Of a DNA stretch of 64,000 nucleotides, positions 1 through 64,000 are shown piece by piece; position 1 is the stretch's first letter, and every line of letters starts with the position of its first letter. This DNA comes from Hymenopellis radicata (taxonomy: Eukaryota; Basidiomycota; Agaricomycetes; Agaricales; Physalacriaceae). The notes under the pieces were generated by a model. It was not told the origin of the DNA, made no database searches, and worked only from the letters and a program-made list of their open reading frames with translations. Position numbers and translations under genes: made by a program. The stretch lies in NCBI GenBank assembly GCA_015501595.1, contig JADNRX010000104.1:62001-126000 (forward strand), in the 5' to 3' direction.

Positions 1-1423
1 CTCCCATCCTCTCCATGGAACCAAATCCTCCGCTGCGTGGTGCAGGCCCATGACTGTGCCGCCTCGTCTTGCAAAGGCACAGAGCGTGCACTGTTTTCAT
101 ATTCTCTAGGACCAGAGAAAAATAAATTCCCTCTGGTTATAAGTCGTTACGACCTCGATCAGAACGGCACATCGCGCACGTTACCGAATGCTTTGATGAC
201 CAACATGCGACCGTCATTCATGCGATGGGTGCTTCATGTTGGGTTTCCACATGTTACGCGATCTCCTGGAAACTATACCCAGCATATCCCCGATGATGTT
301 CTCGTCGTCCTTACATTGCTGCAAACACGATATGTTCAGGCCACATCCTCTCTTTGCGAAACTGCTCAAAGCGATCGTCTGTTTCGAAAGGTGCTAGAAA
401 CTGTTAAAGAGTACATGATTGCTCGTGGACAGAGCAGCAACCACCCTGATGTTGATCGCGCAGCGATCCGTGCCCTTCAAGTTCTTGTTAACTCCGAGAG
501 CTTCGGTTCCAGTACTCTGATGACTCTCGCTGACGAAGCCTTAGCTTCGGAATGTCTTTTCATGGGGCTCAACCGTCGCTTCGGGTTCTTTGAGCGCGAT
601 CCCTCTTGGCTTACCGTCGCTCTCTTCGAGAAGCTCTGGCACGTCGCCACAGCATCACTCGAGACTGGAGCAACTCACAATGGCTGGGAACTAGTAGCCA
701 ATATCTTCGTCTACGTGTCGCATTTCGCAACCCATCTTGACCATACGGAAACGATCTGTGCCTATCTAGTACGCCAGAACTGGTTGCACGACATTGGTGG
801 CAAATTCATTCGTCTTGCCAATTCGGTAACGCCGCAAAATGACAAGCTCCCCTCATTCTGGTGTACCGGCTACATCCTTATCGCGACAACCTACATAAAA
901 GTCTTATCCACGAATGTTAACCCTTCGCCGGTCTTTGCAGACGCCAAGGTCTACTTGGAGGATCCGCACCATTTGGCTACGATGTGCAAGATCTTGTTGC
1001 TCGCTGATGCTGAGAAGCAGAACAAGCTATGGGACCTAGCGAAGCTGATTAGGAGCGACTCCTGGTCGGAATGCATAGAGGCCCTTTCTCAGCTTGTCGC
1101 CTGCGAAGGTATGGACAATGCGTATGACCACGTCCGCTGCTTTGTAGGCTGGGATGTCCACGGCAAGAGACTCTTGCGTTATCGACCGCTTCAAGAGCTC
1201 CCTTCTTTGATCACGACCTTTACGAGGGATCAAGCGCGCGACAATTTCTTCCCCCCAACATACGCAGACCAAGAGCATCAAGTACGTGGTGACGTTCCGG
1301 CCAGGAAAATTATGCTAATTTGTTTTGCAGGCTACCGAATCACCGTCGTCTCCGACTAAGCGATGTATCTACAAGCGCTGGCGTAAACTGCTTCGGCACG
1401 AGCTTCCGATTTCTGTTCCTTGA
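1..1423 (+). CDS. DUF6535 long-form protein A, C-terminal part (5' end outside window)
   Basis: The reading frame is already open at base 1, so the N-terminal DUF6535 membrane domain lies outside the window. What remains is the large soluble C-terminal region shared with copies B, C, F, G, H and I: an N-terminal segment with a Phe-Pro-Leu-Val-Ile motif, a conserved DDVLVVLTLLQTR segment, then a tail with DNFFPPTYA. An intron at 1282-1330 (GTACGT...GCAG) joins Gln to a last exon of 30 codons that ends YKRWRKLLRHELP, stop at 1421-1423. The same last-exon motif recurs in the paralogues, which supports the splice. No frameshift is visible in this part. Function of the C-terminal region is unknown; DUF6535 itself is a fungal multi-pass membrane domain of unknown role. 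Confidence 0.85.
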
Positions 1424-2785
1424 AAGGATTCAGAATGACTAGTTGATGAGTTTCCTGGTTCCCTAAGATAACGAGATCTCAATGTATGGGTGATGTATCA
1501 GACTCAACTTTCTCGAATATAGGACATGTCCTCTTCAGTGTTTACTACGCACCATTGATCTCTGGCATTTGTGAGCCGCGGCGCTCCGCGTCCAGTTGCC
1601 AGAGCGAAGTACACTTTCAGAATCACCGCCATGACCAAGCTCGCATCCATGTCAATAATAATATAATATAGCACCCATCGTAGACGTCGCGCCAACATGG
1701 CCGTTGCAAACGTTTATCTGAGGAATGACTCTCATCAAGCAAGCAATAATGAAGAGTACACCAAAAGTACACCTACCTTCGGCAGTTTTAACCAGAGATA
1801 CAATTTTCATGCTGTGTCCATCAGGATTCAGCACTTCAAGCGCTTCAAGGCCTGGTCTGGCCGGTGAACGGGCATACCGGGCCGGAGCGAATCAGCTCCT
1901 ATTTTCGAACCACCATGTCGTCTAACTGACTTTCTTTGACTACTGCACTATCAACGACGTTGGTCTTACTTTCCGCTTGTCTGACCGTCCCCAATGCATG
2001 CCCATTTCCCCATTATGGATCGCCAGAGCCGTCGAACGTAGCACTGGTGTGCCGCAACATGGTTTTCTTGGATGCGACGGCCTGGGATTTCTCTGGACTT
2101 TGTTTTTGTGATGGGAAAAGGAGAGTAGCTGGTTCATGTGTTAGGAGCGATACATAGCTGGTGGCAGGTACGCAATTGCGCGCTTCCTTTTTTCAACTTT
2201 GCTCACTAGCCTTCGCGTTTAGTTCTGCCCTTTGTTTATCATTTGAAAATGATTTAAACTTGTTTTCCCGTTTCTCAAAAATCATTCGCTCCTGTGGACG
2301 CGTGGCTTCGACTCCGACTTTTGCCTGTGTTCACCCTAGTACTGCGACCTCAGATTGGATTCTCTTTCGTACTTGTTTGTGCCATTGTTTGACGCATTTC
2401 CCTTACATGGCCGGCTCGACAAGTCTGAAACAAGCGGCTTCAAACGAACCCATATCCGCGCGCTAGTGGTAGGGGGACTTGGCGCGGTAACTTTCACAGT
2501 CCGTTATTCTTCCCCCGCCGTGCAGGCCTAAGTTTCATTCCGCGACTTGGATCCGTCATCAAAGGAGTACGTACTCTCAGAGCCTCATTTTGTGCTTATT
2601 GTATTCATGGGAATCTGACTATTGTTTGACCATGTCTGCGATGATCCCCGTTCTTCCCTTCCTCGGCCTTTGTTTTCGTGCTCAGCGGTTCGTACCAGAT
2701 TCGTACAGCTGGGCTAGGCCTTTCCATTTCGAACCGGATGCTCGTTTCCACATGCAGTCTCAGTGGTCTCTGTAGCCAAACAGCC
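1424..2785. other. intergenic, no supported gene
   Basis: Short open frames here show no family resemblance or splice pattern. Around 2596-2612 a stretch resembling the decayed upstream block seen at 12.36, 43.07 and 54.46 kb appears (TTATTGTATTCATGGGAAT), so the right half probably belongs to the duplicated upstream region of the small-gene cassette. Confidence 0.5.
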
Positions 2786-2789
2786 TCTA

Positions 2790-3300
2790 TTGTTGTAACA
2801 GCCACAATCTTATTCCGTCTAATCTTTGTAGGCTCATTGCAGAAAATCACTGCCGGAGTCTTGGAGGGTGAATGCAGGCATTGAGCCATGGCGGGAACTC
2901 CTCTCATTATGTGTGGCGTATTTTATCACGAATATCCTCGCATCGCACTTTAAGGCATTCAACGTTATTCGGGCCGTTTTCGAAACTCTTGTTGGTCGTA
3001 GAGACTCGAAGCGGGGTGGAAGATTCGAAAGCCCTTATGTAGCCTCTTCACGGTACGCATTTGGGTACAACATCGAGAATAAGGGCTGATGTTTACCTTC
3101 AGCAGAACAAGATGCACTCTTGTACTGTACCCCTGCCTTGTCACTGAGCTAGCTACAGTCATTACATCCTAACAACAGTGTTGAATTCCGTCTTTGCTTG
3201 TTCCCAACCAGTCTGGTGCGCTTGTACTTCCGGGATCATGGTAGGCACCCTCCTGCTCTTGTTTCTCATTCTTTAAAGCAGGATATGGGCGATGCTTTGA
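2790..3300 (+). promoter_or_regulatory. conserved upstream block of small gene at copy B
   Basis: On this strand the block contains GCCACAATCTTATTCC at 2801-2816 (reverse complement of the GGAATTGTGGCTC-type motif), then GGTACGCATTTGGGTACAAC near 3052-3071, AACAGTGTTGAA near 3174, and GCTCTTGTTTCTC near 3255. The same elements occur in the same order and with similar spacing upstream of the small genes at 11.6, 21.9, 42.4 and 53.8 kb. I interpret it as a promoter region copied with the cassette; no transcription start is visible directly. Confidence 0.55.
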
Positions 3301-3340
3301 ATAAAACTTGCGCCCCATCTATAACCTACCCATCCTGGAG

Positions 3341-3658
3341 ATGGCTGAAGAGACGACATCGAGGAAAAGACTGAAAGCCAGAAGAGCTTGACGAAGTCGG
3401 AGGCGACTACATGGATAACGAACATTGCCAAGAAGCTATCCGTTCTTTCCGACGCTCAGGCCAGAGAGCTTGAGAAGAAAATTACATCGTACGTCCATCA
3501 GCTCTGCGTCTTTATCATGCTAGAAAGCTTTTAGAACTCTGTCGCTCCGTCAGATTAAAGACACTTTCACCGAGCAACGGAAGATCGCCGTTGCCAACAA
3601 AACTGAAAATGTTACCTCGGATTTTCTCGCATGGGCGAATCCGCTCAAGACCGCTTAA
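3341..3658 (+). pseudogene. small two-exon gene paired with DUF6535 copy B (frame disrupted)
   Basis: Member of the small family found upstream of five DUF6535 genes. Exon 1 carries TTWITNIAKKLSVLSDAQ, matching TWISNMAKKVAALQSAQ of the 11.6-kb copy. An intron with donor GTACGT after Ile-Thr-(Ser) and acceptor TTTTAG near 3530 leads to exon 2, which starts TLSLRQIKDTFTEQRK and ends with FLAWANPLKTA, stop 3656-3658. The only nearby ATG (3341) is in a different frame from WITN, with a stop at 3346 in the WITN frame, so one base appears lost or gained at the N-terminus. It ends 287 bp before the DUF6535 start. Function unknown. Confidence 0.65.
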
Positions 3659-3898
3659 AGGAGTCTTAAAGGTATGCGCACATGTGACATACGTTGATTA
3701 GCTGAAATCCCACGTCACTTCTCGATCGCTTTCGCCGTACCATCGCACAATACGAATTGTTCTTCAGCGACTCATCCTAGCTCCTATCATACCGCCACAT
3801 TATCCGTTGCCCTTGTCAAACGGTAGCCGCTCCTTGAACGTTGAACAATTGGAGCTGTCTTATTATCTCCTGACCAACGTGTACGGAATCGGGATCTG

Positions 3899-3907
3899 TT
3901 ATAAGGG
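3899..3907 (+). promoter_or_regulatory. TATA box of DUF6535 copy B
   Basis: TTATAAGGG lies 46 bp before the ATG at 3945. TATA-like elements sit at comparable distances before copies C, F, G, H and I, which supports both the element and the chosen start codons. Confidence 0.6.
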
Positions 3908-3944
3908 TAACGTTGATGGCTGTATCCCCTCTCCATCTCCCCCC

Positions 3945-6900
3945 ATGCCGCTCGAATCAGCGTCGAATGCATCACGGACCAATGTCCAGTCTGCCTCGTC
4001 GTGTTGCCATTGTTGCCGAGGCTGCAGGTCGTCATCATCTGTTAACCAGCGAGACGATGGATTCCACTCTGATACCTCAACTGTCAATGAACCCGCCTTG
4101 GAAGATTGCAAAGACCATGGACGGACGCGTCACTCTCATGCGAAATTGCTGCGCAACAAGCACATATATCAACACCCAATTCTGACCGGTATGCTTCTTG
4201 ACCGCGGAAGCGTCATACCTTCCTGATCTCACCGTTTTGCTAGACGTGTTTGATTACGAAGATAAATACCCGCCGGATGACGAATTCAAAGAAATGTCCG
4301 AGACCGCTAGAGTCTTCAAGACGTACATGGACGAATGTACCAAGTTCGACTTGGACATGGTCGAAACTTGGAGGGATGGTCTGGACATGCTCCTCGTATT
4401 TGTAAGCCGCTTCCCGTGCCTGTATTATACGGCTGATACAGCTATGCAGGCGGCTCTGTTCTCAGCTGTTGTCACCGCCTTTGTTGTTCAGACTTACCAG
4501 AGTCTTCATGTGGACTACGCGCAAGTGACCGCGTCGTTGATGCTTCGATTAATCGACGTCCAGGTCGCCATTTTCAGGGCGCGTCCGTCAAGGAAGTTGG
4601 CCAGAACTCCGATCCAGCCACTTCCTTTAAGGCGAAATCGGTTGATCTTTGGATCAATGGTCTATGGTTCACTAGCCTTACTTTGAGCCTGACGACCACG
4701 CTGGTCGCGGTATTGACGAAACAGTGGATTAACGAGTACATGATCCTACCTCTGGCACTCCGCGAGACCGTTCTCGTATTCGTCACTTCCGGTTCATTGG
4801 ACTGCAGCAGTGGCATGTACCACTCATCATAGGATTGCTACCTGTTCTCATGCATATTTCGCTTGGTGTATTTTTCTCCGGTTTCGCCATCTTTCTTTGT
4901 TCCCTGAATGGTACCATGGCTGCCGTGCTGGGCGGCTTGACAAGTCTCGGCGCACTGGCGTATCTCCTCAGCAACCTCCTTCCGCTTTTTTATGCAAACT
5001 GCCCATACAAGACGCCTTTGGCGTTATACACCTTCAAGCTGGTCAGTTGGGTGCGCCGGCATATGAGGAAGTCATGTCGCGGGGCTCACGCGGTGATACC
5101 CCGTTCTCTGAAGGACGTAGAGCGTGTCGCCATCTCCCATCAGGAAGGGAAGCTAGACGCTTTAGCCGTTTCGTGGCTGCACAACGCGTCTTCCAATGCG
5201 TCTGTGCAGAGCATAGTCGTACAGTCCCTGGGGAGCCTTCCGCTGAAAAGCATCGACATCATCTCAGGACCCGATGGCATAACAGCTCCGGCGTCGGATC
5301 CCGCTGTGTGGCGTTTCCTAGATGTCATTGGAGGTGACGGTAACGATAAAAACCGGCCTGCTGTGATACGAGCTATACGAGCCCATCACCGTATTGACCA
5401 GCCTGTTGATCGTTTGGAACGAATGCAACGTGCCGCATTACGGTTTGGCAAGTTTTACATGGCCAATCGCGAACCTAACAAGTACGACTTTATCTATCAT
5501 CGGTCTCCCAAACGCTGCATCGACGTAGTCCGCCAGAGCCTACTCAGCGACGAGACTTCCCCCGATCCGGACACGACGTTCGATGTCGTGTTTTGGGGCA
5601 AGATCTTCGAGGCTGCACTGCGGCCTGGCCTGGAGTTCTTGGAGATAGAATCTCTGCGCGGGGATGGCCCGCTGTCTGCGGTCTGGTGCCAGCTTCTCAG
5701 ATGCGCCGTGCAAGACCATATCTGTCCCTTGTCTAATTGTGATGGCAACAGCCCGGCGCTCTTTTCCTATTCACTCGGGCCTAAACGGTTTCCTCTTGTC
5801 ATTAACCACTACGTTTGGAAGAGAATGGGGTTTCGCCAACTTTGTCTGATGCCTTGAAGAACAACATGCGGGCATCGTTCGTGAGATGGGTGGTCCACGT
5901 TGCCTTTCCTCATCTCTCTCAACCTGCATCCCGTTCTCCCCTGGATTATACCCAGCACGTCCCCGATGACATTGTCCTTGTCCTTGCTTTGCTCCAAACG
6001 CGGTCTGTTCAACTAACGTCGCGTCAACCCGAAGGTGACAGCTCTCTCTTCCGAAAGGTACTGGAGGTTGTTAGAGAGTACGTTTTCAACACTGGGCACT
6101 GCGGGAACCACACGAACGTCGACCGAGCGGCCATCTACGCGCTACGATCCGTTGTCAACTCTGAGGATTTCGGGACCGGTACTGTTATGACACTCGCGGA
6201 CGAGGCCTTCCTCGTCGAAGCCCTTTTCAGCGGATTGAACCGACGCATGGAGTTCTCTGGACCTGGTGATCGTGATGCTTCTTGGCTTACTCCCACGTTG
6301 TTCAACAAGATATGGGGCGTCGTATCCGCAGCGCCAAAGTCCAAGGATGTGCATAATGGCTGGAGAACAGTCGCCCATGTCTTTGCCTATGTATCACACT
6401 TCCCGACCCTTATGCACGAAACTGAAACGATATACTCGTATCTTCTGGACAATGACTGGTTGCGCGACCTGGGTCTCAGATTTTCTCGCCTTGCCAAATC
6501 CGCGACTCCAGAAACTGCCGGACTCCCAGACTATTGGTGTCCAGGCTACATATTCATCGCCGCGATCTACATAGACGTCTTGTTCAAACATCCCACTAGG
6601 ATCACGGAGGTGTTCAACGGCTCAAGGTCTTATATCAAGGACTCGACTAATCTATCGACACTCGCCCGAGTTCTCCTCGTCTCCGGCTGCGACACGCAGA
6701 ATCGGTTATGGCGGCTAGCGGAGATGTTCCAAGACACTTCCTGCGACTGGGCACAGTGCCTTGCGGACTTGGCTGAACTAGCGGCTTGCAAAGGTATCGA
6801 AGACGAGTATAAATTTGTCCAGTCCCTTTTGGGTGTGGATGTGCATGCCAACACCGTGGTACGTTATCGACCTGTCCAGGATCTCCCGCGTTGGTCGCGA

Positions 6901-7101
6901 GGTTTGCGGCGGACCGTGCGCACGGCCAGTTTTCTCCACCAGTATTCGCGATCGGAGAGCCAGGTATAGCATTGACCTTTGGAGTAGGGAACCTACTAAC
7001 CTTTCTGGCAGGATCTCAATTCGACATCAGACGCTCTCAAGAGAAAAGAGACCTTTTTCGAACGATGGAGGAGACTATTCCGCCAGGGATCGCCGGCGTG
7101 A
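3945..7101 (+). pseudogene. DUF6535 long-form protein B, frame broken five times
   Basis: Four-exon structure shared with the paralogues: exon 1 from ATG 3945 (Ser/Thr/His-rich, ends RTRHSHAKLL), intron 4189-4243, exon 2 with VFDYEDKYPPDDEF and WRDGLDMLLVF, intron 4402-4449, long exon 3, intron 6964-7011, last exon ending FFERWRRLFRQGSPA with stop 7099-7101. Exon 3 starts with the membrane domain (WINGLWFTSLTLSL, LTKQWINEYMILP, LLPVLMHISLGVFF, NCPYKTPLALY). Single-base losses are inferred at about 4574, 4751, 5812 and 6893, and one gain near 6943, because the paralogue-like protein changes frame there. The five changes sum to a multiple of three, so the last exon is again in frame. Either a decayed copy or consensus errors. 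Confidence 0.8.
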
Positions 7102-7292
7102 GCAAGATGTGACTGATGAGTAGCACGGTACTTTAGTATGCTGTCTGACCTTTCTTAATTGTACATCTAAATTGGGCTTTGAATTCCACAGTATAAGTAG
7201 TACAGATTCCAATCCCACAATTGTTTCATCTCGTCAAAAGACATGCGAAAGCTAGGACGCATCAAACAATGCTTGTACACTACAAGTACTCC

Positions 7293-7600
7293 TTAGACCA
7301 CCCTACAGCGGCGGCCGACGATTTCCCTCGCAATCGAGATGTAGACAGTGCCGTTCTGGCTGCGCTGAGTCTGAAGTTTTGGTGCTAGCACCGTCATGGC
7401 TCTCTCCGACGAGGCTTTTGCTGTACAAATCCTTTCCCTAGGCTTGAACCGTCGTTTCGAGTTGTCTGATCGTGATCCGAGTCCAGTCCTGTTCCAGAAG
7501 ATCTGGCGCGTAGTCTCCATCTCGCATGAATCTGATGCTGGTTAACTGCTCAAGTTGTACTTCCGACCCATCATCCCGCGTTATGTAGGTTCGGCTCTTC
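7293..7600 (+). pseudogene. short relic of a DUF6535-gene C-terminal region
   Basis: In changing frames this strand reads VLAALSL, GASTVMALSDEAFAVQ, GLNRRFELSDRDPSP and LFQKIWRVVS, then a stop near 7544, followed by a stretch resembling LYFRPI. These are recognisable pieces of the segment found at about 6150-6330 in copy B. The rest of the gene is missing. It is a fragment left between copies B and C, with no plausible product. Confidence 0.6.
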
Positions 7601-7685
7601 GCGGAGTTGGTGAATCATAGTTAAAAATGTGGCATAGGTATAAACGACAGCGTTGCTCATAGTTGGCATTCAGACCTCGCTAACA

Positions 7686-10600
7686 TCACGCAGGGTTCTT
7701 TAGAGTTCCGTGCCGAAATCGTCTCCTCCAGTGCTCGAAAAAGCTCTGCTTTCTCGGCATTACCGCTGTTTCCGGAACAATAGCCTGGTGGGAAGCTCAG
7801 TCGAAGCCTTCTTTTGAACAGTGAATGGCATACCTTCATCATTGAGCACTCTATCCTTGCACATGCTGGGGGAATGAAATGACCGCGCCTAATATCCGTT
7901 GCGAACGTCGCCACCAAGGCGGCTAGCTCGTCAATGGGTCGATAATGCACCTCTCTGTTTCCATGAATAGTCACCGAAGCCAGAATCCTCACGTAGGCAT
8001 ATTCTTCTCCGACGCCGGGGCAAGCAGCAAGTTGAGATAGTTCCGTTATACAATCCTCCCATGAGTTACTCTCATTCACCATTCCTGCGAGGAGCCACAA
8101 CCTGCGCTGTGTATCGCAACCGGAGACTAGAAGGATCTTGGCGAGCGTTGCTAAATGGGCCGGCTCTTCCATATACTTCCTAGCCTTCCTCAAAATCTCG
8201 GAGGAGCTGCTAGTGTGCAAGGATAAAACATCTACATAGCTTACCGCGATCAACGTGTAACCTGGACACCAATGCGGGGATAGACCATCGACGTCTGGGT
8301 TCGTTGATCTGGCTAGGCGGGTGTACTCGACGCCAATGTCGTGCAGCCAGTCTTGTTCCAGCAGATACGCATATATCGTTTCAGTTGCGCCGATCTGGGA
8401 GGTGAAGTGCGACACGTAGGCGAAGACATGTGCAACCACTCTCCAACCCTTGCGCACACTATCAGATAGTGGTGCCGCAGAAACTACGCGCCATATCTTT
8501 TGGAATAGCGTCGGAGTAAGCCAAGAAGAGTGGCGAGCAAGAGGATCGCGGTTAAGAGAGCTGAAGAGAATTTCGATAATGAGAGCCTCGTCGGCCAGCG
8601 ACATAACGGTGCTCGAGCCAAAAGCTTCAGACTCAATGACGGACTGTAACGCAAAGATCGTCGCACGGTCGACGTACTTATGGCGCGCGCAGTCTTGCGT
8701 TCCAAAGGCATACTCATGCACTACATCCAAGACCTTATAGAAAAGAGAGTCATCCGGCGCATGCTGAAAAAGAGAGGAAGTAGCCTGTATGCATCGGGTT
8801 TGAAACAATGTGAGTACGAGGAGAATGTCGTCGGGAAGGTCTTGGGTGTAGCTTTCGAGTACCTGCTGCGTCTCTCGGGTACGGATAACATGGGGGAAGC
8901 TAACCTGAAGTAGCCATTTTACGAAGGATGGCCGCATGTTCGTCGATAAGGCATCGCGTAGCGTGGCCGACGTTCCGTTTTTCTCCAAAGAGTACCGATG
9001 AATGTGGAGTGGGATCTGGTCTTTTGGCGGTCCGAGAGAAAAGGAGAAGAGAGGCTCGTGGCCTTGCCGATCACAATTGGATGCAGTGCAGTTATGATGT
9101 CGAACGGCGCACTCCAGAAGCTTGCCCCATAGCGTCGGGGACCCTTCCTTAAAGGGAATGCCTATCTCCAGGAAATCAAGGCCTGACTGTAAGGCAGCCT
9201 CGAACACCTTGCCCCAAAACACAACGTCAAACGTCGTGTCAGCAGCGTTTCCTAGCAGACTATTACGAACAACGTCGATGGAGCGTTGAGGAGATTTGTT
9301 GTAGATGATATCATATTTATTCGGAGCGTGGCTGACCATGTCATACTTGCCAAACCGCATCGCCCCACGCTGAAGTCGTTCCAAACGGTCAACTGGCTGG
9401 TCAATGCGGTGGTGGGCTCTGATAGCCAATATGACTGCAGGCCTGTTCTCGTCCTTATCGTCGACAACATCAAGGAAACGCCACGTAGCGGGATCCGAAG
9501 CTGGAGCCCTTATGCCATCGGAACCTGTGATGACGCCAATACTCTGCAAGGGAAGACTTCCTAGAGACTGGACCTGATGCTCTGGACAGAAGCATTGGAA
9601 GATGCGTTGTGCAGCCACGAAACCGCCAGCGCATCCAACTCATCTGTTTGACGTGAGATGGCACTACGCTCTACATCCTTCAGAGAGCGTGATATATTCG
9701 ATTTGACCGTGTGACGCGACCTCCAAGATTCCAGACGCCGGCGGATACAGCTAATAAACATGAAAGAGTATAAGGCCAAAGGAGTTTTATATGGACAGTT
9801 GGCATAGAAAAGCGGGAGGATGTTACTGATGAGATATGCGAGAGCCCCAATAGCTGTCACACAGCTCAGTGCTATGGCCATGGTACCACTCAACGAACAC
9901 ACGAAGATGAGGAAACCAGCGAAGAATACACCAAGGGAGACGTGCATGAGGACAGGAAGAAGTCCGATAATGAGGGGTACATGCCACTGCTGAAGTCCAA
10001 TGAATCGGAAATGACGAATACGAGCACGATCGCGTGGAGTGCCGGAGGGTAGGATCATGTATTCGTTGATCCATTGTTTCGTCAGGACCGCGATGAGTGT
10101 CGTCGTAAGGCTTAGGACAAGACTTGTGAACCACAGGCCATTAACCCATAAATCGCCTGACGTCGCCCTGAATGAGGCGGAGGGGTTGGAATTCTGAACG
10201 AGTGGTGCAGGTTCGCCGTTGGAAATAGCCACCTGAATGTCGATTAACCGCAGCATCAATATCGTCGTGACTTCGGCATAATCGACATGAAGACTCTGGG
10301 AAGACTGGACGACCAGCGTCGTGACAACAGCTGAGAACAAAGCAGCCTGGACGACGTGCATCAGCGATCAGTGCGAACCTAATAAGAACATGCTTACAAA
10401 TACGAGGAGCATGTCAAGACCATCTCTCCAATTTTCGACCATGTCGAAGTCGAACTTGGTACACTCGTCCATATACGTTTCGAAAACCCTGGCTGTCTCT
10501 GACATCTCCTTGTATTCATCGTCCGGTGGGTATTTCTGCTCATAGTCGAAGGAATCTAAAGACGCACTATGTTCAGGAGCTGTATGACTGGTATAAACGA

Positions 10601-10882
10601 ATCGTTACCTGTGGGAACTGGATATTTGGGCGACCAATTTCGAAATAATTTCATATGAGAATGACGGGTCCTGCCATGGTATTCCAGGATAGGCCGGGCT
10701 GAGCGTCCGTATTCGGACGCGGTGTCGTTGACGGTCGAGGTGTCGGAGTGGAAGGCTCCGGCATCATCTCCCTGACTGGAAGGTGCTCCATGGCTTCGAC
10801 ATGGGCAGCATGTGCAATGCAGGATGTTAGGATTATTCGAGTCGTTGCTACGTGGAGCATCCGAGGGTGGCTCGCAAGGCAT
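7686..10882 (-). CDS. DUF6535 long-form protein C (one frameshift)
   Basis: Exons on the minus strand: 10882-10609, 10555-10398, 10346-7834 and 7784-7686. Start ATG 10882 follows a TATA box at 10930-10935 by about 50 bp and aligns with the starts of B and G. Exon 1 is Ser/Thr-rich; exon 2 has the SFDYEQKYPPDDEY and WRDGL signature; exon 3 begins AALFSAVVTTLVVQ and includes the membrane helices (LWFTSLVLSLTT, LTKQWINEYMILPSG, LLPVLMHVSLGVFFAGF, NCPYKTPLALY) followed by the large soluble region. The last exon ends FFEHWRRRFRHG. Around 9577 the frame changes inside the conserved ASVQSIAVQSLGSLP segment. The exon lengths sum to 3044, one base short of a multiple of three, which fits a single lost base. 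Function unknown. Confidence 0.85.
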
Positions 10883-10929
10883 GGGGGAGGAAGTAGGCGT
10901 GGGGAAGACATCGGCTGTCGAGGTTGCCC

Positions 10930-10935
10930 TTATAA
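10930..10935 (-). promoter_or_regulatory. TATA box of DUF6535 copy C
   Basis: TTATAA on the minus strand about 50 bp upstream of ATG 10882, in the same position as in the paralogues. Confidence 0.55.
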
Positions 10936-11267
10936 TACTAATAGTGCCCGGTCCGCATCGCATGCTGATTGACAGATAATAAGAAGGATACGAGTGTCCG
11001 CAATCAATCCGCAATTGTTCATACCGTGACCATACCGTCTCGTAAAACAAAACAAAAAACCCTTATGGGGTAGGGACCTACTAGGGAGTCAGCTGACAGA
11101 AATAGTAACCTTCGCCGTATGTGGTTAAAAGTGCGTGTGAGTATTGTACTGGTCATGATCAACACATCAGGCCCAGTCGATGCGTAGGAATACTAGTGGA
11201 GCGTGGGGTCAATTCTAGGACCATTGATTAGAAGAAGGCATAAAACGACGCACATGCATGCATACAT

Positions 11268-11612
11268 CTAAGAAGCCTTGTACTTATCTGCCCATTTACG
11301 GAAGTCATCTCCAGTCGTTTCAGTTTCGGCAGTTTTGTTAGAAACCGCGAGTAGCCGTTGACTGCGAAAGTAGTCTTCGATGTCCTTCTTTGTTAGAGTC
11401 CTATGGCGAGGTCAGTGTGTCGAGTCACAAAAAAGACAGATAGCGTACGATCCAACTTCTTCCTTAATTATGTCGAACTGCGCACTCTGGAGAGCGGCTA
11501 CCTTTTTGGCCATGTTGGATATCCAAGTACGAGCCTTATCCTTCGCCATCGATTTCGTATTCTGGGGTGCTTCGCACTTATCTGTGGTGCCAGTGTCTGT
11601 TGACGTTGCCAT
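11268..11612 (-). CDS. small two-exon protein paired with DUF6535 copy C
   Basis: About 98 codons. Exon 1 from ATG 11612 encodes a polar, Thr/Lys-rich N-terminus followed by ARTWISNMAKKVAALQSAQ and FDIIKEEVG. A short intron begins GTACGC and ends CATAG; exon 2 reads TLTKKDIEDYFRSQRLLAV and ends TTGDDFRKWADKYKAS, stop 11270-11268. The related genes at 3.4, 42.2 and 53.6 kb keep the intron at the same place, with the acceptor codon followed by (T/V)(L/M)(T/S). No signal peptide or membrane helix is evident. The gene ends 386 bp before the DUF6535 start on the same strand. I do not recognise the family. Small, predicted soluble and helix-rich by eye. Confidence 0.65.
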
Positions 11613-11624
11613 CGCCTGGATGTC

Positions 11625-11907
11625 TCGATTATGGGTAGGGGGAAGGTTTGTTCAAGGCATGCTATAGGCAATGAAAAACAAGAGCCTTGAACAAGAGCAG
11701 GAGAGGTACCTTCATGAGCCCAAGAGTATAAGCACGCCGGACTGGTATGGAACAAGCAATGGGCGGGCTTCAACACTGTTGTTAGGACAGAATGACCGTA
11801 ACCAGTCCAGCTACAAGGCACACGGAGAACACAACAGCGCTACTTGTTCTAGGAAAGGCAGACATCAGCGCTTATCCTCGACGTTGTATCCAAATGCGTA
11901 CCATGAA
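11625..11907 (-). promoter_or_regulatory. conserved upstream block of small gene at copy C
   Basis: Reading the minus strand: GGTACGCATTTGGATACAAC (11902-11883), AAGCGC, GAACAAG-type words, AACAGTGTTGAA, GCTTATACTC and GCTCTTGTTTTTC, then the ATG at 11612. The order matches the loci near 3.1, 22.1, 42.6 and 54.0 kb. TATA-like CTTATACT is the likely core element. Inferred promoter. Confidence 0.55.
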
Positions 11908-12029
11908 GAGCATTATGTAACGCGCTCTTGAATCTTCTGTTCCATTCCCTCCCCGTAGACGTCAAGTGGTGACGAGACTGTTGTCGGTCGGGCGGTCAAG
12001 CTAATGGCGAGCAATCGGCTTGACCATAT

Positions 12030-12600
12030 CTCAGCGAAACGTAATCAGCTTGATCCCAAATTGCGCCACAGATCGCAAGGCGGCTCCTACCGTGTCACAG
12101 CGTCTCCGCTGAGCCTCAGCGCATCCCTGCAAATATGGAGCCTGTGATATTAGAAAGACGCGACGGTATGGAATTGTGGCTCGCGAGACAATAGAGGAAT
12201 TTCCGGACAATAGCAAAGCGCCCAGGGGGGAACGATGTCCGTGGCACAAGGACCGTAGTTACATCTTGACAGATGGCTGAGGACGACAGACAAAAGCTGG
12301 AGAGAGGACGGGCGGGGATCTAGCGGGCATGATAGAACAATAGCAGGGGCCTGTCGCATTCCCATGAATACAATAAGTCAAAATGTGGCTCTGGGAGTAC
12401 GTACTATCTTGATGGATATCACGAAAAATTATCCAGAAGGCTGACAAGTATTTCTCCAGTGCGCCGTATCGCACGTCGCCCTTAGACATATGGGCCGCAG
12501 CGCAGTAGAGGTAGGATCTCGACGTGTCATTTCGCTGGTATGTCCATGGAGAGTATGATTTCAGGACAATTAAGGGTTTCATCCGTGTGGAGATGGCCAA
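12030..12600 (-). other. conserved but decayed upstream region (duplicated with cassette C)
   Basis: Contains GGAATTGTGGCTC at 12170-12182, about 270 bp from the GGTACGCA motif, and a stretch that on the minus strand reads YCIHGNATGPCYC. Similar peptide-like text (YCIHGNV, YCIHENV) occurs at about 43.07 and 54.46 kb in the same relative place. It may be the remains of a further gene that was copied with the cassette. No complete frame survives, so I do not call a gene. Confidence 0.4.
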
Positions 12601-13011
12601 TTGAGATGTAGCTATGCAGTTGGTGGAAGACGAAAGCCAGTAAACGAAGTTGGGGAAGGAATTGAGGCAAAGCTCAGCTCGGTGGTCCCATTATGGCGGA
12701 GACACTGAGCTTCACAAGCTTTGAGAATTCAGAACAAGTCGTCCAGGTTTGACTTGAGTATTGCGATACGTAGACCCGTAAAAGCAGAAGCAGGCTGGAC
12801 AACATGGTGGTCCAGGTTTGAAAGGAAAATCAGTTACCGGCCCGGGTCTCCCGGGACTGACCAAGAGTCAGTACAATACAGTTCATTGAGAAATGCCTTC
12901 AACTTTGGAATGCAGGAAGGAAAACAGAATGCAATTAGGCTAATACAGACAAGAGAAAGCGGAAGGTGATATTTATGGGGAAAAGGAAAACACTTTGATT
13001 CATATACAGTT

Positions 13012-14145
13012 TCAAGCTGACTCCTGCACTCTATCCGTAAACGTACAGGTCGGAAAGGACTGAACAGACGGGTGGTTTTCCGAAAAGCCGTCAGTCTTGT
13101 TGGAACGCTTAAACACATCAAAAGCGTGGGCGGCCAGCGGCGTCTTATAAGGGCATTCCGGGTTGAACACAGGAAGGAGTATAATGACGATGCACACGAC
13201 GAACAGAGCGGCAAAGACGCTCGTCACGACAATCGCCATTCCTGTGTGCAACGTGAAGAGGAAGATGATCAAGCCAACACAGAACAGGCTGAACGCGACG
13301 TGCATGAGCACCGGGAGGAAATCGATAATTTCGGCGACGCGCCATTTCTGGAGCGCCATGTACCGGAAGTGCCTGGTCCGCGCGCGCTGGCGGGCGTCTG
13401 CAGAAGGGAGGATCATGTACTGGCGTATCCATTGCTTGGCGAGCATCGCAACAATCGCGACCGAGAGGCTCAAAGCGTGACTGGTGTACCACAACCCAAT
13501 AACCCAGACATCCGACATCATGGGCGTGAAAGTGGTGTCGGCGCGAGGGACGTCTTCAAGGGGAGTTCCGTCAGCGATAGCGCGCTGGATTTGGATCATC
13601 TCAGTGAACAAGGCGGACATCATCAAGGTGTTATCTGGAAGGAGGAATTTGTAGCTATGCGAGCAGAAGATGGAGACGACGATGGTGAATAGGGAAGCCT
13701 AGCCAGGCAATCAGACAGGTCGATCAGCAGAACGCGACATCACGTACAAAAACGATGAGGGCGCCGAGTCCATCTTGCCATTCCTCGCACTTCTGGGTGT
13801 CGAAGATACGGCTCTCGTCCAGGTAGGTCAACCAGATGCGCGCGTTTGGACCCATCTCCTTGTATTCTTCGTCAGGTTCATACTTCTTCTCGTAGTCGCA
13901 GCCGTGCTCGACTGTGGTTGGGATCAGCGAACGGAAACATTTCGCGCGATGCGAGCCTTACATCCAGGAATCCCCTCGCTGGTTCGAGACCTGAAGCCGA
14001 GGAGGCTCCTCCTTCCACGACGATGAGCATCGTGTTCGGGAATCGGGTCGCGATCTCCTTGGGGAACGGGGAGCGTGTCCGTACTCGAGACAGAACTGTT
14101 AGGTTTCTGCCAGGTGTAGGGAGAGACGCAGGGAGTAGGAAGCAT
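13012..14145 (-). CDS. DUF6535 short-form protein D
   Basis: Exons 14145-13962, 13911-13748 and 13698-13012 give 344 residues with no break. The N-terminus (MLPTPCVSPYTW..., then RRGRRSLLGFRSRTSEG) parallels that of gene E (MLPAP..., KKGFLGFGSRSRDEA), which fixes the start at 14145. Exon 2 carries CDYEKKYEPDEEYKEMGPNA and WQDGLGALIVF. Exon 3 holds four hydrophobic stretches: around SLFTIVVSIFC, WVIGLWYTSHALSLSVAIVAM, IIDFLPVLMHVAFSLFCVGL and VVCIVIILLPVF, plus AKQWIRQYMILPS and PECPYKTPLAAHAF. Unlike the long form it stops soon after the membrane domain, with a tail of about 35 residues. A membrane protein of unknown function. No small partner gene is seen next to it. Confidence 0.85.
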
Positions 14146-15489
14146 TGTCGTGTAGAAGTTAACTGTTGTCGAAGGCCTCTCGTGGCACGCGTTTATATAT
14201 CCGAAGAGCAGGGTAAGTACGCGGCATGGTCGAAGTGTGGAACGGTGTAAGTAGTGCAAAGTGGTGGGAAAGAAGAAGGTACGTGTCACATCACGGTTAC
14301 GCGATTTTTTGTACCCTTGATGGTTGATAACGAACTGTGGCGCTATTTGTAAGAAAATGCTTTGTTTGGAATGAGGGAAGGAGGCGATGGAATTTACCTC
14401 CAGAAAGACATGAAGATGAGTTGTTGCCTGACAGTCACCTAGACCTATGGACGCGTACCTTTCCTTCAAAGAGGATAAGAAAGTGCTACGCGCTATTATC
14501 CTGTGGACTCACATACATTGATTACTGCGGATCCCCATCTGACCCGGTGCATATGCATGAAGGGACGATCTTTGGAGGCAGGGTTGTAGGGATCTAGAAG
14601 TGCCGGGACAGCATCAAAGCAATGTTCGAATGTCAGATGAACGGCCGACGCGGAGATATCAATGTGCGCCACAGTAGTAGTCCCGCCATACTACTGCACT
14701 TTGCGCTATACATAGCTATGCAGCGTGACCGTGATCTGAGTGCCGCCAGCGTCCTAGTTCCGGGAATTTGCGCAGACATCTGACCGCGTGTATACGGCCA
14801 CGGCTGCGCTGCTCCGACGGGAATGTTACGCCACAGATGGCAACCATGGAGTTTCCCGGGACAAATACACGTATAGGCTTCTTTGGGTTTTCGGCTACGT
14901 ATCGTTTGCGTAAATTTGAGCCTGATAATAGTGTTCGTCATGATATGCCTTCACAAAATAAATTCTGTAGCTGATATCAAGTGGAAGAGAATCAGAACGG
15001 CGCATACCGTAGCTGTGTATTACGTCGAGGCACTCTCTCGAGCTGTATCGACAATGAGCCCGAGTGCCATGACCAGGGATTAAGAGTCGTGTGGCGCAAT
15101 AGCATTCATACTGGAGGATTGTCGTAGTTTGATATCAAGGAGGGTATGCATGTTTGACCCACGTCATCTTCAGATGCGCAAGTAGAGTGCTAGATCCACG
15201 TCGCACTACACTTTGTTCATGTACTAATATGGACAAAAAAATTGCACTTACCCTTTCCTCCGAGTACGTCGTCCTTGGATTTCGAAGATGCCCTGCAGAT
15301 ACGAACATATGATGCTCTATGCGAATGGCATCATTTGTGGGTAAAATGCCACATTGATTCCACATTAGGTCAAAATATAGGTCACTACCAGCAGGTAGCG
15401 GCGCCTAGAGCCAGCACCAGGCTGGTACATTCTCGCATTGGCTCCTTGACTGTCATAAATCGGGTGCGATCCAGCTGCCCGAGACGCTA
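14146..15489. other. intergenic, no supported gene
   Basis: The first part is the 5' flank of gene D. The remainder contains only short unsupported frames, with no splice-linked coding pattern or repeat recognised. Confidence 0.5.
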
Positions 15490-15540
15490 AAATGCTATGA
15501 GCAAATAAAAATATGAGCCTGTTCTATGAATCATTCATTC

Positions 15541-16825
15541 CTATGTAAAAAAGTCCCAGTGGAAGACTGCGTCTATACCACGCCTTTTACAGTTCTTTTC
15601 AAAGCTCCGACCGCACCGCTGGTTGCCAATAAATATTTTCATACCCAAAGTACCATTCGGAGTCCCAGCGCGAATATACAGCCGACCGACTTCGAGTTCC
15701 TTCAAAGCAGGAAAGAGATGGCGAGATTGCTCTGTATCTTCGAACCATCTCGCAAACATCGGCGGAATTCCAGAGCAACCATCGAAACGTAAGCTGGTGA
15801 TGGACATAGTCGCGAAGGGTCTCACGAGTTCGGCGAGGTGGTGTGCGTTCCTAAAATCTATGTGACGGATAGCGACAGTGGTAACACGTTCGATGAAAGA
15901 AACGAAGCTGCCAGTCTGAAATGAAGGGGTGGAGATGGTCATAGTGGTCAACGACGAAGACGATGCCGCAAAGAGATGATAGAGGCCATCAGTCCACCGA
16001 CACGGACGGTTGGAACATCAGGTGTCTATCAAGTCTCGAGTTTCAATACTATCCACGAATCCAACCGCAATGTGTTCCAATTTTGACCCTAGAAAAGCCT
16101 CGATAAACCAGGATGGTTGAGGGCACCAACGGCTTGGTATGTGAATATGCACTAGAGCAGGGAAATAAGCTGTCAACTTTGCAGGTGCCATCGGAGCGCC
16201 TGGTATCGGCGACTGGAGGTTGAGTGAAAGCCGCTGTAAATTGGGTTGCTGAGCGACAGCCAGAGCCTTTGCAGCACTCGTCCATGAGAAGCCGGCCAGG
16301 TCGAGCTCCTGCAAGTGAGGAGGCAGGACCTTAAACATCTCGATAAGGTCAGCCTCTTGCTCGGTGGTTAACGTGATGCCGAAGGTAGGAGGTGGAGTTG
16401 GAGGTAACAAAGGTTGGCAAGATGCTTCGCAGAGAGCGACAGAGTACTGAGAACGCTCCAAACCCAGGACAGCTCTTCGCTTGAAGGGGAAGCCTCAAGT
16501 GGCGAATATGATGTCCATATGAAGGAAGGAAAGAGCAGAGAGGCGAACGTTTCCGATGATGGAATGAATATATCGGAAGCGAGACAACGCAAAACAATCA
16601 GGGACAAGAATGTCACGGAAGCGACGACAAACAACCGCAAGGCGATGAAGAGCGAATTTAGGCAGATACTGAGACTCAGTGACCACGTTGAATATCAATA
16701 GAAGAATTTCGTTGGGAAGGCGGAGGATGTAGGCTACGTCCGCATTCAGAGACGTATCAAGGATTATTCCAGAACGACTTACGATCGCAATTGACGGTGG
16801 ACCTGGAGTCATGAGAGGCCTTCAT
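15541..16825 (-). pseudogene. F-box/LRR-like protein, decayed copy 1
   Basis: Start by analogy at ATG 16825. The first part has the F-box-like helix set (YILRLPNEILLLIFNVV, LAVVCRRFRDILVPD). After that the frame is lost and regained several times: the segment LTTEQEADLIEMFKVLPPHL and the leucine-rich stretch are in one frame (16.46-16.02 kb) and the end segment RFDGCSGIPPMFARWFEDTE in another (15.95-15.54 kb), with a stop between. Three paralogues at 36.8, 43.5 and 55.3 kb show the intact order. F-box proteins usually recruit substrates to SCF ubiquitin ligases; this copy is unlikely to do so. It lies divergently from a sirtuin fragment. Confidence 0.8.
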
Positions 16826-17420
16826 GTCGCTTGACTAGCGAGCCAACGGCGATTTTTTTTCTGTGTTTCTACGCCCAAGCTAAGTGACGACGCGTGATAA
16901 GGAGAGCGACCGGTATCAATAATACCGGGTGGTTGGCGGTGGAGGTTCCAGCTGAGGGAGCGAAACGGCGAGATGTTTCTGTGAATGGCGCCAGACCGGG
17001 AACACCGAATTGCCAGCCGAGAACTAGGAAGGCTAGAGCTAAATACGGATCCAGACAATCCACCACGACAAGGGAGTTGGACGGTGCGAAGAAAGGATTC
17101 CAGCGCTGGCGAGGGTGAGCGAGCAAGGACGCGCGACTTCCTAATCGGGACCTGGGAAGACCGTGCGAAATATGTACAAAAAAAGTTCACGCCTAAATTT
17201 GACGGATCGACTGTCATCTGAACGCTAGCCCAACGCTAGCCTCTAGGTTTGCTGCTGACCGCTGTACACGGTACAGAAAGAATAACAGCTCACGGCTACG
17301 GCCTTCCAGTACCTCCATCTTCGAATACCACAAGGCTCTTGAAACCTGTCAGACTTAGCTGGAATTTATCTCTGGTTTCTTTAGCGCCCTCAACTGATTC
17401 TATCTTCTGAACTGGCACTG
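16826..17420. promoter_or_regulatory. divergent spacer between F-box copy 1 and sirtuin fragment
   Basis: About 600 bp between two divergent starts. It is similar in inverted orientation to the 36175-36780 spacer between the intact sirtuin and F-box copy 2, so it is part of the inverted duplication and was probably a shared bidirectional promoter. Confidence 0.5.
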
Positions 17421-17806
17421 ATGCCGTCTTGCAATGTCGATGACTTTCGCCGCGTGCTGGCCGATGCTAAAAACATCATTGTCCTATCCGGAGCAGGTCT
17501 TTCAGTTTCTTATAGTGAGTTTCAAACCTGAGGTCTGCCCGTCAATGATTTCTGTGGTTTACGTTCTGTTAGGAATCGCCACGTTCCGCGGCAACGGGGG
17601 GTGTGGAGGAAATATGATTCAGCATCTGTTGCGACCTTGACGGCCTGGGGCGAGAGCCAGTCTCGTTTATGGCAGTTCTTTCATTATCGTCGTGAAGAGT
17701 GAGTACGTAGCTACTGTGTCCGAATCGATTCTTATAGAGGGAAGGATTCTTACCAAGTCGCCAAACGAAGGTCATCGTACTCTAGCGCGTTTGACGATTC
17801 TCCTCA
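17421..17806 (+). pseudogene. sirtuin 5'-end fragment
   Basis: Starts MPSCNVDDFRRVLADAKNII and continues VLSGAGLSVS, then an intron (donor GTGAGT near 17516, acceptor GTTAG near 17573) and IATFRGNGG. In the intact gene at 36.2 kb the exon junction encodes Ser-Gly-Ile; here it would give Tyr-Arg-Ile. One base is missing after the Gly-Gly pair (near 17600), so the following WRKYDSASVATLTAWGES reads in another frame. Similarity to the intact gene stops around 17806, just inside the third exon. No functional NAD-dependent deacylase can come from it. Confidence 0.75.
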
Positions 17807-17912
17807 GGCTCTTCGACCTTCTTCATTTTGAACTCAAATGATACAGCGAATTCGTCAACAAGTCGTTATTCATCAGATATTTCAGTTACAAAGTCTGCTT
17901 TCTCGACATGAC

Positions 17913-20900
17913 TCAGCTCAAGGATTTGGGATGATGTTCATGTATGGCGCAACATTCTTGGACCATTCTAACGATGCTCTCTGGCCGGTCTCTGGTGAAG
18001 TCGTCGACTGAGGTGGTTCCGGACGGATTAATCTCCGCCAATACGAACGCTGAGAAGTACTGCTCTGTGATGATAGTTCGGTATCGGATGTCTAAACTAT
18101 GTGAGCTCAGTTCTACTATGTCTGCAGTCCAATAACTTACCGGCGTATCCGGTTTCGTGAATAGCGGTGGCACATAGTGCTTATCCTGGATATTCTTCGC
18201 AAGCATCCTCACCACCACAGGGAAATCATTGAATGGCTGGTAGTACACCATTCTATTCAAACGAAGTTCCGAAATTCGAAACATCGTAAGGCCCTCATAG
18301 TCGAGTATGGCTCCAGCCGTGGTAACAAAGCGAGTCAGGTTCTGTAAGCAGACTGGCCAATGGTCGCACTGAACAATCTGTGCCAGCCTCCAGACTTTAC
18401 GCTGCATGTCGACGTCGGAGAAGAAGAGAAGCGTACACAGCGCATTCAAGTTTTCGAGCTTGCTGATATATTCCAAGGTTTCAATAAACATTGCCGACGG
18501 CGGCGTCGCGGAGAGGGCGAAGAATGCATCAGCATAGGCTCCTGCCAGATATGTATAGCCCGGACGAATGTCTTCTGGTATCTTATCAGCCCGCGGGTTC
18601 GTCGATTGTGCGAGACGAGTGAGTCGGGAGGCAAAATCCTGAAGCCAGTCGCGCGCAATAAGATCCGACATGATGATGTCCGTAGCATACGAATGCGATC
18701 CGGTGGATGAAACATAGGTCAGGATATGGGCAACCAGTTCCGCTGAGTTTTGGTTGACAGCAGATGCCACGCGCCATATCTTCGTGAAGACGTCGGAAGT
18801 TAGCCATGTATAATCGTGGTCATCGGGGCCTGAGAACTCGTAACGACGGTTGAGACCCCGGAAAAGACTCTTGACCACGAACGCCTCATCTTGCGAGATC
18901 ATAATGGTCCCTGTACCAAAGTAATCGTAGTTGACAACGGCGCGCAATGCAACTATTGCGGCGCGATCAATGTCCTTGTGTGGACTGCGGCCCAAGCCGG
19001 CGCCGATGGCGAAAAATTGGACAACCTTTAAGACTCGATAAAACAAGGATTCGGTCTCATCATCTTCGGTATCGTCATCTTCTGGGATACGGGATGTTTG
19101 CTGGATTGATTTAGACTGTAGCATGGTGAGCATCAGGAACACATCTTCTGGAACGTGCTGAGTGTAGTTCGCCGCGGAACGCGAAGCAGTAGGAAAGCCG
19201 ACGTGCAGCAACCACCGGACAAAAGACGGCCCCATGTTATTAGCCAACGCGCATGTCAGCTCTGTCGTAGTGCCGTCGTAAGTCAGGTCGTATGAATTGA
19301 TTACGAGCTCCGAATTCTTCAAAGGACCACACTCCAACGAGAATGAGCGAAGTTCAGGTCGTTTGCCGTCGCAGTTCTGATGAGTGCAAGAGTGCTCTCC
19401 AATCGCAGCTTCAAGCAGTGCTTCCCAAATGCGAGATGGAGGCCCGTCTTGGCTAATCTCCAGCCAGTCCAGCCCCGAACGAAGCGCATTCTGGAAGATC
19501 CTAGCCCAGAAGACGACATCCAGCTTTCTCTCAGGCTCGATGGAAGTATGCAGCAGATGCTCTTGCAACATCTTCACCGCAGCGGCGGGAGAACAGTGCA
19601 ATAAGCGAGTATACCGGTTTGGCTCATGGGTCGGTAACATCAGTCTGCCATCCCCGGTGCGTATCGCCGTGCGCTGGAAGCGTTCAAAACGGTCGACGGG
19701 TTGATCGAGACGATGATGAACTTCGATTGCTTGCCTCACGGATGGTAGTATACCCTCGGCGCCCTCGATTATCTTTACGCTCTGCAGAGGGAGACTACTG
19801 ATAGCCTGCAAAGCAATGCTCTGAACAGACAGACTGGGAGACGCGTTGTGCATCCAGACTATCGCGCGAGCATCGAGTTTATCCGCGTTCTTGAAAACGA
19901 GTCTGCCCTCGACGTCTTTCAGAGAATCGGGAGGAGTGTCAAGCAGAATCTCGTTCGGGGGTGTGCCGCCAGTCGTACGACGGCGAGCCTCCCAAAGGCA
20001 GGAAAAACGTCGTCGCGCGTAGCTCAGAGTGACATATGCGTAATGAGACAATGGGGTCTTATACGGACAGTCGGGGAAAAAGAGAGGAAGCAGATTGCTT
20101 GAGAAATACACAAGAAATGCGAGACCGCCAATGCAGCCAAGCGTCGCTGCTATTATCCCGCTGAGGTTGTGAAGGTATATGACGAGACCGACAAAGAATA
20201 TGCCGAGAGACAGGTGCATGAGAACAGGAAGTAGACCGATTATAAGTGGCACGTTCCACTTCTGAAAGCTGTCATTCCGGAATTGACGCGTGCGAGCGCG
20301 ACGCCTAGGCGACCCCGATGGGATTGCCATGTATTGGTGGATCCACTGTTTGGTCAAAACCGTGATAAGCGCCGTCGTGAGGCTGAGCCCAGGCTAGCGA
20401 ACCACAGCCCATTAACGAAGAGATCACTCCTTTTGGCGTGGAATGCAGATGCGGCCTTCATAGTAGAAGGCGGGGAGAGGTCATTCGGGGAGGCACCTTT
20501 GGCAAGTTCAAATTGGAGGTTGATCAACTCCAGGATTAGTATCGCCGTGACTTCGCCGTAGTCCACTCGAAGGTCCTGGCAAGTCTGAACGACGAAAGTT
20601 GTTACAACAGCAGAGAATATGGCGGCCTTGAAGAGGAGATCAGGATGACGGGTCGATCAGAAAGTGTGATTGTAACTCACGAAGACAAGAAGCATATCAA
20701 GTCCTTCTCTCCAATCTTCCACCGATTCAACAACATATTTCAGGGCTTCGTCGTTATATGTCATCCAAACGCGAGCCGCAGGGGCCATCTCTTTGAATTC
20801 CTCATCGGCAGGGTATTTTTGCTCATAATCGAAGGAATCTGCGAAGACGTGTTAGGATAATTCAGTGAAGGAAATGCACGGAACCGCACCATTCGATGTC

Positions 20901-21088
20901 GTCGGTTTCCGAAAGCAACTGTGCCCGCACAGTCCGGTATGACTGGAATCAGTGCTGTTGATGCCGGAGCTATTGGCACGCAGTGTCGATGTGTCCGAGG
21001 TTATGGAGAGTTCTGTCGGTGATTTGAGAGGTTGAAGAGGGTAGGAGTTGTGTTCGTCTATGCGTGGCATTGCGGGGCCAAAAGACAT
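17913..21088 (-). CDS. DUF6535 long-form protein F (one frameshift)
   Basis: Exons 21088-20890, 20838-20681, 20626 to the end region. ATG 21088 lies about 50 bp after a TTATAA box (21138-21143). Exon 2 has SFDYEQKYPADEEF. The membrane domain continues with LFVNGLWFASLG, LTKQWIHQYMAIPSG, LLPVLMHLSLGIFF and DCPYKTPLSHYAY, then the soluble region with VHHRLDQPVDRFERFQRTA and ALRAVVNYDYFGTGTIM. A single base is missing near 20392, between ASLG and LSLTT. The exon sum of 3071 is one short of a multiple of three, in agreement. C-terminal splicing is less clear than in the paralogues: the open frame runs to a stop at 17913-17915, while a GTAAGT donor at about 18140 could give a shorter tail. More diverged than the other copies, with an acidic DDTEDDETESLF insert. 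Function unknown. Confidence 0.8.
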
Positions 21089-21137
21089 CGGGAAAGGAAT
21101 GGAAATGATGGGATAGACGTTCGAGACGTCCATCAAG

Positions 21138-21143
21138 TTATAA
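21138..21143 (-). promoter_or_regulatory. TATA box of DUF6535 copy F
   Basis: TTATAA about 50 bp upstream of ATG 21088, position conserved among paralogues. Confidence 0.5.
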
Positions 21144-21416
21144 CGAAACACGCATACCGTCTATAGTATCCGTAACTCAGGGTAGACAGTTTTTTGTCTA
21201 AAAAACTTGGTTGCTCAAAGATCAATGCAATTGTTTTCTGTCGTAATGTTACAGTGGCGGCGAGAACAATTAGATTCGGTGGCGGAAGGCGATACAGTAA
21301 GAGGAAAATGCAGTACAACGTTCGAGTGGATTACATATCAGATGATTGTGGTACAGACTAGGAGACGCGTCGTGTTAAGAGAGGTATGATCTATGCGAAT
21401 GGCGTTCGTAAGGGCT

Positions 21417-21909
21417 TCATTGTGTTTGCAACAAAGTGGGATCGATGGTCCCGTTTTGCAAATGCAACAGGCCGGAGGTAATGCATGTCTGAAGTGTTGT
21501 CTGATCTGCCCAGGAGAGACCATGATTGCGTACAAAGTTAACAGCTTGCCGTCTAACGTGTACACGGTGTAGTCTGCGAGTACGCCATCCAATCCAGACA
21601 GGTACCACATCGGCCGAGTCGTAAGTTGTCATATTAGATTTCCAGGCGGCGAAGATAGCTTCAATAGATGTCTCTGAATGAGTACTAGAGGAAAATCAGT
21701 ATAGTTCATAGAGAGAACAACGGAGGTACTTTACCCTCCTGTGATTGCTTCGATGGTCTTCCGCAACGCCTTAGGAGGATCGACAATCACCAAGCGGAAT
21801 ATAAGGCGGTAGTATGTTGTCGCGTCCCAAGAGGTGGCTGGGGTGTCAGGATGGCGACTGTATAATGGCTGTAAGGCGGGATGCACTTGTTCTGTCGTCT
21901 CAGACGACA
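21417..21909 (-). CDS. small protein paired with DUF6535 copy F (diverged)
   Basis: ATG 21909 opens a frame beginning MSSETTEQVHPALQPLYSRH, with PATSWDATTYYRLIFRL and ALRKTIEAITGG. An intron (GTAAAG...TCTAG, about 21733-21686) leads to THSETSIEAIFAAWKSN, then a longer tail with FVRNHGLSWADQT, stop 21419-21417. Compared with the other small genes it keeps the position upstream of a DUF6535 gene (329 bp), the conserved upstream DNA, an intron at the matching point, an IE..F motif after it and a W-A-D near the end. Otherwise the sequence is far diverged and the tail longer. A second intron starting GTACCT is possible. Family unknown. Confidence 0.5.
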
Positions 21910-21959
21910 TGTGTACAACTGATGTTCAGCGCGAGATGGGGTGAAGGACGTACCCAACG

Positions 21960-22420
21960 CTTCAGACATCCGTGTATATAAAAGGCGGGAAACAAGAGCT
22001 CGAAAACAAGGCGCCCAAAGTAGAATTGCACGTCGACAGTACAAGGGTACCCTTATTGATGTTCTACAGACATCAACAACCTAGCAAGCGCGACACAGAA
22101 CAAGAGTGTATCTTGTTCCGGAGCACGTAATGGTTAGTTCTTATTATCAACGTTGTATCCAACTGCGTACCATGAAAGGCAACATTGTAAGAGCAATTTC
22201 AACCCAGCCATGTTTCAACTTTTTAGCTATCCCACCACAGAGAGTGACTTGGACCTGAAGTGTAAGGAGGAGAGCCCAGCTTTACAGTTCCAGTCCGACA
22301 AGAGAGCCCGCCTGTAAACGCGTCACGCGCTGCGAGGAGTGACGCTCAATTGCGATGGATTTTTAGTCCTTTGACAGTTCCATCGTACTGTCCGGTGAAC
22401 TGCGAGGTGAATTGTGGCTC
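21960..22420 (-). promoter_or_regulatory. conserved upstream block of small gene at copy F
   Basis: On the minus strand: GAATTGTGGCTC-type motif reversed at 22409-22420, GGTACGCAGTTGGATACAAC at 22171-22152, and GCTCTTGTTTCCCGCC followed by a TTTTATATA box near 21980. Same order as the other four cassettes. Inferred promoter. Confidence 0.5.
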
Positions 22421-22964
22421 AGCCAACAATGGAAGACAATTAGTTCCCCGTTGGCACAAGCCTTGACCAGCGACGGATTCCTGAGAAGTCTTGAGCATAC
22501 GTCTCAAAGCCCGACTAAGGAGCCATCTGCTCGAAGTGTTTTGAACTGTTCTGAAGCGTAGGAGGGCAAGCAGCATTTTCGAACTCCGCCCTCACGGCAT
22601 TTGCCGCCCATCTCCTGAAGGGCGCGTTCGTGGTATTGCAAAGCTTGGTGAGGCCATCAGTTAGGGCGCGTGTCAGGCTTGTTTTTAAAGCTGCTTGAAA
22701 GTGAAACGTTAGCGAGCCATGATAGACGTCGAGTGAGTCACATGTCCGTCCTCCTTAACCTACGACGACCACAACTTTTGGTATTGAAGTTTTACTATTG
22801 GATACCTCTACAACCTACACTAAATCCCCAAAGTCCTCCGCTCTATCTCAGTACAAGTTGGATCGCCATTGGCAATATTCTCTCGTTCTTGCCCTCTCCG
22901 TTGGTGGAAATGGCAGTCCTTTCATTGACTGTGTCACCGGATACCACCTTTCCCAACTGTCGAA
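22421..22964. other. intergenic, no supported gene
   Basis: Only short frames. It leads up to the target-site copy of the inserted element. Confidence 0.4.
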
Positions 22965-22974
22965 CACCTCATAG

Positions 22975-23883
22975 GCCCTGGGAAACTCCCCTAGGACTCC
23001 GGCGATTTTGGCGGATTTGAGGGCCCCAAAAACGCGATTTTGGCGGCGAAAAGTCGCGGAGTCGAGGCCAAAATGGAGGAAATGCCGGCGGATTTGGCGG
23101 ATTTCACAGGCCCAAAGGCGGTTTGGGCTCTGTACACCGGGGTGAAATTTTTGACCGGAACCGCTTACAGGGTTTTGCATAATTCCGTGAACATTTCCTG
23201 TTTTATTTTTTGGGCGCGATCACCGGTCCGACTCCGTGCCGTGTCGGCTGGCCAGAAGATCAAAGCTCGCCACACTACATCCATACTCCGAGGCCTCTTT
23301 TTTTGTATATACCATGGTATTTAGACTAAATAACAAAGTTACTTTCTTCTCAAGCCATTATCACTCATCCAAGAAGCAGGACATCCTTAAACTTGAGCAA
23401 AGGAACAGACAGAACAGTTCATTTTTGGCACCCATCCATGGGGAGATGTTCAAGGGTAGTAGATGCTCATTCTGAACGCTATAAGTGGCATATTTCATGA
23501 ACGAACAGTGCAAACATTTGAGCTGAGCTTGATTCGCCGACACGGCACGGAGGTCGGACCGGTGATCGCACCCAAAAAATAAAACGGGAAATGTTCACGG
23601 AATTATGCAAAAGGCTGTACTGCTATCAGAAAGCGCGGAAATGACTGTTGTGGAGGACCGCAGACGTAAACTGGACGTAAATCAGCTTTGGAGACAATTT
23701 GGAGAAGCGGAGGACCAAAAAGAAGCCAAGAAACGCGATCTGAAGACGTGACAGGTGGACACGTGCCGTGACATCCTTGGCGATTTTTGGCGGATTTGAG
23801 GCTCAAAACCTCCAAAATCTTGCAGATTTCAGGCCCATTTCAGACCTTTGGTCCGCCGGAGTCATAGGGGAGTTTCCCAGGGC
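22975..23883. mobile_element. non-autonomous TIR element (outer)
   Basis: Imperfect terminal inverted repeats of about 29 bp: GCCCTGGGAAACTCCCCTA at 22975 and its reverse complement ending at 23883, each continuing with GACTCCGGCG. The 10-bp word CACCTCATAG is present on both sides (22965-22974 and 23886-23895, the right one separated by AT), consistent with a target-site duplication. No transposase frame is present. Subterminal GGCGGATTT words repeat inside both arms. Class II family not determined. Confidence 0.75.
23174..23612. mobile_element. non-autonomous TIR element (nested inside the previous one)
   Basis: Starts TTTTGCATAATTCCGTGAAC and ends with the reverse complement GTTCACGGAATTATGCAAAA. 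The inverted arms extend for about 75 bp and include TTTTATTTTTTGGG, GATCACCGGTCCGAC and GTGCCGTGTCGGC. It sits within the outer element, so it inserted later. The 290-bp centre has no coding capacity. Confidence 0.7.
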
Positions 23884-23895
23884 ATCACCTCATAG

Positions 23896-25068
23896 TTGTT
23901 TGGTGACAGGCGTCAACTTATTGACCGGTGTCTGAGGGAGTATCAGTTGAACAACTGGCCATATGCTAGGAGGCGGCAGTCAACTCAGCAAGATCGTTGC
24001 CAAGTCACTACTAGTACTAGGCTCGCGAAGCGGATGGACCCGAGCCTACCAAGTCACCCACATGCTCTCTTCATACAGCACCGGGTCTCGTTACGATACT
24101 CAGCGAGGACTTTTTCGTTTCTCTCCACCATCCCTCCTTGATCCCTCCGCCCACTGGCAGGCTTAGCCACAAGTGAGTCATGTCCTGCGTTCTTTTCTGA
24201 GCCACCACTCGCTCCTATCTACATCCTGGACATCACGGCGGCCTGGCTCAATCTCTGCAGGACGGAAGTCTTCTGGAGACTTAAACGAGGACGACTATTA
24301 TTGACGTATACGCAACTTCTGGCACACATCCCGAATTCCGGTTGAAAGATGTTGACTGGCGAGAAGTCGAAGACTTATCGGGGTTGGTCGAGACATTGAT
24401 AAAGAACGTTTGCGATTTCTCTCCTTCGTTTCGCTCACCACGCTGTCAAGTAGTACGTTCTCAAATTACTAAAGTGACACAGGAAATCAACCTATGTTTC
24501 CGCAGACTTTCAGCTCTCACATCAATACTACGGACTGGCCATGGACCAATACTAGTCTCAGGCGGCGTCAGCATGAGGAGTCAGTTTCAGATTCGACGCC
24601 CATTCGGGAATCTCAGCAGAATGGGCCAAGCGCTATGGAGCATATTCCGCTACATGGCAGCCTGAGGACCGTCGACTCGGATGATGGGCAAGCAAGTACT
24701 GTAATGTAGTATGCCTGATTTCCTGATGGTATATTTTGATTGTACTATAATCGGAGTTATCTAGGAACACATATACACGTAGTATGGACATATTTTCAAC
24801 ATGGAAACGCATGACAAGGAGGAATTCAAAAGAAAGTCAGCACGTGAAGGGAGGATTAGGGGTCGTGACCGTGTAAGCTCAGGACAAACAATATGTCCGC
24901 TCGGCTGCCTCCTTGTTTCCTTCCACGATGATCCGGCTCTAAGCGGAAATTTTCTATGTATCGGTTATCCTCGTCGTGCGATCGATAGACATGTCTCTTA
25001 CTCGTATGTTCGCTACCTTTTCCATTGTAAAATTTTGCTGAAGAGGAATAGGAACGAGAAGCAATGAA
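23896..25068. other. intergenic, one unrecognised coding-like fragment
   Basis: A frame at 24342-24440 (KDVDWREVEDLSGLVETLIK) and another at about 24550-24709 (RRRQHEESVSDSTPIRESQQ) on the plus strand look coding-like, with possible introns between. No start, end or family could be fixed. It could be a remnant. Confidence 0.3.
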
Positions 25069-26854
25069 GTGCTTTCCTTGTCGACTAGGGCGCAGAAATA
25101 CGTGAAGACTGTGCCAGCACAGAACGAAAAGAAACGATACCAGCCTGTGCCAGCACATAATGGCAAGAAACGAAAACTATCCCATGAATACCAGGAGCTA
25201 GAGCAGCCTCAAAAAAGGGCGCGCACGACGAGCCTACCGAGTACTGTCCCGCTTTTAAAGGCATCCTTAGCGCCGACGACGCTTTTCGTTCATGGAGCCG
25301 GTGGATCTGGTCAGTTGGGATTGGGACCGGATGTTCTCGATGAAGTGGCACGCCCAAGGTTGCATGACAAATTTACGGAAGGGATCCAGTGTTTGGCGGC
25401 GGGTGGCATGCATTCCCTGCTCATTGACCGTAATGGCAAGGTGCGTTTCTCGCAATTCGCCTTAATATTTCTCTTATCTTTCTCCTAGCTTTGGTCTTGG
25501 GGCTCAAACGACGACCTCGCCTTGGGCAGACGCACCGAGAATGTCCCTGGCATGGAGCCTGATGAACTGGAAGCAATGCCACTGCCGGTGGAGGGTCTCT
25601 CTGACTTTATCGCGGTCGCTGCAGATGCAGGAGACTGTATGAGCGTCGTACTTGGTTCCCAAGGACAATTGCGCGTGTGGGGAACGTTCAGGGTATGCCG
25701 GCCGCTGGTACAATTCAGATTAGAATCTAAAGTATCACAATTTCAAGGCAGAAGATGGCTCGACATCCTTTGACGGCGATCCTACACATCCACCCAAAGT
25801 CCTTGAACCCCAGATCTATCCTGCCCTCGCTCGACATCGGATCTGTCAAGTCAAGTGTGGCGCGAGCCATATCTTGGCCCTGACCACCGACGGACACGTC
25901 TTCACTTGGGGTTTTGGGTTGCGCTCTCAGCTTGGACGTTTGGATCACCATGCTGCGACGTCGCTTACGCCGGAAACTCTGTCGCTGAAGCGCATAGTTC
26001 TCATTGGCGCCGGCGCAAACCAGTCGTTTGCTGTGGACAAAGATGGAGTCGTATATGCGTGGGGTTTGAACCATATGCATCAACTAGGACTGAACAGCGA
26101 CGAGGAAAGTGTTTTGATGCCCACTGCTATAGGTCCACTGCATCCCAGACATCATGGCGGTGCCAAGGTCATCGCTATTGAATGCGGGTAGGTCTTTTTC
26201 TTCGTTTCGCCATCTCGTTCGCTTACGTTTGCTTTGATCCTCGCCAGAGAGTTTCACACCCTCTTCCTCCTCAGTAACGGCGAACTCTGGGGCTGTGGAC
26301 GCTGCGACGAGCATGCTCTAGGTCTCGCGCCCAACCACCCGTCCATGCTTCATGTTCTACAAGTGCATCAAAACGAGCTTCCTGCTATCCGAGCGCGCCT
26401 CGCAGAGAAGTTTGCGTGCTCCATCGATGACCCGCAGATCGCTCACCCCAAGATTGATTTGCACATACGTGAACCTGTTCGTATCGCCTTCCCTCCCCCG
26501 CCCACGGAAAGTGATCCGACACCTTCCTTGCCGGTAGACGGCTTTTCCGAAACAAAGATTGTGTCGGTGGCGTGTGGGCCGAGATACAGCGTTGCATGTT
26601 CAGAAGAGGGAACATTGTACGCCTGGGGAGTAGGCATTACCGCACAGTTGGGTCTAGGTCCCAATGCAGAAATAGCGGAAACACCGACGAGAGTGAGGAG
26701 CAAGGGCTTGAAGGAGTACATCGCACGGGAAGTGAGTGCCGGGGGACAGCATGTGCTTGTCAGGTCAGTCAATTCACGTTCGGTCTTGTCAGTTCTAGTG
26801 GTAACTGACCGTGGTTACCGTACTAGTGCCTCACGGAACGGCAATACACTGTAA
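25069..26854 (+). CDS. RCC1-repeat protein, RanGEF-like
   Basis: Exons 25069-25440, 25489-25692, 25748-26187, 26248-26763 and 26827-26854 sum to 1560 nt, 519 residues in one uninterrupted frame. RCC1-type repeats are clear: GAGGSGQLGLGPD, VWSWGSNDDLALGR-like (LWSWGSNDDLALG), LRVWGTFR, HVFTWGFGLRSQLGR, VVYAWGLNHMHQLGL, LWGCGRCDEHALGL and LYAWGVGITAQLGLGP. A basic N-terminus (EKKRYQPV, NGKKRKLS, PQKRARTT) precedes them, as in the yeast and fission yeast proteins Srm1/Pim1. The known family exchanges GDP for GTP on Ran at chromatin and so drives nuclear transport. The 5' end is uncertain: no ATG is in frame near 25069 (first codon GTG), so a short upstream exon is likely. The C-terminus ends soon after the last repeat. 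Confidence 0.85.
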
Positions 26855-27689
26855 GTAATGACAGCTGCCGATGTACATTCCTGTGTATGTAAACGCAATA
26901 GACTCGCCCAGAGTCATCTCGGTCTATATTCGGTTGAATGCAAATCCAGCTCTATGCGGGTATCGCTCTGGGACCTTCATTTCATGCTTACGTTCAGTGG
27001 CAGGACACCGTGCCTGCGTACCTTTCCTTGGTCTGCATTTAGAGATCCCAAACAGACTTCAGATTTCTAGGCCCATAAGGCGCAGTCGGGTTCTCGTAAT
27101 CGGACGGTCTGCGTCACTAAACGGCGCTCGTAGCTCGCCACCTCACCCACCACTAACGCGAAGGAATACATTGTTAGCCACATAAAACCCAATTCTCTCG
27201 TGAGTCGCCGGTCTAATCTTATCGATGAAACCACATTCTGACATTAATGCAATGTATTGTTAGAGGAGATGGAATTATTGTGTACTTGTCGTAAACCCAC
27301 CCCAAGATAGCTACCAGAACCATCATTACGGTTCTAGTCCACCTGTGCTCGACAGCCGCGAGTTTCAGTGCGTGGTAAGTACCGATCTTGGGCTAGACAA
27401 GTGCGTTGGCGGGTTCGTATAGTGCGGCCAGGAGGCCCTCTACCTGGATATGGCATCGCCGCATCGAAAGCGTGAACCCATTTGGTTCATGAAACCAAAA
27501 CATAGCCGGTATGTGCACAAACGCGCTTGGGTGGGCTCCGATGCTTGGACGTGGGCTGACGTGAGTTACGAGGCTCCATCTCCAGCCATATGGAGGCCGT
27601 TCAGAAGGTTATAAAAGCCTACTCGAGAATGGGTGGAGTATCATCAGCCCGTTCTTCTCCTTTTCTTCTTCTTCGTCTGCTTCCTTCCG
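26855..27689. other. intergenic, 5' region of laccase
   Basis: No supported gene. Contains a TATAAAA at about 27610-27616, roughly 75 bp before the laccase ATG, a likely core promoter element. Confidence 0.45.
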
Positions 27690-29927
27690 ATGTTTCGACT
27701 GAGCTCTGCGTTTGTCCTATGTGCCCTCGCTGGCCTGGGATCTGCCATCGAGGTTATAGGTCCCTCTGGCGACATGCACGTCGTCAATGCGGAACTGGCC
27801 CCCGATGGAACCAGTCGTTCGTGAGTGTCGAACAGATGTTATTCAGCGAAGAGATTCATACTGATTTTCTTTCAGAACAGTTGTCGTGAACGGTCAATTC
27901 CCCGGCCCCGTTATTCGAGGCGTCAAGGTAAAAATACTCCAAGCGCACTTCTCTCGCGCCTCTTAATTAACGCGTCGCGCAGGGAGATCGCTTTTCGCTC
28001 AACGTTATTGACGAATTGCATGATAACACTATGCGTCAAAGCACTAGCATCGTGCGTTGCCTTCGTATCTACGCAGCGCTAGCACCGAACTGAATTGGTT
28101 GATTTAGCATTGGCACGGTCTCTTCCAGCACGGGACAAACTACGCGGATGGACCGAGCTTCGTGACGCAATGTCCTATAGCTCGGAATCACTCGTTTTTG
28201 TACGACTTTGAAGTCCCCGACCAGGCGGGCTCGTTCTGGTACCACTCTCACTTGAGCGTCCAATACTGCGACGGTTTGCGAGGCGCGTTCGTCGTGTATG
28301 ATGGCGAAGATGGTGTCAACGACCCACATCGCGCTCTGTATGATGTTGATGACGGTGGGTCGAATGCTTCTCTCTTCTTCAATTGCTAGTGTTCTAATTT
28401 GGGCGTTTCATGTAGAAACGACGATCATCACTTTGGCAGACTGGTAGGCATCATCTGCGTTACATATTCCGGTGCCATGGGGGTTGACACGCACATACAG
28501 GTATCAGTTGCCCTCGCCGCAACTGTTGTTGGTCGCAGGAGCTAAGGTGGGGAATACGACGCTTATCAATGGAAAGGGACGGTTTGGAGGGGATGTATGT
28601 CGGAGAGCTTTATTCTCTGATACACGACATTGACATTGTTTTAGCCCACGGCAGAGCTCGCGGTCATCAATGTATCTCCCGGGAAACGTTACCGCTTCCG
28701 CATCATCTCCATCTCCTGCAGTCCCAACTACGTCTTCTCCATCGACGGCCACAACCTGACGCTCATCGAAACCGACGGCGAGAACATCACGCCCATCACA
28801 GTCAACGCCGTCGACGTCTTCGCGGGGCAGCGCTACTCGGCCGTGCTCGAGGCGACCCAGCCGGTGGGGAACTACTGGGTGCGCGCCGAGCCCAACATCA
28901 ACCAGTTCACCGACTTTGAGAACGGGATCAACTCGGCCATCCTGCGGTACGACGGCGCCGAGATCGCCGAGCCGACCACGTCCGCGCCGCCGGACCTCAC
29001 GCCGTCAGCGAAGCCGCTCTGCACGCGCTGGAGGCGCCGGGTGCCCCGGGGCAGCCGTTCCCCGGCGGGGCTGATGTGGTGCTGAATATGGAGGTGGGGT
29101 TCGATCCTGTGACGCAGCTGTTTAGCATCAACAACAACTCGTTCTTCCCGCCGACTGTGCCTGTGCTGCTGCAGATCCTCAGTGGGACGCACAAGGCGCA
29201 GGAGCTGCTGCCTACTGGGAGTGTCTTTGGGCTTCCGCTGAATAGGAGTGTCGAGATTAATCTTTTTGGGGGAAGTGCTCCTGGGTCGCCGGTTAGTTTG
29301 TCTTGATGCGTGTATTTTGATGCTGATGCGCTTTGTGTAGCATCCTTTCCACTTGCACGGGGTGGGTGTTTATTGCTGTGCGATTATGAGGATGTGAGCT
29401 GACGCTGGGATTTTAGCATACCTTTGATGTCGTCAAGACCTGGGACAGCGATACTTTCAACTTTGTTAATCCTGTTCGTCATTTTTCGCTAGCGTTGTTC
29501 TGAGTCTTGGGCTCATACACGCAATCTCTTGTAGGTCCGACGCGACGTTACTCCCGTCTTCGCAGGTAACCTTACCACCCTTCGTTTCAACACCGATAAC
29601 CCGGGACCTTGGTTCTTGCATTGGTGCGTCTGCTCAACATGCGTTCTTGAACATACCGCTGACTTGTGTTGGATAGCCATATTGATTTCCATTTGGATGC
29701 GTACGTAGCGTTATCGTTGATTTGCGCTGAAGTGACACTTACGCGTTCCTTTGTAGTGGCCTTGCGGTGGTCATGGCGGAAGATGTTCCTGATGTGAAAG
29801 CCACAGAGAACGTCCCAGGTAAGCGGACTCTCGTGTTCCTCAACGCGGACTTACACACAAGTTGTTTTTAGAATCCTGGAAAGAACTTTGCCCCATCTAC
29901 GACAGGCTCCCCGACGATCAACTTTGA
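27690..29927 (+). CDS. laccase (multicopper oxidase), one frameshift
   Basis: Thirteen exons: 27690-27820, 27876-27927, 27983-28051, 28108-28354, 28416-28443, 28501-28594, 28645-29291, 29341-29361, 29417-29473, 29535-29623, 29677-29700, 29757-29818, 29872-29927. A signal peptide ([19 protein letters not shown]) implies secretion. All four copper motifs are present: [29 protein letters not shown] (split by an intron) and [15 protein letters not shown], the last with the T1 cysteine and a Leu at the axial position. The family oxidises phenols while reducing oxygen to water, usually in lignin or pigment chemistry. One base is missing near 29000, between DLTP and SEAALHALE. The exon sum of 1577 is one short of 526 codons, so the intended protein would be about 525 residues, normal for fungal laccases. 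Confidence 0.9.
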
Positions 29928-31407
29928 ACACTACTATTCGTTCCTTTCTTTCGTTTTTTTATTTGACACTTCACACTTTGTAAGTTATTGTATTACGGAC
30001 GATTTTGGGTATAATCTGGTTATTGGGTATCTACGCATCTTATAATATGAAAGTTGATCTTGCACTTGTCCGAGCGGCAGTGAGAATTAAGACATCCTCG
30101 AACCCCAGAGTATGTGTGAGCAGCTTGCTTCAGTACCATCCTGATTATTTCTTATCTTGTTCCCTCAAGTCTCGCAGCGATTGGACGTTCAATAACTTGG
30201 ACTCATACTGCATTGAGGCTTCAGCAACAAGACGCTCTTAGTACATACCTTGGACTTCAACAGCTATACCAACCTTCGGTCGACGCGGAGCTCTTGAATA
30301 TCAGCCCGACGCCATGCAGAGCTGATCAACTTGCTTGACGTAGCTGGCTCCGCTGTTGTTGACTTGACGGTCGACTCAAAATCCTCCGTTACGCGCGCAA
30401 GTACAAACGAAGGCTATATCTAAGGCCTCCTGAGTCCGAGATCTAGAACAACAAGTTTTCGTCGTTAGAAGAAGGAGAATGCGATCGATCGCCAAGATCC
30501 CCACTACTTGATCACAAAGCAAGAGCCCTTCAATCAAGCGGAACTGCAGTCTATGCTTGATGTGAAGCGCCTTATCGTCGGCTTGGTCACTGCGACTGCC
30601 TAATGCCCGACAGTGTTGTCCGTCGATTAGGGATAGCTAGACCCAAGCTAGAAGCTTAGTAGTAGTACTAGTAGCCTAGATCTTGAGCTAGACTATCGAC
30701 AACTCGAAAGTACACAATATTCATGTCTGATTGATGTACTTTTTTTGCATTCGTCACGGCGAGCCTTCGTCTGTACTTGCGCGCGTAACCGAGGATTTTG
30801 AGTCAACAACCGGGGATTAGGGATAGCGTAGACTATCATATACATAAGACTATTCACAGGTAGTGAATTCTTTTGGTGCGTCGACGTCACATCTTACATG
30901 GCGGGGCCTCGGAAAATGCGCCACACATTGGATGTAGCCGAGGTTCGCAGGTTGACGAAGAAGCGTCAGGTGCACCTCTCGTCACGAAGCTCCGGCAGCG
31001 ACGTACGCGTCTAAAGATAATCATACGGAATGGCAGCCGAATGATCCGATATGCGCAAGTAAGGCTTCCATCATTGTCGGTTCTCGACTGCCCGGTTGCT
31101 GGCATTGCGCTTCCTGAAGTAAACTTGTTATCGCTTGGACCTTCTCAAGTTCCGAAACCCAAGAACCCCCACTTCAGTCAAGCGAATTGGACCTTGCGAC
31201 CATCGGACGCCACTAGTCTCGTAAACCCGCCTCTACGAGAGAAAAAGAGAATGTGCGTTATGTCTCTGGACGCCACGTCATTCAATCTTACCATGTCTGG
31301 AACCAACTCTTCCTGTTCTTGAAGGACTTGCATATTTCCCGGACTTATGCCTAAACGATGGTATAAAATTAAATCGATTATTATAACTCTATGTAATATT
31401 TTTGCAC
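29928..31407. other. intergenic, no supported gene
   Basis: Open frames up to about 150 codons exist (for example 30873-31322 on the plus strand) but show no recognisable motif or splice pattern. Confidence 0.45.
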
Positions 31408-32541
31408 TCAATCCTGCTTGCCGTTCCTCACGACATCCCTTTCGGCTTCAATGCCTTCCCGCTCCACCTGCTCAAGCAGTTGACGCTCGATGGCCAGACG
31501 CTCCTCCGTTGAGCGGCCCTTGGCCTGGTTGATGCGCTCACGGTATTTGAGGTAGTTGGTGTCGGTACCAAAGATCCTGTCCCACCACCGGAACGACGTG
31601 GAAAAGTTGTTGGTGAAGGACATGTGATGGAAGTCGTGGTGCTCGGCGCCGGACCAGAACGGCACGATGTGTTGGAGTGACCATGGGAAGTCTGAGTATT
31701 ATTATGGTAAGCGACAGTGAGAAGGGGGAAGGTATTGGGGCGACTTACCATATCCACTGTGGGCGTCGATGGCCTGGAAGAGGCGAAGTGTAATCCAAAC
31801 GTACATGGTCACGATGTGGAAGTTGCGGGTCAAGGCGCAGTACATCAAAGGACCCATCAGCGTGCCCGTACCGAGAATGAGGACCTCAGCGGGATGGGCA
31901 TACTCTGCAGCAAGACCAAAGGGCGCAGAGTATTTGTGGTGGATCTTGTGAATGTGCTTGTATAGCAGAGGTGTGTGGAGAGCACGGTGGGCAGCCCAGT
32001 GGAAGAGGTCTTCAAAGAAGAAGAAAAAGAAGACCTGAGGCGCCATGGTCTTGAGGTTAGGCAACGGGACTTGGTACGTCGACATGCCGATCGACTCGGC
32101 GAGCGGATGGAAGAGCCAAATCTATAAGGACTGGTTAGACAACGAGAAACAGTCTATGATAACACGCACGGTAGGCAGCTCGATAGTGAAATGAGCGAAC
32201 AAGACCTGTCTGGTGCATTCCCATTGCTCTTGCGGTGTCGGGATTTTGGTAGCCTGCAGCTTCCAGCGCCTAAAGTACGGGATAGCGTCGATGATAATCC
32301 AGGGAATGCTGCGACCAAAGTAGACAATCTGGGCGTCGAGGTCGAGTCAAATCTCGGCGCAGAAAAAAAGGTGGTCTGGACACACCTCGTGCAGTAAAAA
32401 GCTCATCAAGCCTGTGGCAATTATAGGGTTGTCTATCCAGACATACCACGCCACCCATTGCTGCTCGAACCAAGTCAGCGACGAGTAGTCGGTGTCGGAG
32501 TAGAGGTCCGCGAACGACGACGACGTGTTGTTGAAGGTCAT
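31408..32541 (-). CDS. ERG25: C-4 methylsterol oxidase (ERG25-like)
   Basis: Exons 32541-32386, 32328-32170, 32121-31749 and 31691-31408 give 323 residues without breaks. Three histidine boxes of the fatty acid hydroxylase/sterol desaturase superfamily are visible: HRALH (after [10 protein letters not shown]), HKIHH, and AEHHDFHH, together with [16 protein letters not shown]. They bind the di-iron centre. The Erg25 family removes C-4 methyl groups from ergosterol intermediates at the endoplasmic reticulum. Hydrophobic stretches around [23 protein letters not shown] and [14 protein letters not shown] fit membrane anchoring. A Glu/Arg-rich tail of about 35 residues follows. An inverted-repeat element lies about 110 bp upstream of the start. 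Confidence 0.9.
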
Positions 32542-32648
32542 GGCAGGTCCAAAGCAACGTCCCACACTTCTCGTGCCACTTTTGAATTTTCCATGAGCGT
32601 GAGAGTTTTGTCTGTTTTAGGAGCTAAACGCGGACCTGGGTCTGCACG

Positions 32649-33532
32649 GTGATCACGTCAATGTCAGACCGCGGGCGCCTCTGCCTACGAGAGGCAAATT
32701 CGGGTTTTTCAAAGGAAAACAAGGACACTCAGAGGCATCCACCAGAGGCAACACAGAGGCAATCCCAGAGGCAAGTGCGAAGCAGTGCCAAGAGCAACTT
32801 CGGTCGATCGGCTCCGAGGCGATTCGGTGCAACGTGGGGCAGGTACGTTCCTTCCTTTCCTTCTCATCATCACCATGCTCCTCGTCGAGCTCGTCGCGCT
32901 GCTCGACGAGTCGCCACCTCACCAAGCCTTTATCATATACAACCACAGTCTTCTCTCGGGACCTTGGTCCTCTCCCGGCGTGGTGTTACTCTCTCGCTTG
33001 CCCAAGCCTCCGAACCTGTCATAATCATCCATGTAGACTGCAATACCCCTACGTACTATGTTCATACTGGGCGCGGACGCCGTAGAACCTACCCTTATCA
33101 GAACATCATGAAATACATGTCATTGAAGTTGTGAAGCACTATTACCTGGAAACGTTGCTCACGAACTTTCCCCTACACATCCGACGCTGAACACGATTCT
33201 TAATGCTCGGAGTTCGTGTTCCAAGACTGACAGCGATAACGCCACACTGGGCAACAAAGGTGAAGAAAGAAATGAAGGGGACTGAGAATTCCATTGACTA
33301 CAGACAGACATGTACGCGTACTCAGCGCGTACTCGATACTAGCAGGTGACCGTAATATTCACCACGTTGAACCAAGATCACTTGGCACGTTTCAGGCTGG
33401 CTTTTGGTCCGTTTTGGATTAGCCGGGCTGTCTTTGGTCGCCTCTTGGTCGCCTCTGCCTCTGCCTCCGAGTTTGCCTCCGGAGGCGCCTCTAGAGGCAG
33501 AGGCGCCGGCGGTCGGACGTTCTCGTGATCAC
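32649..33532. mobile_element. candidate TIR element rich in GAGGC words
   Basis: The left end GTGATCACG at 32649 is followed by GACCGCGGGCGCCTCTGCC. The right end carries the inverted version, GGCAGAGGCGCCGGCGGTC, followed by CGTGATCAC ending at 33532. The left arm holds several copies of GAGGCA and the right arm several of GCCTC. No transposase frame and no clear target-site duplication were seen, so this may instead be a palindromic repeat cluster. Confidence 0.45.
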
Positions 33533-33929
33533 GAGCACTGGGTGTATACATGCGGCCAAGAACTCAAATCTTCATTATATCGCTGCCTAGAGAAAACGAC
33601 TATATCATACGCCAATGACCTTAGCTAGCTTGGTCTCACAAGGTCCGGTTTACCACTCAATACGCTGGGTATCTGACCTGAAAAAGAAGGAAGAAAAAAA
33701 GGAAAAAGAGGGAAGTTTAGGTAACCCGTACCGGCCACCTCGGAGCGACCCGAACCATTGCCGCCACATCTCCCTCGCTCACATCCGGGACTCGTATGTG
33801 TCCATACCGGACAGGACTCATCGCTAGACATTGAAAGGCATTCTCGTTTTTAAATTTCATACTGTATACTACGAGTATTTTATACGAACATTCTTTACCT
33901 TGCAGATTCTCCCCTTGTCTGTGCCCGAA

Positions 33930-34528
33930 GGACAAACATCATCGTGGCGTGTCATCTTCATCCTGCGAGTCCAAATCATCATCGTCCGCAGGGTCTTGGT
34001 TACTGGAACCGGCGTCGAATGAGAATCTGGGGATAATGGAACTAAGAAAAGCAGAGCACAATTTCATCGCCGGAAGACTAGTAGACACTTACGGGACTGA
34101 GGATTATCACGAGCGGCCTGCAGCACTTCAAGGCGTCGTCGATGTGCAGACTCCTCGGCGGTCCGCTTTGCTTCGCTTGCAAAAGAGTCAAGACTAAACT
34201 TCTATTTAAGAACGTAGACAAGATCCAAACTTACGAGCAAGACTTTCTCTCTTTTGGCGCGTCACTTCTCCTCCTCACAGCACTCCAACTCAGCCCAATT
34301 ATCCTCTATCTGAAAACTCGTCTTCGAATTCATCGTCGGCGTCTTCAGCTTGTTGTACAGCAGCGACATTCGATGACTCTGTTGCTGAGAATAAGAATGT
34401 AAAAAAATTACACAAAGACGACGTACGCGCAGCCTTCGGTGGTCGACCTCTTCGCGGCACATTTGGATCGCGAGGGCCATCTTTGCTAGCGGTCGTCCAA
34501 CAGGCTTACTATCAAAGATACTTGACAT
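33930..34528 (-). CDS. hypothetical small intron-containing gene(s), model uncertain
   Basis: From ATG 34528 the minus strand reads MSSIFDSKPVGRPLAKMALA and EEVDHRRL, then an intron (GTACGTCG...TCTCAG) to TESSNVAAVQQAEDADDEF and EDEFSDRG, stop: 61 residues with an acidic tail. Just downstream, further splice-linked pieces read KERKSCS, EAKRTAEESAHRRRLEVLQA and ARDNPQS, and then an acidic stretch DPADDDDLDSQDEDDTPR, though the last phase does not join cleanly. Not recognised; may be one or two genes or a decayed copy. Confidence 0.35.
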
Positions 34529-34667
34529 ATTGCACTGAGCAGCAAGAGAGTTCGAGGTTGACAGGGAAAGGAAGTGATAAGAGGGCGGTGAAAAACGATG
34601 AGATATCCTGATTCGGCTCTCAAGGAGTGACGACGCGAGTGTTGACAAGTGGGGCCCGAATGTCTCA

Positions 34668-35195
34668 GAGGACGCGTGCTAGGCGTTTCCGGACCGCGAA
34701 ATATGGCGGCAAGAGAGAATAAAATGAGGAACACGCGTAAGTTGCGCTGTTGCGCGTTTAGAAACAGAGTCAGTGGGGTACAAGAAGATGGCTGCGATAA
34801 CGAAGGACGAGGTAGCGGGCTGACTCAGCCAATCGGGCAGCTAGCAGCACAGCATGGCAGCTAGCGCCCGGCATGGCAGCTAGCGTTCGGCATGGCAGGT
34901 AGCAGCCCAGCGTATTGATTGGTAAACCTATATCGAGGACGCGTGCTAGGCGTTTCCGGACCGCGAAATATGGCGGCAAGAGAGAATAAAATGAGGAACA
35001 CGCGTAAGTTGCGCTGTTGCGCGTTTAGAAACAGAGTCAGTGGGGTACAAGAAGATGGCTGCGATAACGAAGGACGAGGTAGCGGGCTGACTCAGCCAAT
35101 CGGGCAGCTAGCAGCACAGCATGGCAGCTAGCGCCCGGCATGGCAGCTAGCGTTCGGCATGGCAGGTAGCAGCCCAGCGTATTGATTGGTAAACC
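34668..35195. repeat. 261-bp direct tandem duplication
   Basis: Two copies, 34668-34928 and 34935-35195, identical as far as I can compare them by eye, separated by TATATC. The right half of each contains three GGCATGGCAG / GCAGCTAGC-type subrepeats. Near identity of the copies indicates recent origin. The second copy supplies the last codons of the neighbouring sirtuin frame. Confidence 0.85.
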
Positions 35196-36174
35196 CAAGG
35201 TCCCAAGAAAACAAAATCCGCCTCCTCCGCATGGTTAGACATCTCAGTATTAAACACCGCCACCTTCCCGCCTCGCGCCTGCACCTTTCCGCCAATCTTC
35301 GAAGCAGGTTGAACCTAAAGTACCATCGGGTCAGTCAAAAACACACATTCCTCTCGCAGTACACACGTACCACAGCCGACGTCCCAACAACGATACACAG
35401 ATCCGCATTGTCCGCCAACGCAAGAACCTCATGAATCCTCTTCGGCCTTTCACCAAACAGCGTAACATCCGGCCGAAGCAACTGCGTGCACTGAGGGCAG
35501 TGCGGCAGATCCGCGCGAGTTACGATGGGCTCCAAGTCGCCCTCCGCTACGACGAGCTCTGTCCCTGCGAGCGCTGGGCATATCGGGGAGTCGTACACGC
35601 GTGCAGTGTAGGCGCAGTCGTGCGCACAGCACGCGACGTCGAAGATGTTGCCGTGCATCTCGATGATAGCGCCGTCTGCTTTCTCATCCGGTGACTCCGC
35701 TTCAAGTTGGGAAAGAGCAGTACCGCACAGACCGTCAATGTTCTGCGTGATATGCACGTACGTCGACTGCGGCGCCACAGCTTTCCTGATCCTGGCCATC
35801 GCCAAACGCGCTAGAGTACGATGACCCTCGTTTGGCGACTTGGTGAGGATCCTGAAATTCCCTCTATAAGAATCGATTCGGACGTAAGTAGTAGCTAGGT
35901 ACTCACTCTTCGCGACGATAATGAAAGAACTGCCACACGCGAGACTGGCTCTCGCCCCAGGCCGTCAAGGTCGCAACAGATGCTGAATCGTATTTCCTCC
36001 ACATGCCCCCGTTGCCGCGAAACGTGGCGATTCCTAACAAGAAATTGACTGGCAGACCTCAAGTTTGTAATCATACTCACCAGAAGAAACTGAGAGACCT
36101 GCTCCAGATAGGACAATGATGCTTTTAGCATCAGCCAGCACGCGGCGAAAGTCATCGACATTAGAAGACGGCAT
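35147..36174 (-). CDS. sirtuin, NAD-dependent deacylase (SIRT5/class III-like), C-terminus altered
   Basis: Exons 36174-36081, 36033-35907, 35863-35371 and 35314-35147, in frame throughout (293 residues). Family motifs: GAGLSVSSGIATFRG (NAD binding), TQNIDGL, EMHGNIF with the catalytic His, zinc cysteines in ACCAHDC and LPHCPQC, LLRPDVTLFGE, and VVGTSAVV. WQFFHYRRE corresponds to the WEFYHYRRE region of SIRT5-type enzymes, which prefer succinyl and malonyl lysine; one of the two usual tyrosines is Phe here. After FVFLGP the normal end is replaced by 16 residues (WVYQSIRW...) encoded by the 261-bp repeat. Divergently transcribed from F-box copy 2 with a 606-bp spacer. Confidence 0.85.
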
Positions 36175-36780
36175 TGTCAGCTCAGAAGATAGAATCAGTT
36201 GAGGGCGCTAAAGAAACCAGAGATAGTTCCAGAGTAAAATATAAATAGACACGAGTCACGTAAGTAGATTCGAGCTAGGTTTCAAGAGCCTTGCGGTATT
36301 CGAAGATGGAGCCTCCGTACTGGAAGACAGTAGCCGCGAGCTGTTATTCTTTTCTGGTCACAAGGTAACCTAGCGTTCAGATGACAGTCGATCTGTAAAA
36401 TTTGGTTGGCGTGGACTTTTTTTTGTACATGCTTCGAAGTTCGCACGGTCTGGTGACGGACTTCCCGATTAGGAAGTCGCGCGTCTTGCTCGCTCACCCT
36501 CACCAGCGCTGGAATCCCTTCTTCCCACTGTCCAACTCCCTTGTCGTGGTGGATTGTCTGGATCCGTATTTAGCTCTAGCCTTCCTAGTTCTCAGCTGGC
36601 AATTCGGCTTCCCGGCCGGTCTTGCGCCATTCACAGAAACCATCTCGCCCGTTTCGCTCCCCGACCACCCGGTATTATCGATACTGCTCGCTCTCCTCAT
36701 CACGCGTCGTCACTTAGCTTGAGCGTAGAAACGCAGAAAAAACATCGCCGTTGCGCTACTTCACTCGCTAGTCAAGCGAC
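36175..36780. promoter_or_regulatory. divergent spacer between sirtuin and F-box copy 2
   Basis: Shared 5' region of two divergent genes. It matches 16826-17420 in inverted orientation; both contain a TGTACA-flanked T-run (CTTTTTTTTGTACATG here). Confidence 0.5.
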
Positions 36781-38083
36781 ATGAAGGCCTCTCGCCGTGA
36801 CTCCACGTCCACCGTCAATTGCGATCGTAAGTCTTTCTGGAATAATCCTTGATACGTCTCTGAATCCGGACGTAGCCTACATCCTCCGCCTTCCCAACGA
36901 ACTTCTTCTATTGATATTTAACGCGATCAAGTCTCAGTATCGGTATACAGCTAAACTCGCTCTTCGTCGCCTTGCGGTTGTTTGTCGTCGCTTCCGTGAC
37001 CTTCTTATCCCCGATTTGTTTCGCATTGTCTCGCTCCCGAAATACTCATTCCATCATCGAGAACGTTCGGCTCTCTGCTCTTTCCTTCCTTCATATGGAC
37101 ATCATATTCGCCACCTTGAGGCTTCCCCCGCAGGCGGCGCAGATCCGTTGTGGGCTTCGAGCGTTCTCAGTACTCTGTCGCTCTCTGCGAAGCATTTTAC
37201 CAACCTTCAATACCTCCAAATCCACCTCCATAGGACGTTAACCACCGAACAGCAGGCTGACCTTGTCGAGATGTTTAAGGTCCTGCCTCCTCACTTGCAG
37301 GAGCTCGATCTCGCCGGCTTCTCATGGACGAGCGCTGCAAAGGCTCTGGCTGTTGCTCAGCAGCCCAATCTACAGCGGCTTTCGCTCAACCTCGAGTCGA
37401 TACCAAGCGCTCCGATGGCACCTGCAAAGTTCACATCTTATTTCCCTGCTATAGTGCATATTCACATACCAGGCCATTGGTGCCCTCAACCGTCCTGGTT
37501 TATCGAGGCTTTTCTCGGGTCAAAATTGGAACATATTGCGGTTGGATTCGCGGATCGTATTGAAAATGGAGAGACCGATAGCCACCTGTGTTCCAATCAT
37601 CCGTGTCGGTGGACTGATGGCCTCTATCATCTCTTTGCGGCATCGGCTTCGTCGTTGACCAACTTGACCATCTCCACCCCTTCATTTCCCAGCGGCAGCT
37701 TCGTTTCTTTCATCGAACGCGTTACCACTGTCACTTTCCGACACATAGATTTCAATTGGAGCCCAGACCACCTCGTCCAACTCGTGGGACCCTTCGCGAC
37801 TTTGTCCATCACCAGCTTACGTTTCGATCGTTGCTCCGGAATTCCGCCGACGTTTGCGAGATGGTTCGAAGATACAGAGCAGTCTCGTCGGTTCTTTCCT
37901 ACTTTGAAGGAGCTCCAAGTCGGTCGGCTGTATGCCCTCGTGGAATGGGAGGACTTCAACGATTTGGACTTTGGGAGTGAAAATATTTGGCGCCCAGCGG
38001 TGCGGCGGGAGTTTGAATGGAGCTGTAAAAGGCGTGGTATAGAGGCTGTCTTTTACTGGGACTTTTTTATGGGGTGGGATTGA
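36781..38083 (+). CDS. F-box/LRR-like protein, copy 2
   Basis: Exon 1 36781-36826 (MKASRRDSTSTVNCD) and exon 2 36876-38083 give 417 residues in frame. The acceptor used by copies 3 and 4 (CCAG) is CCGG here, but an AG six bases further on (CGTAG, 36874-36875) keeps the frame. F-box-like N-terminus: YILRLPNELLLLIFNAI and LAVVCRRFRDLLIPDLFR. Leucine-rich stretches follow, including FKVLPPHLQELDLAGFSW, PNLQRLSLNLES and ITSLRFDRCSGIPPTFARW, and the end is IEAVFYWDFFMGWD. Such proteins usually select substrates for SCF ubiquitin ligases; the substrate is unknown. Confidence 0.8.
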
Positions 38084-38139
38084 ATGACTCGTAGAACAGG
38101 ATCATATTTGTATTTGCTCCTAGCATTTTTGGTACAAGA

Positions 38140-38230
38140 CGAACCACTGAATAACTGAAGCGTCGCCCGTTAGAAAACGGAATAACAACCGCCTCATCAT
38201 CAACCGTATGCGTCATTGCCAGCGCTCGCC
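38140..38230 (-). pseudogene. relic of the 3' end of a DUF5695-type gene
   Basis: ACTGAAGCGTCGCC and GAAAACGGAATAACAAC, then ATCATCAACCGTATGCG, match the end of the intact gene at 56.84-56.92 kb, where they encode the last 20 or so residues and the stop. Here only this tail remains, directly after F-box copy 2. Confidence 0.65.
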
Positions 38231-38407
38231 TCAGCGGAGTTTTAAAACATGGGCTGCTCGATATCACTCTCTCATGAAGCGCAAGATCCAAGGGTCAGTA
38301 CAAGCTCGTCCTCGGGTACTTACACATGCTACGTATTCAACAAGTCCGGCTCGTACTTGTATTAAATCCTCGGAAAAGAAACTACTTCCAATTTCTTACT
38401 TAGACAT

Positions 38408-41400
38408 TCACGGGTGAACACTATTATCTGGTGCTGAGAGTCCTGGCTCAGGACGAAACAGTTTCCTGTACAGAGTAGAAAGGCCTCGCTTTTGCGGGGA
38501 AGTCTGCGCCTCCGTGTCGGAATGGGTAGTCTATAATCGAGAGTCAGCGGGATCCAGTTCTTCCAGGCAGCAAGACATACCAGCTGAGGATTCACTTTCG
38601 GGTACATCGGCGGTGTGAAATGGCCACATTCAACATCCGCCGCAAGCGTCTTTATCAGAGATGTCAAGTCCTCGAATGGTCGATAAAGCGCGCGGCTGTA
38701 TCCCTGAACATTTAATGAGATGTAGGAGGATACATGCGCATACTCGATCGCCGCGCCCGGACAGGCGACGAAATCAGTCAAGTCTCCCGTGATACTTGAC
38801 CAGCCGTTGCCTTTAAACATCTCTCCCAATCGCCACAGCCGATTTTGCGGCGAGCAATGAGCTATCAAGAGAATCTTGCACAATGTTAATAGACGGGCGT
38901 CGGATTCCGCAATATAAGACTTGGCCTTGCCAATCAACTCCGAGGTCGCCGCATACCTGTAGATTCCATCTACGTACGCCTCTGCAATGAATATGTATCC
39001 GGGGCACCAGAAATCAGGAAGCCTATCAGACTCCGGATCCGTCGAGTTGAGAAGACGGGAAAACGCAAGACCGATGTCGTGCAGCCAGTCGTGCTGGACG
39101 AGATATTCATATATAACTTCAGCTGCCTGTAGTTGGGATGGAAACTGCACAACGTAGTTCAGAACATAGCTGGCAGCTTTCCATCCGTCGTGCACTGCCC
39201 CAGATTCAATGAAAGCAGTCAGTACGTGCCATAACCTTTGGAAAAGAGTCGGAGTAAGCCAAGAAGGATCGCGATCAGTATGCCCAGTGAGCTCGAGTCG
39301 CCGGTTCAGCGCGTTGAAAAGAGTCTCAACCACGGCGGCCTCATCGGTAAGCGCGATGACGGTGCCAGTGCCAAACGCGTCGGATTCGACAACGGCTTGT
39401 AACGCTGAGATTGCGGCGAGGTCGACATCCTTGTGTTTTTTGCAATCCCCATTATTTAAAGCGTATGACATGACAACTCCTAGTACGTTTTGAAACAAGG
39501 CGGTTTCCACTCTTATAGAAACCGATTCTGTTGAATCATCGGTAGATGAAGTTTCGGACACAGAAGATCCGTCGTCACTAAACACATCTTCAAGTGAAGA
39601 GGACGTGTCCTGGACCAACGGTCTTTCGTTGTTACGAAGAGATGTGAGCTGGACAGAGCGGGTTTGTAGCAATGTGAGAACGAGGAGAATATCGTCGGGA
39701 GTCGGTGCATAGGATTCGAGCCAGATTGCGGACAAGACTTGTCAACATGGGGAAAGCAAACATCTAGCACCCATCGTATAAACGATGGCCTCATGTTTGT
39801 CATCAAGGCATCGGATAACGTGGTCGAAGTCCCATTTTGCTCCATTTCGTACCGGGTAATGACCAGCGGAAGCTTGTGAGGGCCGAGTGGAAAGGAGAAG
39901 AGCGCTGGGTCTGTGCCGTCGCAGTTGCAGAAGGAGCAAACATGTCGTTCAACCGTACATTTGAGAAGCTTCGTACACATGGATGACAGGGGACCACCAG
40001 CATGAATGGAGTCTATCCCCAGAAAGTCTGGGCCAGACTGTAATGCAACCTCGAATGCTTTGCCCCAAAAGACAACATCAAGAGGGGTATCCGCGGGAGT
40101 GCGGAAGCCTTCACGAACGATGTCAAGAGCACGTTCGGGCTGAAAGCGGTTGTAGATGAAGTCATAAATGTTTGGCTTAAGGTTGAGCATGGTAAACTTG
40201 CCAAACCGTAATGCCGCACGCTGAAATCGTTCCTGACGATCAGCAGGCTGGTCAATACGGTGATGGGCTCGTATAGCGCGTATTACTGCGGGTCTGGCCT
40301 CGTCCTTCTCCTTTACGAAGTCCAGAAAACGCCATGTATCGGGATCCGACACTGGAGCGCTGATACCATCAGGACCGGCGATGATCGGAATACTTTGCAA
40401 TGGAAGACCACCCAGCGACTGTACAGCAATGCTCTGGACGGAAGCATTTGAGGACGTATTGTGCAGCCATGAAACAGCAAGGGCATCGAGTTCGTCCGTC
40501 TTGTGCGACACCGCCGTACGCTCCACCTCCTTCAAAGAACGCGGTATCGCCGATGACATGGCCCCGCGGCATGATTTCAACGCTAGCGTTTGTCGACGTA
40601 CCCAGCTGACGATCATGAAAGAGTATGAAGCCAACGGCGTTTTGTATGGGCAGTTCGTATAGAAGAGTGGAAGGATATTGCTGACAAGATATGCGAGAGC
40701 TCCAGTGCCTGTCATACACCCTAATGCTGAAGCCATGGCGGTGCTCAGCGAGCAAACGAAAATGACGAGTCCAGCGAGGAAGACACCGAGCGCGACGTGC
40801 ATGAGAATAGGAAGGAGGCCGATGATCAGCGGTACGTGCCACTGCTCCAGTCCGATAAATCTGAAATGGCGGATACGAGCTCGGTCTCGTGGATTTCCGG
40901 ATGGTAGGATCATGTATTCATTGATCCATTGCTTCGTCAAGACCGCAATCAATGTGGTCGTGAGGCTCAAAACCAGACTAGTGAACCAGAGACTATTGAT
41001 CCAAAGATCAGAGGATTTGGCCACGAACGCAGTGGAGGGATCGGAATTCCCGGCAGCTTGTACGGATACCCCCTGAGAAATGGAAACTTGAATGTCGATT
41101 AGACGAAGCATCAACGAGGCCGTCACTTGCGCGTAATCCACGCTGAGACTCTGGTAAGTCTGCACGACAAAAGTCGTGACAACACCTGAGAACAATGCCG
41201 CCTGAACAGCTGTATCAACATCGAAGCTACTAAACGATCATGAATGGAGAAGACTTACGAAGATGAGGAGCATGTCCAGGCCGTCTCTCCAGTTCTCAAC
41301 CATGTCAAGATCAAACTTGGTAGACTCGTCCATGTACGTTTTCCAGACTCTGCCTGTTGCAGACATCTCCTTGTGCTTCTCGTCCACTGGATATTTCTGT

Positions 41401-41696
41401 TCATAGTCGAAAGGATCTAAACGCTGAGATTAGTTGCCACTGGCATACAAATATCCAAGAAAGCCTTTACCATTGAGCGCTGGGCGTTGTTGAGAGTGTC
41501 TCTCTCGGAACAGCTTCGCATGGGAATGTCGAGTGCCATGGTATACAAGCACCGGGGAGTTTTCCTCGGAGTCAGACGCAGCTTCGTTGATCGTCGAGCT
41601 ATCGGAATGGAAGCATTGACAACAGTGGTGGTGGTGCGAGGTAGAGTTATGCTCCGCCATGGTACGTGGCGTATCCGCAGGTGGTTGGGTAGGCAT
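38408..41696 (-). CDS. DUF6535 long-form protein G (one frameshift)
   Basis: Exons 41696-41471, 41416-41259, 41201-38581 and 38530-38408. ATG 41696 lies about 50 bp after a GTATAAG box. Exon 1 is His/Ser-rich (SHHHHCCQCFHSDSS, GTRHSHAKLF). Exon 2 has PFDYEQKYPVDEKHKEMS. Membrane domain: LWINSLWFTSLVLSLTTTL, LTKQWINEYMILPSG, LLPILMHVALGVFLAGL, NCPYKTPLASYSF. The soluble region includes IRAHHRIDQPADRQERFQR and ALQAVVESDAFGTGTVIAL, with an acidic insert (SSLEDVFSDDGSSVSETSST). One base is missing near 39728, between CFPHV and TPDDILLVLTLLQTR; the exon sum 3128 is one short of a multiple of three. Last exon: LYRKLFRPEPG. Function unknown. Confidence 0.85.
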
Positions 41697-41746
41697 ACGG
41701 AAGAGAAAAGCGGTTATCACACACCTGACAGATACCATCATCCCTT

Positions 41747-41753
41747 CTTATAC
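41747..41753 (-). promoter_or_regulatory. TATA-like box of DUF6535 copy G
   Basis: GTATAAG on the minus strand, 51-57 bp before ATG 41696. The upstream in-frame ATG pair of this locus lies immediately after the box and is therefore an unlikely start. Confidence 0.5.
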
Positions 41754-42048
41754 TCCGGACATACCCACACTCACCCTGGGCCAACAATAAAATGGAGGCT
41801 AGGACCTCGAGTACGAGACCTAATTGTTACACTGTTTATCCGTCGGACGGCACACTGAAAGACAAAAGACACTCGAGAGTACAATAGTACATAGTATGTC
41901 ATCCTGTTAACTTAAGAGTAAATTAATGGTATCATAAGAAGTCGAGGAAGTGAGGGTAAATCCATCGTATCATATGAAGTCGGGGAAGCAGAGGGAACTG
42001 GAGAAAGTTAGCCAGATGCTGAAGGCTGATCCACTGCGCGTCAGGGCG

Positions 42049-42363
42049 TCATGGTCTCAGATCATTCGCCCAGGTGAGGAACGACATCCCATTCAATACA
42101 GGACCGCCGTGGCTGCCCGATGCCTCTGCTTTCATTTCGTAGTACGTTTCTATAGCTCGTCTCGTCATGACTCTGTGGCGTAGTCAACATCAACATCGTA
42201 ACAAGAACTAAGAATACACCTACGGTTCAATTTCCTGTGCCAGTATATCCAATTGGGAGGATGTCAAGGTAGATGTCTCTAGGGCGATATTGGATATCCA
42301 GGTCCGAGCTTGACCCAATGACATTGAAGGTCTCTGCCTTCTGTTTCTATTCTTCTTCGCCAT
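42049..42363 (-). CDS. small two-exon protein paired with DUF6535 copy G
   Basis: About 87 codons. Exon 1 from ATG 42363: basic start MAKKNRNRRQRPSMSLG, then QARTWISNIALETSTLTSSQ and LDILAQEIE. The intron (donor GTAGGTG, acceptor CCACAG) joins to VMTRRAIETYYEMKAEAS and ends NGMSFLTWANDLRP, stop 42051-42049. It shares TWISN, the spaced Gln-x-Asp-Ile-Leu, the intron position and the C-terminal F..WA motif with the 11.6-kb copy. It ends 353 bp before the DUF6535 start. No known family recognised. Confidence 0.6.
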
Positions 42364-42409
42364 CGCCGGGATGGTATGGGGTACGGATGAGTGGGAATGC
42401 TCAAGAGAT

Positions 42410-42920
42410 CAGCCATACTACGTTATAAAAAGGAGAAACAAGAGCGCAGAACAAGGGCGAGCAAGCAGCTAGAAGTATAAGGGTGCAAGACTAGTTGGGA
42501 ACAAACCAACCGAATTCAACACTGTTGTGAGGATATGATGTCCGTCACCGCTCGAACTACAAGGCGGAGCACGGTATGAAGGTTCGGCTTGTTCTGGAAA
42601 GGGTAGTAGTAAGCGCTTGTTTTCTATGTTGTACCCAAATGCGTACCATGAAAAGTGGCCTATCCAGCTTTCGGTCGCCTCTCAGCCCAAGCGTCGATAG
42701 GCGGCCTGTAGTATCAGAGAACGTTAAGCGAAAACCCGACGCTTAGAATCCCGACATGACTAGAGGCATTTGTGAGAAAATGCGCCACACATTGCGAATG
42801 GCAGGCGAAGAGATCTAACACGTAGAAATTATCGACGTGCGTCGGCATTGATATGTCATTGTTTTCTTGGCGTACTGGAAGAAATGCGAGGGACTGGCGA
42901 GGGACTGGAATTGTGGCTCG
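42410..42920 (-). promoter_or_regulatory. conserved upstream block of small gene at copy G
   Basis: Minus strand: GGAATTGTGGCTC reversed at 42907-42919, GGTACGCATTTGGGTACAAC at 42647-42628, CTTATACTTCTAG near 42475, GCTCTTGTTTCTCC near 42445 and TTTTTATAA just before the gene. Same order as in the other cassettes. Confidence 0.55.
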
Positions 42921-43487
42921 GCAGCAATATCGACTCCGATTGGCGCTAGACAATAGTCAAACGAGCGGCGTGTCCGAGTGGGATGTGACTAAAGACAAAA
43001 GGTGGGCCGAGAGGACCGAGGAGTCGGGAGCGAAGAACAATAACAAGCCTGGGCACATTGCCATGAATACAATAACACCAAAATGCGACTGTGTAGTTAC
43101 TCACCATTATGATGAGCATGATGCAAGCCACCAACAGACGGTACTTGGGTTTCTCTGTTGTTCATATTGCAGGAGCGTCAAGTCGAGTTTTACGAGTAAT
43201 GGGACATTCGTGGCCCTGTTGGCCCATTCCTAGAAATTGGAAGCGTTTTCGGTAGGCGCGGAGACATCTTAGGCACCGTCGAGTGTGCAAGGTAGGTTCA
43301 CTGACCAGTCTGACTGTGGTGGTAAAAAAGCAAGCGCATGATCGGCTTCGGGCCGGACAAGCCGGTTCGTAAATCTCACGACGATTGCCAGTAGCAGCCG
43401 ATGTCAACGATCTTACCTCTTACTATACAGTTCACCGCATAAAGTAGTCGCTGAGCTCCTTCACTCGCTAGTCAAGACTCAAGCGAC
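42921..43487. other. decayed upstream segment and 5' flank of F-box copy 3
   Basis: Carries the YCIHGNV-like text on the minus strand near 43.07 kb. A stretch similar to the 5' flank of F-box copy 4 (TGATCGGCTTCGG.CCGGAC, TATACAGTTC) shows that the whole segment was duplicated together. Confidence 0.4.
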
Positions 43488-44854
43488 ATGGAGGCCGCTC
43501 GCGACTCCAGGTCCACCGTCAATTGCGATTGTAAGTTGTCCTGAAATGATTCTTTGATACATCTCTGAATCCAGACATAGCCTACATCCTTCGCCTTCCG
43601 AACGAAATTCTTCTATTGATATTTGACGCGGTCAAGTCTGAGTCTACGTATAGTCTTGAACTCGCTCTTCATCGCCTTGCGGTTGTTTGTCGTCGCTTCC
43701 GTGACATGCTTGTCCGTGATTTGTATCGCGTTGTCTCCCTCCCGAAGCATTCATTTCAGGAACGACAACGTTCAGCTATGATTGCACTTCTTCCTTCACA
43801 CGGGCATCATATTCGCCGCCTTGAGGCTTCCGCTCCAGTACAAAGGCGCGATTGCGAGCCTGACGACGCTCAGGTTTCAAACCTTCTCCTCAGTCTCTCG
43901 CGCTGCGCGAAACAGTTTACCAACCTTCGATACCTCCAACTCCACCTCCATACGTCGGATAGGACGTTAACCATTGAACAACAGGCTGACCTTATCGAGA
44001 TGTTTAAGGTCCTGCCTCCTCGCCTGCAGGAGCTCGACCTGGTTGGCTTCTTATGGACAGGCGCCGCAAAGGCTCTAGCTGTCGCTCAGCAACCCAATTT
44101 ACAGCAACTTTTGCTCGACCTTGAGTCGATACCAGGCGCTTGGATGGCGCCGGCCAAATTAACAGCTAATTTCCCCGCTCTCTTGTCCATTCACATACCA
44201 GCCCGTTGGTGCCCTCAGACTCCCTGGTTCACCCAGGCTTTTGAAGGGTCGAAACTGGAACATATTGCGATTGGATTCGCGGATATTCCTGATATTTCTC
44301 GCAAGGAGCGTGATCTTCACCCGTGCTCGAGGGTTTGGCATTCCAGTTGTGAGTGGGAAACTGGTCTCAGGGACCTCTTTGTGGCATCCTCTTCATCTTT
44401 GACCAACCTGACCATCTCCACCATTTCGTTTCCCACCTTCAGCGTCGTTCATCACCTAAAACAGGTTACCGATATCACTTTCAAATACATAGATTTTGAT
44501 TGGGATGCACACCTCCTCGACCACCTTGTGGGACCGTTCGCGACTTCGTCGATCACGAGCTTACGTCTCGTTCGTTGCTCTGGAATTCCGCCGACGTTTG
44601 CGAAATGGTTCGAATACACAGGGGATTCTCGTCAGTTCTTTCCTGCATTGGAGGAACTCGAAGCTGGTCTGCTGTATACCCAGGGGGATGGGGAGGACTT
44701 CGACGATTGGCCCGAGGACTTACCAGCAGAAGAGGTCATTCCTGAGGGAGGCGACGTTTGGCAACCAGAGGTGCGGCGGAAGTTGGAAGAGGATTGTGAA
44801 ATGCTTGATATAGATGCAGACTTCGACTGGGACTGGTTTGAGGGCTGGGGCTGA
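43488..44854 (+). CDS. F-box/LRR-like protein, copy 3
   Basis: Exon 1 43488-43530 (MEAARDSRSTVNCD), intron with donor GTAAGT and acceptor TCCAG, exon 2 from about 43575 to the stop at 44852-44854; about 440 residues with no break. F-box-like start YILRLPNEILLLIFDAV and LAVVCRRFRDMLVRDLYR. Leucine-rich body with LTIEQQADLIEMFKVLPPRL, QELDLVGFLWTGAAKALAV and ITSLRLVRCSGIPPTFAKWF, then an acidic end (GDGEDFDDWPEDL, DADFDWDWFEGWG). It is the best preserved of the four copies. Divergent from the small gene of cassette G. Probable SCF substrate adaptor; target unknown. Confidence 0.85.
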
Positions 44855-45107
44855 AAGACATGAAGCTTTGAAGCGGAAGTGCCCTGATTGTAAGCATTGG
44901 ACAGCTATCAAGAAGGACAAAGTAGACAGGTGTAGGTAGAAGCCATACATGGCATCAATGCGAGTCATTCCACGTCCACGTCGTTTGCACGCAAAACGTC
45001 TTCCAAAGTCCCTTTGGCTGAGACAAGCATCGTTAGCCTGTTGAACATTGGCACTGAATCCAAGATGAGCGAAAGCAAGCTCACGAAGGGGCGGTCAGGC
45101 CAAAGAC

Positions 45108-45140
45108 AAAGTCTGGTTATCCCGTAACGCCAGGCGCCTA
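45108..45140 (+). repeat. direct repeat flanking DUF6535 gene H (left copy)
   Basis: GACAAAGTCTGGTTATCCCG followed by TAACGCCAGGCGCC recurs at 49250-49288 in the same orientation, where GTATTAGT is inserted before the AACGCC. The two copies bracket gene H. Confidence 0.55.
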
Positions 45141-45343
45141 CCGCACGGATGTTTGAGGAGTATATAGCTGCATCCTAAGGGGAAAAGGACATGGGCCATA
45201 CCTGTCCTTTTGCTTGGCGTTAGAGCCTCTTCGGAGAAACAAGACGTCGCATCGCATATGTACTAAAAACATGTAGACTGATGTACATATCGTGTAGAAA
45301 CTGTCCATGCTGGCCATGTATTTCGACGATAACTTACGCGACA

Positions 45344-48271
45344 TCACGGAAGGCATGAGTTCTTGTCCGCAATCATTTCCAGCGACTCTCTTTGGCGACC
45401 TTTCCCAAGCCAGGACCGCCTCCATTGATTAAGAAAGCCCTGCTTTCCTGGACGGTCATGTAGTTCCGGATCAATAACCTTTCCATCGACTCAGATTTCA
45501 CTAAAAATTCTGGATAAGGTCTCGAAAACGTACCTTGCTCTCCGACTTTACAGGCGTCGGGGGCGTAAAATGACCGCGAGAAATATCTGTTGCGAGCGCG
45601 TCGATTAAGGAGGGGAGTTCGTTCAAAGGCCGGAAATATACGGCCTTGTTCCCGTGTACGTCCCGGTGTACACATGAACGGACGCGATCGTACTCGTTTT
45701 CCACGCCTTGGCAAGCGACGAGTTCACATAGCTCATCGGTGAACTGGGACCAATTGCAAGCGTCGTTCCTCGACATCTTTACCAATCGCCACAACTTGTT
45801 CTGTGTATTCATGTCCGCAAGTAGAAGAATCTTGCCTAGCGTCGACAGATGCGCCGGCTCAACGATATAAGATCCGGCGGCTCGGAATACCTCAGAAGAT
45901 AAGGAAGCGTTATTGTGAAGAAAGAATCCGTCGATATACATCGCCGCCGTGAACATATAACCTGGACACCACAAGTCAGGGAGTTCGTAGGCTCCCGATT
46001 GGGCTGTCGGCTTCGAGAGACGAGACAGGTCCGCACCGATGTTCTGCAACCAGTTCTCCTTGACCAGGTACGCATAGATCGTTTCGACAGCGACGAGCTG
46101 GGTCGCAAAGTGCGACACGTATGTAAACACATGTGCGACCACAGCCCAACCGTCCTCCACAGCTCTAGATTCAAGCGATGCAGTGGTTAGCCGCCACACC
46201 TTCTGAAAGAGATTCGCAGTCAGCCAGGAGGAATCGCGATCCGAGAGCCCAGAGAATTCCAAACGGCGGTTCAGCCCGCTGAAAAGGATCTCCACAATGA
46301 AACCCTCATCAGCAAGCGTCAGGATATTGCCAGTACCAAAAGCATCAGACTCTATGACAGCTCGGAGGGCAAAGATGGCTGCACGGTCAGCGTCCTTGTG
46401 GTGCTCGGAATCTCCGAGATGGAGGGCGTACTTCGAAACTGCCTGTAATACATTTTTGAACAGACAATCATCTGAGGACGTTGCGTGAGCCGAAGAGGTA
46501 ACCTGGACAGACCGGGTTTGCAGCATCGCGAGAACTAGAAGGATATCATCCGGGAGATGCTGGGTATAGGTCGAGGCAGACCGTTCAACGTGGGCGAAAC
46601 CCACTTGTAGCACCCATCCCACAAACGAAGGTCGCATATTGGTTTTCAAAGCCTCAGATAATGTCGCTGAAGTCCCATTCTTCTCTACATCATAACGGTT
46701 GATGACGAGCGGGAAATTATCGGGCCCAAGGCAATATGAAAAGAGTGGGTGATCATTCCCTTCACAATCGCAGAAGTAACAGTCATGTTCTTGTATAGCG
46801 CATATCAGGAGCTGATACCAAACAGCAGACAGAGGTCCATCGCCATGAGTTGATTCTATCTTCAGAAAGCCAAGCCCTGGCCGCAGGGCAGCTTCGAATA
46901 CCTTCCCCCAGAATACGACATCGTAAGTCATAGCGGTGACGGATGGCTCGCCGAGAAGGCTACTGCGAATCACATTGATAGCACGGGCGGGGTTGTGATT
47001 GTAGACGAAATCGAACCGATTTAGTTCGCGGCTGAGCATAACATACTTGCCAAACCGCAACGCTGCACGCTGAAATCGTTCCATGCGATCAACCGGCTGG
47101 TCGAAGCGATGATGGACTCTTATGGCCCGGATGACTGCTGGCCTTCCTTCCTCTTCCAGATGGGCGACATCGAGAGTGCGGCATGTATCATATTCTGAAT
47201 ATGAAACCGGTGCCACTATACCCACAGGACCCGTAACGATCCCGATAGTGTGTAACGGAAGACTGCCCAATGACTGCAAGGCAACACTCTGAACGGAAAG
47301 ATTGGAAGACGTATTGTGTAACCAGGATACAGCGAGGGCCTCCAGCTCCTCGGCATTTTCTGAGATGTCTGCACTCTCCATCTCCTTCAACGAATAAGGT
47401 ATGGCTGATGATTGAGGCCAGCGACACGATTTCAAACAATCTACCCTCCTGCGAACCCAGCTGAGTAACATGAATGAGAAGGGAGTTTTGTATGGACAGT
47501 TTGCATAGAATAATGGGAGAAGGATGCTGGTGACATATGCGAGTACCCCGACGCTCATAACACAACCCAGCGAGGCGGCCATGGTGTTGTTCAGGGAGCA
47601 GAGGAATATAATCAGGCCAGCGAAGAATACACCGAGTGAAACGTGCATGAGAAATGGAAGGAGGCCGATGATAAGTGGGACACGCCATTCCTCTAGACCG
47701 ATAAATCTGAACTGACGAACGCGCGACGAGTCTCGTGGGGAGCGGTGTACTCATTAATCCACTGTTTCGCAAGGGCGGCGATCGATATGATAGTAAGGCT
47801 CAGCACCAAGCTGGTGAACCACAGCCCATTGAGCCAGAGGTCTGAGCGGTCGGGGCGGGAGGAGGCCGATGTCTCGGGTACGTTGTCAACCGACGTGCCG
47901 CGTCCCAGAGCACGCTGCACGCCAATCAATTCCGACATCAAGGACGCGACGACCTGGCTGTAATCGACGCGCAGCTTCTGACTGGCCTGTACGAGAAACG
48001 TGGACACGACTGACGAGAAAAGAGCAGCCTGCGTTTCAAAAAGAACAATTAGCATAGTGAACAATACCGTCTTGTTAAGAAATCTCACAAAAACAAGAAG
48101 CGTGTCGAGCCCGTCTCTCCAGTTAGCGACCATTTCATGGTCGTACTTCGTGAATTCGTCTACACAGGTTTTCCACACCCTGGCGGACGGCCCCATTTCC
48201 TTATACTCTTCATCGGGAGGGTATTTACATTCGTAGTCGAAGGCGTCGTGCACCGTATCCGAAGCATCCAT
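45344..48271 (-). CDS. DUF6535 long-form protein H (frame broken by a small deletion)
   Basis: Exons 48271-48089, 48028-45534 and 45478-45344. Unlike the paralogues there is no separate Ser/Thr-rich first exon: the frame begins MDASDTVHDAFDYECKYPPD directly, 74 bp after a TTATAA box. Exon 2 starts AALFSSVVSTFLVQ, then LWLNGLWFTSLVLSLT and LAKQWINEY. There several bases are missing (near 47738), removing roughly five residues and shifting the frame before RQFRFIGLEEWRVPL and LLPFLMHVSLGVFFAGL. The soluble region follows, with VHHRFDQPVDRMERFQRAAL. The last exon reads KQGFLNQWRRSWLGKG. No small partner gene or conserved upstream block was found. Function unknown. Confidence 0.8.
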
Positions 48272-48344
48272 GTTTGGGGGTGTACTTATGTCGCGGAGAA
48301 GATAAAAGAAGCGCGGGCGAAAGCCACTTTCTGTGGATGCGCTG

Positions 48345-48350
48345 TTATAA
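48345..48350 (-). promoter_or_regulatory. TATA box of DUF6535 copy H
   Basis: TTATAA on the minus strand, 74 bp upstream of ATG 48271. Confidence 0.45.
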
Positions 48351-48399
48351 TAGTATGATCGGACTCCGATTCCACTCCTTTTGTCCCGTTCGTCAACGC

Positions 48400-49790
48400 T
48401 TTGATGATTGTCTCGAAAGCAGAACAATCAAAAGGACGTTAACAATAAGGCCACATGCAGTGGTGTATCGTGACCTCAGATCTAGGGATCAGTTTGGCTC
48501 TTTATTCATGACACGAACAAAAGCACAAATTGGGAGGAGGTATCGCGCTGGAAACTCGCACTCAGCAGGCGATATTGGACAAATAGAGGACTCACTATAA
48601 CTATGATCTCCTCAATGCGTACACCGCTCGTTTTTCCTCCAGAAGTTCTCGCCAGGCCGAAAAGGCGCACACACCCGGCAGCAACGCGCGTCTGATCCAT
48701 GATCCAGTTTCCGTTAAGATGTGGGGCGACCGGTACAGTCAACGTCGCGTTGCATTCACGCTATTTGGCATTCGACCTAATGTGTGGAGGCGTAAACAGA
48801 ATAGCATCTCTATCACTTCCCCATGAGTAAAGCGACACGAAGCGGAGGAGGCTACGTACCCTCTTCAGGACCAATATAATAATGAAGAAGGCCGTCCATT
48901 TGGCAACTTGCGTTCGCCGCTGTTCCTTTTTGCTCTGCAGAGCTCGCCGAATCCACCTACAGCGCCCCACTGACCGAGTGCATCGCGAAAAAGCAGGCCG
49001 AGTGCGCCTGAGTCCTGCTTGTCCATGGCCGTTTATAGACAGCGTATGGCGCGCTTCACGCGTCCACGGTAGCCTTTATTCGGCCATCTAGCCAGAAGGA
49101 TTTGAGATTGATGGGGCGACGAGCGTACGAGGGGCCTTTTCCACAGCAAATGATAATGGCGAAATTCCTATATGTTTGTCAGGTAAAGACTGAGGCGCGA
49201 GGGCAACTCGGACTGAACAATCGCACCCAAAGAAAAGGCCTGTCGAAAGACAAAGTCTGGTTATCCCGTAGTATTAGTAACGCCAGGCGCCGGGGGCTGA
49301 ACGGATGACAGTGTCATTAATAGTTCGAGAGCATAAAAGCAACGCACCGCCAAGAACGCGTAAATAATCCTGGAAATGAACGAGAATTAGAGACCGGTGG
49401 TGTTTCCGGGCGACGTGTCAGCACAAGTCGTGGCCTAGCGAGGTGACGGCTTCCGCGAGAGGGGTTCTAGCAGACTAAGCAGAGCCTAATCTCAATAGCA
49501 TCGCGTCCTGCGAAGTTTTAAAATCCCTTTCATGGAGAATTTGTGTTGAGATCATGTTGAGATGGTGGAGGAGGCAAAGAAAGATGTGGTGACCGTTCGG
49601 AGTTTCAAAACGAGGCGTCCTTCCTGCCGGTTTACCGCTGCGCTCCGTAATACGTTCTTTAACTGATATGAGGGCCCTCTGGGCTCAAGCATCTTGAATT
49701 TTATTCATACAGTTATTCATGTTTCATTCATTCGAGTGTGTAACACTGCACTGTCCGTATTGACAATTCCCTCCTGCCTTGAGAACGGTG
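48400..49790. other. intergenic, no supported gene
   Basis: Holds the right copy of the direct repeat (49250-49288). A minus-strand frame near 48.6-48.74 kb was inspected and shows no resemblance to the small-gene family. Confidence 0.45.
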
Positions 49791-49827
49791 TACCTATCTG
49801 AACCCGGAGCCTCTAGTACAAGACCTC

Positions 49828-52800
49828 TTAAACGACATCGTCCGGAGTATCACGCCAAAATGATTTCCTCCATTGACGGAAAAAGCCAAGCTCTTTCGGA
49901 GAGGATTCAAGCCGTGGTTCCGGTTCCTCGATAATCTATGCGTCATACTGAGCAAGGATCCTGACTGCAATGCCTGAAAACTTACCTGACTGTGCGGAAC
50001 TACGTCCCTCGGGGGTGTGAAGTGCTCGCGCGCAATATCTTCCGAAAACGTCCCAACCAAGGAAGGTAGCTCGCTAATCGGGCGATAATAGAGGCGCTTG
50101 TTTCCATGACCGTCAAACTTCAGGAGGAGACGAACGAAGTCGTATTCGTTTTCCATTCCTGCGCAAGCGACAAGTTCAGACAAGTTCGAGACGCACTCCG
50201 GCCAATCGCAAGCCTTGTCGCGGAGTATAGACGCCAATTGCCACAGCCTGTTCTGCATGGCGCTATCGCTCAGCATTAGAATCCGGCTCAGAGCCGTCAA
50301 GTGAGCCGGTTCCGCGATATACTCCAGAGCTTTTCCAATGACTTCCGAAGACGAGGCAGTACGCGCAGCTAATACATCCAGATAGGTCGCCGCAATGTAG
50401 TTAGGACCTAGACACCACATCTCGGGAAGTTTGTCAATCTCTGGAGTGTTCGACTTCGAAAGACGCGCGAGCTTAAGCCCGATATCGTGTAACCAGTCAT
50501 GCTGCATCAAATACGTATATATCGTTTCCGTCGCGTTCTGTTGTGTGGGGAAGTGGGAGACATATGTGAAAACATAGGAGAGCACCTCCCACCCATTGTA
50601 AACGGCACTCGATTCCAACGCCGCAGTCGTGACGCGCCAGATCCGGATGAAAAGGTCAGAAGTAAGCCAAGAGGCGTTACCATCGTCAGGGCCACTGGGA
50701 AGCTTGTACCGGCGGTTAAGACCATAAAAGAGGAGTCGCACAATCATAGCCTCGTCAGGAAGGGACATGACTGTACTGGTACCGAAGACCTCCGACTCGA
50801 CGACAGCTTTAAGGGCAAATATTGCCGCGCGGTCAATGTCCTCATGTCGAATACACGTTCCAAGTCGTAAAATATAGTCTTTGACGGCATCCAATACTTG
50901 ACTGAAGATGCGGTTCCCATGCAGACTTTCTGGAAGTGAAGATGTGGCCTGGATAGATCGAGTTTGAAGCAGCGCGAGCACAAGGAGTATGTCGTCTGGA
51001 AGATGCTCGGTATGGTTCGAGATCGACCGTTTGACATGAGGGAAACCAACGTGCATCACCCATTTCACGAATGATGGCCGCATATTGGTACTCAAAGCAT
51101 TGGCTAACGTCGGTGATGTTCCATTGGTCTCTAAGTCGTACCGAGTCATGGCCAGAGGAAACTGTTCGGGTCCAAGGTAATACGAAAACAGTTCGCGATC
51201 GTGTATACCGTGGCAATTGGAGAAGGAGCAGTCATGGTGCTGCACAGCGCATTTGAGAAGTTGACACCATACAGGAGATGGAGGCGCGTTACCATAAGAA
51301 GACTCGATATTCAGGAAGTCCAGACCTGACTGCATAGACGCTTCGAGCAGCCTGCCCCAAAAGACGACGTCGAAGGTGGTGTCTGCACCAGAGGGTTGAA
51401 GCAAGCTGCTTTGGACAGCTTCTATGGCACGCTCTGGGGAATCGTCGTAGATGAATTGGTATCTATCCTGCTCCTTGTTGAGCATATTGAAGGCACCAAA
51501 TCGGAGAGCTCCACGCTGCATTCGTTCCATGCGATCGACGGGTTGGTCAAAACGATGGTGAACCCTGATTGCCCGTATGACTGCAGGCCTCTCCTCGTCC
51601 TCCTGAGAAACGAAATCAAGAAAACGCCAGGTGTCAGGGTTTGACACTGGCGCGGTTATACCGTCAGCTCCGGCGACAACGCCGATACTCTGCGGTGGAA
51701 GACCGGCCAGAGATTGCACAGCGATACTCTGGACGGAGGCATTGGAAGACGTGTTATGCATCCATGAAACGGCAAGCGCATCAAGATTTTCTGCCTGATA
51801 AGTAACAGCTGCGCGCTCTACGTCTTTCAAGGAACGAGCTATCACTGATGACTGAACCCGGCGGCATGCCTTCCAAGATTGTAAGCATTGGCGCACGGAG
51901 CTGACCATCCTAAAGGAGTATAAAGACAAGGGAGTCTTGTATGGACAATTGGCAAAGAAAAGAGGGAGGAGGTTGCTGATAAGATATGCAAGGGCACCAA
52001 GTCCGGTCACGCACCCTAGGGCTTTGGCCATAGCATAGCTCAAAGAACAGAGGAAGATGATAAAACCGGCAAAGAATACGCCGAGAGAGATGTGCATCAG
52101 GACGGGAAGAAGCCCAATGATGAGGGGGACGTGCCATTGCTGCAGTCCAATAAATCGGAAGTGGCGAATACGGGAACGGTCTCGTGGGGTGCCGGTCGGT
52201 AAAATCATGTACTCATTGATCCACTGTTTCGTCAACACGGCGACCAGTGTGGTCGTAAGGCTTAGAACAAGGCTTGTGAACCACAAGCCGTTGACCCAAA
52301 GATCGACTGATTTCGCCTGGAAGGAATCGGACGGGTCGGTGTGGTGACCAAGTTCGGCAACCAGCGCGGAAGCACCCTCAGATATGGCGACCTGGACATG
52401 GATTAAACGTAGCATCAGCGTGGCTGTCACTTGAGCGTAATCCACTCGAAGACTCTGGGAAGTCTGGACAACAAAGGTTGTTACAACACCAGAGAAGAGT
52501 GCCGCCTATTGTGATACTACATCAGCAGCGAAGCCGCTAGAGCGTGATCAGAAGAAACCTACGAATACAAGGAGCATATCGAGACCGTCTCTCCAATTTT
52601 CGACCATGTCAAAGTCGAACTTGGTGGATTCGTCCATATACGTTTTGAAGACCCTGCTTCTGTCGGCCATCTCTTTGTATTTGGCATCTGGTGGATACTT
52701 GTGTTCGTAGTCAAAAGGATCTATGAAAACACCAAGATCAGCTGCTGTATGGACTGGCTATACATGAAATATACCGCTAGGAACTGGGCGCTGAAGCGCA

Positions 52801-53042
52801 TGCTGATTGCGAAGCAACTTGGCATGAGAGTGGCGAGTGTTGTGATGTACAACGAGTGGGGGGGACTCCGTAACAGAATCGACGTCGTTGACGGTTGAGT
52901 TATCGGACTGCCAATGGAAGTTGGGGTCCTCTGCTTGATCAACAGAAGGCTTTGGGCATATGCAAAGGCAATGGCAGCATTGCTGGTGAGGACTAGACTG
53001 CTGCTGGATAGGAGGCGTACTCGCTGGTGGATCGGAGGACAT
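49828..53042 (-). CDS. DUF6535 long-form protein I, intact
   Basis: The only complete, unbroken long copy. Exons 53042-52775, 52720-52563, 52505-49986 and 49935-49828, 3054 nt, 1017 residues. ATG 53042 follows a GTATAAG box by about 50 bp. Exon 1: Ser/Pro/Gln/Cys-rich, ending with NTRHSHAKLL. Exon 2: PFDYEHKYPPDAKYKEMADR and WRDGLDMLLVF. Exon 3: about four membrane helices (AALFSGVVTTFVVQ, LWFTSLVLSLTTTLVAVL, IIGLLPVLMHISLGVFFAGF, LGALAYLISNLLPLFF), the CPYKTPLSLY border, then about 650 residues of soluble, mostly helical sequence without a recognised domain. Last exon: PKELGFFRQWRKSFW. The repeated W-(R/K)-x-(F/W) end of all copies suggests a conserved C-terminal element. Function unknown. 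Confidence 0.9.
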
Positions 53043-53088
53043 GGAGGAGGAGAAGCAAAGAAGAAGGGAACGGCAACACACCATCATT

Positions 53089-53095
53089 CTTATAC
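53089..53095 (-). promoter_or_regulatory. TATA-like box of DUF6535 copy I
   Basis: GTATAAG on the minus strand, 47-53 bp before ATG 53042, as in copy G. Confidence 0.5.
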
Positions 53096-53448
53096 CCGGT
53101 GACTGCGCCTATTATGGGCAAAATAACAAAAGCGTGCATTCCGGTGCATATAAGCAGTGCTAATTGTGGGTTTGCGTACTGTCATTCGACAGGAACAAAA
53201 GGAAACAAAACTCCGATTGGTAAACGGTCCGACAGCACGGTCTGAGAGAACTAGTCACTGAGTGACGAGTCAGTAAACACTTCCTCGTCTTTATCTAAGA
53301 AGTCATCGTTCGAGGCTCTATCGTTTAGTGAAACGCGACAATCAACGCAGGACCGCCCTGCGTTACATTACTTGGGGGTATTTGAAACTTCAGAACAAGC
53401 ATAGCCTAGCGCATCATCATAACGTGGATGTTCGAACTTGGTACGTGA

Positions 53449-53781
53449 TCAACGCCGCGGCGTGAGCTTCATGACCCACTGATGAAAAGCGTCTCCTGTC
53501 AACGCGGCATTACCAGCTCTCCCAGCGCCATTTCCTGCAGCGTCAAAGGTGGCCTTGATGACCGCCATTGTGAGAGTTCTACGGCGCACTTAGTATTGCC
53601 GAAAGGTGACAGAACCATCAACGTACGGGGCAATTATGCTATATAGTATATCGTATTGGTCTGAGGTCAGACTGCCCAGAGAGTTGGCAATCTTAACTAT
53701 CAGAGCATTAGCGGCGGCGACCGACAGTGCCATCATCAGGACGGGATAAATAAGTTGAAGGGGAAGGTTTGTCGAAGGCAT
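53449..53781 (-). CDS. small two-exon protein paired with DUF6535 copy I
   Basis: About 94 codons. Exon 1 from ATG 53781: MPSTNLPLQLIYPVLMMALS then VAAANALIVKIANSLGSLTS and DQYDILYSIIA. Intron of about 48 nt (GTACGT...CCGTAG), then TLTMAVIKATFDAAGNGAG and ALTGDAFHQWVMKLTPRR, stop 53451-53449. It shares the IAN.L..L(T)S.Q.DIL pattern, the intron position, TLT at the exon-2 start and the TGDAF..W end with the other small genes. Its N-terminus is hydrophobic (LIYPVLMMALSVAAANALIV) where the others are polar, so it might be secreted or membrane-bound. Ends 407 bp before the DUF6535 start. Confidence 0.6.
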
Positions 53782-53799
53782 CAACCATCCTCAGTTATA

Positions 53800-54277
53800 G
53801 GGGATGAGAAAACAAGAGTAGTGAACAAGGGCGGGAGAGGCAGCTAGAAGTATAAGCACCTAAAACAAGTTGGGAACAAACCAAGCGGGTTCAACACTGT
53901 TGTCAGGACGTGAGTGACGGTTGTCAGTTGTAGTACAAGGCGGGTTACCGTAAAAAGTTCGGCTTGTTCTGAAAAGGGTAGTAGCAAGCGCGTATTCTCC
54001 CAAATGCGTACCATGCGGTCCATGCCATCCAGCTTGCCGTCGATTCTCAGGACCATCTGGACACGGTCTGCAGTATCATTGCGCGCACAGGAGATTCAAA
54101 CGATAACTAGATGCAGAGAGTCCTGACATAACCGGAGGAGTTTACGAGAAACTGCGCCACACAACGCGAGTAGCAGGCGGCGAGTTCCGACGGATATAGA
54201 GTATCAGCATTCAGAATCGGCCTAGTATTGCCTGCTTGACGTACTGCAGGATATGCAAGGGAAGGGAATTGTGGCTC
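53800..54277 (-). promoter_or_regulatory. conserved upstream block of small gene at copy I
   Basis: Minus strand: GGAATTGTGGCTC reversed at 54265-54277, GGTACGCATTTGGG near 54012-53999, AACAGTGTTGAA near 53898, GCTTATACTTCTAG near 53860 and ACTCTTGTTTTCTC near 53815. Same order as the other four loci. Confidence 0.55.
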
Positions 54278-54516
54278 AGCGACAATATTAAACCCCATTG
54301 GCGGTAGACGATAGCGAAACGAGGGCACGTCCGAATGCGATGGCCGGCACGGAGGAAAGCAGATTTACGTCCCAGTCCCGTCGCCGATGAAAGACAAAAG
54401 CTAGGAGGTAGATGGACAGGGCATTGGGAGCGAAGAACAATAACGGCCCTATCACATTCTCGTGAATACAATAAGGCCGAATCGGGTACGTACCGTCTTG
54501 ATCAACAGGATGGAAG

Positions 54517-55227
54517 TCAACAACAACAGATGGCATCTGGGCATTCGCTGTTTTTGAATTGCTTGAGCAAAGGATTGACCAACCCAGCTGTATAATTGAT
54601 GTCGACGGCGCCGAGACGAACACCCCACGACGCGAGCCGGACGACACGCTTCACTGCGATGCTGTGGTTTCTTGCGTTTCTCAGCAAAAGGGCGGATGCG
54701 AGAAGTGTAATAGAATGACCATCGTCCAGGCGGGATTTTGGATATGTGCCAGGGCACATGGACATGTCAATCATAAAGCAAATGACCAAGGCGCAAATGG
54801 GAGTATCCTCGAGCAGTACTACTAGCGAACGGCCGAAAAGTATCCAGGAGGCTGTTGAGAAGTGTGAGTCGTGTGTATGAGTGTGGGAAATCGAGGAGCA
54901 CCTAAAAAAACTTGTAACCGAATTGTGTAGTCCTACAAGAAATTTGGGGATTCCAGCGTCAACGTGGAGTTTCATTGTTTCGTTATTCAGAGAGCTTTTG
55001 GTGAGGCCTTGACATTTATTGACCATTGGTTCGTCGAGCCCATTCCTAAACGTTTGTCGGACACTTTCAACGCCTTGACAATGCTTTCTTGGATATTCGA
55101 GGAATTTATGAAAGGGCGCCACGACATTGTAGACACTGTCGAGTGTGCCAGTGAAGGTAAAAAGAAAGGTTGAAGAAAGGACATGATCGGCTTCGGACCG
55201 GACGAGCCGCTTCAGAAATCCAACCAT
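54517..55227 (-). CDS. hypothetical open frame of 236 codons
   Basis: An uninterrupted frame beginning MVGFLKRLVRSEADHVLSST, with WILFGRSLVVLLEDTPICAL and a Cys-rich end (SECPDAICCC). No family recognised. It lies in the upstream segment that is also present, but without this frame, at cassettes C and G, so it could be the least decayed copy of a gene carried in the duplicated unit, or a chance frame. Confidence 0.25.
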   Translation of the reverse strand: MVGFLKRLVRSEADHVLSSTFLFTFTGTLDSVYNVVAPFHKFLEYPRKHCQGVESVRQTFRNGLDEPMVNKCQGLTKSSLNNETMKLHVDAGIPKFLVGLHNSVTSFFRCSSISHTHTHDSHFSTASWILFGRSLVVLLEDTPICALVICFMIDMSMCPGTYPKSRLDDGHSITLLASALLLRNARNHSIAVKRVVRLASWGVRLGAVDINYTAGLVNPLLKQFKNSECPDAICCC

Positions 55228-55327
55228 GCGCCGACGTCAACCATCTTCCCTCTTACTACTATACAGTTCGCCTCGTAAAAACGCAGAAAAATTGTCGCAG
55301 AGCTCCTTCACTCGCTAGTCAATTGAC

Positions 55328-56653
55328 ATGGAGGCCGCTCGTGACTCCAGGTCCATCGTCAATTGCGATGGTGAGTCGTTCTAAAATACATCTTTGATCC
55401 AACTCTGAATCCAGACGTAGCCTACATCCTTCGCCTTCCGAATGAAATTCTTCTATTGATATTTGACGCGGCCAAGTCTCCGTACGCGTCTCATATTCCT
55501 TATCGCCTTGCGGTTGTTTGTCATCGCTTCCGTGACATTCTTGTCCGCGATATGTATCGCGTTGTCTCCCTGCCGAAGCATAATGAACGACAACGTTCGG
55601 CTCTGATTGCACTTCTTCCTTCACGCGGACATCATATTCGCCGCCTTGAGGCTTCCGCTCCAGTAGAAAGGCGCGATTACGAGCCTGACGACGCCCAGGT
55701 TTCAAACCTTCTCCTCAGTCTCTCGCGCTGCGCGAAACAGTTTACCAACCTTCGATACCTCCAACTCCACCTACATACGTTGGATAGGACGTTAACCACC
55801 GAACAACAGGTTGACCTTATCGAGATGTTCAAGGTCCTGCCTCCTCACTTGCAGGAGCTCGACCTGGCCGGCTTCTTATGGACAGCCGCTGCAAAGGCTT
55901 TAGCTGTCGCTCAGCAACCCAACTTACAGCGAATTTTGCTCAACCTTGAGTCGATACCAGGCGCTTGGATGGCGCCCGCCAAATTAACAGCTAATTGCCC
56001 CGCTTTGTCCATTCACATACCAGCCCGTTGGTGCCACTTCCTGGTTCACCCAGGCTTTTGAAGGGTCGAAACTGGAACACATTGCGATTGGATTCGCGGA
56101 TCTTCCTCAGATTGAGCGTGATAGTGATCTCCACCCGTGCTCGAGGCATTCCAGTTGTCAGTGGGACACTGGTCTCAGCGACCTCTTTGTGGCATCCTCT
56201 TCATCGTTGACCAACCTGACCATCTTCACCGGTTCTTTTCCCACCTCCAGCGTCGTTCATCACCTAAAACAGGTTACCACTATCACTTTCGAAAACATAG
56301 ATTTTCATTGGGACGAAGACCTCCTCGACAAACTTGTGGGACCGTTCGCGACTTCGTCGGTCACGAGCTTACGTCTCGTTCGTTGCTCTGGAATTCCGAC
56401 GACGTTTGCGGAATGGTTTGAATACACAGGACAATTTCGTCAGTTCTTTCCCGCATTGAAGGAACTCGGAGCTGGTCTGTTGTATACCCATGGAGACAAG
56501 GAGGACTTCGACGAATACGACTCAGAAGGAGACATCTTCTCTGAAATTGGTGACGGCCCCATTTGGCTACCAGAGGTGCGGCGGAAGTTTGTACAGGACT
56601 GTGAGATGCTTGGTATCCATGCGGTCCTGCAGTACGACTGGTGGGAGTCCTAG
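55328..56653 (+). pseudogene. F-box/LRR-like protein, copy 4 (one small deletion)
   Basis: Exon 1 55328-55370 (MEAARDSRSIVNCD), intron to 55414, exon 2 from 55415. F-box-like YILRLPNEILLLIFDAA and LAVVCHRFRDILVRDMYR; leucine-rich body as in copy 3. Around 56032 about five bases are missing relative to copy 3 (WCPQTPWF region), so the frame changes and a stop follows 30 bases later. The remaining third (ITSLRLVRCSG-like, here VTSLRLVRCSGIPTTFAEWF) is intact in the new frame to 56653. A three-base deletion near 56003 is in frame. Probably a recent pseudogene, or a truncated protein of about 215 residues. Confidence 0.75.
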
Positions 56654-56659
56654 CATTTT

Positions 56660-56740
56660 TTGCAGAAGTTGAAGACGAACTATTAAATCACTGAAGCGTC
56701 GCCGTCGCTTGCCTACTAGAAATATCTCAATTAAAGACGT
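56660..56740 (-). pseudogene. second relic of the 3' end of the DUF5695-type gene
   Basis: ATCACTGAAGCGTCGCCGTC and TTGCCTACTAGAAAT repeat the end of the adjacent intact gene (56840-56877), about 170 bp away. The stretch also matches the 3' flank of F-box copy 2. Confidence 0.55.
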
Positions 56741-56842
56741 AGTTGACACAGGCCAAAGGTGCAACTCATAGTTGTTATAGGTCGTAAAAGTTGCTCTCAT
56801 GAAGTTGTTCCTAACATTTTGAGCACACTACGAACTATTGAA

Positions 56843-59805
56843 TCACTGAAGCGTCGCCGTCGCTTGCCCACTGGAAAACGGAATAACAACTGCTCCAGCA
56901 TCAACAGTATGTGTCCCAGTCACCGCCAACGTACCCACGCCTCCATACCCACTAACCGTCTGCTTCACAACCAGTCGCGCATTCGCCGCCGCAGCCCCTT
57001 GACCCACGGCACTCGCCATCGTAACCGTCACACGATGGGTCGTCGGGTTATACGCCACATGCGTGAACGCGCCCGCGTCCAACGACAGCATCGTCGCAAT
57101 CGGGGCAATGAACACCCGCCTCCTCCCAGTATCCAACACGTCCACCTCGATCGTCGTCCCCACAGACACGACGTGCCCGCCAAACGCCTGCCATCCAAAG
57201 TCTGGGTGGTTGACGATGTACGTCCCGATGCCCATAGAATGGCCAGAGAAGTTCGGTCCGTAGTCGCCGGAGTAGGCGTCCCATTTCATGGTGTCTGGGA
57301 AGGAGTGGAAGGAAGCGGAGGCGAAGCCGCCCTCGTCGATGTTAGACGTCGGCCCTGAGAGACCGCCGTATGCGAGGCGTAAGAAGAAGTAGTTGTCTGG
57401 ATCCCTTTGGAAGGCATCGATGAGAGGGAGGGCGTTGAGGCCGGAGCCGTAGTGGTGGATCATGCGCTCGTATCGCATGAGCTTGCCTCCGTAGATATTA
57501 TCCCTGTAACCCAGTTAATCCAGTAGCGTGCGCGAAAGCTTCTGTCTTACCAGTAACGCCTAGCATTGCCGTTATATCCCCAATGCGGAATCAGAGGCTG
57601 ATACGCGATGATAGAGTTCAAGGTGTTCGTAGCCGTCTTCGTATCATTGAAATGGACGCTCCACGCGTAAACACCTTCCTGGCCAGTCGAATCCCAAGCC
57701 ATTTCCGATCCGAATCTAGCAAAAGTCGCGTTAGATAGAACATATTGGGGGGTTGCGGAATACTCACGGATACTGCTCCGTAGCCCACCTAGCCTGCCTC
57801 GACATCATCCTACTCTCCACCAAACTCGCTTCATCTGCCCAATCTGATCCCTCTCTGACCAAATCATCCAACAAAAACTTGATCACCGTCTCACCCATCA
57901 ACCCATCATCCGCATATCCAACGGATCCACTGGTCATGGCGCTAACAGTTGTAACCGCATGGCTGAGATACCAATCCCAAGTGTGTACGGTGACAAGATC
58001 CGGGTAGTTACGTGCGACGCGGTACAAAGCCCAATGCGCCGCGGTGACGTGCACGTAGTCATACGCGCGCCCAATGTCGTAGGCATCGGCCCGGTCCCAG
58101 GACCACCAGTTGCCCCAATTGATTGACGATGGGTATGTGTATCCGGGAACCAAGGCGGGCTGGTAGTAAAACACAGACTGACATCGTCTGAGCATCAGAG
58201 ACAAGACCTCCTGCTATATATGAAATCACAAACCTTCTTTACAGTCCCTACGGAGGATATCAGTATTCATGGTTAATGCAAGTAAAGAAAGGTACCAACC
58301 ATTAGTATTTTGCAACGTTCCCCAAACCGTGCTGTTTATAAATTGCTCCAACTTGGCTACCTCCGCCGCACGGGGCTGCAGATACTCCTTCATCACCGCT
58401 GCCAACCACGACCCTGCGCCCGCCTCGTCGCTAAGCCCCGCAATCCAGACTCGGGGATCGTTCAAAACTATCGCGTTCACCTCGCGATCATAGCTGATTA
58501 CCGAGGGCGCTCTTCCGAATGGATCGCTCTGATTAGTGTACCACTGCGAGGTAGTCAAGAAATTGCCGAGGTCAGAAATACTGGTGACGGCGGCGTGGGT
58601 AATGAAGTAGCTGATCGTCTGCAGCGTTCCGTCTTGATACGTGATGGAAAGACGCGCTCGGCCGAAAGAGTGCGCCGTCAAGTCGTAACCGGTCCAGGAC
58701 GTACTGTCGCTATTCGTGGCCCAGGTCAAAGCGCCACTAGGGGTGACAGCTATCGACTGGACCGCTGAAGAGTAGCGCAGGAAGAGTTTGCCTGTCTGAT
58801 CTGCGGGGAGGATGTATCCGGGTACACCAGCAGCGACAGGATGGCCCGCGTCAATGAGGGTATCTTCAATAGTCCCGATGGAATCCGCAAGGAGGAACTG
58901 CAACCCATAAGTCCTCGTCTCGCCGGGCTTTAGAGTGTAGGACGTAGGCGCATTCCACGGGGTCGTTGAAGACCATTCTTGGGAAGCGTATGCTTGGGTA
59001 TGGAAGAGCCATTCGTATAAGCCCTCAAACGTTTGAGAGTCATACCAGTAACTGGCTTCATTGGACACCTCGTTGAGGTTATGCCATCCCTCAAGTGGTG
59101 ATCCTGATGCGGGGATGACGACAAGGGGAGGCAGATTACCGAGAAGAGGAGTGACTTGGACAAAGCCAGCGTCCTGGCCGATGTATGGATCAGTCAGACT
59201 GCAGATGGTGTTCGTCTGGGCCGCTGTACGGGCCGTGAAGATCTGAATATACCGTTAGAAGCGCGAACGAACCGCTGAGCAAAAATGTGACGTACGTTAT
59301 TGAACTCCAGAGGGGCACCGACAGAGCCCAGTATAACATTCTGGGTCTGTGGATTGTTTACGTCGAATAGGAGCTGCAGGACGCCGTCCTCTACGACCCA
59401 ACGGCGCGTCACGTTCAACAAGGTGGAGTTGAGTGTCGGCGCCAGACTGGCTTTGGCGAGGGTATTGCCCGAGACACTCTGGGCAGTGACCTTTTGGCGG
59501 CTTCTCGACGAATCGATGGTTGTCCAAGTTGATGTACTGCTCAGTCGCGCTCTAATCGTGATGTCGCCTAGATGATACTGGCTGTTGTTCTGGCGATTAA
59601 CCATATAGTCGCGCGGAATGAAATCAAAAGAAGATCCACTCGGCCGGAGAGAGTACGCTGTTTGGGAGTCGGACACAAGCTGAATATTGAACGTCGTGGT
59701 GTTGAAAGTCGTGAAGCCATTCTGGAGACCGAGCGTTCCTTGACTACGTATACGAGTAACATGAAGACAAAGCCATAGGCAGAGCCCGAGAGCAGGGAAA
59801 ATCAT
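56843..59805 (-). CDS. secreted DUF5695-type (six-hairpin glycosidase-like) protein
   Basis: Exons 59805-59296, 59242-58300, 58247-58234, 58213-57768, 57715-57551 and 57503-56843 sum to 2739 nt, 912 residues, no break. A hydrophobic N-terminus (MIFPALGLCLWLCLHVTRIRSQ) looks like a signal peptide. Body features: WGNWWSWDRADAYDIGRAYD, YVHVTAAHWALYRVA, MAWDSTGQEGVYAWS, GGLSGPTSNIDEGGFAS, FHSFPDTMKWDAYSGDYG, then a beta-rich C-terminal part ending SSGQATATLQ. From memory this pattern fits the fungal/bacterial DUF5695 family with an alpha-toroid fold; the fungal glutaminase GtaA family is a less likely alternative. Substrate unknown. A TATA box near 59911 and a GT-AG intron at about 59852-59807 suggest a spliced 5' leader. 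One exon is only 14 nt. Confidence 0.75.
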
Positions 59806-59923
59806 GCTATAGATAACTGAGCAGCGTTTATGCGGAGCATAAGGCCAACTCACTTGACTGTCCTGAGAACAGAGTGCACTGAACATGCCCTCAACACCAT
59901 GCGCTCGCCTTTATACGCGTCCT

Positions 59924-61635
59924 TCAGATCTTTTCCCATGACGAACTGAAACCGGTTCCATAGGTCATCTGGAAGTAAAAAAGGAAGCCGACCCACCGAA
60001 GATAACCCTTGTGGTCAGCGCTACTCGTGCTAATGCGCGTCAAAGACAGCATGAGGATAGAAAGCGATACAACGAGGAGGAAGATAAGCGTACAGCTAAT
60101 TCCGCAGAGAAATGCAGGGTCAACAACGATATCGCGCATCGCAGGCAAGTAAAGATCGACCGAAAAGAGTCGAAAAAATGGCATATCCTCAACGCTCCGT
60201 TGGGCGGCCCGGCGCATCCGGCCTTCAATCTCCTGTGGTAGCATGTCCAAGTCATTTATACGACGAAAAGCCGGGGAAGGCGTCTGAAGGTTGGAATGGG
60301 AAGATGCCCGCAATAACGCGCCGGAGGCTGACTCGGAGCCGCCTTAGCATTATTGGCCACAAGACAAGCGTACCAAAGCTGATTTGTCAAATGTTAACGT
60401 GTCCATTTCGGTGTTTAACTGAACTGTTGTGGCTGGAAAGGCGCAGGGAGTGAAAGCGGGGTGTGTCGAGGACATGATGGTGAAAAGCAAGCATCGGTCG
60501 GCTTTTGCCGGCACATTTTGGGATCCTCCCTTCTCTATGTGCTCAGTCACTACAAATTGAAAGGAGGAACGAAAAATGTATGCACTCGGAAGAGCCACAG
60601 TTCCAAAATCGAGGTGTGTAAACACTTCGCCGAATGAAGATGGACTCGACTGGTGTCAAAAGTCGACAGAAGTCGACCTGTGGATGATTTGGACTACGTA
60701 GATACGCTAGTGCATCCATTGGTAGAAATATAAGGAATCACTCGCAAATATTGGCGAATGTATACACTTTTCACCATATATAGCTAGATTGCTGATCTGA
60801 CAGCTTGAGAACCAGAAGCGGTCTTGTAGGTCCAATGACAACTCTTTCTTAACCCCCAACTATAGTCTGGCAAATGGGATGAAAACACGGCACACTTCGA
60901 TGTTTGTTTTCGAAGTGTACAAGTGTGGCGCAGATGAGAGATGGCAAGTACTGCGCATGTCATATGTATGAGGCATAACTCAAATTCATTATCAAAAAGA
61001 TTGAATACACTTCTTCTAAATTAGACACCCTCGAGCTTCAAGGACTCAGCAGCGCCGCATTATCCGATGGTCTGAACCTGTACTACGGCGGGACGGCATA
61101 GATGTCACTGAAGGCACCGTGACGATGAATTGCCTTGAATGCCTGCTACATTTTGATGCGATGTTCGACGGACAGATCGCATTCCACAGCCAAGGACAGC
61201 TATGCACCAACTGTGGCGCTGTTGATGGTCACCTGATCAAAGCTTTCGTAAACCCCTTACCCTTGTTCCGCTCGAGGCTGTCTTGTTCTCTTATAGCTTC
61301 TCACCAAGAGCCGGCCCTTCACATTTATTCCCATCATCAAAAGTGCAGTTCCGCTCTCAAGGCGGAAAGTATTCAACATCTGCCGATTAATTCTCTGTTC
61401 AGCCGGTGTGTCCTCTTATTGTCGCGTCTATTGTATACTGATTCAAGATTCCAGTCTCCAGCAACTGACATAACCAACGCGTGGCCATCATTGTTATTGT
61501 GTCACATCTGTGACGTTGTTCCTTGCTCTTATTCTACTTCCTCGACAATAACATTTCTACCCTGTGCTGGGGATACATAAACGCACGCCTCCAGACTGAT
61601 TGGGCATCAACCATCTCTTTCTTTCTTTCCCAGCC
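59924..61635. other. intergenic, no supported gene
   Basis: A minus-strand frame at 60313-59924 contains one hydrophobic stretch (CTLIFLLVVSLSILML) and a plus-strand frame lies at 61119-61580. Neither has a recognisable family or paralogue, so they are not called. Confidence 0.4.
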
Positions 61636-62966
61636 ATGCTCCCAGCCCCATCTTCCGCGTTTAAGCGACCCCAGAGTCCTGTCAGTCCCACGACCACCGA
61701 TACCATGCCAGATGAGCACGAGGAAGAGTGGGAGTCAGTCCATGGAGAGCAACCCCGACACAAGAAGGGTTTCCTAGGCTTTGGCTCTCGCTCCCGCGAT
61801 GAAGCATCCGACGGTATGCTTTATTATAATTCACATCGTTATGCTTGCTGATGCGTGTCAGTAGTTGACGAAGTTTGCGATTATGAGCAAAAGTATGCAC
61901 CTGACGAAGAACATAAGGAAATGAGCCCGAACGCTCGCGTGTGGAAGGTATACCTAGACGAGTGTCGCAAGTTCGATACTCGCAGGTTCGAGGAATGGCG
62001 CGATGGACTTGACGTCCTCGTCGTTTTTGTGAGTTTTCGTGGCGTTCACAGCAATCGCCAATCTAATCAGTCGCACAGTCTGGCCTATTTTCCATCGTCG
62101 TCGCAATCTTTTGCTCGCAGGCCTTCCAGAGACTTCGTCCTGACCACCATTCGATGACCTCAGCGTTGCTCGCTGAGATGGTGGAAATTGAGCGCGCGAT
62201 AGCCGATGGCACGCCCGTTGAAGAAATCGCCCACACCATCACCGACTTCACACCAAAGACGTCTGATCTTTGGGTTAACGGCTTATGCTTCAGCAGTCTC
62301 GGAGTGAGCATCTTCATCGCGGTGGTTGCCATGCTCGCCAAGCAATGGCTGCGACAATACATGGCTATCCCCTCAGGAGATGCTCGCGACTGCGTTCGCA
62401 TCAGGCACTTCCGTTACAAGGCGCTGGAGAAATGGCGTGTCCCCGAGATCATTGCTTTCCTGCCTGTTCTCATGCACGTCTCGTTGGGCTTATTCCTTGC
62501 TGGCCTGGTTATCTTCCTCTTCATGTTCGATGACACAATGGCCATTGCCTTTGCGACTATGATGTCTGCCCTGTTTGTCGGATACACGTTCAGCACGCTG
62601 CTCCCTCTGTTTTACCCCGAATGCCCGTACAAGACGACGCTGTCCTTGTACTCCTTTGGCACGTTTAGCGCTTTCCGTCGTTTTATCTTCAAGAAGGGAC
62701 GGCCTTTCCAGGCCGTGAAGCTCCCTGAGGAGGACGATGATGATTCCAGCACCTACAGTTCCACCCGCACTCTGACCGACACTGAACGTGCGAAGATTGA
62801 CGGCAAAGGAGAGCAGATCGATATTCAGGCCCTCTCTTGGCTTCGTGATACGACATCAGATGAGGCTGTCCAGAATAATGCCGCTCGGATGGTCAATGCG
62901 CTTCGTGACGAGATTGTTGCTAAAGCTCAACCAGAAGCCGGGTCCTCTAACCTGGTTGATTTGTAA
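61636..62966 (+). CDS. DUF6535 short-form protein E
   Basis: Exons 61636-61813, 61862-62028 and 62079-62966 give 410 residues without breaks. N-terminus MLPAPSSAFKRPQSPVS, an acidic patch and KKGFLGFGSRSRDEA; exon 2 with CDYEQKYAPDEEHKEMSPNA and WRDGLDVLVVF; exon 3 with the four-helix membrane domain (SIVVAIFC, LWVNGLCFSSLGVSIFIAVV, IIAFLPVLMHVSLGLFLAGL, FVGYTFSTLLPLF), AKQWLRQYMAIPSG and PECPYKTTLSLYSF. After that comes a charged tail of about 90 residues with EEDDDDSSTYSSTRTLTD and DIQALSWLRDTTSDEAVQN; the latter resembles LDALAVSWLHNASSNASVQ of the long forms. Gene E therefore keeps the beginning of the long-form soluble region and then stops. No small partner gene seen. Confidence 0.88.
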
Positions 62967-63661
62967 ATCATAGCTCTCTTTCCTCCTGTAGAATTCTCAG
63001 TTTATATCTGTACTCCCTGTGGTCAGCTTCTCAATCTCATTTCCTGTGCTCATCTTGAACTGCCTAAGTCTCATTGGCACGGCACTGCGATTCCTCACAG
63101 AATTACGGCGCCTTACTTTACATTATGAAGTGATGCAACTACAGCTTTGGAATGTCCGCCGGACTGTCAATTCATTAGATTTCTATGACATTGAACATCT
63201 ATTCCGACCATCATCGCATTCATAGTTGAATACCCATCCCATCAAGTGTCGCATGATCTATCAATGAGCGCGCGGGACGGGTGAGGTCTAATTAAAGGCC
63301 AACTGTAGCTTTGAGTCAAGTTTGAACTTTGAAGTACTAGTCTTTTACAAAAAAGGAAATTTCTTCCTTGACTTCTTCCTACCTCATGTACACTTGCTCT
63401 CAGATCGCCCTGCTTGTCGCGCTGGCCCTGCGACTTCTCACCTACTGTCCGAATCCAAAATAACGCGCTGTCAGCCTGAGAACACTTGACGCTAAAAACA
63501 ACCATGACATACACATCAAAGCTTCCCGCTCGAAACCCATGAGCGTAAGATCTTTCGTATAATCATCCGAGCGCTATCGTCCTCGAAGGACGGTCATGAG
63601 AACATGCCACGAGTTTATAACAGGACGTCGATGCCATTCGAGATTACTATCTACCTCTACC
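62967..63661. other. intergenic
   Basis: 3' flank of gene E and 5' flank of the P450; no gene recognised. Confidence 0.45.
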
Positions 63662-64000
63662 ATGCTTTATTCATCATTGGTCGCTACTATCACGTTGCTC
63701 TACCTGCTCTACAGGCGGTTCCGACGACGCATTTCTATTTCGCATGTTAGAGGCCCGCCTGCCGCCTCTTGGTTGTATGGTTCGCCGAACGGATTCTTCA
63801 TAAACGTGCCTTAACTGATGCGTCTCGAAGGCAACTGGGTCGAACTTTTGGAAGCTCCTGCTGCTGAGGCATCATCTACCCAGTTTCACCCGTCCTTTCA
63901 CTCATGTCATCTAGACCGATTTCCGCTGGCATGCAGAATACGGCAACGTCATACGCGTGAAGGCGCCGCTTGGAGTACATTTCCTGCCCGTCCTTCATTT
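63662..64000 (+). CDS. cytochrome P450, N-terminal part (runs off the window)
   Basis: ATG 63662 starts a membrane anchor (MLYSSLVATITLLYLLY) followed by a basic stop-transfer stretch (RRFRRRIS) and the hinge RGPPAASWLYG, typical of microsomal P450s. After a spliced gap a further exon near 63918 reads TDFRWHAEYGNVIRVKAPLG, a pattern common in basidiomycete P450s. A donor GTACAT-like site lies at the end of that exon near 63978. Exon borders between 63780 and 63918 are unresolved, and the unspliced frame ends in a stop at 63811. Haem-binding Cys and the other diagnostic motifs lie beyond the window. Substrate unknown. Confidence 0.7.

Follow-up and report, generated by a model that had tools for sequence, protein, structure and literature searches.

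A small two-exon gene is paired with one clade of DUF6535 membrane protein genes in Hymenopellis radicata

In the Hymenopellis radicata genome 12 copies of a small two-exon gene were found, in cassettes on seven contigs, and all 12 lie 5' of DUF6535 genes that belong to a single clade, on the same strand and with the same phase-2 intron. The anatomy of this two-gene module is well supported. The encoded small proteins comprise about 72-116 residues and the DUF6535 membrane protein roughly 1000. The window, by which we mean the whole 64,000-nucleotide stretch of contig C47 that was analysed, was scanned on both strands with a splice-aware search of 30,670 candidate peptides, using a profile derived exclusively from seven copies that lie beyond it. 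Four small genes were recovered, and the best unrelated candidate scored 10.1 bits:
3341..3658, + strand: W1 small gene; exon 1 to 3488, intron 3489-3534, exon 2 3535-3658; 56 bits
11268..11612, - strand: W2 small gene, 98 aa; exon 1 11612-11449, intron 11448-11401, exon 2 11400-11268; 79 bits
42049..42363, - strand: W4 small gene, 87 aa; exon 1 42363-42224, intron 42223-42173, exon 2 42172-42049; 122 bits
53449..53781, - strand: W5 small gene, 79 or 94 aa depending on the start (53736 or 53781); intron 53626-53579; 59.5 bits

The first-pass annotation had proposed five such loci. The cassette stands at W1 (about 3.3 kb), W2 (11.6 kb), W4 (42.4 kb) and W5 (53.8 kb), but not at W3 (21.9 kb), which had been taken for a diverged fifth member: every profile missed it, its hypothetical small protein matches itself alone in the genome, and we rejected the locus. 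Family membership was defined by a phase-2 intron at a shared position, 46-55 nt long, together with a profile score far over background; this definition includes the 12 copies and leaves W3 out. The shared intron site was recovered in the four window genes, all of them two-exon frames whose phase-2 GT-AG introns measure 46-51 nt. The distances from the end of the small gene to the DUF6535 start, 286 (W1), 385 (W2), 352 (W4) and 406 bp (W5), likewise bear out the proposed spacing of 287-407 bp. The ATG at 3341, given as the W1 start, is out of frame relative to the conserved frame, and the W1 small gene is probably degraded.

The DUF6535 genes of the window, and the end of one that enters it from the left, are as follows:
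22..1263, + strand: 3' end of another cassette's DUF6535 gene; the small gene of that cassette is at C47:59654-59928, left of the window
3945..6885, + strand: W1 DUF6535 gene, with about three apparent breaks in its frame
7867..10882, - strand: W2 DUF6535 gene, its frame apparently broken once, near 9575
18153..20998, - strand: W3 DUF6535 gene, outside the clade, with no small gene of the cassette family in the window profile scan
38566..41696, - strand: W4 DUF6535 gene, its frame apparently broken once, near 39.7 kb; public model P0010
45501..48427, - strand: W6 DUF6535 gene, at the position where contig C761 has the L066 cassette; the window profile scan found no small gene beside it
50010..53042, - strand: W5 DUF6535 gene, open across the aligned length; public model P0008

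The array thus has a fifth cassette directly left of the window (C47:59654). A family of F-box-like genes is likewise repeated in the array. Scores against Pfam PF20153 (cut-off 23.9 bits) were 150.9 for W2, 150.5 for W4 and 120.3 for W5; they cover these three genes, the broken W1 gene having been read in pieces. Its frame runs 3, 1, 3, 2, 1 along one protein, and one of the switches is a possible intron. A simple hydropathy analysis gave two hydrophobic segments in P0007 and four, two of them overlapping, in P0013. Eight of the 13 DUF6535 genes of the clade, and one small gene, appear frame-broken, and part of these breaks may be assembly errors. A rough count of breaks per kilobase revealed no clear difference in preservation between the small genes and their DUF6535 partners.

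The family is large and expanded, with at least 151 DUF6535 matches in the genome. The clade KQWINEY, with 13 loci, is the only one found with the small gene, which is present at 10 of 11 clade matches (at least 79% identity) versus none of the 58 DUF6535 genes sampled outside the clade. The latter count concerns the small gene of the cassette family only. The 60 sampled regions are the best-scoring DUF6535 matches and not a random set; some are near-identical and a few identical-scoring duplicates were omitted. Because contig ends cut the sampled regions L025 and L059 short, misses are possible at these two. A Fisher value of 3e-11 counts related copies as if they were independent and is not usable as a probability. 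Among the sampled regions the pairing held within one clade and was absent elsewhere, and we rejected the idea that DUF6535 genes in general have a small gene of the cassette family upstream. A distance below 1 kb is not universal either, the spacing outside the window reaching about 1.1 kb at L076, where the DUF6535 gene is open, and about 1.9 kb at L086. One clade gene, L085, is open and has no small gene.

The shared strand and the short spacing in the window are what would be expected if the small frame were the 5' part of the DUF6535 gene, as alternative first exons or as an upstream frame. We consider this very improbable, as a stop codon closes all 12 small frames and four of them are annotated as separate genes (P0001, P0002, P0124, P0125). 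In addition, TATAAGGG or TATAAGA was found between the small gene and the DUF6535 start in 12/12 cassettes, although in L076 the motif lies about 0.6 kb from that start and it is also present in a few other regions. The small domain was found in none of the 120 listed DUF6535 homologues (143 found; some lacking the N-terminus), and on the same count we rejected the possibility that other species carry the two genes fused. Each window small gene is itself preceded by a shared element:
3173..3183, + strand: CAACAGTGTTG element upstream of the W1 small gene
11771..11781, - strand: CAACAGTGTTG element upstream of the W2 small gene
42517..42527, - strand: CAACAGTGTTG element upstream of the W4 small gene
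53892..53902, - strand: CAACAGTGTTG element upstream of the W5 small gene

The dN/dS analysis that the first-pass annotation had called for gave an omega of 0.56 over the whole tree of small genes (2 delta lnL 26.0), and of 0.55 without the broken W1 (2 delta lnL 24.0). These values support the small frames as coding sequences. For the young copies L083, L084 and L086, omega is 0.90 and does not differ from 1, as would also follow from relaxed constraint. Together with the out-of-frame W1 start, this value could indicate decaying, non-functional frames left open by chance following recent duplication. Such decay is an unlikely account of the family, given the whole-tree omega below 1 and a neutral simulation without indels in which 27% of such frames were still open at 0.2 substitutions per site, compared with a mean exon identity of 0.51 among the 12 copies.

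The proposal that the small gene and its DUF6535 neighbour were repeatedly duplicated as a pair agrees with the 12 copies in one clade and their common phase-2 intron. Gain and loss of the small gene amount to two changes on the DUF6535 tree (own-genome rows). The clade pattern fits a single origin of the cassette at the base of one DUF6535 clade, followed by copying as a unit; the repetition of the cassette is therefore not independent evidence, and pairing in one clade with one origin sets no general rule for DUF6535 genes. The single-origin pattern would also be expected if the small gene were a passenger, a genuine orphan gene that has a task of its own and sits beside DUF6535 merely through segment duplication, the pairing having no functional meaning. 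In several cassette pairs homology reaches far beyond the small gene on its upstream side; this, the repetition of the F-box-like family and the clade member L085, which lacks the small gene, point the same way. On the other side, protein searches of the whole genome gave no solo small gene despite cassettes on seven contigs. Moreover, W2 shares 85-88% identity with L083/L084 in the upstream DNA, whereas its two coding genes are old paralogues, and the W2 pair thus apparently stayed together across a recombination point. We give this passenger reading a substantial chance, somewhat short of even, and regard passive co-duplication as at least as likely as a role in recognition.

Such a role is our proposed explanation. 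The small protein evolves fast: its dN exceeds that of the membrane segment in 45/45 pairs among ten copies, and five young pairs have a membrane dN of 0-0.027 against a small-gene dN of 0.02-0.25. Small-protein distances correlate with those of the DUF6535 N-terminal tail (Mantel r 0.74, nine copies) more than with those of the membrane domain (0.38) or the promoter (0.48), which may be a mere product of linkage and fast evolution of both. For W4-L077 there is a roughly four-fold gap in dS, 0.269 in the small gene versus 0.069 in the membrane segment, which counts against simple joint descent. We tentatively propose that the module consists of a small partner and a DUF6535 membrane protein acting in non-self recognition, a possibility clearly below even, the recognition step being one that we infer. 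The small protein would be cytosolic and partner the DUF6535 protein encoded next to it, most likely by binding the equally variable N-terminal tail of that protein. Diversification and gene turnover would keep partners matched inside a module and mismatched between haplotypes. The pair would recognise non-self, either fusion partners or parasites, with the DUF6535 membrane protein as responder.

Contig C761 appears to be the other haplotype of the window region, an allelism judged from one assembly, and could be a segmental duplicate instead. The two contigs differ over one stretch:
38214..48772, no strand: variable core, C47 versus C761, with collinear flanks on both sides, mostly 85-99% identical

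Between these flanks the core measures 10.6 kb in C47 and 16.9 kb in C761, and the gene contents are unlike, each core having its own cassette. In the tree, L066 groups with P0006 (SH-aLRT 97), L085 with P0005 (92) and the W4 group with Mucidula proteins (86); old duplication explains these groupings as well as balancing selection or trans-species lineages would. The recognition idea agrees with the rapid evolution of the small protein and with the two non-matching cores of the putative haplotypes. A narrower version holds the array to be a somatic-incompatibility (allorecognition) locus of a mushroom-forming basidiomycete, in which each haplotype would have its own small-protein/DUF6535 pairs and an encounter between a small protein and a membrane partner that do not match would trigger the response; this we regard as rather unlikely.

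Growth in copy number, decay of partners and differences between haplotypes are also features of a selfish killer-antidote or meiotic drive cassette, in which one product would be harmful and the other protective, with copies spreading and decaying. This seems quite improbable, since the scanned small proteins have no Pfam match above cut-off (best E at a loose threshold 0.026-0.14), and apparently broken DUF6535 genes beside intact small genes, together with the open L085 gene and its missing small gene, suggest that neither partner is strictly required in cis. Sequence searches of the PDB revealed no relative, the best E being 0.047 (a designed protein) for the small protein and 0.86 for DUF6535. 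The scanned cassette genes gave DUF6535 only, and no HET, NACHT or other recognition or death domain above cut-off. A homologue search with a wider small-protein profile returned Hymenopellis proteins and one further record only. By these searches the small protein is a probable orphan, with no relatives found outside its own family. Its highest 19-residue hydropathy is 0.17-0.75 in 10 of the 12 copies and 1.59 in W5 and L050; by hydropathy, no N-terminal hydrophobic signal or membrane span, as would be a feature of an effector, was found.

The cassette large genes are like other DUF6535 (PF20153) genes in matching the Pfam model well above cut-off, and differ in having the small gene, found in the 13-locus KQWINEY clade only. 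In the accessible parts of the searched literature, DUF6535 occurs only as an entry in a table of down-regulated genes (PMC12387923). A fast-evolving neighbour gene is thus a first handle on the possible role of one DUF6535 branch, and the haplotype-specific core is a concrete locus for testing recognition. According to the available text of PMC8229728, little is understood of how basidiomycetes recognise non-self, and ascomycete incompatibility loci are polymorphic, with trans-species polymorphism and balancing selection. A variable core and lineages crossing species borders would fit that description in the array, seen here in one assembly. The het-B locus of Podospora anserina, according to the portion of PMC10890737 available to us, controls incompatibility through an adjacent large and small gene with highly divergent variants by haplotype, and involves a HET domain, a lectin fold and a PII-like protein. 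These three features were not found in the cassette, which is multi-copy, basidiomycete and known here from its sequence. What the two systems share, as far as that account goes, is a neighbouring pair of a large and a small gene whose variants differ between haplotypes.

The genome of the agaric Hymenopellis radicata (Physalacriaceae; 75.5 Mb in 1405 contigs) contains at least 151 DUF6535 matches. Five of these, on contigs C99, C455 (twice), C596 and C828, share the same score, length and open frame, and may be copies that a mobile element carried. The first-pass annotation had described a repeated cassette in which a short two-exon gene precedes a DUF6535 membrane-protein gene. We found 12 small genes on seven contigs (five on C47, two on C761 and one each on C202, C571, C629, C963 and C975), all 12 with a single phase-2 intron of 46-55 nt and a DUF6535 gene downstream on the same strand. 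The gap between the two genes is ~1.1 kb at locus L076 and ~1.9 kb on C571 (locus L086). Two of the small genes (L050 and L066) were present among the upstream regions of the 60 top-scoring DUF6535 matches, chosen blind to the small gene; those on C963, C629, C202, C975 and C571 and at C47:59654 were added from genome protein searches and from the remaining members of the DUF6535 clade that carries the gene. Public records annotate four of the 12 as genes in their own right: P0001 and P0124 are identical residue for residue to models we had made independently beforehand, P0002 starts at a later Met than our model, and P0125 itself served to position the C571 intron. Protein searches recovered the small protein only from H. 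radicata and one 1906-base record (P0003).

The window spans C47:62001-126000; five small-gene loci had been proposed in it, and four of them stand. They were recovered with a profile of seven copies from outside the window, which avoids circularity; L050 was omitted because it is almost equal to W5. When 30,670 splice-candidate peptides, drawn from the two strands of the window, were scanned with it, the loci near 42.4 (W4), 11.6 (W2), 53.8 (W5) and 3.3 kb (W1) scored 122, 79, 59.5 and 56 bits, respectively. The best unrelated candidate reached 10.1 bits, the remaining high rows being alternative readings of the same four loci. Across 68 scanned regions, the maximum was 8.2 bits for the antisense control and 8.1 for sense candidates outside the family. 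As reconstructed, the proteins comprise 98 (W2), 87 (W4) and 79 or 94 (W5) residues; the readable stretch of W1 is 85 codons, and the ATG at 3341 sits in a different frame. The 21.9 kb locus (W3), put forward as a diverged fifth member, was rejected, as it fails all scans and its hypothetical protein has no other match anywhere in the genome.

The proposed association with DUF6535 genes was found in one clade only. With the W2 membrane domain as query, 150 of 299 candidates were scored; 11 matched at 79% identity or more, the next falling to 65%. The small gene lies upstream in 10 of these 11; the exception is L085 (C963:167714), with none in the ~1.5 kb upstream read, nor nearby by genome searches. 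W1 and the C571 cassette are clade members with broken domains. None of 58 other sampled DUF6535 genes has the small gene. A quick tree with 81 rows, 70 of them own-genome rows and C571 left out, gives the clade an SH-aLRT support of 99. Presence of the small gene requires two changes over own-genome rows, e.g. one gain and one loss, or six if other-species rows are assumed to lack it. The simplest reading is a single origin of the pairing, the many copies reflecting descent and not repeated invention. Mucidula mucida proteins P0007, P0011 and P0012, and also P0004-P0006, nest inside the clade, some nearest to single H. radicata copies. Thus, the duplications probably in part predate H. radicata, M. 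mucida and the other clade species.

A codon model covering 76 codons in 12 copies (reported transition/transversion ratio 1.000) supports coding selection on the small frames. Omega is 0.56 for all copies (lnL -2384.28 vs -2397.28 at omega 1), 0.55 without W1 (-2135.77 vs -2147.78) and 0.50 for W4, L077, L078 and L076 (-808.85 vs -814.35), but 0.90 for L083, L084 and L086 (-592.20 vs -592.27), indistinguishable from neutrality. In the three older pairs with L076, divergence is greater at third codon positions than at the first two; in most young pairs it is not. All 45 pairs among ten copies (without W1 and L086) show a higher dN in the small gene than in an 83-codon membrane segment. The difference is marked in young pairs: between L083 and L084, dN and dS are 0.254 and 0.213 in the small gene, and 0.000 and 0.222 in the membrane segment. 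The dS values of both genes are of similar size in four of the five young pairs; in W4-L077 they are four-fold apart (0.269 in the small gene vs 0.069), a hint that one of the two genes underwent conversion. In 59 of 66 pairs, similarity is higher over the 235 bp 5' of the small gene than over its exons (mean 0.66 vs 0.51). These results indicate a coding gene under long-term constraint, whose protein changes quickly through either relaxed or diversifying selection.

The element CAACAGTGTTG is found upstream of nine of the 12 small genes and, with mismatches, of two more; it is absent from L066. A TATA-like box lies downstream of it in most copies. Allowing at most one mismatch, the 16-base pattern TAACAACAGTGTTGAA has 13 genome occurrences, of which nine, with the five exact matches among them, precede small genes; its reversed form, used as a control, has one. 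Around the first element (e.g. 11612-11870) there are several ACAAG or CTTGT boxes, in either orientation, perhaps sites of one regulator. About 0.7 kb of upstream DNA is 85-88% identical between W2 and L083/L084, stopping ~50-65 bp 5' of the start codon; the small proteins are 32-38% identical and the DUF6535 domain DNA 74%. We read this boundary as a putative breakpoint of recombination or conversion across which the two coding genes stayed paired; alternatively, the upstream DNA may be strongly constrained. Among nine copies, small-protein distances correlate more strongly with those of the DUF6535 N-terminal tail (r 0.74) than with those of the promoter (0.48) or membrane domain (0.38); linkage and rate differences could also produce this pattern. 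The clade tails (e.g. 53042-52780) harbor Cys/His clusters of CCxC type and an almost constant RHSHAK or RRSHAK motif; outside the clade, the motif was looked for in W3 alone.

Copies of an F-box-like gene family, with 75-85% DNA identity, are spread across the array:
15489-17798, F-box-like family copy
35798-38129, F-box-like family copy (PF12937 match in 36797-38083)
43328-44859, F-box-like family copy (ORF 43616-44854, no Pfam match)
55173-56622, F-box-like family copy
The family copies beside W4 and W5 are apparently arranged head-to-head with the small genes there. The DUF6535 frame is open, as far as read, in W5, L066, L076, L084 and L085, and apparently broken in W1, W2, W4, L050, L077, L078, L083 and L086; some breaks may be draft-assembly errors.

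Contig C761 (45,008 bases) is collinear with window 54000-60000 at 93-99%, and matches 52047-54790 at 95.8% and 48773-49661 at 91.9%; over the 600 bases closest to the right-hand break, 97-99 of every 100 bases match. In the opposite flank, C761:7082-13410 is collinear with 30000-38213, mostly at 85-97%, plus a 66% end piece. Collinearity is abruptly lost between the two flanks. The C47 core (10.6 kb) comprises the W4 cassette, an F-box-like relative and W6, a DUF6535 gene at 48427-45501; the C761 core (16.9 kb), as far as read, comprises the L066 cassette and two other DUF6535 genes. At the right-hand break, C47 has W6 without a small gene and C761 has L066 with one. The two contigs very probably represent two haplotypes with different cores, segmental duplication being the alternative. 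Repeats at 32657-33524 and 33960-34926 in the C47 flank also occur elsewhere in the genome, at 95-97% on several contigs and at 85-87% on C922, and are skipped in the C761 collinear stretch, and therefore look like insertions in one haplotype.

Ten of the 12 small proteins have no strongly hydrophobic stretch, so the family is probably cytosolic. The recognition or paired role suggested earlier is adopted with modest confidence: each small protein may be the partner of its own DUF6535 neighbour, and the pair would act in some form of non-self recognition. Passive co-duplication is no less likely than such a partnership. The het-B pair of Podospora (PMC10890737) would be a functional parallel, not a relative.
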